Assembly (NCBI GenBank): GCA_010692425.1
Contig: JAAHHJ010000029.1
Location: 1 to 64,000 of the forward strand
Source of the DNA: Symploca sp. SIO3C6
Lineage (GTDB): Bacteria > Cyanobacteriota > Cyanobacteriia > Cyanobacteriales > Coleofasciculaceae
Direction: 5' to 3'
Length of the DNA stretch: 64,000 nt
Part shown: positions 1-64,000 of the stretch, in pieces
Numbering within the stretch: position 1 is the stretch's first letter
Layout of the letters: the number at the start of each line of letters is the position of its first letter
Position numbers and translations under genes: made by a program
The notes under the pieces: model-generated
What the model was told of the DNA's origin: nothing
Seen by the model: the letters and a program-made list of their open reading frames with translations, nothing else
Databases searched by the model: none

Positions 1-393
1 CCTGCCTTCTGCCTTTCCTGGGGAGACACGGAGACGCGGAGATGGGGAGACGCGGAGATGGGGAGACACGGAGACGCGGAGAGAGGGAGATGATTTTTAT
101 GAACCTTCTGCCTCCTGCCTCCTGCCTTCTGCCTTTCCTGGGGAGACACGGAGACGCGGAGATGGGGAGACGCGGAGATGGGGAGACACGGAGACGCGGA
201 GAGAGGGAGATGATTTTTATGAACCTTCTGCCTCCTGCCTCCTGCCTCCTGCCTTTCCTGGGGAGACACGGAGACGCGGAGATGGGGAGACGCGGAGAGG
301 GGGAGACGCGGAGATGGGGAGAGGGGGAGATGATTTTTATGAACCTTCTGCCTCCTGCCTCCTGCCTTCTGCCTTTCCTGGGGAGACAGGGAG
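1..393. repeat. Three-copy 120-bp tandem repeat (GGGAGA / CTGCCTCCTG rich)
   Basis: Units begin at 1, 121 and 241, with a partial fourth at 361. The first two units are identical and the third has several changes. Each unit combines a CCTGCCTTCTGCC block, a GGGAGACACGGAGACGCGGAG block and a TGATTTTTATGAACC spacer. One + frame stays open through the array and would give a repetitive peptide, but it has no gene-like features. Shorter relatives of the same purine-rich motif lie near 4360, 7685 and 52980. Confidence 0.9.
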
Positions 394-422
394 AATCGAA
401 GCCTGTACTGACAAAGTATTAG

Positions 423-738
423 CTAAAAAGCTGAAGCCTAGCACCTATTTCTGGATTGCCTAGAGTTGAATGCAAACATTGCATTACTTGAATGTCAAAC
501 CATCATTGGTATAAATATTTTGTAACACACTATACGAATTACAATCACTAATTTGAATAATTTACACTGCGAGGATAGTTCAACTCAGTCCATAGTGAAC
601 AGAAAAAAGTGACTGTTCCGCACACTAAACCTCCGGGTTACAGACGTGGGGCTTCTCGCCAATCTGGCTAATTTGATGCCGAAAGCGAGATTAGAACTTT
701 ACCTTGTGCGGTTGTGACTTAAGGGAGTGTAATCAACA
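423..738. other. Intergenic region upstream of globin
   Basis: No convincing gene is seen. The stretch at 600-715 (CCGGGTTACAGACGTGGGGC and following) resembles the end regions of IS200/IS605-type elements, and a similar ACACGGGGCTTTTGCC string occurs near 30170. It is probably a remnant end that also carries the globin promoter. A clear ribosome site (AGGGAG) lies about 12 nt before the globin ATG. Confidence 0.4.
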
Positions 739-1149
739 ATGTCTCTGGCAGTGGAAGTTTTAGAACAAAGTTTTGAAAAAGTCAAACCTCAAGCCAATGA
801 GTTTGCTACTAGTTTCTATGAAAACCTATTAACTGATTATCCTGAAACTAAGCCACTGTTTGCCAATACTGACATGGAGAGCCAAAAACAGAAGTTGCTC
901 ACTAGCCTTGTTTTAGTGGTTGAAAATCTTCGCAAACCTGATGTCCTCGAAAATGCTCTTAAGAGCTTAGGAGCGAAGCATGTTGATTATCAAGTTATTC
1001 CAGAGTATTACCCCTATGTAGGTCAAGCGCTCCTGAAAACTTTTGAGCATTACCTAGATTCAGACTGGACACCTGAAGTGAAACAGGCGTGGACAGATGC
1101 CTATAGCGCCATTACTAGTTTGATGTTAGAGGGAGCAAAGGCTTATTAG
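739..1149 (+). CDS. Globin (flavohemoglobin-type globin domain, single domain)
   Basis: This 136-residue all-helical protein matches the bacterial globin domain related to flavohemoglobins and Vitreoscilla hemoglobin. PETKPLF (35-41) supplies the CD1 Phe, and the proximal His is probably H81 in GAKHVDYQVIPEYY. There is no reductase domain, so an external electron donor would be needed for NO dioxygenase or similar activity. An AGGGAG ribosome site precedes the ATG. It is followed on the same strand by two multiheme c-type cytochromes, a monoheme lipoprotein and a b-type membrane protein. Linking its function to that redox chain is inference; the globin identity is firm. Confidence 0.9.
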   Translation: MSLAVEVLEQSFEKVKPQANEFATSFYENLLTDYPETKPLFANTDMESQKQKLLTSLVLVVENLRKPDVLENALKSLGAKHVDYQVIPEYYPYVGQALLKTFEHYLDSDWTPEVKQAWTDAYSAITSLMLEGAKAY

Positions 1150-1224
1150 CTCCCCGATACGGGGGGGTCTTGCTTAGGGAACTCCAAGAAATAAATTATC
1201 TAATTGACGGCAGAAACACGATGT

Positions 1225-1298
1225 CAAGATTCTTCTCCCCTTCTCCCTCTGTCCCCCTCTCCCTCTCCTGGCAGGGGAGAGCTGGGGAGGGGTTTTAT
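1225..1298. repeat. C/T-rich low-complexity tract with hairpin
   Basis: CTCCCC/TCTCCC runs are followed by CTCTCCTGGCAGGGGAGAG, which can fold as a hairpin. It belongs to the dispersed GGGAGA/TCTCCC repeat family seen elsewhere in the window and sits between the globin and the first cytochrome. It could act as a weak terminator or simply be a mobile low-complexity repeat. Confidence 0.6.
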
Positions 1299-1310
1299 TA
1301 AGAACTAATC

Positions 1311-1952
1311 ATGACAACTAATTGGAATAGACCAATTAAGTTAGGAAATATCGTCAACCTCAAGACTATAACTATTAGTCTTGGATGTATTTTGTTGATG
1401 TGGTTGATTACTGCTTTTTTCCTAGACCACAGGATGTTTTTCTTGCCGGGAGCAACATCCCAGGAGCACATACTCTTTGAAGAATCCTGTAGTTCCTGTC
1501 ATGAAGGATTTAAGCCTGTTAGCAATGAAACCTGTCTACGTTGTCATCAAGCAGAGATGGCAGAAGATACTCACGGCATTAAAAAATTCCGTGATCCCCG
1601 TTGGGCAGAATTAATGGTAAAGATTGATGTCTTAACCTGCACAGCTTGCCACAACGAACATGTCCATATTTTCCAGCGAGGGGTTCACCTACCGTCAAAT
1701 CTCTGTATGACCTGTCATCAAGGCATCATTGAGGGTGAGCTACAAAGTCATAATGGCTTTTCTCCTAATGGTTGTTGGGCTGCAGGCTGTCATAATTTCC
1801 ATGACCATAGCTCAATTTCCACTGGTTTCCTGCGCCAGAATTTAGATCAACCAGCACTATTATCCATACAGGAAGTTTTAGAACGGACAGTGAAGACTAA
1901 GCTTGAAGTCTCTCCAGTTCCAGATTTAATGCAGGAGTTTCTGGGAGGTTAG
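1311..1952 (+). CDS. Membrane-anchored pentaheme c-type cytochrome
   Basis: This 213-residue protein has one N-terminal membrane segment (about 20-38), then five heme c attachment motifs: CSSCH (60), CLRCH (75), CTACH (110), CMTCH (132) and an unusual CX4CH, CWAAGCH (155). The uncleaved-looking anchor and the heme motifs place the bulk outside the cytoplasmic membrane. Extra His residues (for example HNEHVH at 114-119) could be distal ligands. The stop lies 2 nt before the start of the next multiheme gene, so the two are almost certainly co-transcribed. It resembles NapC/NrfH or octaheme-type electron carriers only in a general way; the partner and substrate are not identifiable. Confidence 0.85.
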   Translation: MTTNWNRPIKLGNIVNLKTITISLGCILLMWLITAFFLDHRMFFLPGATSQEHILFEESCSSCHEGFKPVSNETCLRCHQAEMAEDTHGIKKFRDPRWAELMVKIDVLTCTACHNEHVHIFQRGVHLPSNLCMTCHQGIIEGELQSHNGFSPNGCWAAGCHNFHDHSSISTGFLRQNLDQPALLSIQEVLERTVKTKLEVSPVPDLMQEFLGG

Positions 1953-1954
1953 TC

Positions 1955-2758
1955 ATGAAGCAACTAATGGTTTTGTTCTTGGTTTTACTAGTTGCTATAC
2001 TCTGGTTTATAAGACCAGCAAAAAGCCAAGTTTATCAACCAACTCTAGAAAAAGCAACTCTAGAAGAAATTAATCAACTCTGGAAAGAGAGTGCCCACGC
2101 TTTAAACGGAGTCAACTGTTCCAGTTGTCACCAGAATACGAAAACTAAGGCACTAATTACGAAACCTAATCATGATAGTTGCCAGTCTTGCCATCCCCAA
2201 GCAGTTGATACCTTTCTATTAGGAAAACATGGTATCCGCTTGTTAGAAGACCTTCCCCCTTTGACAATCGCCCTTGCTCACTTACCAATGCAAGTTTCTG
2301 CCCAAAATAAACTAATGAACTGCAATGCTTGTCACAATGTTCATTCAGTAAATACATACCAGGCAGCAGTAAATTCCTGTCTGACTTGTCACCAAGATGC
2401 TCATTCCCTCAACTATAAAGATTCCCCACATGCTCAACTATTCCAAGCAGAAGTAATTCTGCCACGACCATCCTCAAAATCGGTGACTTGTGCCACTTGT
2501 CACCTACCACGTCACAAATTTGAGCGGCCTGACGGCACCACCTGGGTAGGGGTAAATCATAATAACACCTTTACTTTGAAACCTCGCGATCGCATGGTTA
2601 AGGATGTGTGTATGAACTGTCATGGTCTGGAATTTTCTTACAACAGTATCTTCGATGACGAATTGGTGAAAGCAAATTTCAACAGACCACCGACTCAAGA
2701 TTTAGAAACCCTGAAAATGATTCGTGTCTTGGAAAAGAAAAGGTCAAACAATTCCTAA
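1955..2758 (+). CDS. Hexaheme c-type cytochrome
   Basis: This 267-residue protein starts with a hydrophobic signal or anchor segment (about 3-19), then carries six CXXCH motifs: CSSCH (55), CQSCH (76), CNACH (123), CLTCH (142), CATCH (179) and CMNCH (219). It should be exported and heme-loaded outside the cytoplasmic membrane. It begins 2 nt after the pentaheme gene, and together they offer 11 heme c groups. I know of no named family for this exact arrangement, so I call it a multiheme cytochrome c. A role as a periplasmic or lumenal electron wire between the b-type membrane protein and an acceptor is inference. Confidence 0.85.
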   Translation: MKQLMVLFLVLLVAILWFIRPAKSQVYQPTLEKATLEEINQLWKESAHALNGVNCSSCHQNTKTKALITKPNHDSCQSCHPQAVDTFLLGKHGIRLLEDLPPLTIALAHLPMQVSAQNKLMNCNACHNVHSVNTYQAAVNSCLTCHQDAHSLNYKDSPHAQLFQAEVILPRPSSKSVTCATCHLPRHKFERPDGTTWVGVNHNNTFTLKPRDRMVKDVCMNCHGLEFSYNSIFDDELVKANFNRPPTQDLETLKMIRVLEKKRSNNS

Positions 2759-2853
2759 TTTAAGGAAAGACTTAGTTTACTAATCTCTATGACCAGTTAA
2801 TCCCCAATTACCTAGAGCCTTATCCCACAAATTAATTAAACCAGAGGAGAACA

Positions 2854-3504
2854 ATGTTATTCAAAAACACTGCCATCAATCAAATCAAATCAAGAACCAT
2901 AGCCCTTTTAGCCTTGGCAACAGCAATCTTTTTCACTGTTTTAGCTTGCGGTAGTCCATCTCAAAATAAGTCTCAAGTAGCTTTGTCTCCAGAAGTGGTA
3001 GTGGACTATGTTCATGCCGTGGCTGAAGCTGACCGCACTGCTTATACTAAGCATGTGGTCAACCGCCTAACAGTATTAGAAGGTAAGAAAAAAGAAAATG
3101 GAGTAGTCGATGCTGAAGCAACTGAGGCTTGGAAAGAAGCTAATGGTGTACCTTTACCAGCTCAGATGTTTCGCTTGGGAGCAGAATTAGCTTCTGAAAA
3201 TGGTTCATTCACCTATGGTCTAATTTCACCTTGGAATATTAACGATAATCAGGCTCCTAAAGGTGAATTTGAAAAGGTTGGAATGCAGAAGGTTGTTGAG
3301 ACAGGGGAGCCCTACAAAGATTATCGGGAAATTGCTGGTACAAAATACTTCTCTGCCATTTACCCAGACTTGGCCGTCGCCCCAGCCTGTGTTAGCTGTC
3401 ACAATACCCACCCTGTGCATAAGGAACGTTATCCTGACAAAGTTTTTAAGTTGAATGATGTTATGGGTGGTGTGGTTATTAACCTACCTCTGGAAGGAAC
3501 TTAA
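2854..3504 (+). CDS. Tll0287-like (DUF3365) monoheme lipoprotein
   Basis: This 216-residue protein has an N-terminal hydrophobic segment ending in a lipobox-like VLAC (C32), which suggests a membrane-tethered lipoprotein. The body matches the DUF3365/Tll0287-like fold, and a single heme c motif CVSCH is at 179-183 near the C-terminus, followed by HPVH. Members of this family bind heme and are often attached to sensor or redox systems. An AGAGGAG ribosome site precedes the ATG. It sits directly downstream of the hexaheme cytochrome and upstream of the b-type membrane protein, consistent with a shared redox chain. The heme motif is certain; the physiological role is unknown. Confidence 0.8.
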   Translation: MLFKNTAINQIKSRTIALLALATAIFFTVLACGSPSQNKSQVALSPEVVVDYVHAVAEADRTAYTKHVVNRLTVLEGKKKENGVVDAEATEAWKEANGVPLPAQMFRLGAELASENGSFTYGLISPWNINDNQAPKGEFEKVGMQKVVETGEPYKDYREIAGTKYFSAIYPDLAVAPACVSCHNTHPVHKERYPDKVFKLNDVMGGVVINLPLEGT

Positions 3505-3594
3505 TTAGACCTTTTGCATACAATCCCTAAAACCCCTCCTTTGCAGGTTGAGAAAGTAAGCTTTCTTAACTCTGCATCGGGGGGATTGAGGAGG

Positions 3595-3710
3595 TATAGC
3601 GCTACGCGCAAGGCTCCAGGGCAGAAGGCTCCAAGGCAGAAGGCAGAAGGGGTGAATTTGACAAAGCTCTAGCGATTCAGCTTGTCCTAACCTTAATACG
3701 TACTGCTGTA
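3595..3710. mobile_element. MITE-like inverted-repeat element, family F copy 1
   Basis: The element starts TATAGCGCTACGCGCAAGG and ends CCTTAATACGTACTGCTGTA, so its ends are imperfect inverted repeats. The interior carries GGCTCCAGGGCAGAAGG repeats. A near-identical copy lies at 35221-35344 inside the alcohol dehydrogenase pseudogene. There is no coding capacity. Confidence 0.8.
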
Positions 3711-3731
3711 AATTATAATTTTTATATAACA

Positions 3732-4340
3732 ATGAAACCAAAATTTTCTACACTGATTATCTTGATCTGGGTTGCTACAATCATCCTCGCCCCCTTTGCT
3801 TTCAGTGAATTTTATTTGCCTCTAATACGCGATCATTTCTTCAAATTTCACGAGATACTAAGGGGAGACTGGTACAAGCAGACCACTGGATTTATTCTTC
3901 TTAGTTTGGTTTTGTTTGAGGTAGTTTTAACTGCTAGAAAACGAAGTCGCAAGTGGAAAGTGACCATACCAGGCTCAATGAAACTGTGGCGTAGTTTGCA
4001 CATCTTTTTAGGAATTGCTCTACTGGGCATGGTTCTAATCCACACGGGTGGTTCCACTGGCGAAAATTACAATGCTATTTTCCTGTGGGTATTTTTTGGC
4101 GTTTCCCTCTCTGCCTTGGTAGGAGTAGTAGCTGAAACTGGAATTGTAGAATCTCCTAGAAGAGAGTTTAGTTTAGTGCCAGCAGTTACCAGTGATATGG
4201 GCAAAATGTTACCCATTTACTCTAAAGGAGTTTTAGTTAGAGGTTTACGACTAATTTGGCTCTCAATTCACATTTTTTTGGTCAGTATCTTTGTGATTAT
4301 GCTGGGATTTCATATTTTTCTAGCCTATTACTTTCAGTAA
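3732..4340 (+). CDS. Small diheme b-type cytochrome membrane protein
   Basis: This 202-residue protein has four main hydrophobic helices (about 5-30, 52-68, 86-104/115-135 and 174-200). Two helices each carry a pair of His residues exactly 14 apart, H90/H104 and H180/H194. This is the spacing used by cytochrome b proteins to hold two stacked bis-His hemes. No cytochrome b6, formate dehydrogenase gamma or ferric reductase domain is recognised outright. It closes the heme-rich run and could be the quinol-facing membrane component feeding the multiheme c proteins. The heme-ligand call comes from the His spacing; the electron donor is inference. Confidence 0.65.
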   Translation: MKPKFSTLIILIWVATIILAPFAFSEFYLPLIRDHFFKFHEILRGDWYKQTTGFILLSLVLFEVVLTARKRSRKWKVTIPGSMKLWRSLHIFLGIALLGMVLIHTGGSTGENYNAIFLWVFFGVSLSALVGVVAETGIVESPRREFSLVPAVTSDMGKMLPIYSKGVLVRGLRLIWLSIHIFLVSIFVIMLGFHIFLAYYFQ

Positions 4341-4357
4341 ACTGTTCCTTGAGGCTA

Positions 4358-4440
4358 GAGGGAGAGATGGGGAGAGGGAGAGATGAATTTTCTGCCTCCT
4401 GCCTCCTGCCTCCTGCCTTTGGTGGGGAGATGGGGAGACA
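4358..4440. repeat. Dispersed GGGAGA / CTGCCTCCTG repeat
   Basis: This partial copy of the motif forms the 120-bp array at the start of the window. GGGAGAGGGAGAGATG is followed by CTGCCTCCTGCCTCCTGCC and GGGGAGATGGGGAGACA. It lies between the b-type cytochrome and the metal-sensing repressor. Confidence 0.75.
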
Positions 4441-4500
4441 TTATTCTTCTGGAGTGACTTTATTGGCTTGTTTTCTAGCAACAGGCAACAGTCTAGATTC

Positions 4501-4516
4501 TCTACTCTAGAGTAGA
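4501..4516. promoter_or_regulatory. Perfect 16-bp palindrome upstream of csoR-type gene
   Basis: TCTACTCTAGAGTAGA is a perfect palindrome, extended imperfectly to GATTC...GAATC at 4496-4519. It lies about 45 bp before the TTG start of the CsoR-type repressor, where an autoregulatory operator would be expected. It lacks the G/C tract typical of known CsoR/RcnR operators, so assignment to that repressor is only a suggestion. Confidence 0.4.
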
Positions 4517-4560
4517 ATCGGGAATAGAAATGTTCCCAAACTACTATTGGAGTTCAACCA

Positions 4561-4941
4561 TTGACTAATGACACCTCTGCCTTATCTGGCTTAGACGAAC
4601 ATTCCCAACAGAATCTCGATCAAAGTCACACTAAACACAATCATGGCGAGGGACTATCTACACACCATCATATTCACAGCCAAGAATCTCTGCGGCGCAT
4701 CGTTAATCGGCTTTCTCGAATTGAGGGGCATATTCGAGGAATTAAGACGATGGTACAGGAGAGTCGTGCCTGCCCTGACGTGTTGGTGCAAATTGCCGCC
4801 GTGCGGGGAGCTTTGGATCGAGTAGCACGGATTATTCTCGATGAACATTTAACTGAGTGCATTGCTCGTGCTGCCACCGAAGGCAATATAGAGGAGGAAA
4901 TTGAAGAACTCAAGGCAGCTTTAGATCGTTTCTTGCCCTAG
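4561..4941 (+). CDS. CsoR/RcnR-family metal-sensing repressor, InrS-like
   Basis: This 126-residue DUF156 four-helix repressor represses metal export genes and releases DNA on metal binding. C71, H96 and C100 have the same spacing as the Cys-His-Cys set of CsoR and of the cyanobacterial nickel sensor InrS. The N-terminal 40 residues are unusually His-rich (HTKHNHGEG, THHHIH), which also fits a nickel or cobalt sensor better than a copper sensor. Translation must begin at the TTG at 4561, since no in-frame ATG exists before residue 64; GGAG lies 10 nt upstream. No metal exporter is adjacent, so its target is elsewhere or it acts on itself. Confidence 0.88.
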   Translation: MTNDTSALSGLDEHSQQNLDQSHTKHNHGEGLSTHHHIHSQESLRRIVNRLSRIEGHIRGIKTMVQESRACPDVLVQIAAVRGALDRVARIILDEHLTECIARAATEGNIEEEIEELKAALDRFLP

Positions 4942-4983
4942 CTGGTCTTAAATAGAAAAAGAATGCTACAAATAGTCTAATTT

Positions 4984-5064
4984 TAAGTAATAAGTAATAG
5001 GTAATAAGTAATAAGTAATAAGTAATAAGTAATAAGTAATAAGTAATAAGTAATAAGTAATAAA
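4984..5064. repeat. Heptad tandem repeat TAAGTAA
   Basis: About eleven copies of a 7-bp unit (AATAAGT) run head to tail. Similar tracts occur at 18172-18232, 41818-41878 and 56872-56937. Short tandem heptads of this type are a known feature of many filamentous cyanobacterial genomes. Confidence 0.92.
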
Positions 5065-5198
5065 TATAAAACTTTTTACTTTGAATGTCTTAATGTAAGA
5101 GGTATTTGTAGCACGAACTTAGGTAATCGATATTATTGGGGTATTGACACTTCCCCTAGGACTTCACCACCTTGACGTGTTGTTAGCCTTTGAAACTA

Positions 5199-5834
5199 CT
5201 ATATTTTGCCTAATTCTTCCTTGAGCATCCGCCGATAAATTCCTGGCAAATAGGACGTCATCGCATTACTTTCTATCCCATAACCTAAACTAGTCCAAGT
5301 TCCAGAAAGCCTGCGCAACACCCGATCTAACTTACCTTGCCGTAATTGTTGAGAAATATCCATACCCCAAGCCTGCTTATCACTTAACCAAGCGTAAACC
5401 ACCGCATCTTGATATCGTGGTTCAAAACTGTATTGCTTCCAAAACAGAAAACCCGAAGGCCGAGGGTGATAGCGACGGGCTTTATCATACCAAGTGGTAT
5501 TAATAAACTGATACCTTCCTGCTGCTGTGGTACAGTTACCAAGATTGGGCCCAGCAACTATCGGGACACAACGGGAAGGATGACGGCTTAAATTGGAGAC
5601 ATATTTACCACCATAGAGTACGGCATAGGGTCGATCGACATTAGCCTCACTAGCAGCAATAGTTCGCATCAGGGCGCGAATATAGGGATCGCCCCCTCTC
5701 ATCACCAGAGGTTGTGTCCGATAGATACCTCGTCGGTAAATATATTGCCATTGCTCAGGCAAATCTCTGGAACCGATTTCTGCGATCAAGATCATTAACA
5801 CCAAGCAACTGGTGATGGTAATCAGATTTTTCAA
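5199..5834 (-). CDS. Lysozyme-like (GH24/muramidase-type) protein, membrane-anchored or secreted
   Basis: This 211-residue protein has an N-terminal hydrophobic segment (5-20) acting as signal or anchor. The body resembles the phage-type lysozyme/muramidase domain found in many cyanobacteria: a likely catalytic Glu at E63 in the IAASEAN motif, then a Ser/Thr-rich loop and AAGRYQFINTTW, typical of the lysozyme core. It would cleave peptidoglycan outside the membrane. A genuinely independent gene is likely, as nothing nearby is phage-like. Substrate specificity is not determined from sequence. Confidence 0.78.
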   Translation of the reverse strand: MKNLITITSCLVLMILIAEIGSRDLPEQWQYIYRRGIYRTQPLVMRGGDPYIRALMRTIAASEANVDRPYAVLYGGKYVSNLSRHPSRCVPIVAGPNLGNCTTAAGRYQFINTTWYDKARRYHPRPSGFLFWKQYSFEPRYQDAVVYAWLSDKQAWGMDISQQLRQGKLDRVLRRLSGTWTSLGYGIESNAMTSYLPGIYRRMLKEELGKI

Positions 5835-5867
5835 GGCAAATTTCCCAGAAATCTAGTCTTGATGTAC

Positions 5868-5897
5868 TCCTACACTCCCCGAGCCTGGGAGTGTAGG
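5868..5897. mobile_element. Hairpin resembling an IS200/IS605 end
   Basis: CCTACACTCCC and GGGAGTGTAGG form a perfect 11-bp stem with a 6-7 nt loop. Such hairpins mark the ends of IS200/IS605 elements, which transpose as single strands. No transposase remains here. It could alternatively be a transcription terminator between the lysozyme-like gene and the SDR gene. Confidence 0.45.
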
Positions 5898-6033
5898 CTT
5901 CTCCTCCTGATGAGCTCGATTCTATTCGGGTGAGTGAGGCAACGCCCAACCCCACTTTTTTTATAAGAATTCCAGAGCGCTAAAGTTGTCAGTAGCTGAA
6001 CCAATCTCGACACTGTTGCCGATTTTGGGTTGA

Positions 6034-6693
6034 TCAAATCGAACTGGCAAATAGCTGATCCCAGCTTTGCTCAGTAGCATCTGATTTGGCAACCACTTCC
6101 ACGATTTTATTACGAGCCGATGATTCTGATAGCCCCTCAACACAAGCTTGTGCAACTTTGGTGCGAGGAACACTACCGTCAAACATCGTATCTGCTGATG
6201 ACATTACCACTTTATCTAGGTTATCTTCGTTCTTAAGGCCACCTGGTCGCACAATCGTATAGGTTAAGCCGCTTTTCTGGAGATATTCCTCTGCTTGCTT
6301 CTTCCACACTAGGATCAACCAAAACAAATTGAGTGGGTGGAAAAACTGGGATACACATAGAGAAGAAACTAAGACAAAATGCTCAATTCCTTTAACTTTG
6401 GCAGCGTCGACTAAATTCTTGGTACCTTCGTAGTCTACTCTGTAAGGTTCAGTGGGATCAAGACTGGGCTTAGCGCCAGTGGCACACAGAAGCACAGTGC
6501 TATCGCCGATGGCAGCACTAAGAGTTTCTGGTTTAAGCACATCTGCCACCACTAACTCTGCCTCAGATGGCAAAATTTCCCTTGCCCTGTCTAAATCCCT
6601 TACTAAAGCGCGTACAGGAATTTCCCGCTTAACTAACTCTTGCACAATCCGGCGTCCTGTTTCACCCGTTGCACCAGCGACAAATGCTTTCAT
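6034..6693 (-). CDS. Atypical short-chain dehydrogenase (NAD(P)H-binding, Tic62/HSCARG-like)
   Basis: This 219-residue Rossmann-fold protein has the dinucleotide motif GATGETGRR at 7-15, followed by VRALVRD after beta-2, typical of NADP(H)-binding atypical SDRs. LLCATGA and VLVSSL fit later strands, but the classical YxxxK catalytic motif is not obvious. Related cyanobacterial and plastid proteins act as redox sensors or assembly factors rather than as well-defined oxidoreductases. It stands alone, divergent from the DUF1997 gene at 6899. Function beyond NAD(P) binding is not assignable. Confidence 0.82.
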   Translation of the reverse strand: MKAFVAGATGETGRRIVQELVKREIPVRALVRDLDRAREILPSEAELVVADVLKPETLSAAIGDSTVLLCATGAKPSLDPTEPYRVDYEGTKNLVDAAKVKGIEHFVLVSSLCVSQFFHPLNLFWLILVWKKQAEEYLQKSGLTYTIVRPGGLKNEDNLDKVVMSSADTMFDGSVPRTKVAQACVEGLSESSARNKIVEVVAKSDATEQSWDQLFASSI

Positions 6694-6898
6694 AACCTAT
6701 CTCCCTCAACAAACTAGTTTGATAATTCAGACTCAAACGCTATGCTAAGTAAGCCAAACATCCCTCTTGATGCAGTCAAATTCAACTTCTCAATTTTATA
6801 AACTTTCTCGATATGTACTAATTTTTACCCCTAAGCACCTGAACAATTAGTGGCAATCGCGAAGATATATTAACTGGGACTACAGTAGAGGATAACTT

Positions 6899-7615
6899 AT
6901 GCATTCACAATTCGCTGACAATCGACGAATTGAATTACAGCAAGCACCTTTGAATGCCCAACCAAGCTCGGCAAATACTGACGATTTAGTTGTGCAAACA
7001 CCATCATCGGCTGGTGAGTGTACTCTGTTCCACTCTCATTTCCAAGACTGTATGGAGATGTATGCTGGAACTAGACAGGTTAGTGCTTATCTAGATGCTC
7101 ACCAAGATTGGTTTCGCCGGTGTGCCCATCCAATGAAAGCAGAACTAATTGGCTGCAACAGTTATGCTCTATTAATTGGTCGTTTTGGGGCTCTAGGCTA
7201 CGAAATCGAACCTAAAATTGGCTTAGAGCTACTTCCTCAAAATCAAGGTATCTACCGAATTCGGTCGATCCCCATACCAGATTATGCCCCTGTTGGTTAC
7301 AATGTCGAATTCGATGCCTCTCAGTCGTTTGTGGAAGTACCGACAAGGGAGTATTTTCAGCTTAAAGAAGCTGAAAGTCTCCAACTCCCAGAAGCAATTA
7401 CCCGCATTGAGTGGACACTAGAGCTAAGCGTTGCCCTAAACTTTCCCAAGTTTATCAAGAAGTTACCTCACTCTTTGATTCAAAGTACTGGCGATCGCCT
7501 CCTGCGTCAAATTGTCAGACAAGTTTCCCGGCGCTTAACAGAAAAAGTTCAAACAGATTTCCATGACAGCCTAGGTATACCTATACCCAAACGAGCAAAA
7601 ACTAGAAAAGCTTGA
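6899..7615 (+). CDS. DUF1997 family protein
   Basis: This 238-residue soluble protein is of the cyanobacterial and plastid DUF1997 family. The conserved core runs from about residue 55 (QVSAYLDAHQDWFRRCAHPM) to 220. It has no signal peptide or membrane segment, and the C-terminal tail is basic (KRAKTRKA). No biochemical activity is established to my knowledge. The ATG is preceded by AGAGGATAACTT, a weak ribosome site. It is divergent from the SDR gene, with a 205-bp shared upstream region. Confidence 0.75.
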   Translation: MHSQFADNRRIELQQAPLNAQPSSANTDDLVVQTPSSAGECTLFHSHFQDCMEMYAGTRQVSAYLDAHQDWFRRCAHPMKAELIGCNSYALLIGRFGALGYEIEPKIGLELLPQNQGIYRIRSIPIPDYAPVGYNVEFDASQSFVEVPTREYFQLKEAESLQLPEAITRIEWTLELSVALNFPKFIKKLPHSLIQSTGDRLLRQIVRQVSRRLTEKVQTDFHDSLGIPIPKRAKTRKA

Positions 7616-7682
7616 AGTGGAGGGCAAAGGGCATGGTCAGAAATTAGAACTCAAGAGCTTAGGAAGCCAATAGTTGATCAAA

Positions 7683-7740
7683 ATTCTCTCCCCATCTCCC
7701 CATCTCCCCATCCCTCCATCCCTCCATCCCCCCATCCTCA
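7683..7740. repeat. CCCCATCTCCCCATC low-complexity tract
   Basis: Short direct repeats of CTCCCCAT and CCCTCCAT lie between two convergent genes. It belongs to the same C-rich dispersed family as the tract at 1225. Confidence 0.75.
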
Positions 7741-7743
7741 TGA

Positions 7744-8214
7744 CTACAACCTATCGATAATCTTCTGCACAATCTGCATACCCGTTACCGCCTGCCAGCC
7801 AAATAATCCTAAAAGACTAACATTGAGGGCAATGTGAGTATAGCGTGCCCAGTCCTGACCTTTTTGCATGAATGGCGAAAGGGAGGCAGAAGTTGCAATG
7901 ATTCCCGTCATACCTAAACCCACCAGCAAGTGAGGACCAAAAAACAGCTTGCCATTGTTAATGTAGGTGACTGCCATCCCAGATATGGAACCGATTACCA
8001 TAAATGCCAACAGTACCGAACCAATTTGATGATGTTTGAGGTTATATTTCCCCTTAATCAGCTCTTTTTTCTCTTCACCTGTAGAACTTCTGGTTTTACG
8101 GACTTTGATACCCAGATATAGTGCATAAACAGTGATTGCCAGCAATATCCACATAAATAGAGGGTGAATAAACTGGGACCAAACCTTAACAGATTCGGGT
8201 ATTTCAATGTTCAT
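7744..8214 (-). CDS. DUF4079 membrane protein
   Basis: This 156-residue protein has four predicted transmembrane helices (about 12-34, 62-86, 92-112 and 126-148). It matches the cyanobacterial DUF4079 family, which is distantly related to cytochrome b561-like folds. His residues at 17 (FIHPLF), 60/61 (KHHQIG), 94 and 127 (THIALN) lie in or near helices and could bind heme, but this is not shown. It stands alone, convergent with the DUF1997 gene. Function is unknown. Confidence 0.75.
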   Translation of the reverse strand: MNIEIPESVKVWSQFIHPLFMWILLAITVYALYLGIKVRKTRSSTGEEKKELIKGKYNLKHHQIGSVLLAFMVIGSISGMAVTYINNGKLFFGPHLLVGLGMTGIIATSASLSPFMQKGQDWARYTHIALNVSLLGLFGWQAVTGMQIVQKIIDRL

Positions 8215-8360
8215 AGTGTTCTCAGCCTGACTTAAGGATCTTCATAAAACTTAACTTAACATAGTCGTTGTTTAGTCTAAAGTCTGACTAGTAAAAATCT
8301 CTCAAATCGCTGAATTGGCCGTCGATTAACGGTACCATTCTCGGGCGGCTGGATTAATCA

Positions 8361-9830
8361 ATGACCTCAAGCAAAGAAAAGTTACTGCTAAAAGCAGCTC
8401 AAGGTGGCGAATTAACTAAGCTCAGAACCCTATTGGCTCAGGGAGCTAATGTCGATGCGGCTAATCGAGATGGCACCACAGCTTTGATGTTTGCTGCCCA
8501 GCAAGGATGCACTGAGATTTTGCGATCGCTGCTGGATTATGGTGCTAATCCTAATCACTCTAGAAGATTATATGGTTTAACAGCTTTGATGTTGGCAGCT
8601 GCTGCTAATCAAGTGGAGGCGCTGCAAACATTAATCGCTAGCGGTGGGGATGTTAATGCCAAAAACGATGATGGTAGCACAGCACTGATGATTGCTGCCC
8701 ACAAGGGCTATTTCCAGATTGTGCAAATCCTGTTAGGGGCGGGGGCAGATGTTAATGTCGAAGACAAAGATCAAGATAGCGCCTTGAACCTAGCCATTCA
8801 ACAAGGTCATCATGAAATCGTCAAAGCTTTGCTAAAAACTGGTTTAGATGCTGCAGTCGCGGCAGTGGCTTTGAACATAGCCGCTAGTTTTGGTCAAACT
8901 GAAATTGTAGAAATCCTGTTAACACAAGGGGTAAGCGTCGATGCTGCTGATTCCGATGGTAGAACGGCTCTTATACAAGCAGCTGAGTTGGGTTATTTGC
9001 CTATTGTAAGGCTGTTATTGTCTCATGGTAGTGATGTCAATGCCCAAGATCAAGAGGGTGAGACGGCCCTAGCTTTGGCAGCTGACCAAGGTTATAGTGA
9101 GGTGGTGCAAGCCTTACTAGCTGCTGGGGCTCAGGTCAATGCGCACAACTTAGCAAGAGATACTGTGCTGATGGCAGCTGCTGCTGGAGGTCATCTTGAT
9201 ATTGTTAAGGCAATACTTGCAGCTGGTGTACAGATTAACGCCAGAAATAATCAGAAAGAGACGGCTTTACATCTAGCGACTGTCGAAGGTAATACTACAG
9301 TTGTCCAAGCTTTGCTGGATGGGGGAGCTGATCCTAACGCCAGAAACCAGCTTGGAGATACAGCTTTGCTCCTGGCTTCCATACACGGTTACAACGAAAT
9401 TATCCAGATTCTTCTGCAACAAGGGGCTCAGTTGAATGTTAGTAACCATGGTGAAACCGCTTTAACTATAGCAATGGCTCAGGGTCAGACAGAAACTATT
9501 AAAATCTTGCTCGATGCCGGTGTAGATGTTAATACTACTACTGCTGACGGCAGAACCATGCTGATGAAGGCTGCTGATCAAGGTGATGTTAAACTGATGC
9601 AACACTTGTTGCAAGCCGGTGCTGAAGTTAACCGTATTGATAACGCTGGTGCCACAGCTTTGATGTGGGCAGCCCATAGGGGTTATACTAATGCCGTGCA
9701 ATTATTATTAGATGCAGCTGTAGATGTAAATGTAAAAAACCGTGGCGGCTATACAGCTTTGATGATTGCCCAATTCAATGGTCATTCTGACGTTGTAAAA
9801 TTACTCAAAGCTGCTGGACTTGAAGAGTAG
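8361..9830 (+). CDS. Ankyrin-repeat protein
   Basis: This 489-residue protein is composed almost entirely of about fourteen 33-residue ankyrin repeats (consensus DGxTALMxAAxxGHxxIVxxLLxAGADVNA). It has no signal, membrane segment or catalytic domain, so it should be a cytoplasmic protein-binding scaffold. The repeats are highly regular, with TALM repeated in many units. One repeat (about residues 168-180) is shortened or degenerate. The partner cannot be predicted. The next gene, a sugar-type transporter, begins 90 bp downstream on the same strand and may share its transcript. Confidence 0.93.
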   Translation: MTSSKEKLLLKAAQGGELTKLRTLLAQGANVDAANRDGTTALMFAAQQGCTEILRSLLDYGANPNHSRRLYGLTALMLAAAANQVEALQTLIASGGDVNAKNDDGSTALMIAAHKGYFQIVQILLGAGADVNVEDKDQDSALNLAIQQGHHEIVKALLKTGLDAAVAAVALNIAASFGQTEIVEILLTQGVSVDAADSDGRTALIQAAELGYLPIVRLLLSHGSDVNAQDQEGETALALAADQGYSEVVQALLAAGAQVNAHNLARDTVLMAAAAGGHLDIVKAILAAGVQINARNNQKETALHLATVEGNTTVVQALLDGGADPNARNQLGDTALLLASIHGYNEIIQILLQQGAQLNVSNHGETALTIAMAQGQTETIKILLDAGVDVNTTTADGRTMLMKAADQGDVKLMQHLLQAGAEVNRIDNAGATALMWAAHRGYTNAVQLLLDAAVDVNVKNRGGYTALMIAQFNGHSDVVKLLKAAGLEE

Positions 9831-9919
9831 CTGGTGATAGTACTAGGGATAAGCTCTCAAAATCATCACGGGTCTAGATTAGCTATATTTGAGTCTTATT
9901 GCGAGGTTAGATCAGGCAA

Positions 9920-11242
9920 ATGTATCTCAAGTGGCAAACTATTGCTGTCTTTGTGGCTCCAGCAATCCCCATTTCCGCCCTTGGTCTTCCCCTACTTGTT
10001 TACCTGCCACCATTTTACGCAGAAGAGATGGGACTTGGTCTTAGCTTAGTGGGTACCATCTTTATGATTACCCGCTTCTGGGATGTTTTTACAGATCCAG
10101 TTCTTGGCATAATTAGCGATAAGGTTAAAACCCGCTTAGGACGCCGTCGTCATTGGATTATTCTCTCTGTTCCCATCTTAATGCTCAGTGTCTACCAAGT
10201 TTTCATGCCCCACTCCCCAGTTTCTGGAACTTACCTGCTGTGGTGGATGGTGGTACTTTATGTTGGTTATACCCTACTGAGTATATCTCACATGTCTTGG
10301 GCTGCCGAGTTATCGCCCCACTATGATGAGCGCTCACGGGTGCAGGGCTGGCGAGAGTTTGCCTTGTTCTTTGGCATGTTAACAGTTTTGCTTTTACCAG
10401 CACTGGTTGAGCAAATAGCTAAGGCAAGCGATACACTCAAAGTCTCGGCGATGGGCTGGTTTACGATTATTTTACTGCCAATTACAGTGGCGATCGCCGT
10501 GAGGATGGTACCAGAACATCCTGTGCCTAAGCAACCAAAGCTAGGTTTTGGCAGAGCAATCAGACTCCTGTGGCACAACCAGCCACTTCAGCGGTTATTA
10601 ATTGCCGATTTATTAGTGGGAGCAGCTCCGGGGATAACAGGTTCGCTTTACCTTTTCTTCGCCACCCATGTCTTGGAGCTTGCCCAATGGGAAAGTCTGA
10701 TTCTATTATTCTATTTTATCGCTGGCTTCATCAGCATTCCCGGTTGGATGCGACTGAGTTATAGGTTAGAGAAGCACCGAACCTTAGCCGTGGCGATGAT
10801 TTATGCCTCAATTACCCTAGCGCTGATGCTGTTACTCAAACCAGGGGTATTGTGGTTATCTGTACTCAGCATTATGCTTAATGGTTTTTCTTCTGGAGCT
10901 GGAGCATTTCTGCTGCGCTCGATGATGGCCGATGTTACGGATCACGATAATCTTGAATCGGGAGTGCAGCGCACGGGGTTATATTATGCGCTGCTAACAA
11001 TGACTAATAAAATTAGCTACGCCTTAGCAGTCGGTTTTACCTACCCAATGCTGGATTGGATTGGTTTTGAGCCCAGTGGCACCAACACGGCTCAAACAAT
11101 TGAGGCACTCAAATACATGTTTATTTTTATGCCCATGCCACTGATGCTGTTGGCTGCAATTATTATGTGGAATTTTCCCCTCGATAGTAAGCGGCAGAGG
11201 GAATTGCGCCGTCTTATTGATGAGAGAGATTCCAGTAGTTGA
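9920..11242 (+). CDS. MFS transporter, GPH (glycoside-pentoside-hexuronide:cation symporter) type
   Basis: This 440-residue integral membrane protein has about twelve hydrophobic helices. The loop motif SDKVKTRLGRRRHWI (65-80) matches the GPH/MFS_2 signature between helices 2 and 3. Members import sugars or related solutes with Na+ or H+; the substrate here is unknown. C-terminal residues are basic and cytoplasmic. It follows the ankyrin gene on the same strand. Confidence 0.85.
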   Translation: MYLKWQTIAVFVAPAIPISALGLPLLVYLPPFYAEEMGLGLSLVGTIFMITRFWDVFTDPVLGIISDKVKTRLGRRRHWIILSVPILMLSVYQVFMPHSPVSGTYLLWWMVVLYVGYTLLSISHMSWAAELSPHYDERSRVQGWREFALFFGMLTVLLLPALVEQIAKASDTLKVSAMGWFTIILLPITVAIAVRMVPEHPVPKQPKLGFGRAIRLLWHNQPLQRLLIADLLVGAAPGITGSLYLFFATHVLELAQWESLILLFYFIAGFISIPGWMRLSYRLEKHRTLAVAMIYASITLALMLLLKPGVLWLSVLSIMLNGFSSGAGAFLLRSMMADVTDHDNLESGVQRTGLYYALLTMTNKISYALAVGFTYPMLDWIGFEPSGTNTAQTIEALKYMFIFMPMPLMLLAAIIMWNFPLDSKRQRELRRLIDERDSSS

Positions 11243-11251
11243 ACAATGAAC

Positions 11252-11283
11252 TACCCCGCCTCACTGCGTAGGACGGGGTTTCT
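11252..11283. mobile_element. Hairpin resembling an IS200/IS605 end
   Basis: ACCCCGCC and GGACGGGGT form a stem around a short loop just after the transporter gene. This is typical of the GC-rich hairpins at IS200/IS605 ends, and a decayed tnpB lies 240 bp downstream. It could also serve as the transporter's terminator. Confidence 0.5.
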
Positions 11284-11519
11284 TGCAACTCTATGCTCCG
11301 GAGAGGACTTACTGAGTTTTGAACGCTTCCTAGAAGTGTAGTTGCTTCACTGAACCCGTATCCTTACGGCTACGCTTCTTAGAAGTAGAGCTAACAGCAT
11401 CCACGTTTACGAGGGCTATACCATCCCCCGGTTGCTTATTTATGGCAACTTGATACATCACCAACGCTGAACCTTTATCGCGCTCAATCCTTGATGTCGG
11501 TTTTTCTACTATAGGGGAT

Positions 11520-12100
11520 TTGCTTAGTTACAAAGCGGCTGAGGCTAACGGATTCTATGTAGAGTCTCCTACTAGGAAAATTAAGCCTACACAGAGATGT
11601 GCCAAATGTTGGGAACTAACCCCAAAAACTTTAGCTGATAGAGTTCACAAATGCTCTAATCCTAACTGCAATCATGTCGAGGATAGAGATGTCACAAGAA
11701 GGCAGAAGATAGAAGGCTCCAGGGCTTTATGTTTATGGTTTGGAAGAAGCTTGGACTCCTCCTTTCCCCTTCCGTCGGAGAGGACGGGGCTTGTATCCTC
11801 AAGGGGTGAAGTTAAAAGGAAATGCTTCACCCCTTCTGCCCTGGAGCCCTGGAGCCTTTCAAGGCAAAAGCCTTGGTCAATGCTGCCCAAGTTAATTTAA
11901 TTTGGGCAAGGGGTTTGGAACGAGCCTCTTCAGACGCAGAGCTGCCAGTCACTACTTCTTGCTCCAAGCATGAAGCAAATTGGAGCGAAGAAGCGTCAGA
12001 AACCTCGTCTTCAGCGAAGCAACACGAAGTAGTTCATAAGTATGAGAAAATCAACAATACTGCTATGGGAATAGTTTGGAAAAATGTTCGTTGGTAGCAC
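11520..12100 (+). pseudogene. Decayed tnpB (IS605 OrfB) C-terminal part, split by an insertion
   Basis: The first part encodes the TnpB zinc ribbon (CAKC at 11608-11619, then CSNPNC) and the RuvC-III start VEDRDV. The expected continuation (NAAQVNLIWARGLERASSD) resumes at 11879. Between them about 185 bp are inserted (11694-11878), flanked by GTCA on both sides. The N-terminal half, with the first catalytic Asp and the guide-RNA-binding region, is missing, and the frame is disrupted. This is a dead remnant of an IS200/IS605-family element, whose intact TnpB is an RNA-guided nuclease. Confidence 0.8.
11694..11878. mobile_element. Small insertion within the tnpB remnant
   Basis: This segment of about 185 bp is flanked by GTCA direct repeats. 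It contains inverted copies GAAGGCTCCAGGGC / GCCCTGGAGCCTTTC, the same GGCTCCAGGGC motif found inside the elements at 3595 and 35221. Removing it restores the tnpB reading frame across the DRD-N junction, so it is a true insertion. Confidence 0.7.
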
Positions 12101-12521
12101 ACAAGCAGCAAAGTTGATAGGTGTATCTGTAAGGCGAATACGCCAATTACTATCAGGAGGCAGAATTCAGGGAGCCTTTAAAGTTGGTAGGTCTTGGATA
12201 ATTCCTCTAGTAGAAGGAATGCCACAAGTTAGTGAAGGAACAAGAGGACCAAAAGCCAGTTGGCGCAAGAGAAAGCCTTCCCCTGTAACCATCATTCATG
12301 TTAATCAGCAAACTATTCGGCAAAATCAAAAACAAGAAAAGCCAGCTCCAGTAATTAGCGTTAAGCGAGGGCAAAGCAATACTTACGGTCACGAGGTAGA
12401 AATCCATGGACCTTGCCGAGTAGTTTATCGGCGTGACAACCCTAAGCCATGTGGCGCAAGAGTTTGGATTGAAACTCTGTTTGGTGTCAAAGTTATCAGT
12501 GACGTACCTAGGGTTTATTGA
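12084..12521 (+). CDS. Excisionase-like helix-turn-helix DNA-binding protein
   Basis: This 145-residue protein has an N-terminal MerR/excisionase-type winged helix domain (about 3-45; STQAAKLIGVSVRRIRQLLS and GRIQGAFKVGRSWIIP). A basic Lys/Arg/Pro-rich linker (55-80) and a C-terminal segment of about 45 residues with no recognised fold follow. The domain is typical of proteins that bind short DNA sites next to mobile elements or toxin-antitoxin genes. It sits directly after the tnpB remnant, which suggests it came with mobile DNA. Its 3' end overlaps the end of the convergent hydrolase gene by 7 nt. Confidence 0.65.
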   Translation: MFVGSTQAAKLIGVSVRRIRQLLSGGRIQGAFKVGRSWIIPLVEGMPQVSEGTRGPKASWRKRKPSPVTIIHVNQQTIRQNQKQEKPAPVISVKRGQSNTYGHEVEIHGPCRVVYRRDNPKPCGARVWIETLFGVKVISDVPRVY

Positions 12522-13618
12522 AGGACATTAAACCATTCTAAAACTCGATTCCATGCCCACCATTGATCAGTATCTTGTGCCTGACGTTGGCAATTTTTGC
12601 TGCTAATATAGCCCACATGCCCACCTTGAGCAGTTAACACCAAATCAATAGCTCGATTGTCAGCACAAATATCTTGCAACTCTGGTACAATTGCTGGGTC
12701 GAACATTGGATCATCAGTAGCGTAGAGAATCAGAGTTGGTTTTTTCAGTTGTGGTAATAGGTAAAGAGCATTGCTAGCCTCGTAATACTCTTCCACAGAA
12801 GAAAAGCCCAATCGCCCAATCACCAACTCGCGATCAAAATTCCAAATACTATTAGCCCTCTCAATTGCTGCTGGATCTATCGCTTCCGGGTGAGCTTGAT
12901 AAATTCGCCAAGCTAATTTTTTAAGTTGCCGTGAAATGGCTGCTTCTAATTGTCTCCCCCAGGGATTTTTGACTAGATAGGAAAGTGAACGCTTAGAATC
13001 TAAACTGGGGCAAATTACTGCCCCTCCACCAATTTCTGACTCTTGTAATCCTAAATTTTGTCCCCAAATACTGATTGTCTGTGCTGCTTTTAGTGCCCAT
13101 AGCGCCAATTGTCCTCCCAAAGAAAACCCTGTAAACCAAAATGGTGCCTGACAACCCATGATTTTGGCACCAGCAGCAATACGAACAAAATCTTCTCCCT
13201 CATACAAACCATCAGAAGTTAATGTCGCTGACAACTCAGCTGTTTTGCCATGAGCCCTCCAATCAAATAGAACCACAGCATAGTTTTGGGCAAAAGCCTT
13301 ACGCCCTAAAAGTCTCAGAAACCATTGATTATCGAGATTACCTGTAATCCCATAAGTGCCGACAATTGTGCCTCGGGGATTTTCGGGGATGGCAACAATG
13401 CCAAAAATCGGCACTCCGCCAGCACCACTAAAAATTTTTTCTTGGTAAGGTGGTTCTGGAGCCGTCGTGGTTGCCTCCCAATTACGGCTGGCTGTTGTCG
13501 CAGCATAAATAGTCATGGCTAAACCATTTCTCAAGCCAAAAGGTGCAGTGTAGATGGGATTGGGATGGCGTATAAAATTCATAAGTTGAAGGATGCTAGC
13601 AGATACCATTGGGTTCAT
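12515..13618 (-). CDS. Alpha/beta hydrolase
   Basis: This 367-residue alpha/beta-hydrolase is of the YheT/serine hydrolase type. The nucleophile elbow GFSLGG lies at about residues 164-169. DWRAHG precedes it, an acidic residue follows in LYATDDPMFD, and QGGHVGY near the C-terminus supplies the catalytic His. There is no signal peptide. It probably hydrolyses an ester or thioester, but the substrate cannot be stated. An alternative start three codons downstream (MVSASIL) is possible. Confidence 0.8.
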   Translation of the reverse strand: MNPMVSASILQLMNFIRHPNPIYTAPFGLRNGLAMTIYAATTASRNWEATTTAPEPPYQEKIFSGAGGVPIFGIVAIPENPRGTIVGTYGITGNLDNQWFLRLLGRKAFAQNYAVVLFDWRAHGKTAELSATLTSDGLYEGEDFVRIAAGAKIMGCQAPFWFTGFSLGGQLALWALKAAQTISIWGQNLGLQESEIGGGAVICPSLDSKRSLSYLVKNPWGRQLEAAISRQLKKLAWRIYQAHPEAIDPAAIERANSIWNFDRELVIGRLGFSSVEEYYEASNALYLLPQLKKPTLILYATDDPMFDPAIVPELQDICADNRAIDLVLTAQGGHVGYISSKNCQRQAQDTDQWWAWNRVLEWFNVLQ

Positions 13619-13719
13619 CTTTTTATACTAATTTTGCTTAGCAGCGCCAACCCCTGTAAATTCTCACATAATTATTGATGTTAGGGTTACTAACGATTGC
13701 CCATAGCTGCCGGTATTTC

Positions 13720-13989
13720 TCACTCCTCTTGTAAAACTCTTAGAACTCGCGCAATATAATTTCTACGCCACTGCTCCCGCTCTTGAGCAACTTGCTCATC
13801 CGGTTCATAGGTCTCGATACCTTCAATTGAGAGGAAACCTTTTGCTGTTAGTAATCGCTCGACTGTGTCGAGACGTTCATGCAACACAGACACTTCGCTG
13901 GTAAGCGCCATTACCATTGCCAATAATTTATCATTGTAAGGGTTATCTAAATAAATTGGTCGCTTACCTTTAGCTTTTTTGAACATCAC
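13720..13989 (-). CDS. Small conserved hypothetical, coiled-coil-like
   Basis: This 89-residue acidic protein has a basic N-terminus (FKKAKGKRP) and a predicted amphipathic heptad region at about 22-50 (LLAMVMALTSEVSVLHERLDTVERLL) that could form a coiled coil. I do not recognise a characterised family. Similar short proteins with this helix occur in cyanobacteria as far as I recall, but no function is known. It stands between the hydrolase and the methyltransferase on the same strand, with over 100 bp of spacing on each side. Confidence 0.6.
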   Translation of the reverse strand: MMFKKAKGKRPIYLDNPYNDKLLAMVMALTSEVSVLHERLDTVERLLTAKGFLSIEGIETYEPDEQVAQEREQWRRNYIARVLRVLQEE

Positions 13990-14188
13990 GAATTTCTCAA
14001 AACACTAACTATCTCAAAACACTAACTAATGGTATGATTATATATTTTTTTTCCTGCTTACTTACTAATGCATTCTCTGCTGAGTTAATCTACTGGTAGT
14101 GTTAGTATGCTCCAATCCCTAAAGCTGGAATATTGGAGTTCAAACACTATCAAAAAATCAATTACTGCCATAGAAAATCCACTCCTGA

Positions 14189-15346
14189 CTACTTTTTTGC
14201 TGCAAAAATAAACCAATTGCCACGGCTGTTAACAATTCTGGATTTGTGGTTGTCTGTACAGTTTTTTTTAAGCCAAACACCATTAGCGGCAAAGGTTTCA
14301 ATTACTTGATCTACTTCAAAACCAACTGAGATTGCTAACGCCTTTAAATCTGAATCTCGCATCGCACTCCAGAAGGGTTCATTATTGTTAGTAGTTTGCC
14401 AATCGGAAAGAAAAGCAGTGTATGGATCCATATGACGATACAGAGGAGCATCTACATGAACCATGACCCCACCAGGAGCCAGCAAGCGGTAACATTCACG
14501 CACTACATTCCTAATCACTGGCACCGGAATTTCATGTAATAAGATATGACTTACAATTAGCTCGAAAGACTCATCAGCAAAGTTGGTGTGTTCCGCATTC
14601 TGTTGTGAGAAATGTACCCGCTTACCCAAAGCCTGGGCCCTAGCGTGGGCGTAACGTAGCATCGGCGCGGCAACATCGATGGCATAGACTTGGGCATTAG
14701 GGTAGGCATCTACATAAGGCAGGGTGCTGTGACCAACTGAACATCCAAGATCTAGAATTTTAGCTGGCTCAAAGTCTGGGTAATCCTGCTTCAAGTAGTT
14801 GAAGATTGCAGATTGAGCGAGGTCATCATTAAGTGGTCCTAACCACCCAAGTCCATAAATATAAACCCCACGATCATAAATAGCACCGAGGGCGACGTCG
14901 TCTTCGATAAATTCTGTGTGGTATCCTCCTGGCATACAGTGAATATCGACAACTTTCTGGTAAGCTGGCACTGAAAAATTAGGGTCTATGCTCAAAGAAC
15001 CCAGTGATTGATCATTTTTTTGTGCCTTTGCAACCAAGTCCTGGAGTTGGCGTTCTACACTGGTACTCACCGAATCCCACAACATTTCTTGGGTAGTGCG
15101 CTTGAGAACACTTACCCATTGGTAGTATGGCTCCTGCTCCATGACTTGACGAATCTCATAGCGGTTTTGGGGAAGACGTTGATATTGCTGCTCAAACCGG
15201 GGTTTGGCTTGTTGCTCGTAAACTTCCTTAACCTCTGGAATCATTTGCGCTTGCAGGTGTATTTTTAGACTTTGTACGAAATTTTGGCGTGCCAACTCGT
15301 CGTGAGTGGTTTGGGGTAGCATTGTATGTTTCAGTTGTTTGTCCAT
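14189..15346 (-). CDS. Class I SAM-dependent methyltransferase
   Basis: This 385-residue protein has a C-terminal class I methyltransferase domain (about 195-310). Motif I is ILDLGCSVGHST, the acidic residue after beta-2 is in VYAIDVAAPM, and motif III-like LLAPGGVMVHVD follows. The N-terminal 190 residues are helical, Gln-rich and of no recognised family, perhaps a substrate-binding domain. The substrate is unknown. The gene is monocistronic, with nearly 1 kb of AT-rich DNA upstream. Confidence 0.82.
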   Translation of the reverse strand: MDKQLKHTMLPQTTHDELARQNFVQSLKIHLQAQMIPEVKEVYEQQAKPRFEQQYQRLPQNRYEIRQVMEQEPYYQWVSVLKRTTQEMLWDSVSTSVERQLQDLVAKAQKNDQSLGSLSIDPNFSVPAYQKVVDIHCMPGGYHTEFIEDDVALGAIYDRGVYIYGLGWLGPLNDDLAQSAIFNYLKQDYPDFEPAKILDLGCSVGHSTLPYVDAYPNAQVYAIDVAAPMLRYAHARAQALGKRVHFSQQNAEHTNFADESFELIVSHILLHEIPVPVIRNVVRECYRLLAPGGVMVHVDAPLYRHMDPYTAFLSDWQTTNNNEPFWSAMRDSDLKALAISVGFEVDQVIETFAANGVWLKKNCTDNHKSRIVNSRGNWFIFAAKK

Positions 15347-16317
15347 AACCTATCTTTGAATTCAATTTTTGTTAGGGCGGACAGTTCCAGGTTTTTCTCA
15401 GAGAGAATCAATAGAGAGAATTAATTGAAGAATAAAACACACCTGTCTATATCTGGTAGTTCTCTAAATTAAGGTAAGGGGCGAAATTTATGTGAGCTTT
15501 GTTAGAGTTGTGCCTCCAAGTAACTAGAGTAGTACTCAAGAATTTACCAACTGGTGTTCCTGTCTGTATCTAGGTTTGGAGCTGTTGATTGTTGGCGACT
15601 GGAAGAGGATTGCCAGAGCTCAACTTTTCACCATTTTTTCACCATTTTTTCACCATCCCTTCACTGTCTATGAGTAAGATTAGTATTTAATATATTCTAT
15701 ATATCTGTTAGGGGAAAGTGACCTAGAGTCTAGACTACAGAAGTTATTAGTAAAATTGTATCAACTTTTTATATTGAAATTGATTAATCAGTCAATAGTA
15801 GTTGACTTTCCCCTTAACATTCAAACCTTAACATTCAAATCATTATATATATATATTTTAACTATGTTATCAGAAAATAATAATAGTCTCTATAGAGTTT
15901 TTCTATGGAAAAATATCAAGCATTTTTTAAGGTTTTGGAGATTATATTATTTGATTATCTAGAATAATGTTTTTAATTGTTTTTAGTACATATTAGTTAT
16001 TTTAAGCAATCAATATATCAACTTGTGTACTCAGTTTTTAAGGTAAATTAACCGACAGGGTTTGATTGCTAAACAACATTTTAATATAGGTCGAATAAGA
16101 TCTATCTTTTGAGATTGTTAGAATCTAAGTAGTAGACAATATCAATTTCCTTGAGACAGTAAAAGTAGTAATAGATGAATATTTAAACCCTAAAGCCAGT
16201 TAGTAGACTATACAAAAGGGGTTAACCTCTATACTGCCTGCTAACGATTTTCAAGTTAGAATTATTAAGAAATCTTTAGAAAAACTGATTTCTCTGCACC
16301 GAATCTCTAATGCCTCT
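15347..16317. other. AT-rich intergenic region with 11-bp direct repeats
   Basis: No credible gene is seen. Open frames here are short, AT-rich and not protein-like. At 15624-15665 the unit TTTTTTCACCA repeats about four times with an 11-bp period. That matches one helical turn and may be a protein-binding array for the divergent methyltransferase and typA genes. The rest contains only AT-rich sequence. Confidence 0.5.
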
Positions 16318-18108
16318 ATGACTCTCCCAATTCGTAACGTTGCTATTATTGCCCACGTCGATCACGGCAAAACCACCCTTGTGGATGCTCTGCTCAAACA
16401 ATCCGGCATCTTCCGCCAAGGCGAAGAGGTTCCAGACTGCGTCATGGACTCCAACGATTTGGAACGGGAGCGAGGGATTACAATTCTGTCTAAGAACACT
16501 GCTGTTCACTACCAAGACACTTTAATCAATATAGTTGATACTCCTGGTCACGCTGACTTCGGCGGTGAAGTGGAGCGGGTTTTGGGAATGGTTGATGGTT
16601 GTATCCTAATTGTGGATGCCAATGAAGGACCAATGCCTCAGACTAGGTTCGTACTTAAAAAAGCCCTAGAAAAAGGCTTGCGCCCAATTGTTGTCGTTAA
16701 TAAAATTGACCGTCCCCAAGCCGAACCCTACGGTGCTATAGATAAAGTACTGGATCTGTTTCTGGAATTAGGGGCAGATGATGACCAGTGCGAATTTCCC
16801 TACCTATTTGCCTCTGGTTTAGAAGGCTATGCCAAGGATGATTTGGATGCAGAAGGTGTGGATATGCAGCCCCTGTTTGAAGCGATTCTGCGACATGTAC
16901 CGCCACCAGTGGGAGATGCAGCCAAGCCACTGCAACTGCAAGTAACAACCCTCGACTATTCGGATTATCTTGGTCGAATTGTAATCGGCAGAATTCATAA
17001 TGGCACGCTCAAAGCAGGTCAGCAAGCTGCTCTCGTAACAGAGACAGGGGAGATTGTCAAGGCAAAAATCTCGAAACTGATGGGTTTTGAAGGACTCAAG
17101 CGTGTTGATCTGCCAGAAGCCTCCGCTGGCAATATCGTCGCCGTCGCTGGATTTGCCAGTGCTAACATTGGTGAGACAATTACTTGCCCCAATGAACCGC
17201 AAGCCCTGCCTCTAATTAAGGTAGATGAGCCGACATTACAGATGACCTTTTCGGTGAACGATTCGCCCTTTGCTGGGCAGGAAGGGGACTTTGTAACTTC
17301 GAGGCAACTGCGCGATCGCTTCGTGCGAGAATTAGAAACTAATGTTGCCCTACGAGTAGAAGAAACCGATTCTCCCGATAAATTCCTGATTTCCGGACGT
17401 GGTGAATTACACCTAGGCATACTAATTGAGACAATGCGCCGCGAGGGATATGAATTCCAGGTTTCCCCACCACAAGTTATTTACAGGGAAGTCAATGGCG
17501 AACCCTGCGAACCTTATGAATGCTTGGTACTGGATGTCCCTGAAGAAGCTGTTGGCAGTTGCATCGAACGTCTAGGTCAGCGCAAGGGAGAGATGCAAGA
17601 TATGCAAGTGAGTGCTAATGGTCGCACCCAACTGGAGTTTATCATTCCTGCTCGCGGTTTAGTGGGCTTCCGGGGAGAATTCCTGCGCCTCACTCGCGGC
17701 GATGGGATCATGAACCACAGTTTTCTTGACTATCGCCCCCTTTCTGGTGAAGTGGAAATGCGTCGCAATGGAGTAATCGTTGCCTTTGAAGAAGGTGTAG
17801 CTACCTTCTACGCCCTGAAAAATGGTGAAGACAGAGGCGTATACTTTATCACTCCAGGCACCAAGGTTTACAAAGGCATGATTATTGGAGAAAACAACCG
17901 CCCTCAAGATTTGGAACTCAATGTCTGCAAAACCAAGCAATTGACTAACCACCGCTCGGCGACGGGGGATGAATTAGTGCAGTTGCAAGCACCCGTGGAG
18001 ATGAGTCTAGAACGTGCTTTAGAATACATTGGTTCTGATGAATTAGTAGAAGTGACACCTAAATCAGTGCGTTTAAGAAAATTGTCGAAGAAGTTAGCCA
18101 AGCGCTGA
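16318..18108 (+). CDS. typA: GTP-binding translation factor TypA/BipA
   Basis: This 596-residue ribosome-associated GTPase matches the family's usual length. G1 is AHVDHGKTT (12-20), RGIT (switch I) is near 51, DTPGH at 73-77, and NKID (G4) near 127. EF-G-like domains II, III and V follow, with the typical TypA C-terminus. It helps ribosome assembly and stress adaptation at the 30S/50S interface. Translation starts at ATG 16318 after an AT-rich leader. A strong hairpin follows the stop. Confidence 0.97.
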   Translation: MTLPIRNVAIIAHVDHGKTTLVDALLKQSGIFRQGEEVPDCVMDSNDLERERGITILSKNTAVHYQDTLINIVDTPGHADFGGEVERVLGMVDGCILIVDANEGPMPQTRFVLKKALEKGLRPIVVVNKIDRPQAEPYGAIDKVLDLFLELGADDDQCEFPYLFASGLEGYAKDDLDAEGVDMQPLFEAILRHVPPPVGDAAKPLQLQVTTLDYSDYLGRIVIGRIHNGTLKAGQQAALVTETGEIVKAKISKLMGFEGLKRVDLPEASAGNIVAVAGFASANIGETITCPNEPQALPLIKVDEPTLQMTFSVNDSPFAGQEGDFVTSRQLRDRFVRELETNVALRVEETDSPDKFLISGRGELHLGILIETMRREGYEFQVSPPQVIYREVNGEPCEPYECLVLDVPEEAVGSCIERLGQRKGEMQDMQVSANGRTQLEFIIPARGLVGFRGEFLRLTRGDGIMNHSFLDYRPLSGEVEMRRNGVIVAFEEGVATFYALKNGEDRGVYFITPGTKVYKGMIIGENNRPQDLELNVCKTKQLTNHRSATGDELVQLQAPVEMSLERALEYIGSDELVEVTPKSVRLRKLSKKLAKR

Positions 18109-18115
18109 AGTTGGA

Positions 18116-18171
18116 GGAATCTAGGATAACAAAAAATCCTGTAGTGTGGACTTTTTGTTATCCTAGATTCC
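18116..18171. terminator. Long perfect hairpin after typA
   Basis: GGAATCTAGGATAACAAAAA pairs with TTTTTGTTATCCTAGATTCC across a short loop. The stem of about 20 bp contains A/T tracts, so it could act as a terminator in either direction, serving both typA and the convergent peroxidase gene. Confidence 0.75.
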
Positions 18172-18232
18172 AAGTAATAAGTAATAAATATTGTTGTTTT
18201 AACTTATTACTTATTACTTATTACTTATTTCT
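18172..18232. repeat. Inverted heptad tandem repeats
   Basis: AAGTAATAAGTAATAA is followed by an inverted run of TTATTACTTATTACT. It belongs to the TAAGTAA heptad family and can fold back on itself. It directly abuts the 3' end of the peroxidase gene. Confidence 0.85.
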
Positions 18233-19920
18233 TAGCAAACTGCTGCTAAATTAAGCAAATCTGCCATCTTAAATTCCCCAGGTTTAGTTGAGGGCAGACA
18301 AGGCACCCAACAGGGATCAATCTTGAGATAGGACATGAAATCTCCTTCCAGTAAACCAATTAAGACTTCAGCAACTAAGCGACCTCCCACTTCACCTAAA
18401 GTCTCACCACCTGTTTGTACTTCTCCTTCTTTAAGGATATAAAACCACAGTGGTGCTTCTTCTTTATAACCCAATTCTTTGAGACCCAATTGCTCATCTG
18501 ACAAAGGTTTAATACCCATTGCCTTAGCAACAGCCTGCCCAGATGGTAGACTAAAAGATTTACCTCGAAATAAATTTCGGATCGCTAGAGAACGACGTGG
18601 ATCATCTTCACCCACAATTGGTACTGGCAAATCTAGCAGCACACTGGCAATTTTAGCATCTAGTTTCTTACTAAATTGGGGTGGTTGGCAGGAGTCAAAC
18701 TGGAAAAATTTCTTCCAGTCAACTACTTGAGCTGGCGGTACTGCACCAGAGACTCTTAATTCAAATAACTGCTTCTCTGATTCTGGTCTGTCATTAACCC
18801 GAAAGCGATTCCTTACCTGAGTGTGTCCTAAACGAAAAGCTGCAACAGAAAACTCCACAGGAATAAACGGTTGCTTCTGCCAAGAAAAGAATTTGCGTCC
18901 GTTGTTGAGAATATCATCAACTACTGCCTGTCCTACAATCAGCGGTAAATATTCATTGAGGACAATCCACTGATAGTGCCACCTGACTAAGCGTTGTGCC
19001 TCTGGAAAAACAGCTTCGCCCAAAAAACCCCGAGCTTTAACCTCATCTACAACGCGATTGTGGAACTTTATAAAAGCCAAATGTAGCTGAGAAATAATTA
19101 AATTCTCATCATTGCGAGGATCACCAATTAGGGCTATTTCCTGACTATTTCTTGGCAAGTCATGAGGATTTTTATCATTACCAATAAGTAACTTACCTAG
19201 ATTGTTCTTATCATAAAGATAGGGACTAGCTTCTGGTCCCATACCATAGACACTATCGAGTTCCAAGATGGGAGTGCGGAAATTGCGGATTGCCGTCGGG
19301 TCATTTTGTCGTTCTAGACTCGAAGTTGTATCGAAGGTGATATCATGGTCGATGAATTGACCAAAGAAGGTAAAACCAGCAGGAATCGTCGTACTTTCGG
19401 CTGCGGTATCATCCTCAAACCCTTCATCCATCAAACCACCTTTTTTGCCCAGTTTAGTCAGGAACTGATCAGAGTTTTCGTAGACAGGTAAATATGGGAA
19501 AATTCGACCAAATCGACCTGATTCGTGGAATGGTGAATGGGGAACAGTGCCACTGCGTAAAGACACCATACCATGTCTGACCTCAGATGCCTCTGTTTCC
19601 TTGAGAGAGGGGGCATCTAATTCCAAGGTGATTTGGGTATTTTGGGCTTTTACATTCCAGAGTACCGAGTCTTTGGTATCAGTAAATAGTTTATTTTTGT
19701 GAAAAACCTTGAAAAATAGGTCTGGTTGTTTATTTAAACCAGCTTCTTGGAAGTAGGAACCATCAAACTCAATCTGAAAAGTACCTTCAGAGTCAGAAAT
19801 AGTGCTGCCGACTAAATCATCCAAGATTAGGTCTTTATCCCATGCTTCAATCCGGAGTCCAGAAATGCCACGGCGGGTTTTGCGGTCAATCACACAACCT
19901 GAAATACGAAAGATTGCCAT
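18232..19920 (-). CDS. Animal-type heme peroxidase with N-terminal transthyretin-like domain
   Basis: This 562-residue protein has two parts. Residues 1-95 resemble a carboxypeptidase-regulatory/transthyretin-like beta domain (ISGCVIDRKTRRGISGLRIEAWDKD). The rest is a peroxidase-cyclooxygenase superfamily domain: FFGQFIDHDITFD holds the distal His and heme-linking Asp, and FRLGHTQVRNRFRVN holds the proximal His. Where myeloperoxidase has the distal Arg in LLLREHNRL, this protein has AFIKFHNRV, so Lys appears in place of Arg. No signal peptide is visible. It probably oxidises halides or small organics with peroxide. Confidence 0.85.
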   Translation of the reverse strand: MAIFRISGCVIDRKTRRGISGLRIEAWDKDLILDDLVGSTISDSEGTFQIEFDGSYFQEAGLNKQPDLFFKVFHKNKLFTDTKDSVLWNVKAQNTQITLELDAPSLKETEASEVRHGMVSLRSGTVPHSPFHESGRFGRIFPYLPVYENSDQFLTKLGKKGGLMDEGFEDDTAAESTTIPAGFTFFGQFIDHDITFDTTSSLERQNDPTAIRNFRTPILELDSVYGMGPEASPYLYDKNNLGKLLIGNDKNPHDLPRNSQEIALIGDPRNDENLIISQLHLAFIKFHNRVVDEVKARGFLGEAVFPEAQRLVRWHYQWIVLNEYLPLIVGQAVVDDILNNGRKFFSWQKQPFIPVEFSVAAFRLGHTQVRNRFRVNDRPESEKQLFELRVSGAVPPAQVVDWKKFFQFDSCQPPQFSKKLDAKIASVLLDLPVPIVGEDDPRRSLAIRNLFRGKSFSLPSGQAVAKAMGIKPLSDEQLGLKELGYKEEAPLWFYILKEGEVQTGGETLGEVGGRLVAEVLIGLLEGDFMSYLKIDPCWVPCLPSTKPGEFKMADLLNLAAVC

Positions 19921-20055
19921 GCTAAATTTACCTTGGTTGATTTTAGTAGCGGATGCAATTGATATACTTCACTATGATTGCAACAGCTATTGAAAACAAC
20001 TATTTTTCTTGAGGTAATTACCGAAAACCGAAGCAAAACTTAACAATAGGATAAA

Positions 20056-21219
20056 ATGAGGCTAAGCGATCGCATCACTGACTGGTTAGAAACTCACTGG
20101 GTTAATCCTGCCTATGCCGGCTGGCTTTTAGGGGCTATTGCCATCTGTTTTTTTGGTGCTGCCACCAATACGATGGCAGGATGGCTTTATGTGATTAGCG
20201 GCATAATTTTTGCCCTGTTAGGCATTGCAGCATTTCTCCCAACACGCTCCCTTAGACAAATTCAGATTCGTCGCAGACAAATTTCTCCAGTGAGTGCAGG
20301 AGATCAACTAACAATCGAAGTAGAGATTGAAAATCAGACCCTACAACCCCAAACTCTGTTGCAAGTTCAGGACATTTTGCAATCGGAACTGGGGAAGCCG
20401 ATGCAGACAGCAGTGGAAATAATTGAACCCCAAAGCATTTATCAGTGGGTGTATTATTACCCGACTCAACAACGGGGTATTTTCCAGTGGCACGAGGTAC
20501 GCTTAAGAACTGCAACCCCTTTGGGATTGTTTTGGCGTCGTCGCTGTTGGCATGCACCAGCTAAAGCAATAGTCTACCCCACAGTTTTGCCTCTTACAAG
20601 TTGCCCTCTGGTGGATGAAATTGGTCAAGAGGACAGCCTCAAAATTTCTGGCAATCGTCGCTCTGGCTCAGCAACAGAAGACCTTACCAAGGCACTGCGA
20701 AGCTATCGTATGGGGGATCCCACCCGTCTAATCCATTGGCGCACTAGTGCTCGTCACGGTGAATTGATGGTGCGCGAGTTAGAGGTGTTTACAGGCTCAC
20801 AGGAAGTGATCATCTGTTTAGATAGCTCTGTAGGCTGGGAACCTCAAGACTTTGAGGCAGCTGTTATTACTGCGGCTTCGATTTACATCTACGCTTGCCG
20901 GAGAAAACTCAACGTCAAGCTCTGGACACCTAGAACCGGTTTATTGCACGGAAACCAGGTAGTGTTAGAAGCTCTTGCCGCCACTGCTGCTGGTGAAGAG
21001 TTTAGTGCTGCTGCTCCCAGCTACCAGTCTTTAATTTGGCTTACTCAAAACCAAGTCAGTATCAATTCTTTGCCCATGGGCAGTCGCTGGGTGCTATGGT
21101 CATCAACCAAGCTTGAGAATAAACTAGCAAGACCCTCTAAAGGCAATTATGCAGGTATTACCATTAATGCCAAGCAATCTCTACAAAACCAACTCCAACA
21201 GCTGATTAAAGATACCTAA
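20056..21219 (+). CDS. DUF58 domain protein, membrane-anchored
   Basis: This 387-residue protein has two N-terminal transmembrane helices (about 18-36 and 40-62), then a beta-rich region and the DUF58 core (GDPTRLIHWRTSARHGELMVREL at about 219-241; vWA-like fold after it). DUF58 proteins usually partner with a MoxR AAA+ ATPase and a transglutaminase-like protein, but neither is adjacent. Function is unknown. It is divergent from the peroxidase gene. Confidence 0.87.
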   Translation: MRLSDRITDWLETHWVNPAYAGWLLGAIAICFFGAATNTMAGWLYVISGIIFALLGIAAFLPTRSLRQIQIRRRQISPVSAGDQLTIEVEIENQTLQPQTLLQVQDILQSELGKPMQTAVEIIEPQSIYQWVYYYPTQQRGIFQWHEVRLRTATPLGLFWRRRCWHAPAKAIVYPTVLPLTSCPLVDEIGQEDSLKISGNRRSGSATEDLTKALRSYRMGDPTRLIHWRTSARHGELMVRELEVFTGSQEVIICLDSSVGWEPQDFEAAVITAASIYIYACRRKLNVKLWTPRTGLLHGNQVVLEALAATAAGEEFSAAAPSYQSLIWLTQNQVSINSLPMGSRWVLWSSTKLENKLARPSKGNYAGITINAKQSLQNQLQQLIKDT

Positions 21220-21341
21220 CTCCTAATCATATTCCTAATCACATGAATAAGTACTCGATACAATGCATAACTTTACAAACACAAAATAATATTCACACTG
21301 AGATACAATAAGAGAAATTTTCAAATACCTAGGTTTATTAT

Positions 21342-21728
21342 ATGACCTCACCACAAATAGCTAATACTACAACTGAAATTAGCACTCAGTCGGATGATAA
21401 AAAACTAGAGGCAATGAAAAATTTTGCCGAACAGTATGCCAAAAGAACAAACACTTACTTCTGCATTGACCCTTCAGTTACTGCTGTAGTAGTTGAAGGA
21501 CTGGCTAGACATAAAGAGGAACTTGGTGCTCCTTTGTGCCCCTGCCGCCACTATGAAGACAAGGAAGCAGAGGTGAAAGCAACCTACTGGAACTGTCCTT
21601 GCATCCCCATGCGTGAGCGCAAGGAATGCCACTGCATGTTGTTTTTGACGCCAGATAATGAGTTTGCCGGAGACAAACAGGAAATAGCTCTTGAGGAAAT
21701 TAAAGCGGTGCGAGACAACATCTCCTAA
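21342..21728 (+). CDS. ftrC: Ferredoxin-thioredoxin reductase, catalytic (beta) subunit
   Basis: This 128-residue protein has all the conserved Cys. CPC (66-68), CPC (85-87) and CHC (96-98) match the Synechocystis enzyme with an 11-residue offset. C66, C85, C87 and C96 should hold the [4Fe-4S] cluster, and C68-C98 form the redox-active disulfide. It passes electrons from ferredoxin to thioredoxin and so links photosynthetic light reactions to enzyme activation. The DUF309 gene begins 8 nt after it, suggesting one transcript. Confidence 0.97.
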   Translation: MTSPQIANTTTEISTQSDDKKLEAMKNFAEQYAKRTNTYFCIDPSVTAVVVEGLARHKEELGAPLCPCRHYEDKEAEVKATYWNCPCIPMRERKECHCMLFLTPDNEFAGDKQEIALEEIKAVRDNIS

Positions 21729-21736
21729 AGACAATA

Positions 21737-22156
21737 GTGCCACATCAAGAATTTTTAAAGGGTGTAGAGCAATTCAACCAGCAGGATTTTTATGCCTGTC
21801 ACGACACCCTCGAAGCCCTTTGGATGGAAGCCTTGGAGCCGCAAAAGCGGTTTTACCAGGGTGTGTTGCAAATTGCCGTGGCTTGCTACCACTTAAGTAA
21901 CCTCAACTGGCGTGGTGCTGTAGTTTTACTAGGTGAAGGAATCAGACGCCTCAGAGACTATCAACCGATTTATGAGGGTATTGATGTTACTAAGCTACTG
22001 ACACATAGTGCCAAACTATTAACCTCATTACAACAGATAGGTTCAGGGCAAGTTGCTGATTTTGTTGAAAGGCTGGCGGCGTTAGAGATTAACTGTACAA
22101 ATTCGGTAAGCCCTCAAGCTGTTAATGATTGGCCAAAAATCCAAAGAGTTGATTAA
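21737..22156 (+). CDS. DUF309 family protein
   Basis: This 139-residue all-helical protein is of the DUF309 family. The signature is FNQQDFYACHDTLEALWM near the N-terminus, followed by FYQGVLQIAVACYHL. The His and Glu residues of the signature suggest metal binding, but no activity is established. The start is GTG at 21737, 8 nt after the ftrC stop; upstream CCTAAAG is only a weak ribosome site, so translation may be coupled. Widespread in cyanobacteria and plastids. Confidence 0.85.
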   Translation: MPHQEFLKGVEQFNQQDFYACHDTLEALWMEALEPQKRFYQGVLQIAVACYHLSNLNWRGAVVLLGEGIRRLRDYQPIYEGIDVTKLLTHSAKLLTSLQQIGSGQVADFVERLAALEINCTNSVSPQAVNDWPKIQRVD

Positions 22157-22412
22157 ATATCTCCAGTAATTAAGATTCAACAGCTATGGCACAAAGCTTT
22201 CAAGTTAATTATCGAAGATGTCTATTGACATAATTTCTATAATTGTGACAAGATGCCCAGACCAAATTCTTGGGTTTGGTGCTGGGTACAAGCTCACACA
22301 AGGTTTAGGAACAAATTGCCAGCAATTGTGTCTATAAAGCTATCACTTATTAGAGTTAGTAAACTATAAACAGCGGCATGACAATTCTTTCAATCTCTAA
22401 CCCATAGCACCA

Positions 22413-22916
22413 ATGAAGCCATCCTTTCAACTTGCAGCCTATTTGAGGCAATTCCTTGGTTTAGCGTTAGTACTTCCAATTGCCTTGGTGGGAGGAATAT
22501 ATACTCCGACTCACCGAGCAGACGCTCAGGTACAGACTGGCGATAGCAATGCCCTTACCCTGCGCTCTGATGTTCAAGAGGCTAATTCACAGACTGGTGT
22601 AGTTACAGCTCGCGGTAATGTGCAAATTGACTACCCTGCACGACAGATTAAGGCAACTGCTGCTCAAGCCCAGTACTTCAGTCGCGAAGCTCGCATTGTT
22701 CTTAGTGGAAATGTATACGTTTTGCAGGAAGGTAATAGTCTGCGGGGCGAAAACATCACCTACTTAATTAATGAAGGACGCTTTGTAGCCCTGCCTAAGG
22801 CTCAGCGGCAGGTAGAGTCAATTTATATTGTATCTGATCCAGTAACTTCTACAGAACCAACAGCACCCTCCTTAAATCCTGAGCCTGCTGTTGAAAAACC
22901 AGCGAATCAGCCCTAG
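22413..22916 (+). CDS. LptA/OstA-like periplasmic LPS transport protein
   Basis: This 167-residue secreted protein has an N-terminal signal peptide (hydrophobic 14-29, processed near AQVQ). The OstA/LptA beta-jellyroll repeat follows (ALTLRSDVQEANSQTG, ARGNVQIDYPARQIKATAAQAQYF, VLSGNVYVLQ). It bridges the inner and outer membranes in lipopolysaccharide transport. LptB and an LptF/G permease follow on the same strand, which supports the call. It is shorter than E. coli LptA, as is usual in cyanobacteria. Confidence 0.85.
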   Translation: MKPSFQLAAYLRQFLGLALVLPIALVGGIYTPTHRADAQVQTGDSNALTLRSDVQEANSQTGVVTARGNVQIDYPARQIKATAAQAQYFSREARIVLSGNVYVLQEGNSLRGENITYLINEGRFVALPKAQRQVESIYIVSDPVTSTEPTAPSLNPEPAVEKPANQP

Positions 22917-22952
22917 CCCAAGACTATATATATATCCATCTATATCTATAGA

Positions 22953-23054
22953 TAGTGTTTCTCGGACTCATGAGGTACACCCTACTCTACCATCTGATTT
23001 TATACAGGAGAAGAGAAAAAAACTAACTGTACCTCACAAATATGAGAATTGCTA
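22953..23054. mobile_element. MITE-like element, TATAGC family copy A
   Basis: The ends TAGTGTTTCTC...TGAGGTACA and TGTACCTCA...GAGAATTGCTA are imperfect inverted repeats of about 27 bp. It is the same family as copies at 36418, 41930 and 43707. The element is 102 bp long, non-coding, and lies between the LptA-like gene and lptB. Confidence 0.75.
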
Positions 23055-23217
23055 TATACAGTTAGGTCAGCACTAGAAAAGAAACCATAGCATTTTTCAC
23101 CTGAACCTGGCTCATAGCATAAGTAGAGTTATGTTTGTTAATCGTCAAGAAGCAGGTACTATTTCCAGAGAGCTTGAGTCAAGAAAAAATAAAACTAATG
23201 ACTGAAAGCTCTAAGAG

Positions 23218-23955
23218 GTGGCACCATTGAAAATTTTATTAGAAAATATTCATAAGTCTTATGGCAAGCGCTCAATTGTCCATCGCGTTAACTTATCAGT
23301 GGCGCAAGGAGAAGTGGTAGGGTTGCTTGGTCCCAATGGTGCCGGTAAAACTACAACCTTTTACATTGCTACAGGTTTAGAAAAACCCAACCAGGGCAAA
23401 GTGTGGCTAGATGAATTCGATATTACAACTTTGCCGATCAACCAAAGGGCCAACCTAGGAATTGGCTATCTTCCTCAGGAAGCCAGTGTCTTTCGTCATT
23501 TGAGTGTGAGCAACAATATCCTACTGGTACTAGAGCAAACTGGTGTGCCTAGAAGTGAGTGGCGATTAAGACTACGCCAATTGCTTCAAGAGTTTAACCT
23601 TGAAAAAGTCGCACAGACTCAAGGTAATCAGTTATCTGGCGGAGAAAGACGTCGCACGGAATTAGCAAGGGCAATTGCTGCCGGTGTAGAAGGGCCAAAA
23701 TTTCTGTTATTAGATGAGCCGTTTGCTGGAGTTGACCCAATTGCCGTTTCAGAAATTCAGAAAATTATTGCCAGATGGCGCGGGCGCAACCTGGGAATTT
23801 TAATTACCGATCACAACGTTCGAGAAACCCTCGCAATTACTGATCGAGCCTATATTATGCGAGAAGGGCAGATTTTGGCTTCTGGTAGTGCTGAAGAACT
23901 TTACAATAACCCTCTAGTGCGACAGTACTACTTAGGGAATGAGTTTCAGCGATAG
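23218..23955 (+). CDS. lptB: LPS export ABC transporter ATPase LptB
   Basis: This 245-residue ABC ATPase has Walker A GPNGAGKTTT, signature LSGGERRR and Walker B FLLLDEPFAGVDP, followed by the LptB-type C-terminus (YNNPLVRQYYLGNEFQR). It powers lipopolysaccharide extraction together with LptF/LptG. The start used is GTG at 23218 (GAGGTG context); a TTG at 23227 is a possible alternative. It is separated from the permease gene by 266 bp of non-coding DNA. Confidence 0.95.
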   Translation: MAPLKILLENIHKSYGKRSIVHRVNLSVAQGEVVGLLGPNGAGKTTTFYIATGLEKPNQGKVWLDEFDITTLPINQRANLGIGYLPQEASVFRHLSVSNNILLVLEQTGVPRSEWRLRLRQLLQEFNLEKVAQTQGNQLSGGERRRTELARAIAAGVEGPKFLLLDEPFAGVDPIAVSEIQKIIARWRGRNLGILITDHNVRETLAITDRAYIMREGQILASGSAEELYNNPLVRQYYLGNEFQR

Positions 23956-24221
23956 AAGTAAGCCTAGAGAGCAAATAAACATCTTGAGGTGAAGCCTTGA
24001 ATCAAGGTTATTCCCATAACAAGCCGTCAAGCGAAGAACGGGGCTTGAATCCCATATTTTTGGTCAAGGTTACGCGCGCCTAAAGGCGCTCTCGCTACAT
24101 ACCCTACCTGGAAGGAAGGGGCTTTGCTCGAAATTTGGGTAAAATCTCAGAATACAATAACAGTTTTCACCCCAAGCAGACCTATTGCTGACAACTGTTT
24201 CGACGCCGTAGCATATAAGCA
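23956..24221. other. Intergenic, with IS200/IS605-like end remnant
   Basis: CAAGCCGT and ACGGGGCTTG (24021-24049) can form a stem, followed by GAATCCCATATTTTTGGTCAAGG, a pattern seen at ends of cyanobacterial IS200/IS605 elements. No coding region is present. The GGAAGGAAGGGGC at 24110 is not positioned as a ribosome site. Confidence 0.4.
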
Positions 24222-25388
24222 ATGATTTTCGGTAAATTTAAACCCCTGCTCTCAAGGATTCCCGGCTTGTCGGTAATGGACCGATACATCGCGACTGAAC
24301 TCATCCCACCATTTCTTTTTGGTGTTGGAGCCTTCTCTTCTGTATTAATCGCGGTTGATACTCTCTTTGAGTTGGTGCGTAGAGTCGTCGAGTCAGGGCT
24401 AGTGGTAGGAGTCGCTGTACAAGTATTACTACTGAAATTGCCGCAGCTCCTTTCTTATGCTTTTCCGATGTCAACGCTCTTAGCAGCACTAATGAGCTAC
24501 TCTCGCCTTAGCAGCGACAGTGAGTTTATTGCCCTGCGCAGTTGTGGTGTAAGTATCTACAGGTTAGTGATGCCTGCTGTGGTCTTGAGCTTGTTTGTTA
24601 GTGGCATGACCTTCTTTGTCAATGAGTGGGTTGCTCCTGCTGCCAACTATCAGGCAAAAATAACCCTCAGAAAAGCGCTAGGCAAGGAGAAGCCTAATTT
24701 TAGAACAGACAATATTTTCTATCCAGAATACGAAAAAGTCAAGTTGCCCAATGGTGACAAAATCAAGCGGCTGAAGCGCTTGTTCTATGCGGAGCAATTT
24801 GACGGTCAGCGTATGAAAGGCTTGACTATCCTAGACTGGTCTCAGCAGAGTCTTGAGCAAATTGTCACCTCTGAGTCAGCGCTTTGGAATCCCACCGAGA
24901 ATACTTGGGATTTTTTCAACGGCACCATCTACCTAGTTTCTCCCGATGCCTCCTACCGCAACATAGTGCGATTTGAAAATCAACAGCTGCAACTTCCTCG
25001 ATCTCCTCTGGATTTTGCTAAGGACAAGCGCGACTATAATGAGAGGAACATTGCCCAGTCTCTCAAGTATATGAGGGTATTGCAAGCTGGTGCTGATGAT
25101 AAAAAACTGCTGAAGCTGAAAGTGCGCATTCAGCAGAAAATGTCTTTTCCTTTTGTTTGCTTAGTTTTTGGCTTGGTTGGAGCGACTTTAGGAACCAGTC
25201 CCCGACGTACAGGCAAAGCTACTAGCTTCGGTATCAGTGTGGTCGTCATTTTTGGCTACTACTTATTAGGGTTTATCACGGGAGCTTTAGGTCAGGTTGG
25301 TGTTCTCTCTCCTTTTATTGCTGCCTGGTTGCCAAACTTTATCGGTCTAGGTGCAGGTGGATTGCTACTATGGAGAGCTGCACGGTAA
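24222..25388 (+). CDS. LptF/LptG family permease
   Basis: This 388-residue protein is of the YjgP/YjgQ family. N-terminal helices (about 30-130) include the DRYIATELIPPFLFG signature, a beta-rich domain lies in the middle (150-280), and C-terminal helices (about 306-386) follow. It forms the membrane channel of the LPS transporter with LptB. Cyanobacteria commonly have one such gene rather than separate LptF and LptG, so I give no symbol. Confidence 0.9.
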   Translation: MIFGKFKPLLSRIPGLSVMDRYIATELIPPFLFGVGAFSSVLIAVDTLFELVRRVVESGLVVGVAVQVLLLKLPQLLSYAFPMSTLLAALMSYSRLSSDSEFIALRSCGVSIYRLVMPAVVLSLFVSGMTFFVNEWVAPAANYQAKITLRKALGKEKPNFRTDNIFYPEYEKVKLPNGDKIKRLKRLFYAEQFDGQRMKGLTILDWSQQSLEQIVTSESALWNPTENTWDFFNGTIYLVSPDASYRNIVRFENQQLQLPRSPLDFAKDKRDYNERNIAQSLKYMRVLQAGADDKKLLKLKVRIQQKMSFPFVCLVFGLVGATLGTSPRRTGKATSFGISVVVIFGYYLLGFITGALGQVGVLSPFIAAWLPNFIGLGAGGLLLWRAAR

Positions 25389-25866
25389 TTGATGAAGAAG
25401 AAAATAGGGGAGTGCGAGTTATAAGGAACAATTAAAGGGGGATTCAAACCCCAACCAATTGTAGAAACCTTAAATCTGATCAACATAACTGGGCAAATGT
25501 CCGGAAAAGCTAACCTGAGACACGTAGATCTCAATAGCGAAGTTACTGAAAGCAGAATTAGCCTAATTAGTGCAATTGATTTTTATCACTAAATAAGGCT
25601 AATCAAAGCTTGGGCGTTGCCAGGTTTCCAGATTCAGTCGCTGCTTGCGAACATTGCCTCTTACAACAGTTACCCTGAAAATAGCACCATTTTTAGGAGG
25701 TTTCAACAGTAACAGACCACAAACTTGCTAATTATCGACTATAATTGATGTAAGATAATAGCAATTTTTCTAAGTTTTATTTTTTAATAAATCCCTTTAG
25801 TATTCTTCAATACCATGCACTCAAAACCATTCAACTCCTGTACATCTTAAAGATCAGGATCACACC
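25389..25866. other. Intergenic region
   Basis: No gene is seen. ATTAGCCT...AGGCTAAT (25557-25605) forms a short inverted repeat. The stretch GAACAATTAAAGGGGGATTC (25424 on) resembles general dispersed repeat DNA. The downstream gene has AT-rich sequence and GATCAGGATC before its ATG. Confidence 0.4.
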
Positions 25867-27156
25867 ATGTCATCTCCTAAGAAACTTCTTAAACCTGCTC
25901 AACAGGGAACTTTAGTTCCTGTTTCCAAGAAATTCTTGAATCCCTCTCTCCAGAAACTTTCTGCGCCTCCTTCCTTTCGCTATTTCAAAGCCAGATTAAA
26001 ACCTTTAGGACAACCTTCATTTTGGTTATCAGTCGCTGGGTTAGCGCTACTTATGCTTTTCGGCTGGAAGGTTTGGGAAAACCCAGAGGAATTCAAAGCC
26101 GCTAGGGCTAGCATAATTAGCTACTTAAAAAATCCGACAGCTGATCCGCAACTCTCTTCTGAGGAACTAGCAGCAAGGTTGATTGATATCGATAATTCTT
26201 CAGTGTTAATAGAAGAACTTGATGCCGAAAATGCCTTACCCCCAGGAACTTTACCAAACCAGGAATCTGAGACAACAAACTTACCAAACTCACCCAACGC
26301 CACAAATTCTTCAGATTTAGAAAAATTATCTAGCCCAAGATTCACTCTTGACCAACTCAAGGCTGGAAACACTCAAAAATCAACTAAAGCCTCCCGCAAA
26401 AAAGCTAACAAGCGCCAGCAGGATGAAACGGAGAAATCAATTCTCTCTGTGCGAGAGCTTTTCAATCAAAGTACTCAACCTGAAAACAGCTCCTTAACTA
26501 ATCTGAACACAACTAACCAGTCATCTTCTCCATTAACTTTAGGAGCTACCTCTAACTCAGCTTTGGGCCTCAATTCGTTGAATTCCCTCAACAGTAATCA
26601 AAGCACAGTACCTGCAACTCCATTACCTAGCAGCTTCAGGCAATTTAGAGCCACCAATTCTCCTCTCAATACTTCCTCTGTTCAAATACGTAATAATAAT
26701 CCACTCAAAACTAATACTGGCACAAATAAAGTTACTCCGGAAACTAATTTCCCTAGAACTTCTCAAACAACTAACAATTCAGGAAATCAGACCTTAAAAA
26801 CTTCCCTCACTCCAGGGAATCTACAGCCCAAGACTAACTATCTTCCCAAGAATATAGGAGGAGCAGTTGACTACAATCTTTCCCCACAAACGCCCACAGT
26901 ATCGGGCAATTCCTTCAGTAATTCAGCTCCCTCACAGTTGCCTGTAGCTGCTTCAGGAACTTTACCCGTAACGCCCACAGCACAGACAGGAGTTAGTACC
27001 TTTGGGCGACAATTTATCCAACCGTCTGCTCAAAGCAACACTAATGTAAACCCCACAGTCCAACCCAAATTAGGGAATTTTGGCCTTCAATCTAGCCAAG
27101 GCAACCCAGCATTTGGGTCTAAACTGGGAAATCTAGGGCGTGTAAATACTCCGTAG
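25867..27156 (+). CDS. Asn/Ser/Thr-rich single-pass protein, unknown
   Basis: This 429-residue protein has a basic N-terminus with Leu-Lys repeats, one transmembrane segment at about 53-67 (FWLSVAGLALLMLFGW) and a long low-complexity tail rich in Asn, Ser, Thr and Pro, with several NSLNS and TNSPL patches. The topology is probably N-in, with the tail outside the cytoplasmic membrane. No family is recognised. Compositional bias means similarity searches could mislead. It is convergent with icd. Confidence 0.6.
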   Translation: MSSPKKLLKPAQQGTLVPVSKKFLNPSLQKLSAPPSFRYFKARLKPLGQPSFWLSVAGLALLMLFGWKVWENPEEFKAARASIISYLKNPTADPQLSSEELAARLIDIDNSSVLIEELDAENALPPGTLPNQESETTNLPNSPNATNSSDLEKLSSPRFTLDQLKAGNTQKSTKASRKKANKRQQDETEKSILSVRELFNQSTQPENSSLTNLNTTNQSSSPLTLGATSNSALGLNSLNSLNSNQSTVPATPLPSSFRQFRATNSPLNTSSVQIRNNNPLKTNTGTNKVTPETNFPRTSQTTNNSGNQTLKTSLTPGNLQPKTNYLPKNIGGAVDYNLSPQTPTVSGNSFSNSAPSQLPVAASGTLPVTPTAQTGVSTFGRQFIQPSAQSNTNVNPTVQPKLGNFGLQSSQGNPAFGSKLGNLGRVNTP

Positions 27157-27285
27157 AATTCTGGCAAAAGTATTTTTCTGATCCTGTTGGTGTCAATTAT
27201 TGTCTACTGTGGCAGAAGTTACCCGTTAAGAAGTTCCCGACTCGATTGACTTCGGCAGTTGCCCTAAGCGCATCAATCAAGAAGT

Positions 27286-28716
27286 CTAGTGATTACGGAA
27301 GTGTTTAATAATTGCCTGAGCAAACTCTGAACACTTCAACGGTGGTTCCACTGGTGGCTCCATCATTCTGGCTAAGTCATAAGTAACTTCCCGATTAGAG
27401 ATTGCCCCTGCAATTCCCTGCCCAATTAGATCAGCAGCTTCCTGCCAACCCATATATTCGAGCATCATTACCCCTGAGAGAATGACAGAAGCGGGGTTAA
27501 TTTTGTCTAAACCAGCATGCTTTGGTGCTGTGCCGTGAGTTGCTTCAAAAATGGCACAATTGTCGCCAATATTGGCTCCTGGACCCATTCCTAGCCCGCC
27601 GACAAGAGCAGCAGCAGCGTCGGAAAGGTAATCACCATTTAGGTTCATGGTAGCGAGAATTGAGTACTCATCTGGTCTAGTCTGAATTTGTTGGAAAATA
27701 CTATCAGCAATCCGGTCATTAACCATAACTTTATCTTTCCACTGACGGTTGCCGTGAGTATCCCAAATAGCAGTAAGAACTGCCTCAACTTCCTTAATTA
27801 CTTCACCACGTTTGTCTGGTGTTAGGGCGTCGTAACCTGGTTCAATCTTACTGGCATTCTCTGCTAAGGTAATGTCGGGATCTACCTCTTTGTTGCTGAG
27901 AATCCATGATTCCCTTTCTGTGACGCATTGATCCCGAAATTCTGTGGTAGCTAATTCATAGCCCCAGTCACGGAAGGCTCCTTCTGTGTACTTCATAATG
28001 TTGCCCTTATGCACCAAAGTTACCTTCTGCTTGGCTTTCGGCAACCGTAAGGCATGCTCAAGAGCGCGGCGTACCAAGCGCTGAGAACCAGTTTTACTAA
28101 TCGGTTTAATACCAATTCCAGCATCCAGGGGAATCTGCTTGTTGCCATGTTCTGGCGTGGCTGGGATCAGTTCCTGATTGAGTAGTTTAATCAATTTATT
28201 AGCAATTTCACTACCTTGGGCCCACTCAATTCCTAAATAAATGTCTTCGGTATTTTCTCGATAGATAATAACATCGAGTTTTTCAGGATATTTATGAGGT
28301 GAGGGTGTTCCTGGATAGTACTTACAGGGGCGTACACAGGTATAGAGGTCATTTATTTGTCGCAAGGCAACATTGAGTGAGCGTATCCCTCCACCCACGG
28401 GCGTTGTCAATGGTCCTTTAATTGCAATTCCATATTCTTTAATCACTTCTAAGGTTTCTTCTGGCAAATATTGATAGGTACCGTACTTTTCGCAAGCTTC
28501 GTCACCAGCATAAACTTTAAACCAACTGATACTGCGCTTTTCACCATAGGCAGTGCTAACAGCAGCATCAATTACCTTCTGGGCAGCAGGCCAAATGTCA
28601 ACTCCGGTACCATCTCCACGAATAAAAGGAATAATTGGGTTATCGGGAACTATGGGTTTGCCATCTTTGAAAGTAATGCGAGAGCCAGTGTTTGGGGGTG
28701 TAATTTTTTCGTACAT
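27286..28716 (-). CDS. icd: NADP-dependent isocitrate dehydrogenase
   Basis: This 476-residue enzyme catalyses oxidative decarboxylation of isocitrate to 2-oxoglutarate, the carbon acceptor for nitrogen assimilation in cyanobacteria. Key motifs are [18 protein letters not shown], the phosphate-site RSLNVALRQ and the YRENTEDIY loop; [20 protein letters not shown] lies near the C-terminal Mg/NADP region. I start at the ATG at 28716 (MYEKITPP), which matches the usual length; upstream in-frame codons to 28794 look like untranslated leader. Confidence 0.96.
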
Positions 28717-28814
28717 AGTCTTAATAGATGCAGTTGAGTTGAATCGAAGAGCAGTGTCAAAAATGTCTATGCTTCCGCAGCTTATCAGATCCACTTAGGA
28801 TAGGCGGCTCTGTT

Positions 28815-29089
28815 AAACTTTTTTGCAGGTCAACTGCGGTGGTAGCTTTGGTGGAGTTTTTAGTAAAGTGGTTGTCATCAAGATTACCGCTAGGGCAGGA
28901 ACTGGCGATATACTGAAGATTATGCTACTCACAAATGCCCGAAATATGAATTTGTTCTAGACAGGGATGAAAATGCCGCAATTAATATACTTAATCGGGC
29001 ATTACAAGAGGTGGGACTCATCTTTTCTGCGCCTGGAGGCTTAGGGGTTGCCCAGCCTGTGCAGCCCGGATTCAAAGCGTGCCGTTAGC
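28815..29089 (+). pseudogene. tnpB C-terminal remnant
   Basis: A reading frame from about 28930 gives HKCPKYEFVLDRDENAAINI and continues LNRALQEVGL, the typical RuvC-III and zinc-ribbon end of IS605 OrfB/TnpB. One ribbon Cys is replaced (KYEF where CxxC is expected). The upstream part of the gene is gone. It ends at a stop near 29089 and is followed by GC-rich dispersed repeat DNA (GCCGTTAGCGAAGCGTGCCG). Confidence 0.75.
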
Positions 29090-29271
29090 GAAGCGTGCCG
29101 AAGGCTAGGCTACTTTTATCTGGTTACGATGGCTTGCAGTTGTCGTTATTTGGGTAGAAGCCCCCGGTATAATCGAGGTGCGACCCTCAAGGGACGTGAC
29201 CAACAAGCGACCGAAAGCGCACCTCCAAGATTTACCGGGGGAGAACGTCACAACCTCAAACCTGCCGCTTC

Positions 29272-29994
29272 ATGACAAACCAAATGACTGCCTCAGTACC
29301 AGATGCCTCTAACCAAATTACCGAACTCAAAAACCAGCTCAAATCCAGTTCTGAAAAAAAACAACTTCAGGTAATTTCAGAATTAGCCAGTAATGGCGAT
29401 GCTGGTTTAGAAATCTTAATTGAATTTTTAAAGGAGCAACTTGCAAACACTCCTAATCTTGCTACTGGTCTTGCCTATCAAATTCTTTATAAGACCGAAA
29501 AACCCAATATTAAAGAATTTCTTCAAGACCATTTTCCTATGGGTTTTGTACCCTTGCTTTCCGAAAGAGGGATTGACTACTCCCAATTACAAAATCTATT
29601 AGTGCAGCCAGACTTTTTAGCAGCAGATCGTCTTACTTTAGAAAAACTCTGTGAATTAGCAGGACCCTCAGCAATTAAGAGAAAATGGCCTTACTTTTCG
29701 GAAGTAGATAACTTCCCCATCAGTGATTTGCAAACTATTAATGCCTTATGGTTAATTTATTCTCAAGGTAAATTTGGATTTTCCGTTCAGCGCCAAATTT
29801 GGCTCTCTGTTGGTAAAAACTGGGAACAGCTTTGGCCTAAAATTGGCTGGAAGAGTGGGAATAGTTGGACGAGATATCCCAATGAGTTTACCTGGGATCT
29901 TAGTGCACCAGCAGGTCACTTGCCCCTTTCTAATCAACTGCGAGGGGTTAGGGTAATGTCTTCTTTGCTCTCTCATCCAGCTTGGACTAGCTGA
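29272..29994 (+). CDS. gun4: GUN4 domain protein (Mg-chelatase regulator)
   Basis: This 240-residue protein has an N-terminal helical bundle (to about 85) and a C-terminal GUN4 core (about 90-240), with the family signature LIYSQGKFGFSVQRQIWL and the PAGHLP loop. GUN4 binds protoporphyrin IX and Mg-protoporphyrin and stimulates Mg-chelatase at the start of chlorophyll synthesis. The two-domain layout and length match cyanobacterial GUN4. There is no operon partner nearby. Confidence 0.93.
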   Translation: MTNQMTASVPDASNQITELKNQLKSSSEKKQLQVISELASNGDAGLEILIEFLKEQLANTPNLATGLAYQILYKTEKPNIKEFLQDHFPMGFVPLLSERGIDYSQLQNLLVQPDFLAADRLTLEKLCELAGPSAIKRKWPYFSEVDNFPISDLQTINALWLIYSQGKFGFSVQRQIWLSVGKNWEQLWPKIGWKSGNSWTRYPNEFTWDLSAPAGHLPLSNQLRGVRVMSSLLSHPAWTS

Positions 29995-30063
29995 CGAGGG
30001 GTTAGGGGAGTTATCTTTTCAGTAGCTAGAAGAACACTACGGATAGAGGTCGCTGAGAGGATA

Positions 30064-30097
30064 CCCCATCCACAACCCGTTAGGGTTTGGGTGGGGA
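30064..30097. terminator. GC-rich hairpin after gun4
   Basis: CCCCATCCACAACCC pairs with GGGTTTGGGTGGGG around a short loop. No strong T run follows, so it could equally be part of an IS200/IS605 end; the ACACGGGGCTTTTGCC string at 30168-30185 supports that reading. Confidence 0.45.
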
Positions 30098-30256
30098 GGA
30101 TTCATACTAATGCTTTCTGGGATTAATGCAGACTGAAGTATTACGACCTATTCATTCCCAGTTTAAAGACACGGGGCTTTTGCCAAATGCTTATGCTTGA
30201 AGTTCTCCGGTAAATTTGTACTACCATGCCCTATGATTTAACGAACTCAAGTTTTG

Positions 30257-31204
30257 TTACAGTTCAATTAGCTGAATACCTCGATTCGAGAGCTTACTCA
30301 CCCAGAAATCTAAATCTGGGTCATCAATTGCTGCTCTTACTTGCTGCTGAATCTCTTGAGCTTGAGCCTGAGATTCGCATAGAGCAAATACAGTTGGTCC
30401 AGAGCCCGACATCATTGCTCCTAAAGCACCGCTATCGGCAAACGCCTGTCTTAACTGCAACAGTTGGGGGTTGCTGGGCAATGCCACTTTCTCTAAATCA
30501 TTGTGCAGCAGTTGACCAATCTGGGCACCATCCTTTTCGACGATCGCATGTACCATCGGACCAGAATGAACTCTGCTCGCCCTCGATTCCAAGCCTTCAG
30601 GATCGCGGATATAGGAATCACCAAAATTAGAGCGGTAAGTATTGTAAGCCCAGGCAGTAGAAATCATTAAGCTGCTATATTTTGCTAGTACTACATAGAG
30701 AGAATCTAAGTCTGGCAGGGGAGAAAGTTGTTCACCTCTACCAGTGGCAAGGGCTGTACCACCTGCAAGACAAAAAGGCACATCTGAGCCCAGCTTGGCT
30801 CCTAATTCCTGAAGCTCTGGCTGGGTTAGTCCTAACTGCCAAAGCAGATCCAATCCCACTAAGACGGCAGCAGCATTTGCAGAGCCGCCAGCTAATCCAG
30901 CTGCGACAGGAATCTGCTTGTTAATGGTAATATCTACACCACCAAAACGATCAAAGACATCAGGAAATTCTTGTGTGAGCAATTGTGCTGCCCGATAGGC
31001 CAGGTTACTTTGATCAAGGGGTACCAGGGGATGGTTACAGTGAACCCGGATAGTATCAGTGCCAAGTTCATGCAAATCAACTTGGTCAGCTAATTCGATA
31101 CTTTGTAAAATCATTGCCAGTTCGTGATAACCATCACGTCGATCACCAAGTATTTCTAGATATAGATTAATTTTGGCTGGAGCAATCAGGGAATAAGAGC
31201 GCAT
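30257..31204 (-). CDS. ispE: 4-diphosphocytidyl-2-C-methyl-D-erythritol kinase IspE
   Basis: This 315-residue GHMP kinase of the MEP isoprenoid pathway phosphorylates CDP-ME. The N-terminal AKINLYLEI motif, the ATP-binding PVAAGLAGGSANAAA (about 99-113) and the C-terminal GSGPTVFAL motif are all present. It starts 3 nt after the stop of rsmA on the same strand, so the two form an operon, as is common in cyanobacteria. Confidence 0.96.
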   Translation of the reverse strand: MRSYSLIAPAKINLYLEILGDRRDGYHELAMILQSIELADQVDLHELGTDTIRVHCNHPLVPLDQSNLAYRAAQLLTQEFPDVFDRFGGVDITINKQIPVAAGLAGGSANAAAVLVGLDLLWQLGLTQPELQELGAKLGSDVPFCLAGGTALATGRGEQLSPLPDLDSLYVVLAKYSSLMISTAWAYNTYRSNFGDSYIRDPEGLESRASRVHSGPMVHAIVEKDGAQIGQLLHNDLEKVALPSNPQLLQLRQAFADSGALGAMMSGSGPTVFALCESQAQAQEIQQQVRAAIDDPDLDFWVSKLSNRGIQLIEL

Positions 31205-31207
31205 TTC

Positions 31208-32053
31208 TTAGGATTTTGGGGCTAGGGTGTTACTCAAGGCAACCCACTGGGCTACGCTCAACTCTTCTGCGCGAGCTTGGGGGTTCACTTCTAATTGTTC
31301 TAGTAAGTTGGTGAGATCTAACTCTACCGAAGATGCTTGGTTAATAACCTTGACCACTGATTTTAAATTATTGCGCAACATTTTCCGTTTGCTGGAAAAG
31401 CCCAGTTTTAATAACATCTCTAAATGCTTAGGGTTATCTGCTGGTGGTTCCACAACTCGGGGATGCAACCGCACCACGGCAGAGTCTACCTTTGGAGGTG
31501 GGTAGAAAGCAACAGAGGGGACATCACAGATCAATTCGCATTCTGCCAAATACTGCACCCTTACCGAAAGTGCCCCAAATGCCTTAGAACCAGGTTTGGC
31601 GTATAATCTCTGGGCAACTTCTTTTTGTACTAGCAGTACAATCAGTTCAAATCCTGGTAAAGCCGGTTGAGCAATTGTACCGATTAGTTTTTGGATAATT
31701 GGTCCAGTGATATGGTAGGGAATATTGGCAACAACTTTATTGAGTTTCTGGAAGTTGGGAAACTCAGATAGCTGATTAGTTAAGTCGAGGGAGAGAAAAT
31801 CTCCTTGTAGTAATAAAAAATTATCGTTATTACCTAGTTTCTTAACTAGTAACTCGCATAAATCGCGGTCAATTTCCACTGCCAGCACTGACTCGACGGC
31901 AGGTAATAAGCGGCGAGTAAGAATACCGGTGCCCGGACCAATTTCTAAAAGGCGATCGCTCTGTTGTAACTTAGCAGCAGTAACTATCTTCTGGAGTACC
32001 TTCTCGCTCCGCAGCCAATGCTGAGCGAATTGTTTGCGGGCTTTCGGGTTCAT
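31208..32053 (-). CDS. rsmA: 16S rRNA dimethyladenosine transferase RsmA (KsgA)
   Basis: This 281-residue methyltransferase dimethylates two adenines near the 3' end of 16S rRNA. Motif I LLEIGPGTGILTRRLL (36-51) and the catalytic NIPYHIT motif are present, and the helical C-terminal rRNA-binding domain follows. The ispE start lies 3 nt past its stop. Confidence 0.96.
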   Translation of the reverse strand: MNPKARKQFAQHWLRSEKVLQKIVTAAKLQQSDRLLEIGPGTGILTRRLLPAVESVLAVEIDRDLCELLVKKLGNNDNFLLLQGDFLSLDLTNQLSEFPNFQKLNKVVANIPYHITGPIIQKLIGTIAQPALPGFELIVLLVQKEVAQRLYAKPGSKAFGALSVRVQYLAECELICDVPSVAFYPPPKVDSAVVRLHPRVVEPPADNPKHLEMLLKLGFSSKRKMLRNNLKSVVKVINQASSVELDLTNLLEQLEVNPQARAEELSVAQWVALSNTLAPKS

Positions 32054-32109
32054 GGCTTGATTGAGAGATCTTTGCCGGAATGAGTACTCGTGCTGGGAAC
32101 TGTAATATA

Positions 32110-32898
32110 TTACACTACGGCTTTTCTTGCTTTCTGTATACTTGCTGCACTCACAAATGCCTTGAAGATACTCAGATTTCCTGGCTCAAACAGCGACATT
32201 TCAGGGTGCCACTGCAGAGCGATCGCAAAAGGGTGTAGTTTATGCTCTAGTGCTTCAATGACGCCATCAGCTGCTTGTGCTACGATTTGCCAGCCAGGGG
32301 GAACAGTACGTACTGCTTGATGGTGCCAGGAAACTACTTTGACTTGTTGTCTTTTCATGATCGCTGCCAGTTTACTTTCTGGTTGAAGCTGCACATGATG
32401 CTCACAGGATTTTAGTGCTTCTATATAGTGCGCTACTGTCTCCCCAAATTCCTCAGGTACATGAGGCACCAAGTCACCTCCACTGGCTACCATCAATACT
32501 TCTAAGCCTCGACAGATACCTAAGATTGGTTTACGGGATTTCAATGCCAGCTTTGCCACTGCTAATTCAGTAGCGTCTCGTTGTGGATCAACACCGTAAA
32601 TCTTGGGATGGTTTGAACCGTTGTAATGAACTGGATCAATGTCACCACCGCCTGGAAAAATTAGACCATCTACCATCTCGAGGATGAAAGTTGGGTCTTG
32701 TTTGACTAGGGGAAGCAAAATTGGTACGCCACCTGAGTATTCCACTGCTTGAGCATAGCCAGAAGGGCAGTAGAAGTGACCAGTTTGCTGCTGTCTCCAA
32801 CTGAAAATGCCGATAATCGGTGGCATTGACTTTGTCGCTGTCTTACTAAAGGAGAGGTATGTTTGTAAATTCATCTGGGTTTGCCAATGGTTCATCAA
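32110..32898 (-). CDS. Peptidase C26 / gamma-glutamyl-GABA hydrolase-type protein
   Basis: This class I glutamine amidotransferase-like hydrolase has the nucleophile Cys in ILGICRGLEVL and the His-Glu pair in LQWHPEMS. The family includes PuuD and hydrolyses gamma-glutamyl amides; the true substrate here is unknown. The conserved domain begins at PPIIGIFSW (residue 26), so the real start may be the in-frame ATG at 32826 instead of 32898. No clear ribosome site decides between them. Confidence 0.85.
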   Translation of the reverse strand: MMNHWQTQMNLQTYLSFSKTATKSMPPIIGIFSWRQQQTGHFYCPSGYAQAVEYSGGVPILLPLVKQDPTFILEMVDGLIFPGGGDIDPVHYNGSNHPKIYGVDPQRDATELAVAKLALKSRKPILGICRGLEVLMVASGGDLVPHVPEEFGETVAHYIEALKSCEHHVQLQPESKLAAIMKRQQVKVVSWHHQAVRTVPPGWQIVAQAADGVIEALEHKLHPFAIALQWHPEMSLFEPGNLSIFKAFVSAASIQKARKAVV

Positions 32899-32974
32899 AA
32901 TGTTTCAATTTAATCGCAGCATTGAAAAACATTCTGCTAAGCAAGTAACAACAGCTGTGATTTAGGTGACAACT

Positions 32975-33169
32975 ATGTCTGAAAATACTGCTCAGGAATA
33001 TGTAGAAACTATGGCTAAACCAATGAGTGATGATTATGAGGTTCTTACTGCATCTCAAGTTTTGCAAGCTTGTCATTCGAGGTTAGAAGAAATCACAAAT
33101 TTCTTGATTAGTTATGAACAGGAGTCAGTAGTTAGTAAACAAATAGTAAGGAGGCATCGAGACAAATAA
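32975..33169 (+). CDS. Short hypothetical ORF
   Basis: A 64-residue frame begins ATG at 32975 (MSENTAQEYVETMAK) and is not recognised as part of any family. GTGACA upstream offers no ribosome site. It ends where a broken tnpB begins in another frame, so it may be a composite created by the deletion that removed the tnpB N-terminus. Its acidic, soluble composition is compatible with a real protein. Confidence 0.3.
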   Translation: MSENTAQEYVETMAKPMSDDYEVLTASQVLQACHSRLEEITNFLISYEQESVVSKQIVRRHRDK

Positions 33170-33675
33170 AAGACCTTAACCAAAAGCGTGATAACCGAGT
33201 CAGTAACTACTTACATACTGCTAGCCGTAGAGTGATCAACTGGTGCATTGGGAATGAGATTTCTACTCTAGTAATTGGTAATAATCAAGGATGGAAGCAA
33301 GGTATTAATATTGGCAAAAGAAATAATCAGCAGTTTACTAACGTACCTCATACCAAGTTGATTGAAATGCTAACTTACAAAGGAAGATTAGCAGGGATAA
33401 GAGTGGTAATTACTGAGGAGTCGTACACCAGCAAAGCCAGCGCGCTAGATGGTGATAGCTTGCCAAAACACAAGCCAGATACTAAATATCAATTCAGTGG
33501 CAAAAGGACTAAAAGAGGACTTTACAAGAATGGCACAGGTGGCTTAATCAATGCTGACATCAATGGTTCGATTAATATTGCCAGAAAAGTAATCCCAAAC
33601 TTTATGAATGGGATAGAGGCGTTGCCGTTTATGCCTTTAGTTCTCAGCCTGTGGACTAAGAACGTATTTGTCTAA
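33139..33675 (+). pseudogene. 5'-truncated tnpB (IS605 OrfB)
   Basis: The open frame encodes the second half of a TnpB-type transposase or RNA-guided nuclease: RQIKDLNQKRDNRVSNYLHT, NWCIGNEISTLVIGNNQGWK, the RuvC-II Glu in VVITEESYTSKAS, and a RuvC-III-like NADINGSINIARK. The N-terminal half with the first catalytic Asp is missing, and the zinc-ribbon CxxC pairs have been lost between SKAS and NADING. Inactive as a nuclease; it may be a relic of an IS1341-type element. Confidence 0.8.
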
Positions 33676-33797
33676 ATCTGGCTACTTCTTGGTAGATGTG
33701 TCCAGATTTATACGAGCGGTAAATTATACTTAGAGAAGTATCTAAGCATTAGAACTAAGCTAGTTGTAGGGTTTGGCGACCAAGGAATATCCGCTAA

Positions 33798-34586
33798 TTA
33801 AGCCGACTTTACTAGAGTTTCCTCTTCGCGCAAAGTCAGGATTTCCACACCATCTTCAGTGACTGCCACAGTATGTTCAAATTGGGCAGAAAGCTTGCGA
33901 TCCTTGGTAATTGCAGTCCACTTGTCAGCAAGTACCTTGACTTCCCAAGTACCTTCGTTAATCATAGGCTCAATTGTAAAAACCATACCGGGACGGATAC
34001 GCTTGCCTCTACCACGCTTACCATAGTGAGGAATCTGGGGCGCAGTATGGAAAATCTTACTGACGCCATGTCCCACAAAGTCTCGCACCACAGAAAAACC
34101 ATTTTCCTCTGCATATTCCTGAATAGCAGCGCCAATGTCTCCAATGCGTGCCCCTGGCTTAACCTCAGCGATACCACGCATCATACATTCTCGTGTTACA
34201 TCCACTAATTTTTCAGCTTTGGGGGAAGGGGTACCGACGAAGAAGGTTTTAGAAGTATCGCCGTGGTAGCCATCAACTATGGGCGTCACGTCTATATTAA
34301 TAATGTCGCCATCCTTGAGAACTTGTTTGGCATTAGGGATACCGTGGCAGACAACTTCATTAATACTAGTGCAGATCGATTTGGGAAAGCCATGGTACCC
34401 TAAAGGAGCACTTTTGGCTCCATGCTCCTGTGTCCAGCGCTCAGCTTCATCATTGATTTCCAGCGTACTTACTCCTGGTTTTACCATTGATTCTAGATGA
34501 TCTAGAAGCTCAGCTGCTAAGCGCCCAGCCTGACGCATTTTTCCTATTTCTCGGCTAGATAATAGAACAATATTTTCGGGTGCCAT
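33798..34586 (-). CDS. map: Methionine aminopeptidase type I
   Basis: This 262-residue enzyme removes the initiator Met from nascent proteins. Metal ligands are visible in INIDVTPIVDGYHGDTS (two Asp), VGHGVSKIFH (His), and TIEPMI / SAQFEHTVAV (two Glu). Length matches type Ia enzymes. It is monocistronic. Confidence 0.96.
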   Translation of the reverse strand: MAPENIVLLSSREIGKMRQAGRLAAELLDHLESMVKPGVSTLEINDEAERWTQEHGAKSAPLGYHGFPKSICTSINEVVCHGIPNAKQVLKDGDIINIDVTPIVDGYHGDTSKTFFVGTPSPKAEKLVDVTRECMMRGIAEVKPGARIGDIGAAIQEYAEENGFSVVRDFVGHGVSKIFHTAPQIPHYGKRGRGKRIRPGMVFTIEPMINEGTWEVKVLADKWTAITKDRKLSAQFEHTVAVTEDGVEILTLREEETLVKSA

Positions 34587-34999
34587 TCGTCTTGATTTCT
34601 CTTGATTTACCCAACAAGTTGGAAGGTTTATCCTATGGTTATCAATTGTACTTCGCCAGAATTGATTATCTTATACCAAGTTGCATTATGAAAGATAACT
34701 CTGTCTGCCTCTGTCCATCTCTCCCCCTCTCCGAAGGGTGAAGAAATTTTTGGTGGGATTTCTAGTTAAGTATTTAAAAAATCCCCCCACACTCCCCACA
34801 CTTCCCACACCTCCCACCTTTTTTTTTCGCTCACCCCTCTCCGAATGAGTAAATTACTTCCTATGATTGTGATTGCAACTTGATATTAACCTGATGGGGG
34901 AATCAAGAGAAGCCTGGTAAGTCCAACACATTAGTCGTAGACTCAGCCTCGGGAGAATGTTACAAATAAATCAGTTCAAGCAATTAGGCAGGAGAGAAT
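34587..34999. other. Intergenic region with C-rich tracts
   Basis: TCTGTCCATCTCTCCCCCTC and CCCCACACTCCCCACACTTC tracts (34700-34840) belong to the dispersed C-rich repeat family. No gene is seen. The AGGAGAG at 34989-34995 is the former ribosome site of the alcohol dehydrogenase pseudogene that starts at 35000. Confidence 0.55.
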
Positions 35000-35029
35000 T
35001 ATGGACGTTAAAGCAGCAATAGCTCTTGA

Positions 35030-35340
<311 letters not shown>

Positions 35341-35344
<4 letters not shown>

Positions 35345-35579
35345 CCCCTCTTCTGTCACTCTCCGAAAACCCTTGCCATTTCTAAATCCTAGAGCCTTTG
35401 TATAGGAAGCGATTGCCTTTGGCACTGGCGAAGCCAATCGCAGGCTTTTTCCTTCATAGAAATTGTACAGAGCCGGGAAATCGCCAAAATTCGATGAACA
35501 AACGCTGTATCGACTAATATACCTCTTTGCTAGAAAATATTAATAATAGGAAAAACCGGAGAGTGACAGAAGAGGGATA
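35341..35579. mobile_element. MITE-like element, family G
   Basis: Terminal inverted repeats TATACCCCTCTTCTGTCACT at the left and the complement of it (AGTGACAGAAGAGGGATA) at the right give a non-coding element of about 239 bp. TA flanks fit a Tc1/mariner-IS630-type target duplication. It abuts family F copy 2, so one insertion is nested beside the other. Confidence 0.85.
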
Positions 35580-36128
35580 CAGCTTTCGGTGGTGCTAGAG
35601 GACGTACTAATGTTCCCAAAATTGTAGATTGGTACATGGGGGGTAAGATCAATATTGATGACCTAATCACCCATGTGATGCCCATAGATAAGATTAATGA
35701 TGCTTTTAAGCTAATGCATAAAGGTGAGTCTATTCGCTCTGTCGTAACTTTTTCTTAATTATTGAGTTTCGTTCCAACATCCGACGTTGGACACAGGGCA
35801 AAAATGTCAAGCATGACAATAGGTTTTGGTAGCACTGTCTTTGCAAAGGGCAAAATTTGGCTATAAATAACGGGGTTATAACCCCATGTCTGACAAAGAA
35901 TGCGGTCTGTACCCCTCTAATCGGCGATTTACTCGAAAATATTGGAAAATGTGTACATTAGTTATCTTAACCATTTGGCTTTTCCTTAACTTTCCCTAAC
36001 TATTTCCCTAACAATCCTTAAGTCATCTACCTGTTAGAAGATTGTCCTAAGTAATAGATTAGTGATGTAAACGGCAAAAGAAACTTAAGCCTTACAATCT
36101 AGTACTTCTAATCAAGGGGGGGGAAACC

Positions 36129-36269
36129 ATGAAACTGCAACCTCAGGGCACCTCTGATCACCAATCCGAGTTTGGTGTCCCCTTGTTCACAATCTTGTCA
36201 GATTTTATCAAGCAGATAATATATCAGTGTAGCGAAGTACTATGTATGCGAAAGCTTCCCCATATGTAG
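36129..36269 (+). CDS. Possible small ORF, 46 residues
   Basis: ATG at 36129 (MKLQPQGTSDHQSEFGVPLF) is preceded by GGGGGGGAAACC, a good purine-rich ribosome site. The predicted peptide has a hydrophobic centre (VPLFTILSDFIKQIIY). No family is recognised and it may be chance. It is included because of the ribosome site and its position near the RiPP locus. Confidence 0.3.
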   Translation: MKLQPQGTSDHQSEFGVPLFTILSDFIKQIIYQCSEVLCMRKLPHM

Positions 36270-36417
36270 CGTATTGATGGGAAACTGCATCTTTGCAGTA
36301 TGCAGATACGATATAGTATAGAGTCTTTTGAACCATTTGATTGTGTAAACATTTACGAAACAACTGATACTTTGCATATTAAGACATATATAACCGTAGT
36401 AAATATTTAGCAGCTCA

Positions 36418-36526
36418 TATAGCAATGCTCTGTCTTAATGAGATACACTCCATCTTATTAACTATTCTCTGTTAAGAGTTATCTCAAGTCTAGAGACTGT
36501 ACCTCATCAAGTTGAAAAACGCTATA
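36418..36526. mobile_element. MITE-like element, TATAGC family copy B
   Basis: The ends TATAGCAATGCTC...TGAGATACAC and GTACCTCATCAAG...AACGCTATA are inverted repeats. It is 109 bp long, non-coding, and of the same family as 22953, 41930 and 43707. Confidence 0.8.
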
Positions 36527-36775
36527 TAAGAAGTAATGAGTATAAGTAATCATTTTTTTGTGGTCATTTATTACTTGTATTCATAACATTTGTAGGATTC
36601 TTCTTTCTGTTTGATCTAATTTTAGTTTGTACCAGCATTGATCTGAAAAACAAGTCTTATATTTTTGTAAAAAACATAAAATTCTATAAAGAAAATAAGA
36701 ATTTGTAGTTGAAGTTTAAAATAAGATTTGGGCTCATAGTAAATTGTTAAATCTTTGTATTTAGTGGAAACTCCT

Positions 36776-37312
36776 ATGCTATACCAAAGTAATGTTCAAG
36801 TGGCTATGCATCCCCGTACTTATGGAACACAAGAAACTATTACAGCTGAACACAGTTATAGTTGTCAGCGTGATCAGGAAAATAAGAGATATTTCCAAAG
36901 GAGAATCAGGAAGCAGCAACCAGCCGAGATAGCGGCCAAGATGCTAAAAACTATGGTTTTTCATGGACAAGGCATGCCTCCAAGGAGATTTTGTCGCCGT
37001 TGGTTTGGACTAGAAGCAATCAATGAATACGGACAACCCCTTCATCAGGAATCTTACATAGTCATGCTTGAATCTGAGCATGGCTATCGGGAGAAATGCA
37101 TCAACTTAATTGCCAGGATTCTGAAGATTAAACCTAATACTATTCACCGTTGGGGGAAAGGAGTTGAATTTGACAAAATTCCCCCAGATAAACGACAGCA
37201 ATACGAAATGTATCTTGGTTATGTTGATACTCTGAGGATGATTACCACAAGTTTAGCAGGATTAGAAGGAAGTTTATTAGAGGGGCTATTGCATCGTTTA
37301 GAAATTAGTTAA
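36776..37312 (+). CDS. Conserved hypothetical at the edge of the RiPP locus
   Basis: This 178-residue basic, soluble protein (from ATG 36776; an in-frame TTG at 36755 would add 7 residues) has Arg/Lys-rich helices and a segment INLIARILKIKPNTIHRWGKG that looks like a helix-turn-helix recognition pair. No named family is recognised. It is the first gene of the + strand run leading into the double-cNMP protein, 211 bp away, so it could be a regulator, but this is inference. Confidence 0.55.
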   Translation: MLYQSNVQVAMHPRTYGTQETITAEHSYSCQRDQENKRYFQRRIRKQQPAEIAAKMLKTMVFHGQGMPPRRFCRRWFGLEAINEYGQPLHQESYIVMLESEHGYREKCINLIARILKIKPNTIHRWGKGVEFDKIPPDKRQQYEMYLGYVDTLRMITTSLAGLEGSLLEGLLHRLEIS

Positions 37313-37523
37313 GTATGATTCTGTACTCTCAAATTTTGGAGTAAATAAATCTCTATCTATCTAATTGATGACTATTGCTTGCAAAAAAACTTTTCCATGC
37401 AATAATTCAAGTTCTACCTTTGAATAAAGTTAAACAAATACTGTATCTAATACACAAAAAACTTGAATTATTAGAAAGCTTGTTTGTACTATTCAAATTA
37501 CTTCTAAATGGAGAAATAGCTCG

Positions 37524-38630
37524 ATGAGCCATACGCTTTTACGGGAACTCACTAATAGCGACATCAACTGGCTCATGGCTGTAGGTCAAAAACAAGAAGT
37601 AAAGTCTGGTCAGACCTTAATTCAAACTGGTCAAATGATCAAAACCCTTTACCTTATTATTGACGGCAGCCTGACAGTTTCAGTGCCGCAAGCTAGTGAC
37701 AACGCACTCAACCGCGCTTTTGCCCTTCTAGAGGAAACATCTGTTCTAGAAAGGGAGATAACTAGCCTACAGAGCGGCGATATTGCTGGGGATGAGCTAC
37801 TGCTTGAACTCAGAGCTGCTTCGACAAATGTCAAAGTAAAGCAGCCTTCCCGAATACTAGCAATTCCCCAAGAGCAATTGAGTGCCAAGCTCAATCAAGA
37901 TGTAGGTTTTGCTGCACGGTTTTACCGAGCAATCGCTCTTTTGATTTCAGAGCGCTTGCTGAAGCTGATGCAACAACTGCGCTCAGCGCGGTTTAGTCCA
38001 AATCAGTATCAGTCGCGAGAAGTCCTGTTTGCTTTTGGGGAACTTAACGACAGCGACATTGATTGGATGATTACTAACGGGAGTTGTCGGAGAGTGAAAG
38101 CCGGTATTCCCCTACTTCAAGAAGGTTTACCTGCCGAAGCACTCTATATCCTCCTTGAGGGAGCCATGATTGTAACTATTGCTGAGAGGGAAACTAGCCC
38201 TCTTGACTATGCTTTTGCCGCTCTCGATAACAGCGAAACTCCAATCCCAGAGCGAGAGATTACTACTCTAAGAGCAGGGGAGTTTATTGGTGAAATGCCT
38301 TTTGGTGATAATAGTCTTGCTTCCACCAGTGTTCGTGCAGTAAGCGATTCCCTGCTATTGTCAATTCCTGGGCAATTGCTTAGGGCTAAGCTACAGCAGG
38401 ATGTGGGCTGGGCAGCGCGATTTGAACGGGTGGTAGCTACTCTGGCCGCTCAGAGATTTCGGAATACTATCAATCGACTGGGTTATGGAAGACGCTTTTA
38501 TAGCAGTGGTCATAGCTTGGAGCCATACCTCATTTATGAGGATGAACTTAACCTCGATAGCCTAGATAAGTTGAATTTAGCAGGCTCCAGATTCAAATGG
38601 ATGGTTAACCGACTACAAGCAGTTGGTTAA
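37524..38630 (+). CDS. Double cyclic-nucleotide-binding protein, bacteriocin-transport-associated type
   Basis: This 368-residue protein has two CRP-like cyclic-nucleotide-binding domains in tandem (about 5-150 and 165-320). Both carry the characteristic insertion LREITSLQSGD/REITTLRAGEFIGE. There is no DNA-binding domain. Proteins with this double layout form a cyanobacterial family (TIGR03896-like) that recurs beside NHLM peptide exporters. GGAG lies 11 nt before the ATG. It begins the tight run cNMP - MinD-like - CRP-NHLP fusion, so its role is probably regulation or assembly of the export system. Confidence 0.85.
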   Translation: MSHTLLRELTNSDINWLMAVGQKQEVKSGQTLIQTGQMIKTLYLIIDGSLTVSVPQASDNALNRAFALLEETSVLEREITSLQSGDIAGDELLLELRAASTNVKVKQPSRILAIPQEQLSAKLNQDVGFAARFYRAIALLISERLLKLMQQLRSARFSPNQYQSREVLFAFGELNDSDIDWMITNGSCRRVKAGIPLLQEGLPAEALYILLEGAMIVTIAERETSPLDYAFAALDNSETPIPEREITTLRAGEFIGEMPFGDNSLASTSVRAVSDSLLLSIPGQLLRAKLQQDVGWAARFERVVATLAAQRFRNTINRLGYGRRFYSSGHSLEPYLIYEDELNLDSLDKLNLAGSRFKWMVNRLQAVG

Positions 38631-38726
38631 GAATAATAGTTATTGAAAACATGGACATGATCATCCCACTGGGATAGCCATGGCAAAAATTTATCTGTAG
38701 TGTCGCAATCAATCAGGAGTAGTTCT

Positions 38727-39485
38727 ATGTCCAAAATTATTTCAATTCACTCCTATCGGGGTGGTACTGGGAAAACTAACTTAACGGCAAGTTTAGCAGC
38801 AACTGTAGCAAGCTTTGGTAATCGAGTTGGCATTGTTGATACTGATCTTCAAAGTCCAGGGATTCCAGTATTATTCGGGTTTGATGAAACTAATATTGGC
38901 TATTCTCTAAATGATTACCTCTGGAATCGCTGTCGGCTTGCCCAAGCTAATTATGATGTGACTTCAGTACTTAGAAAACCAGCACCAAGAAGCTTGATTT
39001 ATCTGATTCCAGCCAGCATGAAGCCAGCAGAAATTGGTCGAGTGCTGCGGGAAGGTTACGATGTGAGACTTTTAGAGAAGGGTTTCCAAGATTTAATTGA
39101 TGAGTTGAAATTAGATTACCTGTTTATTGATACTCACCCTGGTCTTAGTGAAGAAATCTTACTCTCAATTACCATCTCTGATGTACTGGTACTAGTCATG
39201 CGGCCTGACCAACAGGATTTCCAAGGAACGGCGGTGACGGTGAACTTGGCTCGCAAGTTAAAAGTACCGAAGATGTTGCTGCTTTTAAATAAGGTAATTA
39301 AGTCCTTAGATCTTAGGTATGTGGAACAACAATTCGAGAGAAATTACAGTTTGCCCATAACAGGAATTCTGCCCTTATCACCGGAAATGATAGAGCTAGG
39401 AAGCCGAGGAATTTTTTGTCTAAAATATCCCAAGCATCCCTTAACTAAAGTAGTGGAAAAAACTGCGTTTCAGGTAATTAGTTGA
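38727..39485 (+). CDS. MinD/ParA-family ATPase
   Basis: This 252-residue deviant Walker-A ATPase starts MSKIISIHSYRGGTGKTNLT. The usual KGGxGKT has Arg in place of the first Lys. FIDTHPGLSEEIL is the Walker B region. ATG 38727 has AGGAG 7 nt upstream, so it is preferred to GTG 38700. The stop is one nt before the start of the CRP-NHLP fusion, so the two are translationally linked. Related ATPases place protein complexes at membranes or on DNA; here it may position the peptide exporter, which is inference. Confidence 0.85.
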   Translation: MSKIISIHSYRGGTGKTNLTASLAATVASFGNRVGIVDTDLQSPGIPVLFGFDETNIGYSLNDYLWNRCRLAQANYDVTSVLRKPAPRSLIYLIPASMKPAEIGRVLREGYDVRLLEKGFQDLIDELKLDYLFIDTHPGLSEEILLSITISDVLVLVMRPDQQDFQGTAVTVNLARKLKVPKMLLLLNKVIKSLDLRYVEQQFERNYSLPITGILPLSPEMIELGSRGIFCLKYPKHPLTKVVEKTAFQVIS

Positions 39486-39486
39486 A

Positions 39487-40653
39487 ATGAAAGACTCAAT
39501 TTGCTTAATCAGAGACTTTCTCTTGTCAGGTTTAATCAGAGACTTTCTCTTATCAGATAGAGATTTGTTAGATCAAGAAATGGCAATGATTAATCTGGTG
39601 GATGGTCAAGTTCTTTTTGCTCAGGGAGATACAGGAAATGACCTTTATCTGATTGAAAGTGGTCAAATCCAGCTCAATACCTATAATCAAGCAGGTCAGG
39701 AAATTACTCTCAATACTATCTCAGCAGGGGAACTTTTTGGGGAAATGGCATTAGTTGATGATCAACTCCGTGTCGTTAGTGCCGTTTCTCTTGGCTCATC
39801 TCGCCTCCTACGCCTGAAGCGGAATACATGCTGGCAGCGGCTACATAATTCTCCTGAGTTAAGCCAATTGATGCTCCAACTTCTGAATCAACGGATCCGT
39901 CACTTGATTGAATATATCGAGAAACTCACGGAGTGGACACAACTACTTATTGATGGGCAATATAGTCAAGTTATCAGAACTATTGAAGAGATAGAGGTCG
40001 ATTCTCAAGGAAATCGGGCTTGGGAAGCAGCAGCTAAATTCTTCAAGCAGATCATACAGACTATGCAAAAACCTGAAGAAAATCAGCACCAAGAAGTAGA
40101 AAAGCTCAAGCTAGAGGTTGATCAAGAAAAGCTTCAGCAACAGGTAGAAGAGATTGTTAGTACTGAATATTTTGAATATCTAAATAAGTTAGCTTCAAAA
40201 TTACGTACTGTGGGCAATACGGACAACGTTAGAGAAAGTCGGGGTAAGGTCATACCCTTACGTAAGTCAGTAGCTCATCTCAACTCAAAGAACAATTGGA
40301 GCTTGAACTCAAAAATCAAACAAGCTCTTTCTCAGGGGTTGAAGAAAAGATCAGAAATTTTAAATAGTTTAATTATGAAAGCCTGGGAAAATGAAGAATT
40401 TAGGCAGAAATTAATCGCTAATCCCAGAGAAGTATATGCAGTCAAGTTTGGATGTGAGATTCCAGAAGGTTTAGCAATTGATGTAATTGAGGAAACTTTG
40501 GATCATGTCAAAATAGTTTTACCTAGAAACCCGGCTTTAGAGATTACAGAGCAAGAACTATCTGAAGAATCACTAGATGCAGTATCAGGAGGTTGCTGGC
40601 TGGGTATGACAGATACTATCAATAAATCAGGTGCATTTTTTAGAAAGCCATAA
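39487..40653 (+). CDS. CRP-like domain fused to an NHLP RiPP leader and core peptide
   Basis: This 388-residue protein has residues 1-145 as a cyclic-nucleotide-binding domain (GELFGEMALVDD at 81-92), 195-225 as a charged coiled coil, and 282-369 as an NHLP (nitrile hydratase-like leader) segment: LIMKAWENEEFRQKL, IANPREVYAVKFG, IPEGLAIDVIEETLDH, IVLP, ELSEESLDAVSGG. After the double glycine (368-369) a core of 19 residues, CWLGMTDTINKSGAFFRKP, ends the protein. It contains one Cys, one Trp, and Ser/Thr for dehydration. The frame is uninterrupted. I know of no other such fusion; it may be a tethered precursor or a regulator that mimics one. Confidence 0.85.
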   Translation: MKDSICLIRDFLLSGLIRDFLLSDRDLLDQEMAMINLVDGQVLFAQGDTGNDLYLIESGQIQLNTYNQAGQEITLNTISAGELFGEMALVDDQLRVVSAVSLGSSRLLRLKRNTCWQRLHNSPELSQLMLQLLNQRIRHLIEYIEKLTEWTQLLIDGQYSQVIRTIEEIEVDSQGNRAWEAAAKFFKQIIQTMQKPEENQHQEVEKLKLEVDQEKLQQQVEEIVSTEYFEYLNKLASKLRTVGNTDNVRESRGKVIPLRKSVAHLNSKNNWSLNSKIKQALSQGLKKRSEILNSLIMKAWENEEFRQKLIANPREVYAVKFGCEIPEGLAIDVIEETLDHVKIVLPRNPALEITEQELSEESLDAVSGGCWLGMTDTINKSGAFFRKP

Positions 40654-40790
40654 TTTGGAGGAAATTGATTAATACTAATATCAACTCATTTAAATTAATT
40701 AGTTGGTTTCATGGAGTTAGTCTAATAGCTAAAACATTTATATAAGCAGAGCGTAACTACCAGTAATTAGTAAGTATAGCGAGTTGAATA

Positions 40791-41780
40791 ATGATTTCTA
40801 GTAATTGCCTTTTGGCCCAACGCCAGTCTCAATTTCCATGGCAGCAACAAGAGAAAATGCGGCTTACCGAGTTTTTGATGAATCATGTCCCAGATGCAGT
40901 TTGCTGGGTACAGCCAGACAAGCAACTGGTTTACGTTAATGATGAAGCTTGTAGTTTGTTTGGGTATTCCCGAGAGGAATTACTTTTGATGACTATCGAT
41001 CAAATATACCCAGACTTTTCACCTGAAGTTTGGTCACAATACTGGACAACGATTACAAAGCAAGATTCGCTCCAGGTGGAATCTCTACATCAAACTAAAC
41101 AAGGTCGAATTTTGTCAGTAGAAATTATTATTAGTTATCTCAATTACGACGGTAAAGAATATGGTTGTATCTGGAGTCGTGATATTACTGCTCGCAAACA
41201 GTTAGAAATAGCTCTTAAGAAGGCTCATCAACTTCTAGAGTGCAGATTTGAAGAGCGCACAGCCCAATTAAAGGAAGTCAATGAGCAATTATGTCGCGAA
41301 ATTGCTGAGCGTCAGCGGGCAGAGGTTGAACTCAAAAAACAAGTAGCTCTCAGTCACAGGTGTGTTGTTGAGTTACAGCAAGTGTCAGAACCACTCTTGA
41401 CTGAAACAGAGAGCCCATCTGCTTCCCAGTCGTTGTTTCCTAACTGTCCTCAGCTAAGTGAAGTCTTCAATTTTATTGAAAGTAATTATCAACAACCAAT
41501 TGGTTTAGGTGACGTAGCTAAAGCAGTTGGTTATTCCCCAGCTTACTTAACTGACTTAGTCAGACGCCTGACTGGACAAACGGTGTACCGCTGGATTGCT
41601 GAGCGCCGAATGACCGCAGCTTGCTCTTTGCTTCAAGAAACTGATCAGACAATAGATCAGATTGCAAAATCAGTTGGCTATCGCTACGCAGTTTGTTTCT
41701 TTCGTCAGTTTCGCCAAAGTTTCGGCATGACTCCTCAAGTTTGGCGCAATGCACAGCGAGAGTCAGAAGCGATAGATTGA
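40791..41780 (+). CDS. PAS-domain AraC-family regulator
   Basis: This 329-residue protein has an N-terminal PAS domain (about 25-135; VPDAVCWVQPDKQLVYVNDE), a heptad-rich linker (135-190) and a C-terminal AraC double helix-turn-helix (about 225-325; YSPAYLTDLVRRLTGQTVYRW and VGYRYAVCFFRQFRQSFGMTP). The PAS domain may sense redox or a small ligand. It lies between the CRP-NHLP fusion and the precursor genes and is the best candidate local transcription regulator of the RiPP locus. Confidence 0.88.
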   Translation: MISSNCLLAQRQSQFPWQQQEKMRLTEFLMNHVPDAVCWVQPDKQLVYVNDEACSLFGYSREELLLMTIDQIYPDFSPEVWSQYWTTITKQDSLQVESLHQTKQGRILSVEIIISYLNYDGKEYGCIWSRDITARKQLEIALKKAHQLLECRFEERTAQLKEVNEQLCREIAERQRAEVELKKQVALSHRCVVELQQVSEPLLTETESPSASQSLFPNCPQLSEVFNFIESNYQQPIGLGDVAKAVGYSPAYLTDLVRRLTGQTVYRWIAERRMTAACSLLQETDQTIDQIAKSVGYRYAVCFFRQFRQSFGMTPQVWRNAQRESEAID

Positions 41781-41817
41781 TACTTAGAAAAAAGAATGTT
41801 ATGGATAATCTGACTAA

Positions 41818-41878
41818 AAGTAATAAGTAATAAGTAATAAGTAAGAAATACTCTTGTTATTACTTATTACTTTTTAAT
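41818..41878. repeat. Inverted heptad tandem repeats
   Basis: AAGTAATAAGTAATAAGTAA is followed by the inverse run TTATTACTTATTACTT. It belongs to the heptad family also seen at 4984, 18172 and 56872. It lies downstream of the PAS-AraC gene. Confidence 0.85.
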
Positions 41879-41929
41879 TGGAATTTATCACCTAAAGAGT
41901 ATTTATAGCAGCTCTTTAGGTAATCGATA

Positions 41930-42046
41930 TATAGCAATTCTATTTCTAGCGTGAGATACACTTCTTTTTTTACCTGTGCGGTGTTCCCTATTAAGAACTC
42001 CCTAAAGTTTAAGGAGTGTACCTCATCAAGCAATAGAAACGCTATA
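41930..42046. mobile_element. MITE-like element, TATAGC family copy C
   Basis: The ends TATAGCAATTCTATTTC...GTGAGATACAC and GTGTACCTCATCAAGC...AACGCTATA are inverted. It is 117 bp long and sits immediately downstream of the subtilase gene. Another copy of the same family lies just upstream of that gene. Confidence 0.8.
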
Positions 42047-42070
42047 ACTGTTCAGGTTAACTGTCTGATT

Positions 42071-43672
42071 TTACTTTTTTGGATTGTTTTTTATTATAAA
42101 AACTGCACCTAAAGCACTAAATACTAACAGACCTAAAGCTGAAGATGGTTCAGGAACAGATTCTGTTGGTGTATTTAGTGTTCTGGCAGCATTGAGAGCT
42201 CCTACAGCATCAATCAATCCGTATCCAGTGGCAAAGTCAAATCCGCGATCAAATCCTGGAGTATCTGGATCATCCATGTCGAGAGCAGTTTCTTGCAAAA
42301 TTGAGTAGATTGTTTCAGGGTCTAGGTTGGGATTAGCCTCAAGCATCAGAGCTGCAACTGCTGCAACATGTGCAACAGATGCAGAGGTTCCGAAGAAGTT
42401 CGGAAAATTGTCTGTATCTTCAGGAATATCGAGTCCAAAGAAAGTAGTATTGACGCCATCAGGAGCTATAACCTCAGGCTTTCTCCGAATCTCAGGAGTT
42501 GCTAAGGGATTGCCGTCTGGATCTAACAAAATCGGGGAGCCTCCAGCTGAAGAGAAAAACTCTGGCTGAGCTGGATCTACACCAAATGCTGGAGTCTGAG
42601 TATACCTAGCTGCCCCAACTGTCAGAGCTCCATTAGCATTAGGATTACCGACTATAGTTCCACTAGCAGTGTTAAACTCATTGATTTGGAAGTCTCTACC
42701 TGCATCTACCACGTACTTAATCAAACCTGGAATAGGACCACTATTATTAGAAATTGCCAGGTTAAATAATTCACTTGTCGATCCTTCTTCGTTCAAGAAG
42801 TCTAATAACTCCACAGGATTTAGACCAATATTATCCTCAGTACTACTGGCCAACACATTGGTAGCGGAACTATCATAAAGCCAAATGTCGAGATCGTTGG
42901 GGGCTCCTCCACTACCATCAGCAAGTAAATATGGTGCAAGCCATTGGAAAGAGATTGTAGCTGCTTCACCTTGAGGTAATTTGATCTGCTGAAAAGTATC
43001 TACTTCTGGTCCTGGGTCAAAATCGTGTAATTCTCCCCCAAATATTGGTTCAAAAACACCACTGGGATTAAATGGACTTTCATAAGAAAGACTACCTTGA
43101 TTACCACCTGCAGCAAAAAAGGATACGGCTGAGGCACCAGGTCTAGACGCTACAGTATCAATAGCTTGAGCAACTATACCATCCTGAAACATAGGGTCGA
43201 AAGGAGAAGCTACATCAAATACAATTAAGTCAACTCCAGCGTCTGCCAGTGTGAAAATAGCGTTGGAAAATTCTACTGGACTAAATCCTGAGGTGTGAAA
43301 TATTAATTCAGCACCGGGAGCAACATCATGGATAATTTGTGCCAGGGCACGACCTTCGTCACTACCACCGCTTGGCATATCTTGTATTACGCTAAAATTT
43401 GTAGGCAGATCGCCACTGGCAACATCCGACACAGCTCCATTAAGATTGTTAAAGCTGTCTGATATTATCCCCACTTTCACACCGCTTCCATTGACATTAA
43501 AGCGAGATCTAGCGATGTTAGCTTTCATGGCAACATCACCTTGTGTAGTAGTTAATCCGCCACTGGTAAAAGTCATTGCCTCTACCTTCATTGCCAGGCC
43601 AAAAATGGCAGTACTGGTGGCGATTGCTACTGATGTGATAGTTTTATAGATAAGTTTCATAGACACAAACAC
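42071..43672 (-). CDS. S8-type (subtilase-like) protein with PEP-CTERM signal
   Basis: This 533-residue secreted protein has a signal peptide (about 5-33), a subtilase-like domain and a C-terminal PEP-CTERM anchor (VPEPSSALGLLVFSALGAVF then a basic tail). D72 (VGIISDSF), N191 (AAGGNQG, oxyanion) and S430 (FGTSASVAHVA) match the subtilase triad, but the expected HG motif is replaced by SDEGRAL with E106. This suggests a Glu in place of His or a non-canonical peptidase. ATG 43660 is an alternative start. It lies within the RiPP locus, but its leader-processing role is inference. Confidence 0.8.
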   Translation of the reverse strand: MFVSMKLIYKTITSVAIATSTAIFGLAMKVEAMTFTSGGLTTTQGDVAMKANIARSRFNVNGSGVKVGIISDSFNNLNGAVSDVASGDLPTNFSVIQDMPSGGSDEGRALAQIIHDVAPGAELIFHTSGFSPVEFSNAIFTLADAGVDLIVFDVASPFDPMFQDGIVAQAIDTVASRPGASAVSFFAAGGNQGSLSYESPFNPSGVFEPIFGGELHDFDPGPEVDTFQQIKLPQGEAATISFQWLAPYLLADGSGGAPNDLDIWLYDSSATNVLASSTEDNIGLNPVELLDFLNEEGSTSELFNLAISNNSGPIPGLIKYVVDAGRDFQINEFNTASGTIVGNPNANGALTVGAARYTQTPAFGVDPAQPEFFSSAGGSPILLDPDGNPLATPEIRRKPEVIAPDGVNTTFFGLDIPEDTDNFPNFFGTSASVAHVAAVAALMLEANPNLDPETIYSILQETALDMDDPDTPGFDRGFDFATGYGLIDAVGALNAARTLNTPTESVPEPSSALGLLVFSALGAVFIIKNNPKK

Positions 43673-43706
43673 TCAAATCATTAGTAGTAGTCAATTTTAA
43701 TAAAAT

Positions 43707-43811
43707 TATAGCGAGTTTCATACTCATAGAAGTACAAGAATTTTTACTTTTAGTCTACAGTCATAGGTTTGATATTTTAAGGTGTATCTCACAACTGCGA
43801 TAAATTCTATA
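43707..43811. mobile_element. MITE-like element, TATAGC family copy D
   Basis: The left end TATAGCGAGTTTCATACTC...AAGTACA and right end GGTGTATCTCACAACTGC...TTCTATA are inverted. It is 105 bp long, upstream of the subtilase gene and abutting the next element. Confidence 0.65.
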
Positions 43812-43814
43812 GGC

Positions 43815-43956
43815 TAAGTAGTCGGACATGAATTTTTGTTACTTTTTTAAGAAACATTACTTAATCAAGAAACATTACTTAGATTGAAAACCTTACTGTT
43901 GCCTGTTCCCTATTTACTAGTACTCACAGATAACTTTTATTTTGTCCGACTACTTA
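43815..43956. mobile_element. MITE-like element, AAGTAGTCGGACAT family
   Basis: TAAGTAGTCGGACATGAA at the left pairs with TTTTGTCCGACTACTTA at the right, giving a 142-bp non-coding element. The same end sequence (TAAGTAGTCGGACATAAA) appears twice more at about 49545 and 49840, flanking a stretch between lanM and the halogenase. Confidence 0.8.
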
Positions 43957-44042
43957 TGACCTCTGAGGCTTGAATCGAAGGTTGAATGATAGTTTGAGAA
44001 GGAGCACAATATTTTTTGTAATTCAACCAGTGGTTAGTCTAG

Positions 44043-44096
44043 AAAAAATAAACCCAGTGAAAAAAAGAATAATTCTTTCTCAAAATTCACTGGGTT
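44043..44096 (-). terminator. Rho-independent terminator after precursor 1
   Basis: On the - strand, AACCCAGTGA pairs with TCACTGGGTT and is followed by TATTTTTT. It lies about 145 bp past the stop of precursor gene 1. Confidence 0.75.
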
Positions 44097-44240
44097 GGAT
44101 AAGTCTGGGTCTAATCTTGATTACTAGAGTGCTGATTAAGTCATTTTAGTAAGAAAAGTAGATAGACTTGCCCTGATTAATCAACGCCAAATTAAGCTGA
44201 TGATTATAAGAAATTGGCTCTCTAAAAAGTTTACTTAGGC

Positions 44241-44420
44241 TTACATTACCTTTTTGTTGCCATTGTAGTAAGTGTAGTAATAGTAGGAACCATCACGTCT
44301 TCTAATCCTTTTAGTTACTCTTTTCCGAGAGGCAGACCACCATGAGCATTTACCACCGGCTACAGCTTCAAGAGCTTCATCAGTTAATTCGCCTTCATTT
44401 GTTTTCAGTTCATCAAGCAT
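44241..44420 (-). CDS. RiPP precursor peptide 1 (double-Gly leader, WW core)
   Basis: This small gene encodes 59 residues. The 23-residue leader MLDELKTNEGELTDEALEAV ends in AGG. The core of 36 residues begins KCSWWSASRKRVTKR, is strongly basic, and ends with a Tyr-rich segment SYYYYTYYNGNKKVM. The leader's ELTDEALEAVAGG matches leaders cleaved by C39 peptidases, and such a transporter is encoded 7 kb away. AAGGA lies about 10 nt before the ATG. One Cys, several Ser/Thr and paired Trp suit LanM cyclisation and halogenation by the neighbouring enzymes; that link is inference. Confidence 0.85.
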   Translation of the reverse strand: MLDELKTNEGELTDEALEAVAGGKCSWWSASRKRVTKRIRRRDGSYYYYTYYNGNKKVM

Positions 44421-44689
44421 TTGAATATTTCCTTAATGGGATTTCTTTGGTTTACATTTACTATCCTATTGCTGCTCATCCTCAAGGGTCAATTCTAATT
44501 CTTTCGGAAGATAATCAAAAAAAATATTATCCTCTTCTTACCATTAGTTTCCATTGGTTAGAGTTCGCCTACAGTGGTTTTTAGCTCGGTGGGCTATAGC
44601 CTAATTCTAATTTTTATCACCTTGGACTTGAGTCTAACTCTCTGTAGTCAACTCTTAGTAAGGGTTGAGACAATCATTTTAATCACAGC

Positions 44690-44738
44690 CCAAAAAATCA
44701 AACCCAACCCGGAAAGCATAGTGCTTTCTAGGTTGGGT
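44690..44738 (-). terminator. Rho-independent terminator after precursor 2
   Basis: On the - strand, ACCCAACCTAGAAAGCA pairs with TGCTTTCCGGGTTGGGT and is followed by TTGATTTTTT. The duplicated copy at 45442-45490 serves precursor 3. Confidence 0.7.
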
Positions 44739-44992
44739 GATCAGAGTTTGGGTTTAATCCTGATGACGAGAGTGCCAATTCAGTTACCTGAATAATTACA
44801 GGAGTTTAAACTAAGATTACAGCTAGTGTTGTGGACAAAATTCATTACCAAAAAACACTATACATAAATTGATTGTGGATTTAGTGTCAACTCCAGTAAT
44901 AATAAGAGATGTTAATCTATACACTCTTTGAGTAATCTCAAATCAGGATGCTGACGATTAATATAGCGACACCCTAAAAAGTTTACTTAGGC

Positions 44993-45172
44993 TTACATTA
45001 CCTTTTTGTTGCCATTGTAGTAAGTGTAGTAATAGTAGGAACCATCACGTCTTCTAATCCTTTTAGTTACTTTTTTCCGAGAGGCAGACCACCATGAGCA
45101 TTTACCACCGGCTACAGCTTCAAGAGCTTCATCAGTTAATTCGCCTTCATTTGTTTTCAGTTCATCAAGCAT
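44993..45172 (-). CDS. RiPP precursor peptide 2 (double-Gly leader, WW core)
   Basis: It is identical to precursor 1 except for one residue (Lys instead of Arg at core position 11, from a C/T change on the + strand), so the core begins KCSWWSASRKKVTKR. It lies within the second unit of the 752-bp tandem duplication. Leader, ribosome site and length (59 residues) are the same. The single change is a conservative basic swap, which suggests recent duplication rather than diversification. Confidence 0.85.
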   Translation of the reverse strand: MLDELKTNEGELTDEALEAVAGGKCSWWSASRKKVTKRIRRRDGSYYYYTYYNGNKKVM

Positions 45173-45441
45173 TTGAATATTTCCTTAATGGGATTTCTTT
45201 GGTTTACATTTACTATCCTATTGCTGCTCATCCTCAAGGGTCAATTCTAATTCTTTCGGAAGATAATCAAAAAAAATATTATCCTCTTCTTACCATTAGT
45301 TTCCATTGGTTAGAGTTCGCCTACAGTGGTTTTTAGCTCGGTGGGCTATAGCCTAATTCTAATTTTTATCACCTTGGACTTGAGTCTAACTCTCTGTAGT
45401 CAACTCTTAGTAAGGGTTGAGACAATCATTTTAATCACAGC

Positions 45442-45490
45442 CCAAAAAATCAAACCCAACCCGGAAAGCATAGTGCTTTCTAGGTTGGGT
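45442..45490 (-). terminator. Rho-independent terminator after precursor 3
   Basis: This is the duplicated copy of the terminator at 44690-44738, with the same stem and T-rich tail. It lies 255 bp past the precursor 3 stop. Confidence 0.65.
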
Positions 45491-45744
45491 GATCAGAGTT
45501 TGGGTTTAATCCTGATGACGAGAGTGCCAATTCAGTTACCTGAATAATTACAGGAGTTTAAACTAAGATTACAGCTAGTGTTGTGGACAAAATTCATTAC
45601 CAAAAAACACTATACATAAATTGATTGTGGATTTAGTGTCAACTCCAGTAATAATAAGAGATGTTAATCTATACACTCTTTGAGTAATCTCAAATCAGGA
45701 TTCTGACTATTAATAGACCAACACACTCATTGATTTAGTCAGAC

Positions 45745-45924
45745 TTACATTACCTTGTTGTTGGCATTGTAGCAAACGTAGCGACGGACGGAGCCATCGG
45801 GCTTTTTCTCATAGCGAACAATTTTTTTCTTGGAAGCAGACCACCATCTACATTTACCACCGGCTACAGCTTCAAGAGCTTCATCAGTTAATTCGCCTTC
45901 ATGTGTCTTAAGTTCTTCGAGCAT
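45745..45924 (-). CDS. RiPP precursor peptide 3 (diverged core)
   Basis: This 59-residue precursor has a leader almost identical to the others (MLEELKTHEGELTDEALEAV, then AGG), but the core is diverged: KCRWWSASKKKIVRYEKK, then PDGSVRRYVCYNANNKVM. The start (KC-WWSAS) and the end (NKVM) are kept, the Tyr run is lost, and a second Cys appears in YVCYN, which would allow two rings. AAGGAGATATTCAA precedes the ATG, a stronger ribosome site than for copies 1 and 2. It is divergent from lanM, with 274 bp between their starts. Confidence 0.85.
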   Translation of the reverse strand: MLEELKTHEGELTDEALEAVAGGKCRWWSASKKKIVRYEKKPDGSVRRYVCYNANNKVM

Positions 45925-46198
45925 TTGAATATCTCCTTAACGAGATTTCTTTTATTTATATTTGCTATGTTATTGCTCTTTATACTGAAAGGTCAATTCT
46001 AATTATTTCGGAAGATAATCTAAAAAATATCATCTTTATTTATAATCAGTATTTCTAAAAAAAAGTTAGCCTTACCTAAATATTTGTAATTGTGCTTCTG
46101 GATTTGCGTTATTTAAAATAAAACTACGAGCGCTAGTAATACAGATAATACAGGTGCTTGTTAAATTCATAAATTACATTAATTAGTCAGTTATCTAT

Positions 46199-49100
46199 AT
46201 GGAAGTATCACAGCAAGATTTAATCAAAATAGTTGAGCAGGCAAGTACAATCTCTGAAAGATTAGGCGATCGCTTTATACCTAATCAGGCACAAAACGAA
46301 AAACTTATTAGCTCCCGTATGGAATTATGGTCTAAGGTTGTGGCGCAGGGGAATCCAGATCAATTTAATAAGCGCTTTGTCTGGGATGGTATCAATACCA
46401 ACACTGTTATTAATGTTCTCGGTGATGTTTGTCTTGCTGATGAACAGCAACTTCCCACTTGGACAGAAATTTTGAGGGAAGCCTTGTCAATAGATTTGAA
46501 CAGAGAAGATTCAGATGTGTATCGTTGCCTGGATCCAGAAGAACCAATTCCCTTTGAAGAAGTCTATTTACCTTTTGTAGAGGTAGGACGAAAGAAATTT
46601 ATTGCTCAGGTTGGTGTTAGTGGACAACTATTATCTGAAATAGTTCACATCAATCTCGAACGCCAGCTCTTACTAAAGTTAGATGGTCTGTGCACAGAGT
46701 CTCTACAATTTGAGTTCTCACTATTTAAGAATTTCAAGCAATCTCCTTTAAATTTTTTACAAGAGCGCTTACAAACCAATGATGGTGATCAACAGTACCA
46801 AAGCTTTGTCCAAGATCTCAAAGCAGGGAAGTTGTTGTCTTTCTTCCAGAAGTACAGCGTATTAGCACGTTTGGTGGGAACAGCAGTTGATTTCTGGGCT
46901 GAGGAAAAAGCCGAATTTCTCCAGAGATTGGCATCAGACTTGCCCATGATTGAGCAAACTTTTCAGGAAGATATAACTCAAGTGGTTGCCATCGGTTTAG
47001 GACTTTCTGATCTTCACAATCGAGGACGCTCTGTAATCTCTCTGACCTTTGCCTCTGGCTTGAAACTAATCTACAAACCTAGAGGCTTGGGCTTGGAAGT
47101 AGCATATTTTCAGTTACTAGCCTGGTGTAATCAGCAGGAAATTTTACTGCCATTTAAGCTACTCAAAGTTATCGACTGCAAAACTCATGGTTGGATGGAG
47201 TATGTAGAGCATTTACCCTGTCAAGAGACAATAGCAGCTCAGCGATACTACCAGCGTGCCGGAATGCTTCTATGTCTACTGTACATCTTAGAAGCAACCG
47301 ACTGCCATCAGGAAAATATAATTGCCAGTGGAGAACACCCAGTGCTGGTAGACTTAGAAACCCTCTTGCATCCCCATTCTCACGAGATTGATCCTAACAA
47401 AGAAGCAGGGGTACAGTACTTAGCGAATCAACAATTTTTTGACTCTGTGATTGCCACCGGATTGCTACCAAAATGGGAAGTTGGAGCAGATGGAGGAATC
47501 GCTGAGGACATTAGTGGTTTGGGAGGAGTTGATGAGCAAATCCCTGTAGAAATCTTAACCTGGAAGAACATCAACACCGACAACATGGTACTAGGAGCTG
47601 AGTCCCTGAGCATGCCACCTCAAACCAATGCACTTTTGCTCAATGGCATCACTCTTTCACCCCATGACTACGCTAATGAAATTATAGATGGTTGCCAGCA
47701 GATGTATCAGTTTTTGTCAGAACGTCGAGAGGTACTGCTGGCAGCAGATAGCCCTATAGCAAATCTGAGTAATCAGAAAGTGAGGTTTTTGTTTCGCCCC
47801 ACCGAAGTATATGCTCTGGTTCTCAGCAAAATTATGCAACCAAAATTCCTGCGACATGGTGTAGAGTACAGTATCGAACTTGATGTGCTGAGTCGGTCGT
47901 TTTTGAGTACCGATACCAAACCTTCTCTCTGGTCACTGCTGAAAATGGAGCTACAAGCCCTAGAACAGATGGATATCCCTTATTTTAAGGCTGACTCAAG
48001 TAGTGAGGCTCTTAGACTTAACCCAGATGTCATGATTGAGGGGTGTTTCTATGAGTCCAGCTATGATCTAGTTATTTCTCATCTACAGCAACTTAATGAT
48101 GCAGATCTTGCTAAACAAATATCCATGATTAGGGCTTGTCTGTACTCGCTCAATCCTCGTCAAATGATCAGTGTTGCACCTGTTGAAGATAATACTAATA
48201 ACTTAGATTTAGATACACAAGCTCCTTTAACATCAGCACAACTGGTAGAGGAGGCAGTAGAGATTGCCCAACAATTACAAAAACTAGCAATTCACGCCAC
48301 CGATGGTAGTGTTACCTGGATTGGCATGGGGTATCATCCTCAAGCGATGCGGTTGCAGCTTCAGCCGTTAGGTCATAGCTTATACGACGGTATTTGCGGA
48401 GTTGCTTTATTCTTGGCAGCATTAAGCAAAATTACTGGTGAGCAAGAATTTAGGAACTTAGCTCTGAGCGCTTTACAACACCTTACAAAAGTCTTGCACG
48501 ATCAAGATTTAAACTTTCGATTCAGAATTACAAAACAAATTGGTATCGGTGGTGGCATTGGAGTGGGGTCAATCATCTATACCTTAGTAAAGGTGAGCCA
48601 ATTTTTAGATCAACCAGAATTGCTAGATACAGCAGTTATTGCAGCCTCCCTGATCACCAAGGAAAGTATTGCAGATGATCACCAGTTTGACACGATGTCT
48701 GGCTCAGCAGGAGCCATACTAGGATTACTAACTTTGTATGATGCTAATCAAAATCCAGTTATTCTAGAACAAGCTCTTGAGTGTGGCTATCATCTTCTAG
48801 ATCACCGTAGTCTCAGCAAATCTGGATTTAGGGCTTGGGAAACTTTGGAAGAGCAGCTAGCAACGGGCATTTCTCATGGTGCAGCCGGTATTGCCTACGC
48901 TTTAGCACGATTGTACAAAACTACGCAGGAGAAAGTTTTTCTAGAGGCGGCAGAAGAAGCAATTGCTTATGAACGTAGCGTCTTTTCCCCTACCACCGGA
49001 AATTGGTCAGATATGACCAGTTGGTGTCATGGTGCTCCCGGAATTGGTTTAGCTCGTTTAGGGACTCTGGAGGTTATCGACACCACAGAAATCAGGCAAG

Positions 49101-49420
49101 AAATTGAAGTTGCTTTAAATACAACTGAGCAATTTGGTTTACAGAAATTGGATCATCTCTGTTGCGGTAATTTTGGTAGGATGGAGTTGCTACTGGTGGC
49201 TGGTTCCAAGCTATCGCGATCGCATTTATGGGAGACTGGTCGAAAACAAGCTGCACAGGTTGTGGGCAGAGTTAAACAAACAGGTGCTTTTTATCTATTT
49301 CCCGAGTTTAATGGAGATATTTATAACCCTGGTTTCTTTCAAGGTACTGCCGGAATTGGCTATGAATTGATCAGGCTGGCCTATCCAGAGGCACTTCCTT
49401 CCGTCTTAATGTGGGAGTAA
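46199..49420 (+). CDS. Class II lanthipeptide synthetase (LanM), ProcM-like zinc site
   Basis: This 1073-residue enzyme has an N-terminal DUF4135 dehydratase domain (to about 680; catalytic DCHQEN and DLETLLHP near 362-385) and a C-terminal LanC-type cyclase domain (about 720-1070). The cyclase zinc ligands read SWCHG (C943) and CCGN (C988, C989), so the usual CHG is CCG, as in the substrate-tolerant ProcM clade with three Cys ligands. It should dehydrate Ser/Thr and form lanthionines. Gene order: precursors divergent upstream, halogenase downstream. Confidence 0.93.
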   Translation: MEVSQQDLIKIVEQASTISERLGDRFIPNQAQNEKLISSRMELWSKVVAQGNPDQFNKRFVWDGINTNTVINVLGDVCLADEQQLPTWTEILREALSIDLNREDSDVYRCLDPEEPIPFEEVYLPFVEVGRKKFIAQVGVSGQLLSEIVHINLERQLLLKLDGLCTESLQFEFSLFKNFKQSPLNFLQERLQTNDGDQQYQSFVQDLKAGKLLSFFQKYSVLARLVGTAVDFWAEEKAEFLQRLASDLPMIEQTFQEDITQVVAIGLGLSDLHNRGRSVISLTFASGLKLIYKPRGLGLEVAYFQLLAWCNQQEILLPFKLLKVIDCKTHGWMEYVEHLPCQETIAAQRYYQRAGMLLCLLYILEATDCHQENIIASGEHPVLVDLETLLHPHSHEIDPNKEAGVQYLANQQFFDSVIATGLLPKWEVGADGGIAEDISGLGGVDEQIPVEILTWKNINTDNMVLGAESLSMPPQTNALLLNGITLSPHDYANEIIDGCQQMYQFLSERREVLLAADSPIANLSNQKVRFLFRPTEVYALVLSKIMQPKFLRHGVEYSIELDVLSRSFLSTDTKPSLWSLLKMELQALEQMDIPYFKADSSSEALRLNPDVMIEGCFYESSYDLVISHLQQLNDADLAKQISMIRACLYSLNPRQMISVAPVEDNTNNLDLDTQAPLTSAQLVEEAVEIAQQLQKLAIHATDGSVTWIGMGYHPQAMRLQLQPLGHSLYDGICGVALFLAALSKITGEQEFRNLALSALQHLTKVLHDQDLNFRFRITKQIGIGGGIGVGSIIYTLVKVSQFLDQPELLDTAVIAASLITKESIADDHQFDTMSGSAGAILGLLTLYDANQNPVILEQALECGYHLLDHRSLSKSGFRAWETLEEQLATGISHGAAGIAYALARLYKTTQEKVFLEAAEEAIAYERSVFSPTTGNWSDMTSWCHGAPGIGLARLGTLEVIDTTEIRQEIEVALNTTEQFGLQKLDHLCCGNFGRMELLLVAGSKLSRSHLWETGRKQAAQVVGRVKQTGAFYLFPEFNGDIYNPGFFQGTAGIGYELIRLAYPEALPSVLMWE

Positions 49421-50172
49421 GAAGTATTAGACCTCTTGCCAAAGGAACTTTGGCTTAAGCTTCCAGAACTTGTTCCATACTAAGGGCTAGTTCTGGAAAA
49501 GTGCGCGAGCAAATCTGCTCTTGACCTCGGAAAGAAGTAGCTTGATAAGTAGTCGGACATAAATAAATGGCTCTATGTCAAGAATTATGCAATCCGTCAA
49601 AGTTACCCTACACCCTACACCCCACACCCTGCCTCAACCAGTAAACTTTATCAATGTCGCAGGTACTTACACTCCCTTTTAATCAAGTAGATACACAAAA
49701 ATTGGGAGAAACAAAAAAATAACCACTAGTAATAGTTAGCCATTGATTGTAACCAATGGCGGTGGAACGAGATGGGATTGATCTTAGCGCTACTTCTTTT
49801 TTTCTTGTTGCTTTGTATAGATACCGTTCATCTTCTCATAAGTAGTCGGACATAAATAAAAGTGACTGTGTAAAGAATTATGAAATTGCCTAAAGTCAGC
49901 CTACACCCTACACCCCACACCCTACACCCTGCCTCAACCAGCAACCTTTATCAATGTCGCAGGTCTGACGGGGTGACAAGCAAGCTCAAGCTTCCCAAAC
50001 CTCCTACCCTCTCCCCAGTCGAAGGCTGTTAAATTCTTACACGCCCTATTACTGTAGACCATACATAAAACTCTTGATTGAACTCGAATTAGACTTGTAA
50101 CCTCGAAAGTGTAGAGGATATTCAAGTACAGCCCGAACTAAATTATTACCAAACTTAAAGAGTATAAATATC
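49421..50172. other. Intergenic region with AAGTAGTCGGACAT repeats
   Basis: Two copies of TAAGTAGTCGGACATAAATAAA (49545 and 49840) are each followed by related CCTACACCCTACACCCC tracts and CCAG(T/C)AA(A/C)CTTTATCAATGTCGCAGGT. A hairpin lies at 49471-49500 (TTCCAGAACT / AGTTCTGGAA) after lanM, and another (GCCATTG / CAATGGC) at 49738-49760. No precursor-like or other small ORF with a double-Gly leader was found here on either strand. Confidence 0.6.
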
Positions 50173-51513
50173 ATGAAAATTGCAGTAATTGGTGGTGGAA
50201 CAGCAGGTCATATGGCTGCTGCCCATATCTCCAAACACTTTCCTCAATTTGAGCTATATCACATTTATGATTCTAAAATACCCTCGATTGGAGTGGGAGA
50301 AGGAACACTACCCGGTTTTCCTGTATGGCTGACTGAGATTACTGGTCTAGATTACCCTGATTTGAAAGAGCTATGTCAGATTACAATTAAGTACGGTAAC
50401 TGTTTTGAAAATTGGGGTAATAAACACCAGCAATTTATGCATCATTTTTATCCGATTGGTGATACTTATGCCTATCACATTTCCGCAGATCAAATAGTTA
50501 AAATACTTCAAGATTATATTTCAGCTACCCATATTGACAAGAAAGTTATTGACTTAAAAAGTGATGGCATCACAGTAGATATTGCCTTTGAAGATAACAC
50601 TTCTTTGCAAGCTGATCTTGCTATTGATGCCCGAGGTTTTCCCAAATCCTTAAATGATAACCATCTCAAGCTGTCTTTGATTCCTACAAATGCAGCCTTA
50701 ATACGTCAGTGTCCAGGGTATGATAAAAGACTTGTAAATGTGAAGATGGGCGAACAGTTATTCCAATATGAATCGGCGACTAGGGCTGTTGCTAGACCTC
50801 ATGGTTGGATTTTTGTAATCCCACTTACCCACCGAACTTCTTATGGTTACATTTACAATAGTTCCATCAACTCAGCAGAAGAAATTGCTACTGACTTTGA
50901 TGAATTTCTTAGCTTGGAAGGTGTTGAGTTTACTGGCAAACAGAAAAAACTAAACTTTCCTAACTTTACTCAGCAGACATTGTTTGACGGAGCCATTTTT
51001 AAACTAGGGAATGCTGCTTCTTTCCTAGAACCTTTAGAAGCAACTGCTATTGCCGTGACTCTACAACAAATGTACTCCTTCTCACACTGGCCTCTTGGAT
51101 ATCTATCTCAGCAGAAGCAAAGAGGAAAGCTAAAAGAATCTAATGTTCAAGTCTTAAACAGATATTTGTTAAAAAATATCTATAAGTTATCTCTGTTTGT
51201 AGGTTGGCATTATGCGATGGGTTCTGCCTTTGATACGGAGTTTTGGCGATTTGCCAAATCTAATTTTCAGCAAGGAATTCAAAAACTAGAAGATCAAGAG
51301 ATTATAGCTGAATTCGATGATTATCTCCAAACAGGGTTCGATTTTGACGATCCGATCAACCAACATGAAATTTTTGTCAATAAGACAACTCAATTTCAGG
51401 CAATAGACGATGAAACGAACCTAGCAGAAAGTAACATAAAAACTTTTTCGCAATTTCCACCACAAAGTTTTGCAGAGGTGGGATATGGAATGGGATATTT
51501 TCCTGAAATTTAG
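50173..51513 (+). CDS. Flavin-dependent halogenase, tryptophan type
   Basis: This 446-residue enzyme of the tryptophan halogenase family has FAD motif GGGTAG (7-12), GVGEGTLPGF (40-49), the catalytic Lys K73 in ITIKYGNCFENW, and the Trp-halogenase substrate Glu in FLEPLEATAIA (284-294). The signature WxWxIP reads WIFVIP (212-217), with Phe for the second Trp. It would use FADH2 and halide (chloride or bromide) to halogenate an indole. With Trp-Trp cores nearby, a peptide substrate is plausible. No flavin reductase is adjacent. Confidence 0.88.
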   Translation: MKIAVIGGGTAGHMAAAHISKHFPQFELYHIYDSKIPSIGVGEGTLPGFPVWLTEITGLDYPDLKELCQITIKYGNCFENWGNKHQQFMHHFYPIGDTYAYHISADQIVKILQDYISATHIDKKVIDLKSDGITVDIAFEDNTSLQADLAIDARGFPKSLNDNHLKLSLIPTNAALIRQCPGYDKRLVNVKMGEQLFQYESATRAVARPHGWIFVIPLTHRTSYGYIYNSSINSAEEIATDFDEFLSLEGVEFTGKQKKLNFPNFTQQTLFDGAIFKLGNAASFLEPLEATAIAVTLQQMYSFSHWPLGYLSQQKQRGKLKESNVQVLNRYLLKNIYKLSLFVGWHYAMGSAFDTEFWRFAKSNFQQGIQKLEDQEIIAEFDDYLQTGFDFDDPINQHEIFVNKTTQFQAIDDETNLAESNIKTFSQFPPQSFAEVGYGMGYFPEI

Positions 51514-51546
51514 GAAGATGTGGTCAGGCTCAACAACTAGATACTT

Positions 51547-53835
51547 ATGTTGACATCAACTATAGAGGTTAATTCTAAAGCAAATCGCCGCGTTCGCACC
51601 CCCACTTTACTACAGATGGAGGCAGTGGAATGTGGTGCTGCTGCCCTAGGAATTATCCTCGGCTACTACGGACTCCTCTTACCCCTTCCTACACTGCGAC
51701 AGGAATGCGGTGTCTCACGGGATGGTAGCAAAGCTTCTAACATAGTAAAAGCTGCTCGGAATTATGGTTTAACTGCCAAAGGATTCAAAAAATCCATCGA
51801 AAACCTCAAAGCCCTTGACCCACCCTACATCGTCTTTTGGGAGTTCAATCACTTTCTAGTTGTAGAAGGATTTGTTAACAACCGGGTATATCTAAACGAT
51901 CCCGATAGCGGTCCGAGAACAGTTTCTCTCAAAGAGTTTGATGACGGTTACACTGGGGTTGTCCTGGTTATGGAACCAGGACCAAAGTTTAAGAAAGGCG
52001 GCAAAACCAGGAACATTTTTTCTGCCTTAGGTTCCCGTTTGCAACACTCCCGCCGCGCCGTCCTTTTTTGCCTCCTTTCAGGGCTAATCCTTACCATTCC
52101 TCGCCTAGCAATACCAGCATTTAGCCAAGTCTTTGTTGATCAAATTCTCGTTCAAGGTTATCAAGATTGGCTACGTCCTTTACTATTAGGAATGATTATT
52201 GCCGCCTTACTTCAGGGACTTCTTGCTCGAATGCAATTAAGATCCCTGCGACAACTGCTCATTAAACTCTCAATCACTATGTCAGGGCAGTTTCTCTGGC
52301 ACATCCTGCGCTTACCCTTGGGGTTTTACGCTCAGCGCTTCTCCGGAGAAATTAGCGAGCGCACCCAACTTAATGACAAAGTAGCAGAAGTACTCTCAGG
52401 GCGTCTTGCCACTACCATCATCGACACGGTGATGATCGGATTTTATGCCCTACTCATGTTCACTTATGACTGGCTACTAACCAGCCTTACGATCTCATTT
52501 GCTGCCTTAAATTTTGTTGCCCTCCGTTCCTTATCCCGCAGTCGAGTTGATGCCAATATGAGCCTAGCTCAAGAATACGGTAAGGTGTCTGGTGTCGCCA
52601 TCGGTGGTATCCAATCAATTGAAACTGTCAAAGCTTCCGGACTAGAGTCTGATCTATTTGCCAAATTTGCTGGCTACTATACCAAAGCTCTCAACGCTCA
52701 ACAACAATTAAACCTGCAAACCCAAATTCTAACAGTATTACCAACCCTGTTAACGGCCCTAGCCACAGGCTCTATCTTAGTTGTCGGCGGCTTCCGGGTA
52801 ATTAATGGTCATCTTAGTATTGGTATGCTGGTAGCATATCAAACTCTCGCCACTAGCTTTCTAGAACCAGTCAACAGTCTGCTTAACTTTGGCAGTACTT
52901 TACAAGAACTAGAAGCTGATCTTAACCGCCTTGATGACGTGCTACAGAATCCTATTGATGAGGAAGTTACTTGTCAGGGTAGAGGGAGAAGGGGAGAAGA
53001 GGAGAAGGGGAGAGGGGGAGAAAACTCTACTCAGTGTCGCGAAAATCAGCAACAAAATAGAAAAATTAACTCTACTGTTCCAACTTCTGATCTTATTACT
53101 CCAGAGACATTTCAATTACAGGGCTACATTGAGTTACGTAATCTTACTTTTGGTTACAGTAGTTTAGAAAAACCTCTGATCGAAAATTTCAATCTAACTG
53201 TAAAACCAGGGCAACGAATAGCCTTAGTTGGTGGTAGTGGCTCTGGTAAATCCACCATCGCTAAACTTATTTGCGGACTCTACCAACCCTGGGAAGGAGA
53301 AATTCTGTTTGATGGCATCAAGCGTACTCAGATACCCCGTGCTATCCTTGCTAACTCTCTAGCTATGGTGGAACAAGATATCTTTCTCTTTGCTGGCAGC
53401 ATTCGCCAAAATCTCACCCTCTGGGATTCAACTGTACCAGAAGCTGATTTAGTGCGAGCTTGCCAAGATGCAGCAATTCATGAAGCGGTTCTCTTTTTAC
53501 CAGGAGGATATGATGCCCAACTTAGTGAAGGAGGGATGAATCTCAGTGGTGGGCAACGCCAACGCCTAGAAATAAGCCGCGCCCTAGTTAAACATCCCGC
53601 CATCTTAGTCTTGGACGAAGCCACCAGCGCCCTAGATGCCGAAACTGAACTAATCATCGACCATAATCTGCGACGGCGCGGTTGTTCTTGTATAGTCGTT
53701 GCCCATCGCCTCAGCACAATTAGAGATTGTGACGAAATTATTGTCCTAGAAAGAGGCAAAGTTGTACAGCGTGGCACTCATGAAGAATTACGAAAACAAG
53801 GAGGAACCTACATGCGTTTGATCAGCAACCAATAA
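51547..53835 (+). CDS. NHLM-type ABC transporter with C39 peptidase (ABC1)
   Basis: This 762-residue protein has an N-terminal C39 peptidase domain (C29, H102, D118), six transmembrane helices (about 170-440) and an ABC ATPase (Walker A GGSGSGKST, signature LSGGQRQR, Walker B VLDEATSALD). It cleaves double-Gly leaders and exports the core. The TMD-NBD linker contains a GRGRRGEEEKGRGGE tract (about 478-505) derived in frame from the dispersed GGGAGA DNA repeat. The start lies 33 nt after the halogenase stop. Confidence 0.93.
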   Translation: MLTSTIEVNSKANRRVRTPTLLQMEAVECGAAALGIILGYYGLLLPLPTLRQECGVSRDGSKASNIVKAARNYGLTAKGFKKSIENLKALDPPYIVFWEFNHFLVVEGFVNNRVYLNDPDSGPRTVSLKEFDDGYTGVVLVMEPGPKFKKGGKTRNIFSALGSRLQHSRRAVLFCLLSGLILTIPRLAIPAFSQVFVDQILVQGYQDWLRPLLLGMIIAALLQGLLARMQLRSLRQLLIKLSITMSGQFLWHILRLPLGFYAQRFSGEISERTQLNDKVAEVLSGRLATTIIDTVMIGFYALLMFTYDWLLTSLTISFAALNFVALRSLSRSRVDANMSLAQEYGKVSGVAIGGIQSIETVKASGLESDLFAKFAGYYTKALNAQQQLNLQTQILTVLPTLLTALATGSILVVGGFRVINGHLSIGMLVAYQTLATSFLEPVNSLLNFGSTLQELEADLNRLDDVLQNPIDEEVTCQGRGRRGEEEKGRGGENSTQCRENQQQNRKINSTVPTSDLITPETFQLQGYIELRNLTFGYSSLEKPLIENFNLTVKPGQRIALVGGSGSGKSTIAKLICGLYQPWEGEILFDGIKRTQIPRAILANSLAMVEQDIFLFAGSIRQNLTLWDSTVPEADLVRACQDAAIHEAVLFLPGGYDAQLSEGGMNLSGGQRQRLEISRALVKHPAILVLDEATSALDAETELIIDHNLRRRGCSCIVVAHRLSTIRDCDEIIVLERGKVVQRGTHEELRKQGGTYMRLISNQ
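52976..53030. repeat. GGGAGA repeat inserted in frame in a transporter gene
   Basis: GGGTAGAGGGAGAAGGGGAG and following purine-rich DNA is the same class of repeat as in the array at 1-393. It encodes a charged low-complexity tract in the ABC transporter linker without breaking the frame. Confidence 0.75.
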
Positions 53836-53881
53836 ACCTAAAACCTCAAATCTTATTGTTAATTAACAGAGCAATCAGCCA

Positions 53882-56788
53882 ATGCTCAAGCCAGAACTAA
53901 CTATAGAACCTTACCACATCCAAGGAAATCAACCCTTGCTGCTGGATAATCCCCAGAATATCTGGGTAGTCGTCTCTGGATTTATATCTGTATTTGCCAC
54001 AAAAATTAATCAGAAACAGCCAGAAGGAAATCGCCGTTATCTATTTAGTGTTAGACCTGGTGAAGCTCTATTTGGTATATCTTTATCCTCTAATTTAGGT
54101 ATCTTAGCAGTAGCCCTAGAAAACACAGAACTACGCCAATTTTCCCTACAGGAGTTAGCAGCCCAAGTAGCTAAGAATCAACCTAACGCCATCATGCTGT
54201 TAGAAGGTTGGTTGCAGCATTTGGGTGAAGCCTTACCTGCTACATCTTTAAATAATCAGGCAACTGTAGCGACAGCTTTAGAATTAAGCTACTTTTCCTT
54301 AGAAAAGAATCAAATTCTCAAGCCTTCTCCTACCCAAATTGCCTGGGTGCAGGTGCGCAATGGTAATATTTGTTGGCTAGGGGTAAAAGACCTAAGTTTA
54401 GATAAGTCTTCCCCTCTGTTTCCCCTTGCTAAGGGCATGTGGTTACAAGCAGAGAATTCAACAGAACTCTATAACATCACCACCAAAGAGTGGGATAATC
54501 CTGAACAACTAACAGCTAGTTTAGCAATATTGCACAGATATTTCTGCTGCTACTTGGAATTAGTTGTACAACAGGAGAAAGAAGCACAATTTCGTAGGTT
54601 TCAAGCCAGGGAAAAGTTAAACCGTCAACTAGCAGAGTCAGCCCTGGGTAAATTAGCATCAGTATTGCAACCTCAAGAGGCTCGATTCTTTCAAGAAGGG
54701 ACACCACTGCTAATAGCAGCAGGGGCAGTGGCAAGAGTTAATAAAATTACCATCAAGCCACCAGCGCCAGACTTTGAGCAGCAACCCCTTAAAGATCCTT
54801 TAGAGGCAATTACCCAGACATCTCAATTCCGCACCCGTCGGGTAGCACTCTCAGATGACTGGTGGCGAAGGGAACAAGGGCCTCTACTAGCCTATATGCG
54901 AGAAGATAACTCTCCAGTGGCTTTGCTACCAAATCCAGACAAAGGCAGTAAATATATTTTATTTGACCCAGTAAACAGAAGCCGTACTCCAATCAATAAA
55001 GCAGTAGCTAAAACAATCTGCCCAGAAGCCTACGTATTTTATCGACCATTGCCGCCGTTGGTAAACAACGTTTTGGAACTATTCCTATTTGGGATTAATG
55101 GATACCAAAAGGATATCATCCTGATTGTACTGATTGGAATGATTGCCACGTTTTTGGGAATGTTCACGCCCCAAGCAACCGGGATGCTCGTCGATAAAGC
55201 AATTCCTGATAGTGATCACCTGTTGCTCTGGCAAATGGGACTAGCTCTATTGGCTGCTGCTTTTGGCCAATCAGCCTTTCAGTTGTCCCAAGGCATTATT
55301 ACTCTCCGGGTAGAAAATGTCGCTGATGGCAAATTGCAACTGGCAGTTTGGGACAGACTACTAAAATTAACTCCAGCCTTCTTTCGTCAGTATACTTCTG
55401 GTGATCTAGTAAATCGCCTCTTGGCAATCAACGAAATTCGCAGCCAACTCAGTGGTGCCACCCAACGCACTCTCCTCAGCGCTATCTTTTCCCTACTTAA
55501 TCTGGGACTAATGTTTGTTTATAACGTCAAACTAGCCCTAGTGGGACTGGGTATAACTCTACTGACAGCAATTGTTACATTTTCCTCTGGCGTTCTCCTA
55601 GTGCGTAAAGAACGTCAGCAGGAACAACTAGATGGAGAAATATCTGGTCTGAGTGTACAACTAATTAATGGTGTTGCCAAGCTGCGAGTTGCCGCAGCTG
55701 AAGAAAGAGCATTTGCTGCCTGGGCTCAAAAATATAGCCAGCGCATGAGGCTCGAAGCTGGCATCCAAAGAATTAATGACAGCCTGTCTACCTTTAACGA
55801 GGCACTACCTTTAATTAGTTCTGTGCTGCTATTTTGGTTTGCTGTATTGTTTATGCAAATAGCCCAAGCCAAGGGAAATCCCACTGGCCTCAGTGCAGGT
55901 ACATTTCTCGCCTTTAATGCCGCCTTTGGCACCTTTATCAGCGGTGTTACTGACCTAAGTAATACTCTAACTGACATTATTGGGATTGTACCTCTATGGG
56001 AGAGGGTCAAATCCATTCTCCAAGCTAAGCAGGAATTGGAACCCAACCAGACAGATTCTGGGCGTTTAAGTGGTCATGTTGTTTTAGATCACGTTATCTT
56101 CCGCTATCGGGAGGATGGGCCACTAATCCTTGATGATGTTAGCCTTAATGCTAAACCAGGAGAATTTGTCGCAATTGTCGGGCCTTCAGGCAGTGGTAAA
56201 TCAACTCTGTTTCGCCTGTTGCTGGGCTTTGAGACTCCTAGTAGTGGTACAGTCTATTATGATGGGCAAGATTTAGCTGGCTTAGATGTTACTTCCGTAC
56301 GACGACAGTTGGGAGTAGTGCTGCAAAATGGTCGAGTACAACAAAGCTCTATTTTTGACAATATTACTGGTGGTGCATTAGTAGGTCTTGATCAGGCTTG
56401 GGAAGCAGCGCGCATGGCAGGTTTAGCTGAAGACATCGAGCAAATGCCGATGGGAATGCACACCGTAATTAGTGGAGGAGGAAGTAATCTTTCTGGAGGA
56501 CAAAGGCAGAGGTTATTAATTGCCCGTTCCCTTGTTAATAAACCGAAAATTATCTTGATGGATGAGGCAACCAGTGCTCTCGACAACCGCACTCAAGCAA
56601 TTGTCACTGAGAGTTTAGAAAAGTTGAATACCACCCGCATTGTAATTGCTCATCGCCTTAGTACCATCCGTAATGCCGACCGTATTTATGTTATGGAAAG
56701 TGGGCGTTTAGTGCAAGTAGGCTCCTTTGAAAAACTGGTAAAACAAGAAGGATTATTTGCTCGACTTGCTGCTCGACAGTTGGAGTAA
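53882..56788 (+). CDS. NHLM-type ABC transporter ATPase/permease (ABC2)
   Basis: This 968-residue protein has an extended N-terminus of about 400 residues with a cNMP-like beta fold in its first 110 and no C39 domain, then six transmembrane helices (about 405-700) and an ABC ATPase (Walker A GPSGSGKST, NLSGGQRQR, LMDEATSALD). This long architecture is typical of the second NHLM transporter subunit. It should pair with the C39-containing subunit. The start lies 46 nt after ABC1. Confidence 0.92.
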   Translation: MLKPELTIEPYHIQGNQPLLLDNPQNIWVVVSGFISVFATKINQKQPEGNRRYLFSVRPGEALFGISLSSNLGILAVALENTELRQFSLQELAAQVAKNQPNAIMLLEGWLQHLGEALPATSLNNQATVATALELSYFSLEKNQILKPSPTQIAWVQVRNGNICWLGVKDLSLDKSSPLFPLAKGMWLQAENSTELYNITTKEWDNPEQLTASLAILHRYFCCYLELVVQQEKEAQFRRFQAREKLNRQLAESALGKLASVLQPQEARFFQEGTPLLIAAGAVARVNKITIKPPAPDFEQQPLKDPLEAITQTSQFRTRRVALSDDWWRREQGPLLAYMREDNSPVALLPNPDKGSKYILFDPVNRSRTPINKAVAKTICPEAYVFYRPLPPLVNNVLELFLFGINGYQKDIILIVLIGMIATFLGMFTPQATGMLVDKAIPDSDHLLLWQMGLALLAAAFGQSAFQLSQGIITLRVENVADGKLQLAVWDRLLKLTPAFFRQYTSGDLVNRLLAINEIRSQLSGATQRTLLSAIFSLLNLGLMFVYNVKLALVGLGITLLTAIVTFSSGVLLVRKERQQEQLDGEISGLSVQLINGVAKLRVAAAEERAFAAWAQKYSQRMRLEAGIQRINDSLSTFNEALPLISSVLLFWFAVLFMQIAQAKGNPTGLSAGTFLAFNAAFGTFISGVTDLSNTLTDIIGIVPLWERVKSILQAKQELEPNQTDSGRLSGHVVLDHVIFRYREDGPLILDDVSLNAKPGEFVAIVGPSGSGKSTLFRLLLGFETPSSGTVYYDGQDLAGLDVTSVRRQLGVVLQNGRVQQSSIFDNITGGALVGLDQAWEAARMAGLAEDIEQMPMGMHTVISGGGSNLSGGQRQRLLIARSLVNKPKIILMDEATSALDNRTQAIVTESLEKLNTTRIVIAHRLSTIRNADRIYVMESGRLVQVGSFEKLVKQEGLFARLAARQLE

Positions 56789-56871
56789 TCACTGGTTTTT
56801 AGTCGAACTGAGTTTTTTTTAAGCAATAAGTTTTAAGCAAAAAGCAATAATCAATAAACATAATCGTTTCA

Positions 56872-56937
56872 CTCATTACTTATTACTTATTACTTATTAC
56901 TTATTACTTATTACTTATTACTTATTACTTATTACTT
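56872..56937. repeat. Heptad tandem repeat TTACTTA
   Basis: Nine or so head-to-tail copies of the ATTACTT unit belong to the heptad family seen at 4984, 18172 and 41818. It sits between the second transporter and the HlyD-type adaptor. Confidence 0.9.
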
Positions 56938-56948
56938 AAAACCAGACC

Positions 56949-57140
56949 TCAGTCTTTCCTAAGTAAATCAGGTAGCCATAACAGGATTAGCACCAGCAAA
57001 CAAACTATTAATAAGCCTACAGAATAACTGACATTGCTACTTGCATTCGGTGTACTTTGCAACAAAACCTGAAAGTTAATCCAGTTGTTACCAATCAAGT
57101 CTTGAAGTGAGCTTATAATGCCAATAAAAACTATATCCAT
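56949..57140 (-). CDS. Possible small single-pass membrane peptide
   Basis: A 63-residue frame on the opposite strand contains one strong hydrophobic helix (SVGLLIVCLLVLILLWLPDLL). No family is recognised. It lies between ABC2 and HlyD. It could be an immunity or accessory peptide but has no clear ribosome site, so it is weak. Confidence 0.35.
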   Translation of the reverse strand: MDIVFIGIISSLQDLIGNNWINFQVLLQSTPNASSNVSYSVGLLIVCLLVLILLWLPDLLRKD

Positions 57141-57355
57141 AGATTTAATCTTGAGTGCATTTCAAATTGACAAAATTTTTGGGAGAAAAAACATCTTATT
57201 CACTGAAATTATAGCAAGTGCACCAAATTCCCGCACTACACATTTACAATAATACTTTGTTTCTAGTTTATTTCTTATTTATTACGTAAATCAATTAACT
57301 ATAATAACTAATTTTTTAGTTAATTGTGTAAATATTAGGGGTATTGTTTAGCACC

Positions 57356-58804
57356 ATGGAAGTCAACGAAAAAAAGAACATTTTCAGAGAAAACTCACTA
57401 GAGCGGTTATCTTCGCCAGAACGACTTGATCAGCTCCTACAAGTAGTTAGTCGCCGAGACTGGTTGCCTCTAGGTAGTTTAGGGGCATTGATAGTAGTAG
57501 CGATTATTTGGAGTATCTTTGGTCGAATTCCAGTAAATTTTACAAGCAAAGGAGTGCTAATTCGTCCCCACCGAGTTGTCAATGTAGACTCCCCTATTTC
57601 AGCACAGTTAAAGGAACTTAAGGTAAAAATTGGAGATTGCATCAAGAAAAACGAGGTGTTGGCAACAATTGATCCCTCTGATCTCAAGCAAAAACTCAAT
57701 CTAGAGCGTGCTAAACTTCTAGAGTTACAGTTGCAAGAACGTGAAGCGAACTCACTCCAGGTTCAGCGCACTAACCTTGAAAGGAAAACAATCCAGCAGC
57801 AGCGAGACAGTCTACAGAAACGCCTGCTCGATTCTCAAGCTCTGACTCCAGTCCTAAGAAATAAAGGCATAGTAGCAATTCAGCAGCAGCGAACCAGTTT
57901 ACAACAACAACTCCGAGATGCTAAAAATCTAACTAGTATCCTTGAACAGAGAGTCCAGAAGCGCCGTTTTCTATTAAGGGAAGGAGCACTGTCAGAGGAT
58001 ATGGTTCTTCAGGCAGAACAAGAATATCGACAGAGACTACAGAGCATTTCTGTACTTGAAGCCCAGTTAAAGCAACTTGATGTTACCGAAAGTGAAACTG
58101 AGCGAAGATATCTAGAGAACCTCAGCGGTATCTCCCAGTTAGAAGCACAGTTGCAGGAATTAGAGACAAAGGACAAGAGACTCGAACAAGAAAATCTGCA
58201 AGCTTCCAGCAATCGGAAAAATCAAATTGAGGAAGTCAAGCGTAATATTGCTCAGTTTGAAAAGCAATATGATGATAACCGACAGATTAAAAGTCCCCAC
58301 GCTGGATGTATCCTTGAACTTACTGCTAGTTCAGGTTCTGTTCTTAACCAAGGAACTCGCTTGGGTTCGATCCAAGTTGGTGATACTTCTAGTCAGATGG
58401 TAGGGGTTGCCTATTTTCCTGTGGGTGTTGGCAAGAAGATTAAGCCCGGTATGAAGCTCCAAATTACCCCTGACATGGTACATCGTGAAAGGTTCGGTGG
58501 AATTGTTGGTACTGTTACTTCTGTTTCAACTTTCCCAGTTACCAAACAGGGAGCTACTAGTTTGGTGGGTAATGCCGAAGTTGTCGAAGGTTTAATGCCC
58601 CAGGGAAAAGCAATGATTGAAGTGCGTGGTCAATTGCAACTTGATTCTTCTACCCCTAGTGGCTATGAGTGGTCCTCTTCCCAAGGACCATCTAACCTGA
58701 AAATATCTACTGGAACTACTGCTACTACCCGCGTAACTGTAGAAGAGCAAGCACCGATTACTTTTGTCTTGCCCATTCTTCGGGAGTGGAGTGGCTTATT
58801 TTAG
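57356..58804 (+). CDS. HlyD-family membrane fusion protein, NHLM export
   Basis: This 482-residue adaptor has one N-terminal membrane helix (about 39-56), a split biotinyl-lipoyl-like domain (VNVDSPISAQLKELKVKIGD and IKSPHAGCILELTASSGSV), a long coiled coil (about 105-300) and a beta-barrel near the C-terminus. It matches NHLM bacteriocin secretion adaptors. The ATG at 57356 is preferred to the in-frame TTG at 57344. It completes the three-part exporter. Confidence 0.9.
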   Translation: MEVNEKKNIFRENSLERLSSPERLDQLLQVVSRRDWLPLGSLGALIVVAIIWSIFGRIPVNFTSKGVLIRPHRVVNVDSPISAQLKELKVKIGDCIKKNEVLATIDPSDLKQKLNLERAKLLELQLQEREANSLQVQRTNLERKTIQQQRDSLQKRLLDSQALTPVLRNKGIVAIQQQRTSLQQQLRDAKNLTSILEQRVQKRRFLLREGALSEDMVLQAEQEYRQRLQSISVLEAQLKQLDVTESETERRYLENLSGISQLEAQLQELETKDKRLEQENLQASSNRKNQIEEVKRNIAQFEKQYDDNRQIKSPHAGCILELTASSGSVLNQGTRLGSIQVGDTSSQMVGVAYFPVGVGKKIKPGMKLQITPDMVHRERFGGIVGTVTSVSTFPVTKQGATSLVGNAEVVEGLMPQGKAMIEVRGQLQLDSSTPSGYEWSSSQGPSNLKISTGTTATTRVTVEEQAPITFVLPILREWSGLF

Positions 58805-58941
58805 TTAGTTGAGGAAGGGGATTTTCGCTAATCAGTTACCCGCAAGCTAATTGTTTCAAGAGCAGTTGGCGCTGTTTGGGGTTGATAGTTTCTGTAAAGT
58901 TCTGCGAAGATGAGAGAAATAGAAAAATTATTTCACTTTGA

Positions 58942-59406
58942 TTGAAGCTGCCAGTGAAGCCTGATACTCCACCTATATCTACACCCATCCTGAGCGAACT
59001 TTCTACCTTGAGCCAGCCAGATTCGACAAACAGCACTCAAAATCCAGATTCTACTGAGTTAGTAACCAACGAGCCAATTACTGAGCCACAAGAGTCTCAA
59101 TCATTAGAGAAACCTCTACAGGGGAAGTGGGGCATTTTTTGCTCCACTTTTTTTACCATTTTTCTGGCAGAGATAGGAGACAAAACCCAATTAGCTACTT
59201 TACTCATCAGCGCCCAATCTCATTCTCCCTGGATAGTTTTTACAGGTGCGGCTATGGCACTGATTACCACTAGTTTACTGGGTGTACTAATTGGTCACTG
59301 GCTATCTAAACGAGTATCTCCTAAAACTATGGAAACAGCAGCAGGAGTACTTTTATTATTTATTGCTGTGATGTTGCTATTGGATGTTGCCCATTTGGAG
59401 GGCTAA
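58942..59406 (+). CDS. Half-size GDT1/TMEM165 (UPF0016) membrane protein
   Basis: This 154-residue protein has a disordered acidic N-terminus (about 1-65), then three membrane helices with the single conserved motif FLAEIGDKTQLA. Family members transport Mn2+ or Ca2+; most have two such domains. With only one, it probably works as a dimer with a partner encoded elsewhere. The start is uncertain: TTG at 58942 or GTG at 58954. Confidence 0.8.
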   Translation: MKLPVKPDTPPISTPILSELSTLSQPDSTNSTQNPDSTELVTNEPITEPQESQSLEKPLQGKWGIFCSTFFTIFLAEIGDKTQLATLLISAQSHSPWIVFTGAAMALITTSLLGVLIGHWLSKRVSPKTMETAAGVLLLFIAVMLLLDVAHLEG

Positions 59407-59437
59407 GTGCTAGGGGAACACCTATGTTAGTATTAAC

Positions 59438-60514
59438 TTAGTCTTGTAATGCCTTGTTTATGCCTAAGTCTTCACGCCCATGGGGTTCGAGGAGGCTCTT
59501 CAAATCAGGGCCGGAGGGAATAATTCCTCCTGGATTGAGGGGAAACAGATTACCGTAATAGTCGCGCTTGACACTCTCCAAATCGCAGGTATCAGCAACT
59601 CCGGGAAGTTGATACAAGTCACGGAGATAGGAGCTTAAATTTCTATAGTCTTTAATTCTATAACGGTTGCACTTAAAAAGTCCATAGTAGACGATATCAA
59701 AGCGGAATAAGGTAGTGAATAGACGAACATCTGCCAGTGTTACCTTGTTCCCACAGAGATATCTACTCATTTCTAGGGCAGTATCAATCTCATCGAGGGT
59801 GGCAAATAACTCATCGCAGGCTTTTTCGTATGCCTCCTGAGTTTGGGCAAAGCCACAGCGATAGACACCATTGTTTACAGTATGGTAGATCTTTTCATTC
59901 CAGAGATCGATTTTTTCTTTGAGTTCCTTTGGGTAGAGGTTTAATAGGGGATTTTTGGCAAACTCGTTAAACTCCGAGTTCAAGATCATAATAATCTCTG
60001 CACTCTCGTTGTTGACGATTGTCTTTGTCTGCTTATCCCACAACACAGGAACTGTACAACGACCACTGTAGACTGGTTCTGCTAATTCGTAAAGCTCAGG
60101 AAGACTGCGGCAACCTTCTTGCTCTTGGTTAAGTACCCAGATACCTTGATTCGGTGAGGGGGAGGCAATGACAACTGAAATAACATCTTCGAGTCCTTTA
60201 AGCATCCTAACTACAAGAGTACGATGTGCCCAAGGGCAACCAAGTCCAACATATAGGGTGTAGCGCCCTGCTGCTGGTTGGTAGGGGTTTCCTGCTTCTG
60301 TACTAATAAAATTTCTGAATTGGCTACTGGGGCGAATGTACTCTCCTGATTGATTGCGCGGGGCAAGCCTCGACATCATTATCTGCCAAAGGGTTGTCCA
60401 GACAAACTTACCAAGTTTGATAATTAAGCCGGAAGGAAGTGATTTGCCCTTCTTTTTAGTTGGCTGGTTATTGAGATTTTCGTTACCTGGTGTAGAAAAG
60501 GTGGGCTGGGACAT
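59438..60514 (-). CDS. Glutathionyl-hydroquinone reductase (GST-Xi type)
   Basis: This 358-residue enzyme has catalytic motif GLGCPWAHRT (nucleophile Cys) in a thioredoxin-like domain and a helical GST C-terminus with LADVRLFTTLFRFD. It reduces glutathionyl-hydroquinones and matches the YqjG/ECM4 family. The N-terminal 80 residues form a typical extension with a hydrophobic segment. It is convergent with the GDT1-like gene. Confidence 0.92.
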   Translation of the reverse strand: MSQPTFSTPGNENLNNQPTKKKGKSLPSGLIIKLGKFVWTTLWQIMMSRLAPRNQSGEYIRPSSQFRNFISTEAGNPYQPAAGRYTLYVGLGCPWAHRTLVVRMLKGLEDVISVVIASPSPNQGIWVLNQEQEGCRSLPELYELAEPVYSGRCTVPVLWDKQTKTIVNNESAEIIMILNSEFNEFAKNPLLNLYPKELKEKIDLWNEKIYHTVNNGVYRCGFAQTQEAYEKACDELFATLDEIDTALEMSRYLCGNKVTLADVRLFTTLFRFDIVYYGLFKCNRYRIKDYRNLSSYLRDLYQLPGVADTCDLESVKRDYYGNLFPLNPGGIIPSGPDLKSLLEPHGREDLGINKALQD

Positions 60515-60563
60515 GAGCTGATACCAAGTTGTTAATGAGAGTATTAATTGGTTTATATATTGT

Positions 60564-60737
60564 CGAGGATCTCAACCAGTTAATACCTGTCCCCACTGCT
60601 TCAACCCACTCGCCGAAGAAATGGTCATCCTCGGTTTGACACAAATTACAGCAAACTTGCAGATCTCTCAGGCTTTTACTTGTATCTATGATGCCTACAC
60701 CTGTGACCATCTATTACTGCTGACTAGCTGCTTTTAG
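60564..60737 (+). CDS. Possible small CPHC-containing ORF (start unclear)
   Basis: An open frame encodes CRGSQPVNTCPHCFNPLAEE followed by a mixed segment with two more Cys, ending at TAG 60735. The CPHC knuckle suggests metal binding. No ATG/GTG/TTG start is visible before the knuckle, so it may be a remnant of a longer gene. The opposite strand is also open here. Confidence 0.3.
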   Translation, partial: RGSQPVNTCPHCFNPLAEEMVILGLTQITANLQISQAFTCIYDAYTCDHLLLLTSCF

Positions 60738-60739
60738 TT

Positions 60740-60860
60740 TAGCAATTTGCGATCGCATGCAGGCGTTGGCGCTACCGCGCCAATCGCGTTAGCGGAGTGT
60801 GCCGGAGGCTAGCGCGTCTGCTCTATAGCCCTCCGGGCATCCTTCGGCGAGAATAGCATT
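60740..60860. repeat. GC-rich dispersed repeat
   Basis: GCGATCGC and GGCGCTACCGCGCC / GCGTTAGCGGAGTGTGCCGG elements are similar to the stretch at 29080-29110. It is non-coding and typical of extragenic palindromic repeats in filamentous cyanobacteria. Confidence 0.65.
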
Positions 60861-61036
60861 GCCCTTTGGATGAATTGCTGAGTAAGGTTCAGGTTATTAG
60901 ATCTATATATAGAGTCAATATACTAAATAAGGCATAAAATCCACTATATACAGTGTTTTGTCTCCTTGAGTCAAGTTCCTTTTTGTAGAATGTTGTTAAC
61001 CCTTAGGGTTAATAACTTTTTTTGATACCTGCTAAA

Positions 61037-61372
61037 ATGGATATTGTATATAAAACGAAGAGACTTGAAAAAGAGTGCAATAACCAGAAACTTTTGGAGA
61101 AAAAGTATGGTTCAAAAAGAGCAAAACGCATTCAACAACGACTTTACGGTTTACTTTCTGCCAACGTACTCGAAGATATGCGTAATTATCCAGGAAGATG
61201 CCATGAGTTACGTCATAACCGCAAAGGACAGTTATCACTGGATTTAGATCATCCCTATCGGCTTATATTTGAACCAGCAAATGAACCAATTCCGAAAAAA
61301 CTAGATGGTGGCATCGATTGGACTAAAGTAACTGCTGTTAGAATTCTTGGTGTGGAGGATACCCATGAGTAA
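61037..61372 (+). CDS. HigB-like toxin (RelE/ParE superfamily)
   Basis: This 111-residue basic protein is of the RelE/ParE fold (HELRHNRKGQLSLDLDHPYRLIFEPA is typical of HigB-type "plasmid maintenance system killer" toxins). It would cleave mRNA on the ribosome. ATG 61037 is chosen over TTG 61022. Its stop overlaps the antitoxin start (ATGAGTAA), showing tight coupling. Confidence 0.88.
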   Translation: MDIVYKTKRLEKECNNQKLLEKKYGSKRAKRIQQRLYGLLSANVLEDMRNYPGRCHELRHNRKGQLSLDLDHPYRLIFEPANEPIPKKLDGGIDWTKVTAVRILGVEDTHE

Positions 61373-62462
61373 TAATATTCAGAATCAATTTGTGCCAGAT
61401 TATGTTTCCCTTCCTGGAGAAACTCTCGAAGAGGCTCTAGAAGAAAGGGGAATGACGCAGGCTGAATTAGCAGAAAGGATGGGTAGACCCAAAAAGACAA
61501 TTAGTGAGATTATTAATGGTAAGGCAGCGCTAACTCCTGACACAGCATTACAACTAGAACTAGTCTTAGGAATTCCTGCTAGTTTTTGGAATAATCTGGA
61601 AAGAAACTATCAGGAGGCTCTGGCACGTTTGACTCAGAAAGAACGCTTAGTTAAACAAGTAGTATGGCTTAAGCAAATACCTGTTAAGGAGATGATTAAG
61701 CTGAGATGGATTGAGTCCTATAAAGATAAAGTTGAACAGTTGCGGGAAGTGCTAAATTTTTTCGGCGTTGCCTCCCCTGAACAATGGGAGCAGTTTTGGG
61801 GTGGCATTCAGGTAAACTTCCGTAAGTCTAATGCTTTTGAAAGTAATTTTGCTGCCGTTACCGCTTGGTTGCGTCAAGGAGAAATTGAAGCAGCTAAGAT
61901 TGATTGTGCTAATTATAATGCTAGTCAGTTTAAAGCAGCACTGCAACAAATTCGAGCCTTAACAGTTGAATCCCCTGAGGTATTTCAAACAAAACTAGTG
62001 AATTTATGTGCTGCTGCTGGTGTGGCTGTTGTGTTCGTACCTAAACTACCTAAAACTAGGGCTTCTGGGGCAACACGCTGGTTGAATCCGAATAAGGCTT
62101 TAATTCAACTAAGTCTGCGTTACAAAACTGATGATCATCTGTGGTTTTCTTTCTTCCATGAAGCTGGACATATTTTGCTACATGGCAAGCGGGATGTCTT
62201 TCTAGAGGATAACGGTATTGAAACTACCGATAAAGCAGATAAGGAACAGGAGGCGAATCTATTTGCTGCTAACCTATTGATTCCACCAGCAGAATTGAAG
62301 CGATTTATTGAATCAGATCAGTATCGTAGTATACCGGGGATTAAAAAATTTGCTAGGGAGATTAGCATTGCACCGGGGATTGTAGTCGGTAGACTACAGT
62401 ATGATGGAATTTTACCACGTAATCATGGTAATAAACTCAAGTGTAAATTGGAATGGGTTTAA
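61365..62462 (+). CDS. HigA-type antitoxin fused to ImmA/IrrE peptidase
   Basis: This 365-residue protein has an XRE helix-turn-helix (about 19-72; MTQAELAERMGRPKKTISEI) and a C-terminal ImmA/IrrE-type zinc peptidase with HEAGH at 265-269. Its start overlaps the toxin stop by 8 nt. The peptidase arm suggests the antitoxin could respond to DNA damage or phage signals by cleavage, as ImmA does; that is inference. Confidence 0.9.
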   Translation: MSNNIQNQFVPDYVSLPGETLEEALEERGMTQAELAERMGRPKKTISEIINGKAALTPDTALQLELVLGIPASFWNNLERNYQEALARLTQKERLVKQVVWLKQIPVKEMIKLRWIESYKDKVEQLREVLNFFGVASPEQWEQFWGGIQVNFRKSNAFESNFAAVTAWLRQGEIEAAKIDCANYNASQFKAALQQIRALTVESPEVFQTKLVNLCAAAGVAVVFVPKLPKTRASGATRWLNPNKALIQLSLRYKTDDHLWFSFFHEAGHILLHGKRDVFLEDNGIETTDKADKEQEANLFAANLLIPPAELKRFIESDQYRSIPGIKKFAREISIAPGIVVGRLQYDGILPRNHGNKLKCKLEWV

Positions 62463-62565
62463 TATCGAAGATGTTGAATTTATAAATAAATATCAGTAGT
62501 AGTCATCTACTACTACATCCTAGCTATTTCCAGTTTGATAAACTCTTCTAATTATTCGATATTTT

Positions 62566-63597
62566 TTAATTCACAAATCTTATAGGTCTATTAAATTTAC
62601 CATTTTCATCGCGGAAAGATTCGCTATTATCAAAACCAAAATAATTTACAAATCTTCTAGTAAATAATTCTAATAACGACTCGTTATCATCATTTTTGTT
62701 GATGACTTGTCTGTATTCTAGGATATCTGATTGAACCGGGTAACCATGCTCTGCTCCAAAAATTGGGTCTCGGTTACCTGAAAGCAGACTTATCTTCTTT
62801 GTTCCTGTCATTGTCATAGTTGCCAGCATACTTTTATAAGGAAGTCCCTGGTTCCATACATATTTCAAACCTCCAATCTGACTTTCAAAGAACTTTACAA
62901 AATCTCTATATAAAAGGCTTTTATTTCGTTTATTAATATATTTCTCAATCCCAACCATAAACTCACAGTGACCATTCCAAGAGATTTGAATTCTGTAATC
63001 AGGTCTACTTTTTGAGCCTACCTGGTATTCATTTATGAGACCATGCTCATTTGATCTCGTATAATTTTTTTGAATACTCGCTTGATATTTTTCACAATCC
63101 ATATACTGCAAGCTATTTACCAATCTGCGAATTTCTGGTGCTGTAGGGTCTATACTATCGTTAGATATTGTCAGTGGCGTTAAGCTAAAAATAATCCAGG
63201 CACGATTTTGAGTAAATTCTCGCCATTCCTGTTGTCTAGATTCAATAAATCTTGAGCCATCAATTTGATTTGAATTTGAAGATAGACTAAGTTGTTGAGA
63301 AATCCATGTTTCATGCTCCCTTTTCATCTCCCGTAGCTTCTCTACAGTCCATTCAATAATTGGTTCTTTATCTATCTTGCGGTGACAGGTAGGGCACAAC
63401 AATATCAAATTTGAGTATTGATCTCTTTCTTGAGAAGTTAAGTGATTTGTGCCGCGAGGTCCGTTAGTAGATTTAGCAACAATATGTGCCATTTCACCAA
63501 TTGTATCCTCTGGTCCATTAGCCGTCAGTTCAATTTTGCAGACAGCACATCGAAATCCAGAACGTCCCCAAAGTAGTTTTATGTCTAATTATTTCAT
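62566..63597 (-). pseudogene. HNH-endonuclease-like gene with in-frame stop at codon 3
   Basis: From ATG 63597 the frame reads M K stop, then continues LDIKLLWGRSGFRCAVC, followed by GPEDTIGEMAHIVAKSTNGP and LILLCPTCHRKID. The paired Cys motifs and AHIVA form an HNH domain. The C-terminal 200 residues have no recognised fold. If translation starts at 63492 instead, the first CxxC is lost. The TAA at 63589-63591 therefore looks like a nonsense mutation. Confidence 0.6.
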
Positions 63598-63806
63598 AAT
63601 TTTATCGCTGCAGCAAACCCTTCAACTGCTTCAAAATAACCAGAACATCATACAATTAATTCCTACGACTTTGCCGTGATAAATCCTCCGACAGAGCATA
63701 CAGATAAAAACTTCTCTTCCCCAAATTTTACTAACTTAGAAAACACCCACCTTTCATTTTTAATCGAACAATGAACCATGAACAATTCACAATGAACAAT
63801 AAACCC

Positions 63807-64000
63807 TTACCGCTTAATTTCCTTAAACCTTTCTTGTGCCGCTTTAAATGCTTCTTGCATCACAGATTGAATTTGTTTAGGATCAGGTTTCTTACCCCCC
63901 ATTAAATCGCCAAAATAAACACAAGCTCCTTCCCCCAATGCCCAGGTATAAGCAGCTGCCCAAGACGCGGCAATTACACTACCGAAGCCAGGTACAAATT
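63807..64000 (-). CDS. DUF697-type GTPase/membrane protein, C-terminal end (partial)
   Basis: The 3' end of a gene runs off the window. The visible 64 residues (FVPGFGSVIAASWAAAYTWA, GEGACVYFGDLMGG, KKPDPKQIQ) match the C-terminal region of DUF697/YcjF-like proteins often fused to an Era-like GTPase in cyanobacteria. The GTPase domain is not visible. Confidence 0.65.
   Translation of the reverse strand, partial: FVPGFGSVIAASWAAAYTWALGEGACVYFGDLMGGKKPDPKQIQSVMQEAFKAAQERFKEIKR

Follow-up and report, generated by a model that had tools for sequence, protein, structure and literature searches.

The window, a 64,000-nt stretch of Symploca sp. SIO3C6, carries a gene cluster at 37524-58804 that, judging from its sequence, probably encodes the synthesis of a class II lanthipeptide, with a tryptophan halogenase of the SrpI/MppI kind that would act on the peptide. 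An earlier note on this DNA had proposed a halogenated lanthipeptide locus, and this candidate assignment is supported by the MppI-kind halogenase, the spacing of Cys and Ser around Trp in the cores, the leader motif and the association of such halogenases with Trp-rich cores. All gene families named there were found in place with NCBIfam or Pfam scores above their cut-offs. The cluster had been started at 36755; we retained the part from 37524 and dropped the ORF at 36755-37312, which had no family match in NCBIfam or Pfam and nothing linking it to the cluster. The co-occurrence seen here is beyond chance, given that the LanM is the single LANC_like match in the genome and that the halogenase is rare, with carriers in 4 of 386 genomes of the phylum at E<=1e-20 and 9 of 388 genomes of the order at E<=1e-40 (the window genome counted in both).

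Modification, export and regulatory genes

The LanM lanthipeptide synthetase (46199..49420, plus strand) scored 974 bits against TIGR03897 (cut-off 304) and is full length, with a DUF4135 dehydratase and a zinc-binding LanC-like cyclase as in class II enzymes. The cyclase motifs WCHG and LCCG give three Cys zinc ligands (CCG type), as in ProcM, and the earlier description of this enzyme as ProcM-like was correct in that respect. A LanM tree, from which 4 of the 16 chosen loci (L127, L128, L122 and L124) were dropped as the motif filter returned no sequence, did not settle the sister of the window LanM and gave no sister relation to MppM.

The flavin-dependent tryptophan halogenase (50173..51513, plus strand) was assigned using PF04820 (Trp_halogenase, 169 bits, cut-off 21), alignments and its halogenase fold. 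It contains the flavin-dependent halogenase motifs GxGxxG and W-x-[WF]-x-I-P and the catalytic pair K73/E289; the second W of the latter motif is F in all four aligned halogenases including the MppI-like one. Assignment to the SrpI/MppI peptidyl halogenases follows from 56% identity to the MppI-like protein of G360, a genome from the same family, and from the link to Trp cores described below. Many of its PDB sequence and fold matches are free-tryptophan halogenases. The halogenase tree did not settle the sister of the window enzyme and gave no sister relation to MppI; MppI grouped with loci that yielded no LanM. LanM was not found in 6 of the 9 order-level halogenase loci (stretches examined 6.7 to 47 kb). 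A separate scan of viral contigs kept 80 loci, all at 34% identity or less, and these were not used as evidence.

The C39/NHLM export trio was confirmed by three families found together. ABC1 (51547..53835, plus strand) matched TIGR03796 at 1150 bits (cut-off 853) with an N-terminal C39 double-glycine peptidase (Peptidase_C39) and contains the stretches ECGAA, FNHF and NDPDSG, the ABC2 permease/ATPase (53882..56788, plus strand) matched TIGR03797 at 992 bits (cut-off 709) and the HlyD-type secretion protein (57344..58804, plus strand) matched TIGR03794 at 374 bits (cut-off 156). Halogenase and ABC1 are separated by 33 bp and ABC1 and ABC2 by 46 bp, an operon-like spacing, and a 752 bp gap lies between LanM and halogenase. 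Scans for promoters (10 found, 8.6 expected from shuffled sequence) and terminators (2 found, 1.5 expected) were given no weight.

Upstream, the double-cNMP regulator was recovered as a 'bacteriocin-type transport-associated' protein (37524..38630, plus strand; TIGR03896, 283 bits, cut-off 161) whose homologues in G019 and G656 (41-42% identity) lie close to the exporter. A ParA/MinD-like ATPase (38700..39485, plus strand) ends 1 bp before the cNMP-NHLP fusion gene and has 54-55% identical homologues in the halogenase loci of G019, G656 and G499. A protein with PAS and AraC-type domain matches from NCBIfam/Pfam searches (40791..41780, plus strand) is a possible cluster regulator by its position.

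Precursor peptides

Three WW-containing precursors had been predicted, and these are 59-aa double-glycine ORFs on the minus strand, opposite to LanM. Precursor 1 (44241..44420) has a 23-aa leader and the 36-aa core KCSWWSASRKRVTKRIRRRDGSYYYYTYYNGNKKVM, precursor 2 (44993..45172) differs from it by one residue and precursor 3 (45745..45924) has the core KCRWWSASKKKIVRYEKKPDGSVRRYVCYNANNKVM. All three cores begin KC[S/R]WWSAS and AAGGA lies upstream of each ORF. Precursors 1 and 2 lie within a 728-bp tandem duplication whose sole mismatch is in the core, while precursor 3 differs from precursor 1 at nonsynonymous codons in 2 of 23 leader positions and 18 of 36 core positions. These paralogues combine a conserved leader with a divergent core. 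ORFs of 80 and 73 aa on the plus strand over the precursors were taken as mechanical because the opposite strand has both the ribosome-site-like sequence and the conserved leader.

The 59-aa peptides have the leader, GG site and core Cys and Ser/Thr of class II precursors, and the core stretch K-C-x-W-W-S places Cys(i) and Ser(i+4) around Trp. Precursor 1 matched no NCBIfam or Pfam family at E<=0.001, including Nif11 (TIGR03798, PF07862) and NHLP (TIGR03793). Outside the window, matches to the 59-aa precursors came from only 8 of 386 genomes at E<=0.01 (best 1.6e-4), and on inspection just 2 of these 8 matching places held a double-glycine peptide.

The CRP-linked precursor of the earlier note corresponds to an NHLP leader within a 388-aa cNMP protein (39487..40653, plus strand; cNMP_binding and TIGR03793, 83.6 bits, cut-off 50.9). 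A cNMP sensor, a coiled coil and an NHLP precursor (40303..40653) are joined in frame, with the leader ending at GG 368-369 and the core CWLGMTDTINKSGAFFRKP. LXXXXL stands four residues ahead of GG in both this and the 59-aa precursors. The fused NHLP precursor is probably a second substrate. That all parts of the cluster make one single product, as the earlier note had it, we can only infer because two distinct precursor types are present.

The fusion could also be merely a joined frame, in which translation of the NHLP peptide begins at an internal start and the adjacent cNMP protein is unrelated to it, a reading compatible with the halogenated lanthipeptide pathway and almost as likely to be true as false. 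A TTG at 40303 (codon 273) may serve as the internal start, and it coincides exactly with the first residue of a stand-alone homologue (L109:42-377). The linker at residues 243-274 is predicted with pLDDT <50, and among at least 44 NHLP matches listed (best 14 or fewer candidates per genome scored, and best 4 or fewer in the cNMP-NHLP search) no other sits in a frame above 257 aa, judged by frame length. Against this, the frame is open across the linker with no stop, and GGAG lies just one base upstream of the TTG, a poor spacing for a ribosome site.

Halogenase loci and tryptophan-rich cores

Double-glycine cores rich in Trp are a feature of the halogenase loci. Cores with at least two Trp, a criterion picked after the first cores were seen, occurred in 4/4 halogenase loci and 0/12 control loci of the first set (Fisher 5.5e-4; cores transcribed by hand from earlier outputs) and in 7/8 and 0/12 of the enlarged set (p 1.0e-4; counts likewise transcribed by hand). 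With at least one Trp per core the first set was not significant (4/4 vs 5/12, p 0.069) and the enlarged set gave a weaker contrast (8/8 vs 5/12, p 0.010). A Trp-containing core was present at each of the 8 halogenase loci where a precursor was found. The controls came from 41 LanM/NHLP stretches, 28 of them without a core by the strict leader pattern; the 13 with cores represent 12 loci as two share one locus. Two halogenase loci (G431 and G484), both in one genus, yielded precursors with a looser pattern only. G547 was excluded as no precursor was found and the contig ends beside the cluster, and G141 was excluded for its distant halogenase (33%) and lack of a core. The locus failing the two-Trp criterion, G499, has one C-terminal Trp in 3/5 cores and none in 2/5. 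A second G392 precursor (L109:668-1024, core WRGFSRRYWIGF) has two Trp and was missed by the pattern, leaving the locus count unchanged. Across these loci one kind of halogenase is combined with LanM, PoyD epimerases, arginase-like proteins and Nif11 peptides.

Proposed pathway and alternatives

We infer the chemistry, the order of steps, the modified Trp and the halide as follows. The LXXXXL segment of the 23-residue leader would mediate binding of the 59-aa precursors, after which LanM would dehydrate Ser/Thr and close a lanthionine ring around Trp-Trp, most simply between core Cys2 and Ser6. The halogenase would then brominate or chlorinate one ring Trp with the leader still attached. With one dehydration and one halogen, the calculated monoisotopic core masses would be 4585.27 (Cl) or 4629.22 (Br) for precursor 1, 4406.24 (Cl) or 4450.19 (Br) for precursor 3 and 2187.02 (Cl) or 2230.97 (Br) for the NHLP core. 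Reduced flavin would reach the halogenase from a reductase located elsewhere in the cell; no flavin reductase was found among the 11 window proteins scanned (36755-58804; NCBIfam, Pfam). Finally, the C39 domain of ABC1 would cleave after GG, and ABC1, ABC2 and HlyD would export the product.

The two precursor types could instead divide the labour, with the halogenase acting only on the NHLP core CWLGMTDT..., the 59-aa peptides serving as LanM substrates that are never halogenated, and two products sharing one exporter. The NHLP part is 52% identical to the NHLP precursor beside the G392 halogenase, an NHLP-family leader is used by SrpI in the available part of its description (PMC10858898), and in G129, which is not among the genomes with a halogenase of the window kind, LanM follows an NHLP precursor with the core GCWIAGSRGCGFVTRT. 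We consider this division unlikely, as the terminal segment of the 59-aa leaders (EGELTDEALEAVAGG or HEGEL...) is nearly the same as the G392 NHLP leader (EGELSDEALEAVAGG), the 59-aa cores have two Trp each and the NHLP core only one, and the Nif11 precursor of the MppE type shows that MppI-kind halogenases are not restricted to NHLP leaders. A more elaborate scheme is quite doubtful: the 388-aa cNMP-coil-NHLP protein would itself be a RiPP precursor, a second-messenger sensor with the ParA-like ATPase as partner, carrying the halogenated lanthipeptide as its C-terminal tail with modification or export under nucleotide control, and the 59-aa peptides would be natural minimal-leader substrates common to LanM and halogenase. 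It is highly improbable that the halogenase yields free halotryptophan or modifies an unrelated metabolite and adjoins the exporter by accident, since, despite the many free-tryptophan halogenases among its PDB matches, the nearest characterised enzyme, MppI, is described as inactive on leaderless core, the whole NHLM trio is present in 7 of the 9 loci with this kind of halogenase, and Trp is in the core at 8/8 loci with a precursor.

Comparison with known systems

The locus is not new in kind and is a close relative of a pathway described in 2025, as far as the available portions of that paper go (PMC11791876). There, a Moorena producens LanM (MppM) and halogenase (MppI) yielded a brominated lanthipeptide; the MppE core A-C-W-R-W-S-G carried a Cys79-Ser83 lanthionine and a brominated Trp80, and changing MppI lysine 73 to Ala abolished bromination. 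MppI was inactive on the leaderless core, was impaired by a shortened MppE leader and was modestly affected by loss of LXXXXL, while MibH works after leader removal (PMC11791876). The window locus may be among the four halogenase-LanM clusters in Figure S1 of that paper. In G360, an 84-aa precursor ending ACWRWSG and a halogenase with Lys73 match MppE and MppI, suggesting that this locus is the Moorena mpp locus or its twin, given the identical core, leader length and residue numbering.

The window shares with mpp, as partly available, the LanM and SrpI-like halogenase with K73, the Trp inside a Cys...Ser(i+4) ring spacing and the LXXXXL leader motif. It differs from mpp, in which a Nif11-like leader of 77 aa is accompanied by two arginases, a prenyltransferase, a terpene synthase, an oxygenase and a separate peptidase; no arginase, prenyltransferase or Nif11 precursor was found among the 11 scanned window proteins (36755-58804) or in the 59-aa precursor. 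Unlike mpp, the window combines a C39 NHLM exporter with three basic cores of 36 aa behind a leader of 23 aa, and adds an NHLP precursor joined to a cNMP protein. The unusually short leader and the joining of an NHLP precursor to a cNMP sensor are new details relative to the described pathway. The leader is not guaranteed to work because of the effect of leader shortening on MppI and the modest effect of LXXXXL loss.

In the SrpE/SrpI proteusin system, as partly available, LXXXXL stands four residues before GG in the peptide structure, and SrpI lost almost all activity on SrpE when both Leu were mutated (PMC10858898); SrpI requires about 18 leader residues (PMC12518702). SrpI, the query by which MppI was found, resembles the window in LXXXXL and, for the fused precursor, in the NHLP leader, and differs in acting on the C-terminal Trp of linear peptides with no LanM step in the part of the work available (PMC10858898). 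Microbisporicin/NAI-107, the precedent given in the earlier note, stands as a lanthipeptide with a tryptophan halogenase and not as the best precedent, as MibH scored only 66.7 bits to the window halogenase in the PDB sequence search and MppI/MppM of Moorena are better. Cyanobacterial group IV (LanM) bacteriocin clusters likewise combine LanM with a C39 ABC protein, a second ABC protein and HlyD, and in Nostoc sp. PCC 7120 an NHLP adjoins LanM as in the window; the word halogenase is absent from the main text of both papers (PMC3140520, PMC2887384). Together these comparisons add one more halogenated-lanthipeptide candidate to a short list, one whose natural 23-residue leaders would be convenient for the joint use of a LanM and a peptide halogenase, with predictable masses.

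Cluster composition and enzymes

The cluster occupies 37524-58804 of the window (bases 1-64000 of the 79,765-base contig C212; genome 7.49 Mb). It opens with a double-cNMP protein (TIGR03896), followed by a ParA-like ATPase, a 388-aa cNMP protein with an NHLP precursor (TIGR03793) as its C-terminus (39487-40653), a PAS-AraC regulator, an S8 peptidase-like protein (42071-43672, minus strand), three 59-aa precursors on the minus strand (44241-44420, 44993-45172 and 45745-45924), a LanM, a tryptophan halogenase and lastly the NHLM trio TIGR03796/TIGR03797/TIGR03794. All of the parts listed in an earlier note were present, and its left edge was placed too far out, as the ORF at 36755-37312 had no family match and no tie to the cluster. 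By eye, the C-terminal end of the S8 peptidase-like protein, a possible member of the cluster, was PEP-CTERM-like. A repetitive ORF with repeat units MGRRGDGETRRRGE...MIFMNLLPPASCLLPFLG was seen at 42-422. The best reading of this region is a halogenated lanthipeptide cluster, and we consider the proposed mechanism as a whole probable.

The LanM scored 974 bits (cut-off 304) and was the only LANC_like match in the genome. Its WCHG and LCCG motifs make up a three-cysteine ligand set, which we take to be that of ProcM-type enzymes. In a tree of 12 LanMs, the eight with the CCG motif, the window's included, formed one group (support 99/99) within which its nearest sister was not resolved. The halogenase matched PF04820 and retained GxGxxG, K73 and E289, and its predicted structure (mean pLDDT 68.5) resembled tryptophan halogenases including PrnA, RebH, BrvH and MibH. 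Cys, His and Asp stretches were present in the C39 domain and presumably hold the catalytic residues.

Two types of precursor

The 59-aa precursors share the leader M-L-[D/E]-E-L-K-T-[N/H]-EGELTDEALEAVAGG, which is followed by a basic 36-residue core beginning KC[S/R]WWSAS; the charge, computed for two of the cores, was +8.7 to +9.7. AAGGA lies upstream of all three ORFs, and the copies are spaced by exactly 752 bases. Copies 1 and 2 sit in a 728-bp tandem duplication (44222-45701) whose sole mismatch results in an R/K change in the core, and the third copy, at the same spacing, is 75% identical. Between copies 1 and 3, residue-changing codons numbered 2 of 23 in the leader and 18 of 36 in the core, the usual pattern of a kept leader and a variable core; the KCxWWSAS head was kept, x excepted. 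Precursor 1 matched no family in NCBIfam or Pfam. A search of 386 phylum genomes (E<=0.01) matched eight others (E 1.6e-4 to 0.009), and a double-glycine peptide was found at two of these places: an MppE-like peptide in genome G360 (E 0.004) and, as the best match (E 1.6e-4), a 102-aa Nif11-looking peptide in G362 with core GCGAWSIKSVGTYQCQGNPQDG. At the remaining six no such peptide was found by eye. We take the G360 and G362 matches to reflect common leader tails rather than one precursor family.

The NHLP part of the 388-aa protein shared 52% identity with an NHLP precursor that stands alone in genome G392 and whose first residue aligned with codon 273, a TTG at 40303. The N-terminal part resembled cNMP-coil proteins (29-31% for the top three matches). 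The NHLP matches listed numbered 44, spread over 19 of 386 genomes, and of these the window's alone lay in a frame longer than 257 aa (391 aa). The predicted structure (mean pLDDT 62.9, pTM 0.40) fell below pLDDT 50 at 243-274, directly ahead of the NHLP part, and also across much of the NHLP part itself. Two genes have thus joined here: either the 388-aa protein as a whole would serve as the precursor, or translation of the NHLP part would begin internally.

A ParA/MinD-like ATPase adjoining or near a sensor-domain protein (cNMP, or FHA plus GAF) was seen in several cyanobacteria (window 38700-40653; fetched stretches L006, 7623-9577, L111 and L112) and looks like a putative signalling pair. 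In L111 and L112 the MinD/ParA-type protein was within ~1 kb of the cNMP-coil protein, and its matches were weak (27 and 32 bits, under curated cut-offs).

Halogenase loci in other genomes

At E<=1e-20 a halogenase of this kind turned up in 4 of 386 genomes sampled across the phylum, and at E<=1e-40 in 9 of 388 from the order; within the family 3 of 20 genomes had one. The three draws overlap. None matched at search level in G400, a second species of the genus to which the window's genome belongs. Precursors were found in eight of the nine order-search loci. Their cores contained Trp in 8/8 loci versus 5/12 control loci, and two or more Trp, a threshold set after the first cores were seen, in 7/8 versus 0/12. 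This enrichment is the best evidence that the halogenase would act on Trp in double-glycine cores of this sort.

The full NHLM trio, detected by HMM in the window and by tblastn elsewhere, was present in seven of the nine loci; the exceptions were G360, with no C39 transporter in the fetched stretch, and G392, with a 6.7-kb contig. A LanM with zinc motifs was present in two of nine (window, G360). In G499 (L189, 12944-19105) a LanM beside the halogenase scored 674 bits, over the cut-off, but its profile match ended at position 780 of 932 and neither WCHG nor LCCG was found; three NHLP cores there end in Trp and lack Cys, possibly indicating dehydration without ring closure together with a C-terminal Trp halogenase.

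Other neighbours varied. In the G392 stretch (L109, 42-6656) a pair of NHLP precursors with cores GWALADRRRWVAWG and WRGFSRRYWIGF came first; two radical SAM epimerases of PoyD type, a protein resembling peptide arginases (318 bits against a cut-off of 350) and the halogenase followed. This makes it a candidate locus for an epimerised, ornithine-containing, halogenated proteusin. Peptide-arginase-like proteins, under the cut-off, also occurred in G431 (L185, 9184-14417) and G484 (L187, 7597-12502), adjoining the halogenase and precursors with cores such as GWARRSWRRASRGTW and a leader ending EAAAGG that matched no NCBIfam family; in G431 one neighbour joined an arginase-like to a 2OG-oxygenase-like part. 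G547 had PoyD-like and arginase-like neighbours by eye only. In Anabaena sp. 4-3 (L006, 12678-14298) the halogenase and an FAD-binding oxidoreductase adjoined four precursors of Nif11-like appearance, each core of which holds two to three Trp, and no LanM was found in the 47 kb fetched. In G129 (L148, 8445-12144) an NHLP precursor with core GCWIAGSRGCGFVTRT lay directly ahead of a LanM; no halogenase of this kind was matched in that genome, so the Cys-Trp head of this core has no partner for halogenation.

Comparison with known systems

In the available text of PMC11791876, the Moorena peptide MppE is Nif11-like, its 77-residue leader preceding a core of seven (ACWRWSG), MppM forms a Cys79-Ser83 lanthionine, and MppI brominates Trp80, with chlorination not seen. 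MppI requires the leader, prefers the ring and is inactive as a Lys73-to-Ala mutant. The paper also reports four clusters in which an SrpI-like halogenase lies close to a LanM. G360 and the genome of the window belong to one family. G360 encodes an 84-aa peptide with the exact MppE core and numbering, alongside a LanM and a K73-bearing halogenase that shares 56% identity with that of the window, and we take this to be the mpp locus or a twin. The window's core C-x-W-W-S has the Cys/Ser spacing of the MppE core. By analogy with MppI alone, bromide would be slightly favoured over chloride. A tree of the halogenases grouped MppI with G431 and G484 (96/100) and did not resolve the position of the window's enzyme, so LanM and this kind of halogenase may have been brought together on more than one occasion.

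Both window precursor types keep the LXXXXL motif four residues from GG described for SrpE-type peptides in the accessible part of PMC10858898. SrpI requires ~18 leader residues (available portion of PMC12518702), a need that the 23-residue leader could satisfy. Counting against its sufficiency, MppI was impaired when the MppE leader was cut short, and the MppE LXXXXL was of modest importance only (PMC11791876, as available). Within the part of the open-licence PMC literature seen, no prior description of the locus was found; the four halogenase-LanM clusters of Figure S1 in PMC11791876 may include it. In kind, a halogenated lanthipeptide cluster is already described, and the window's cluster is a variant by virtue of its short leader and its fusion of a cNMP protein with an NHLP precursor.
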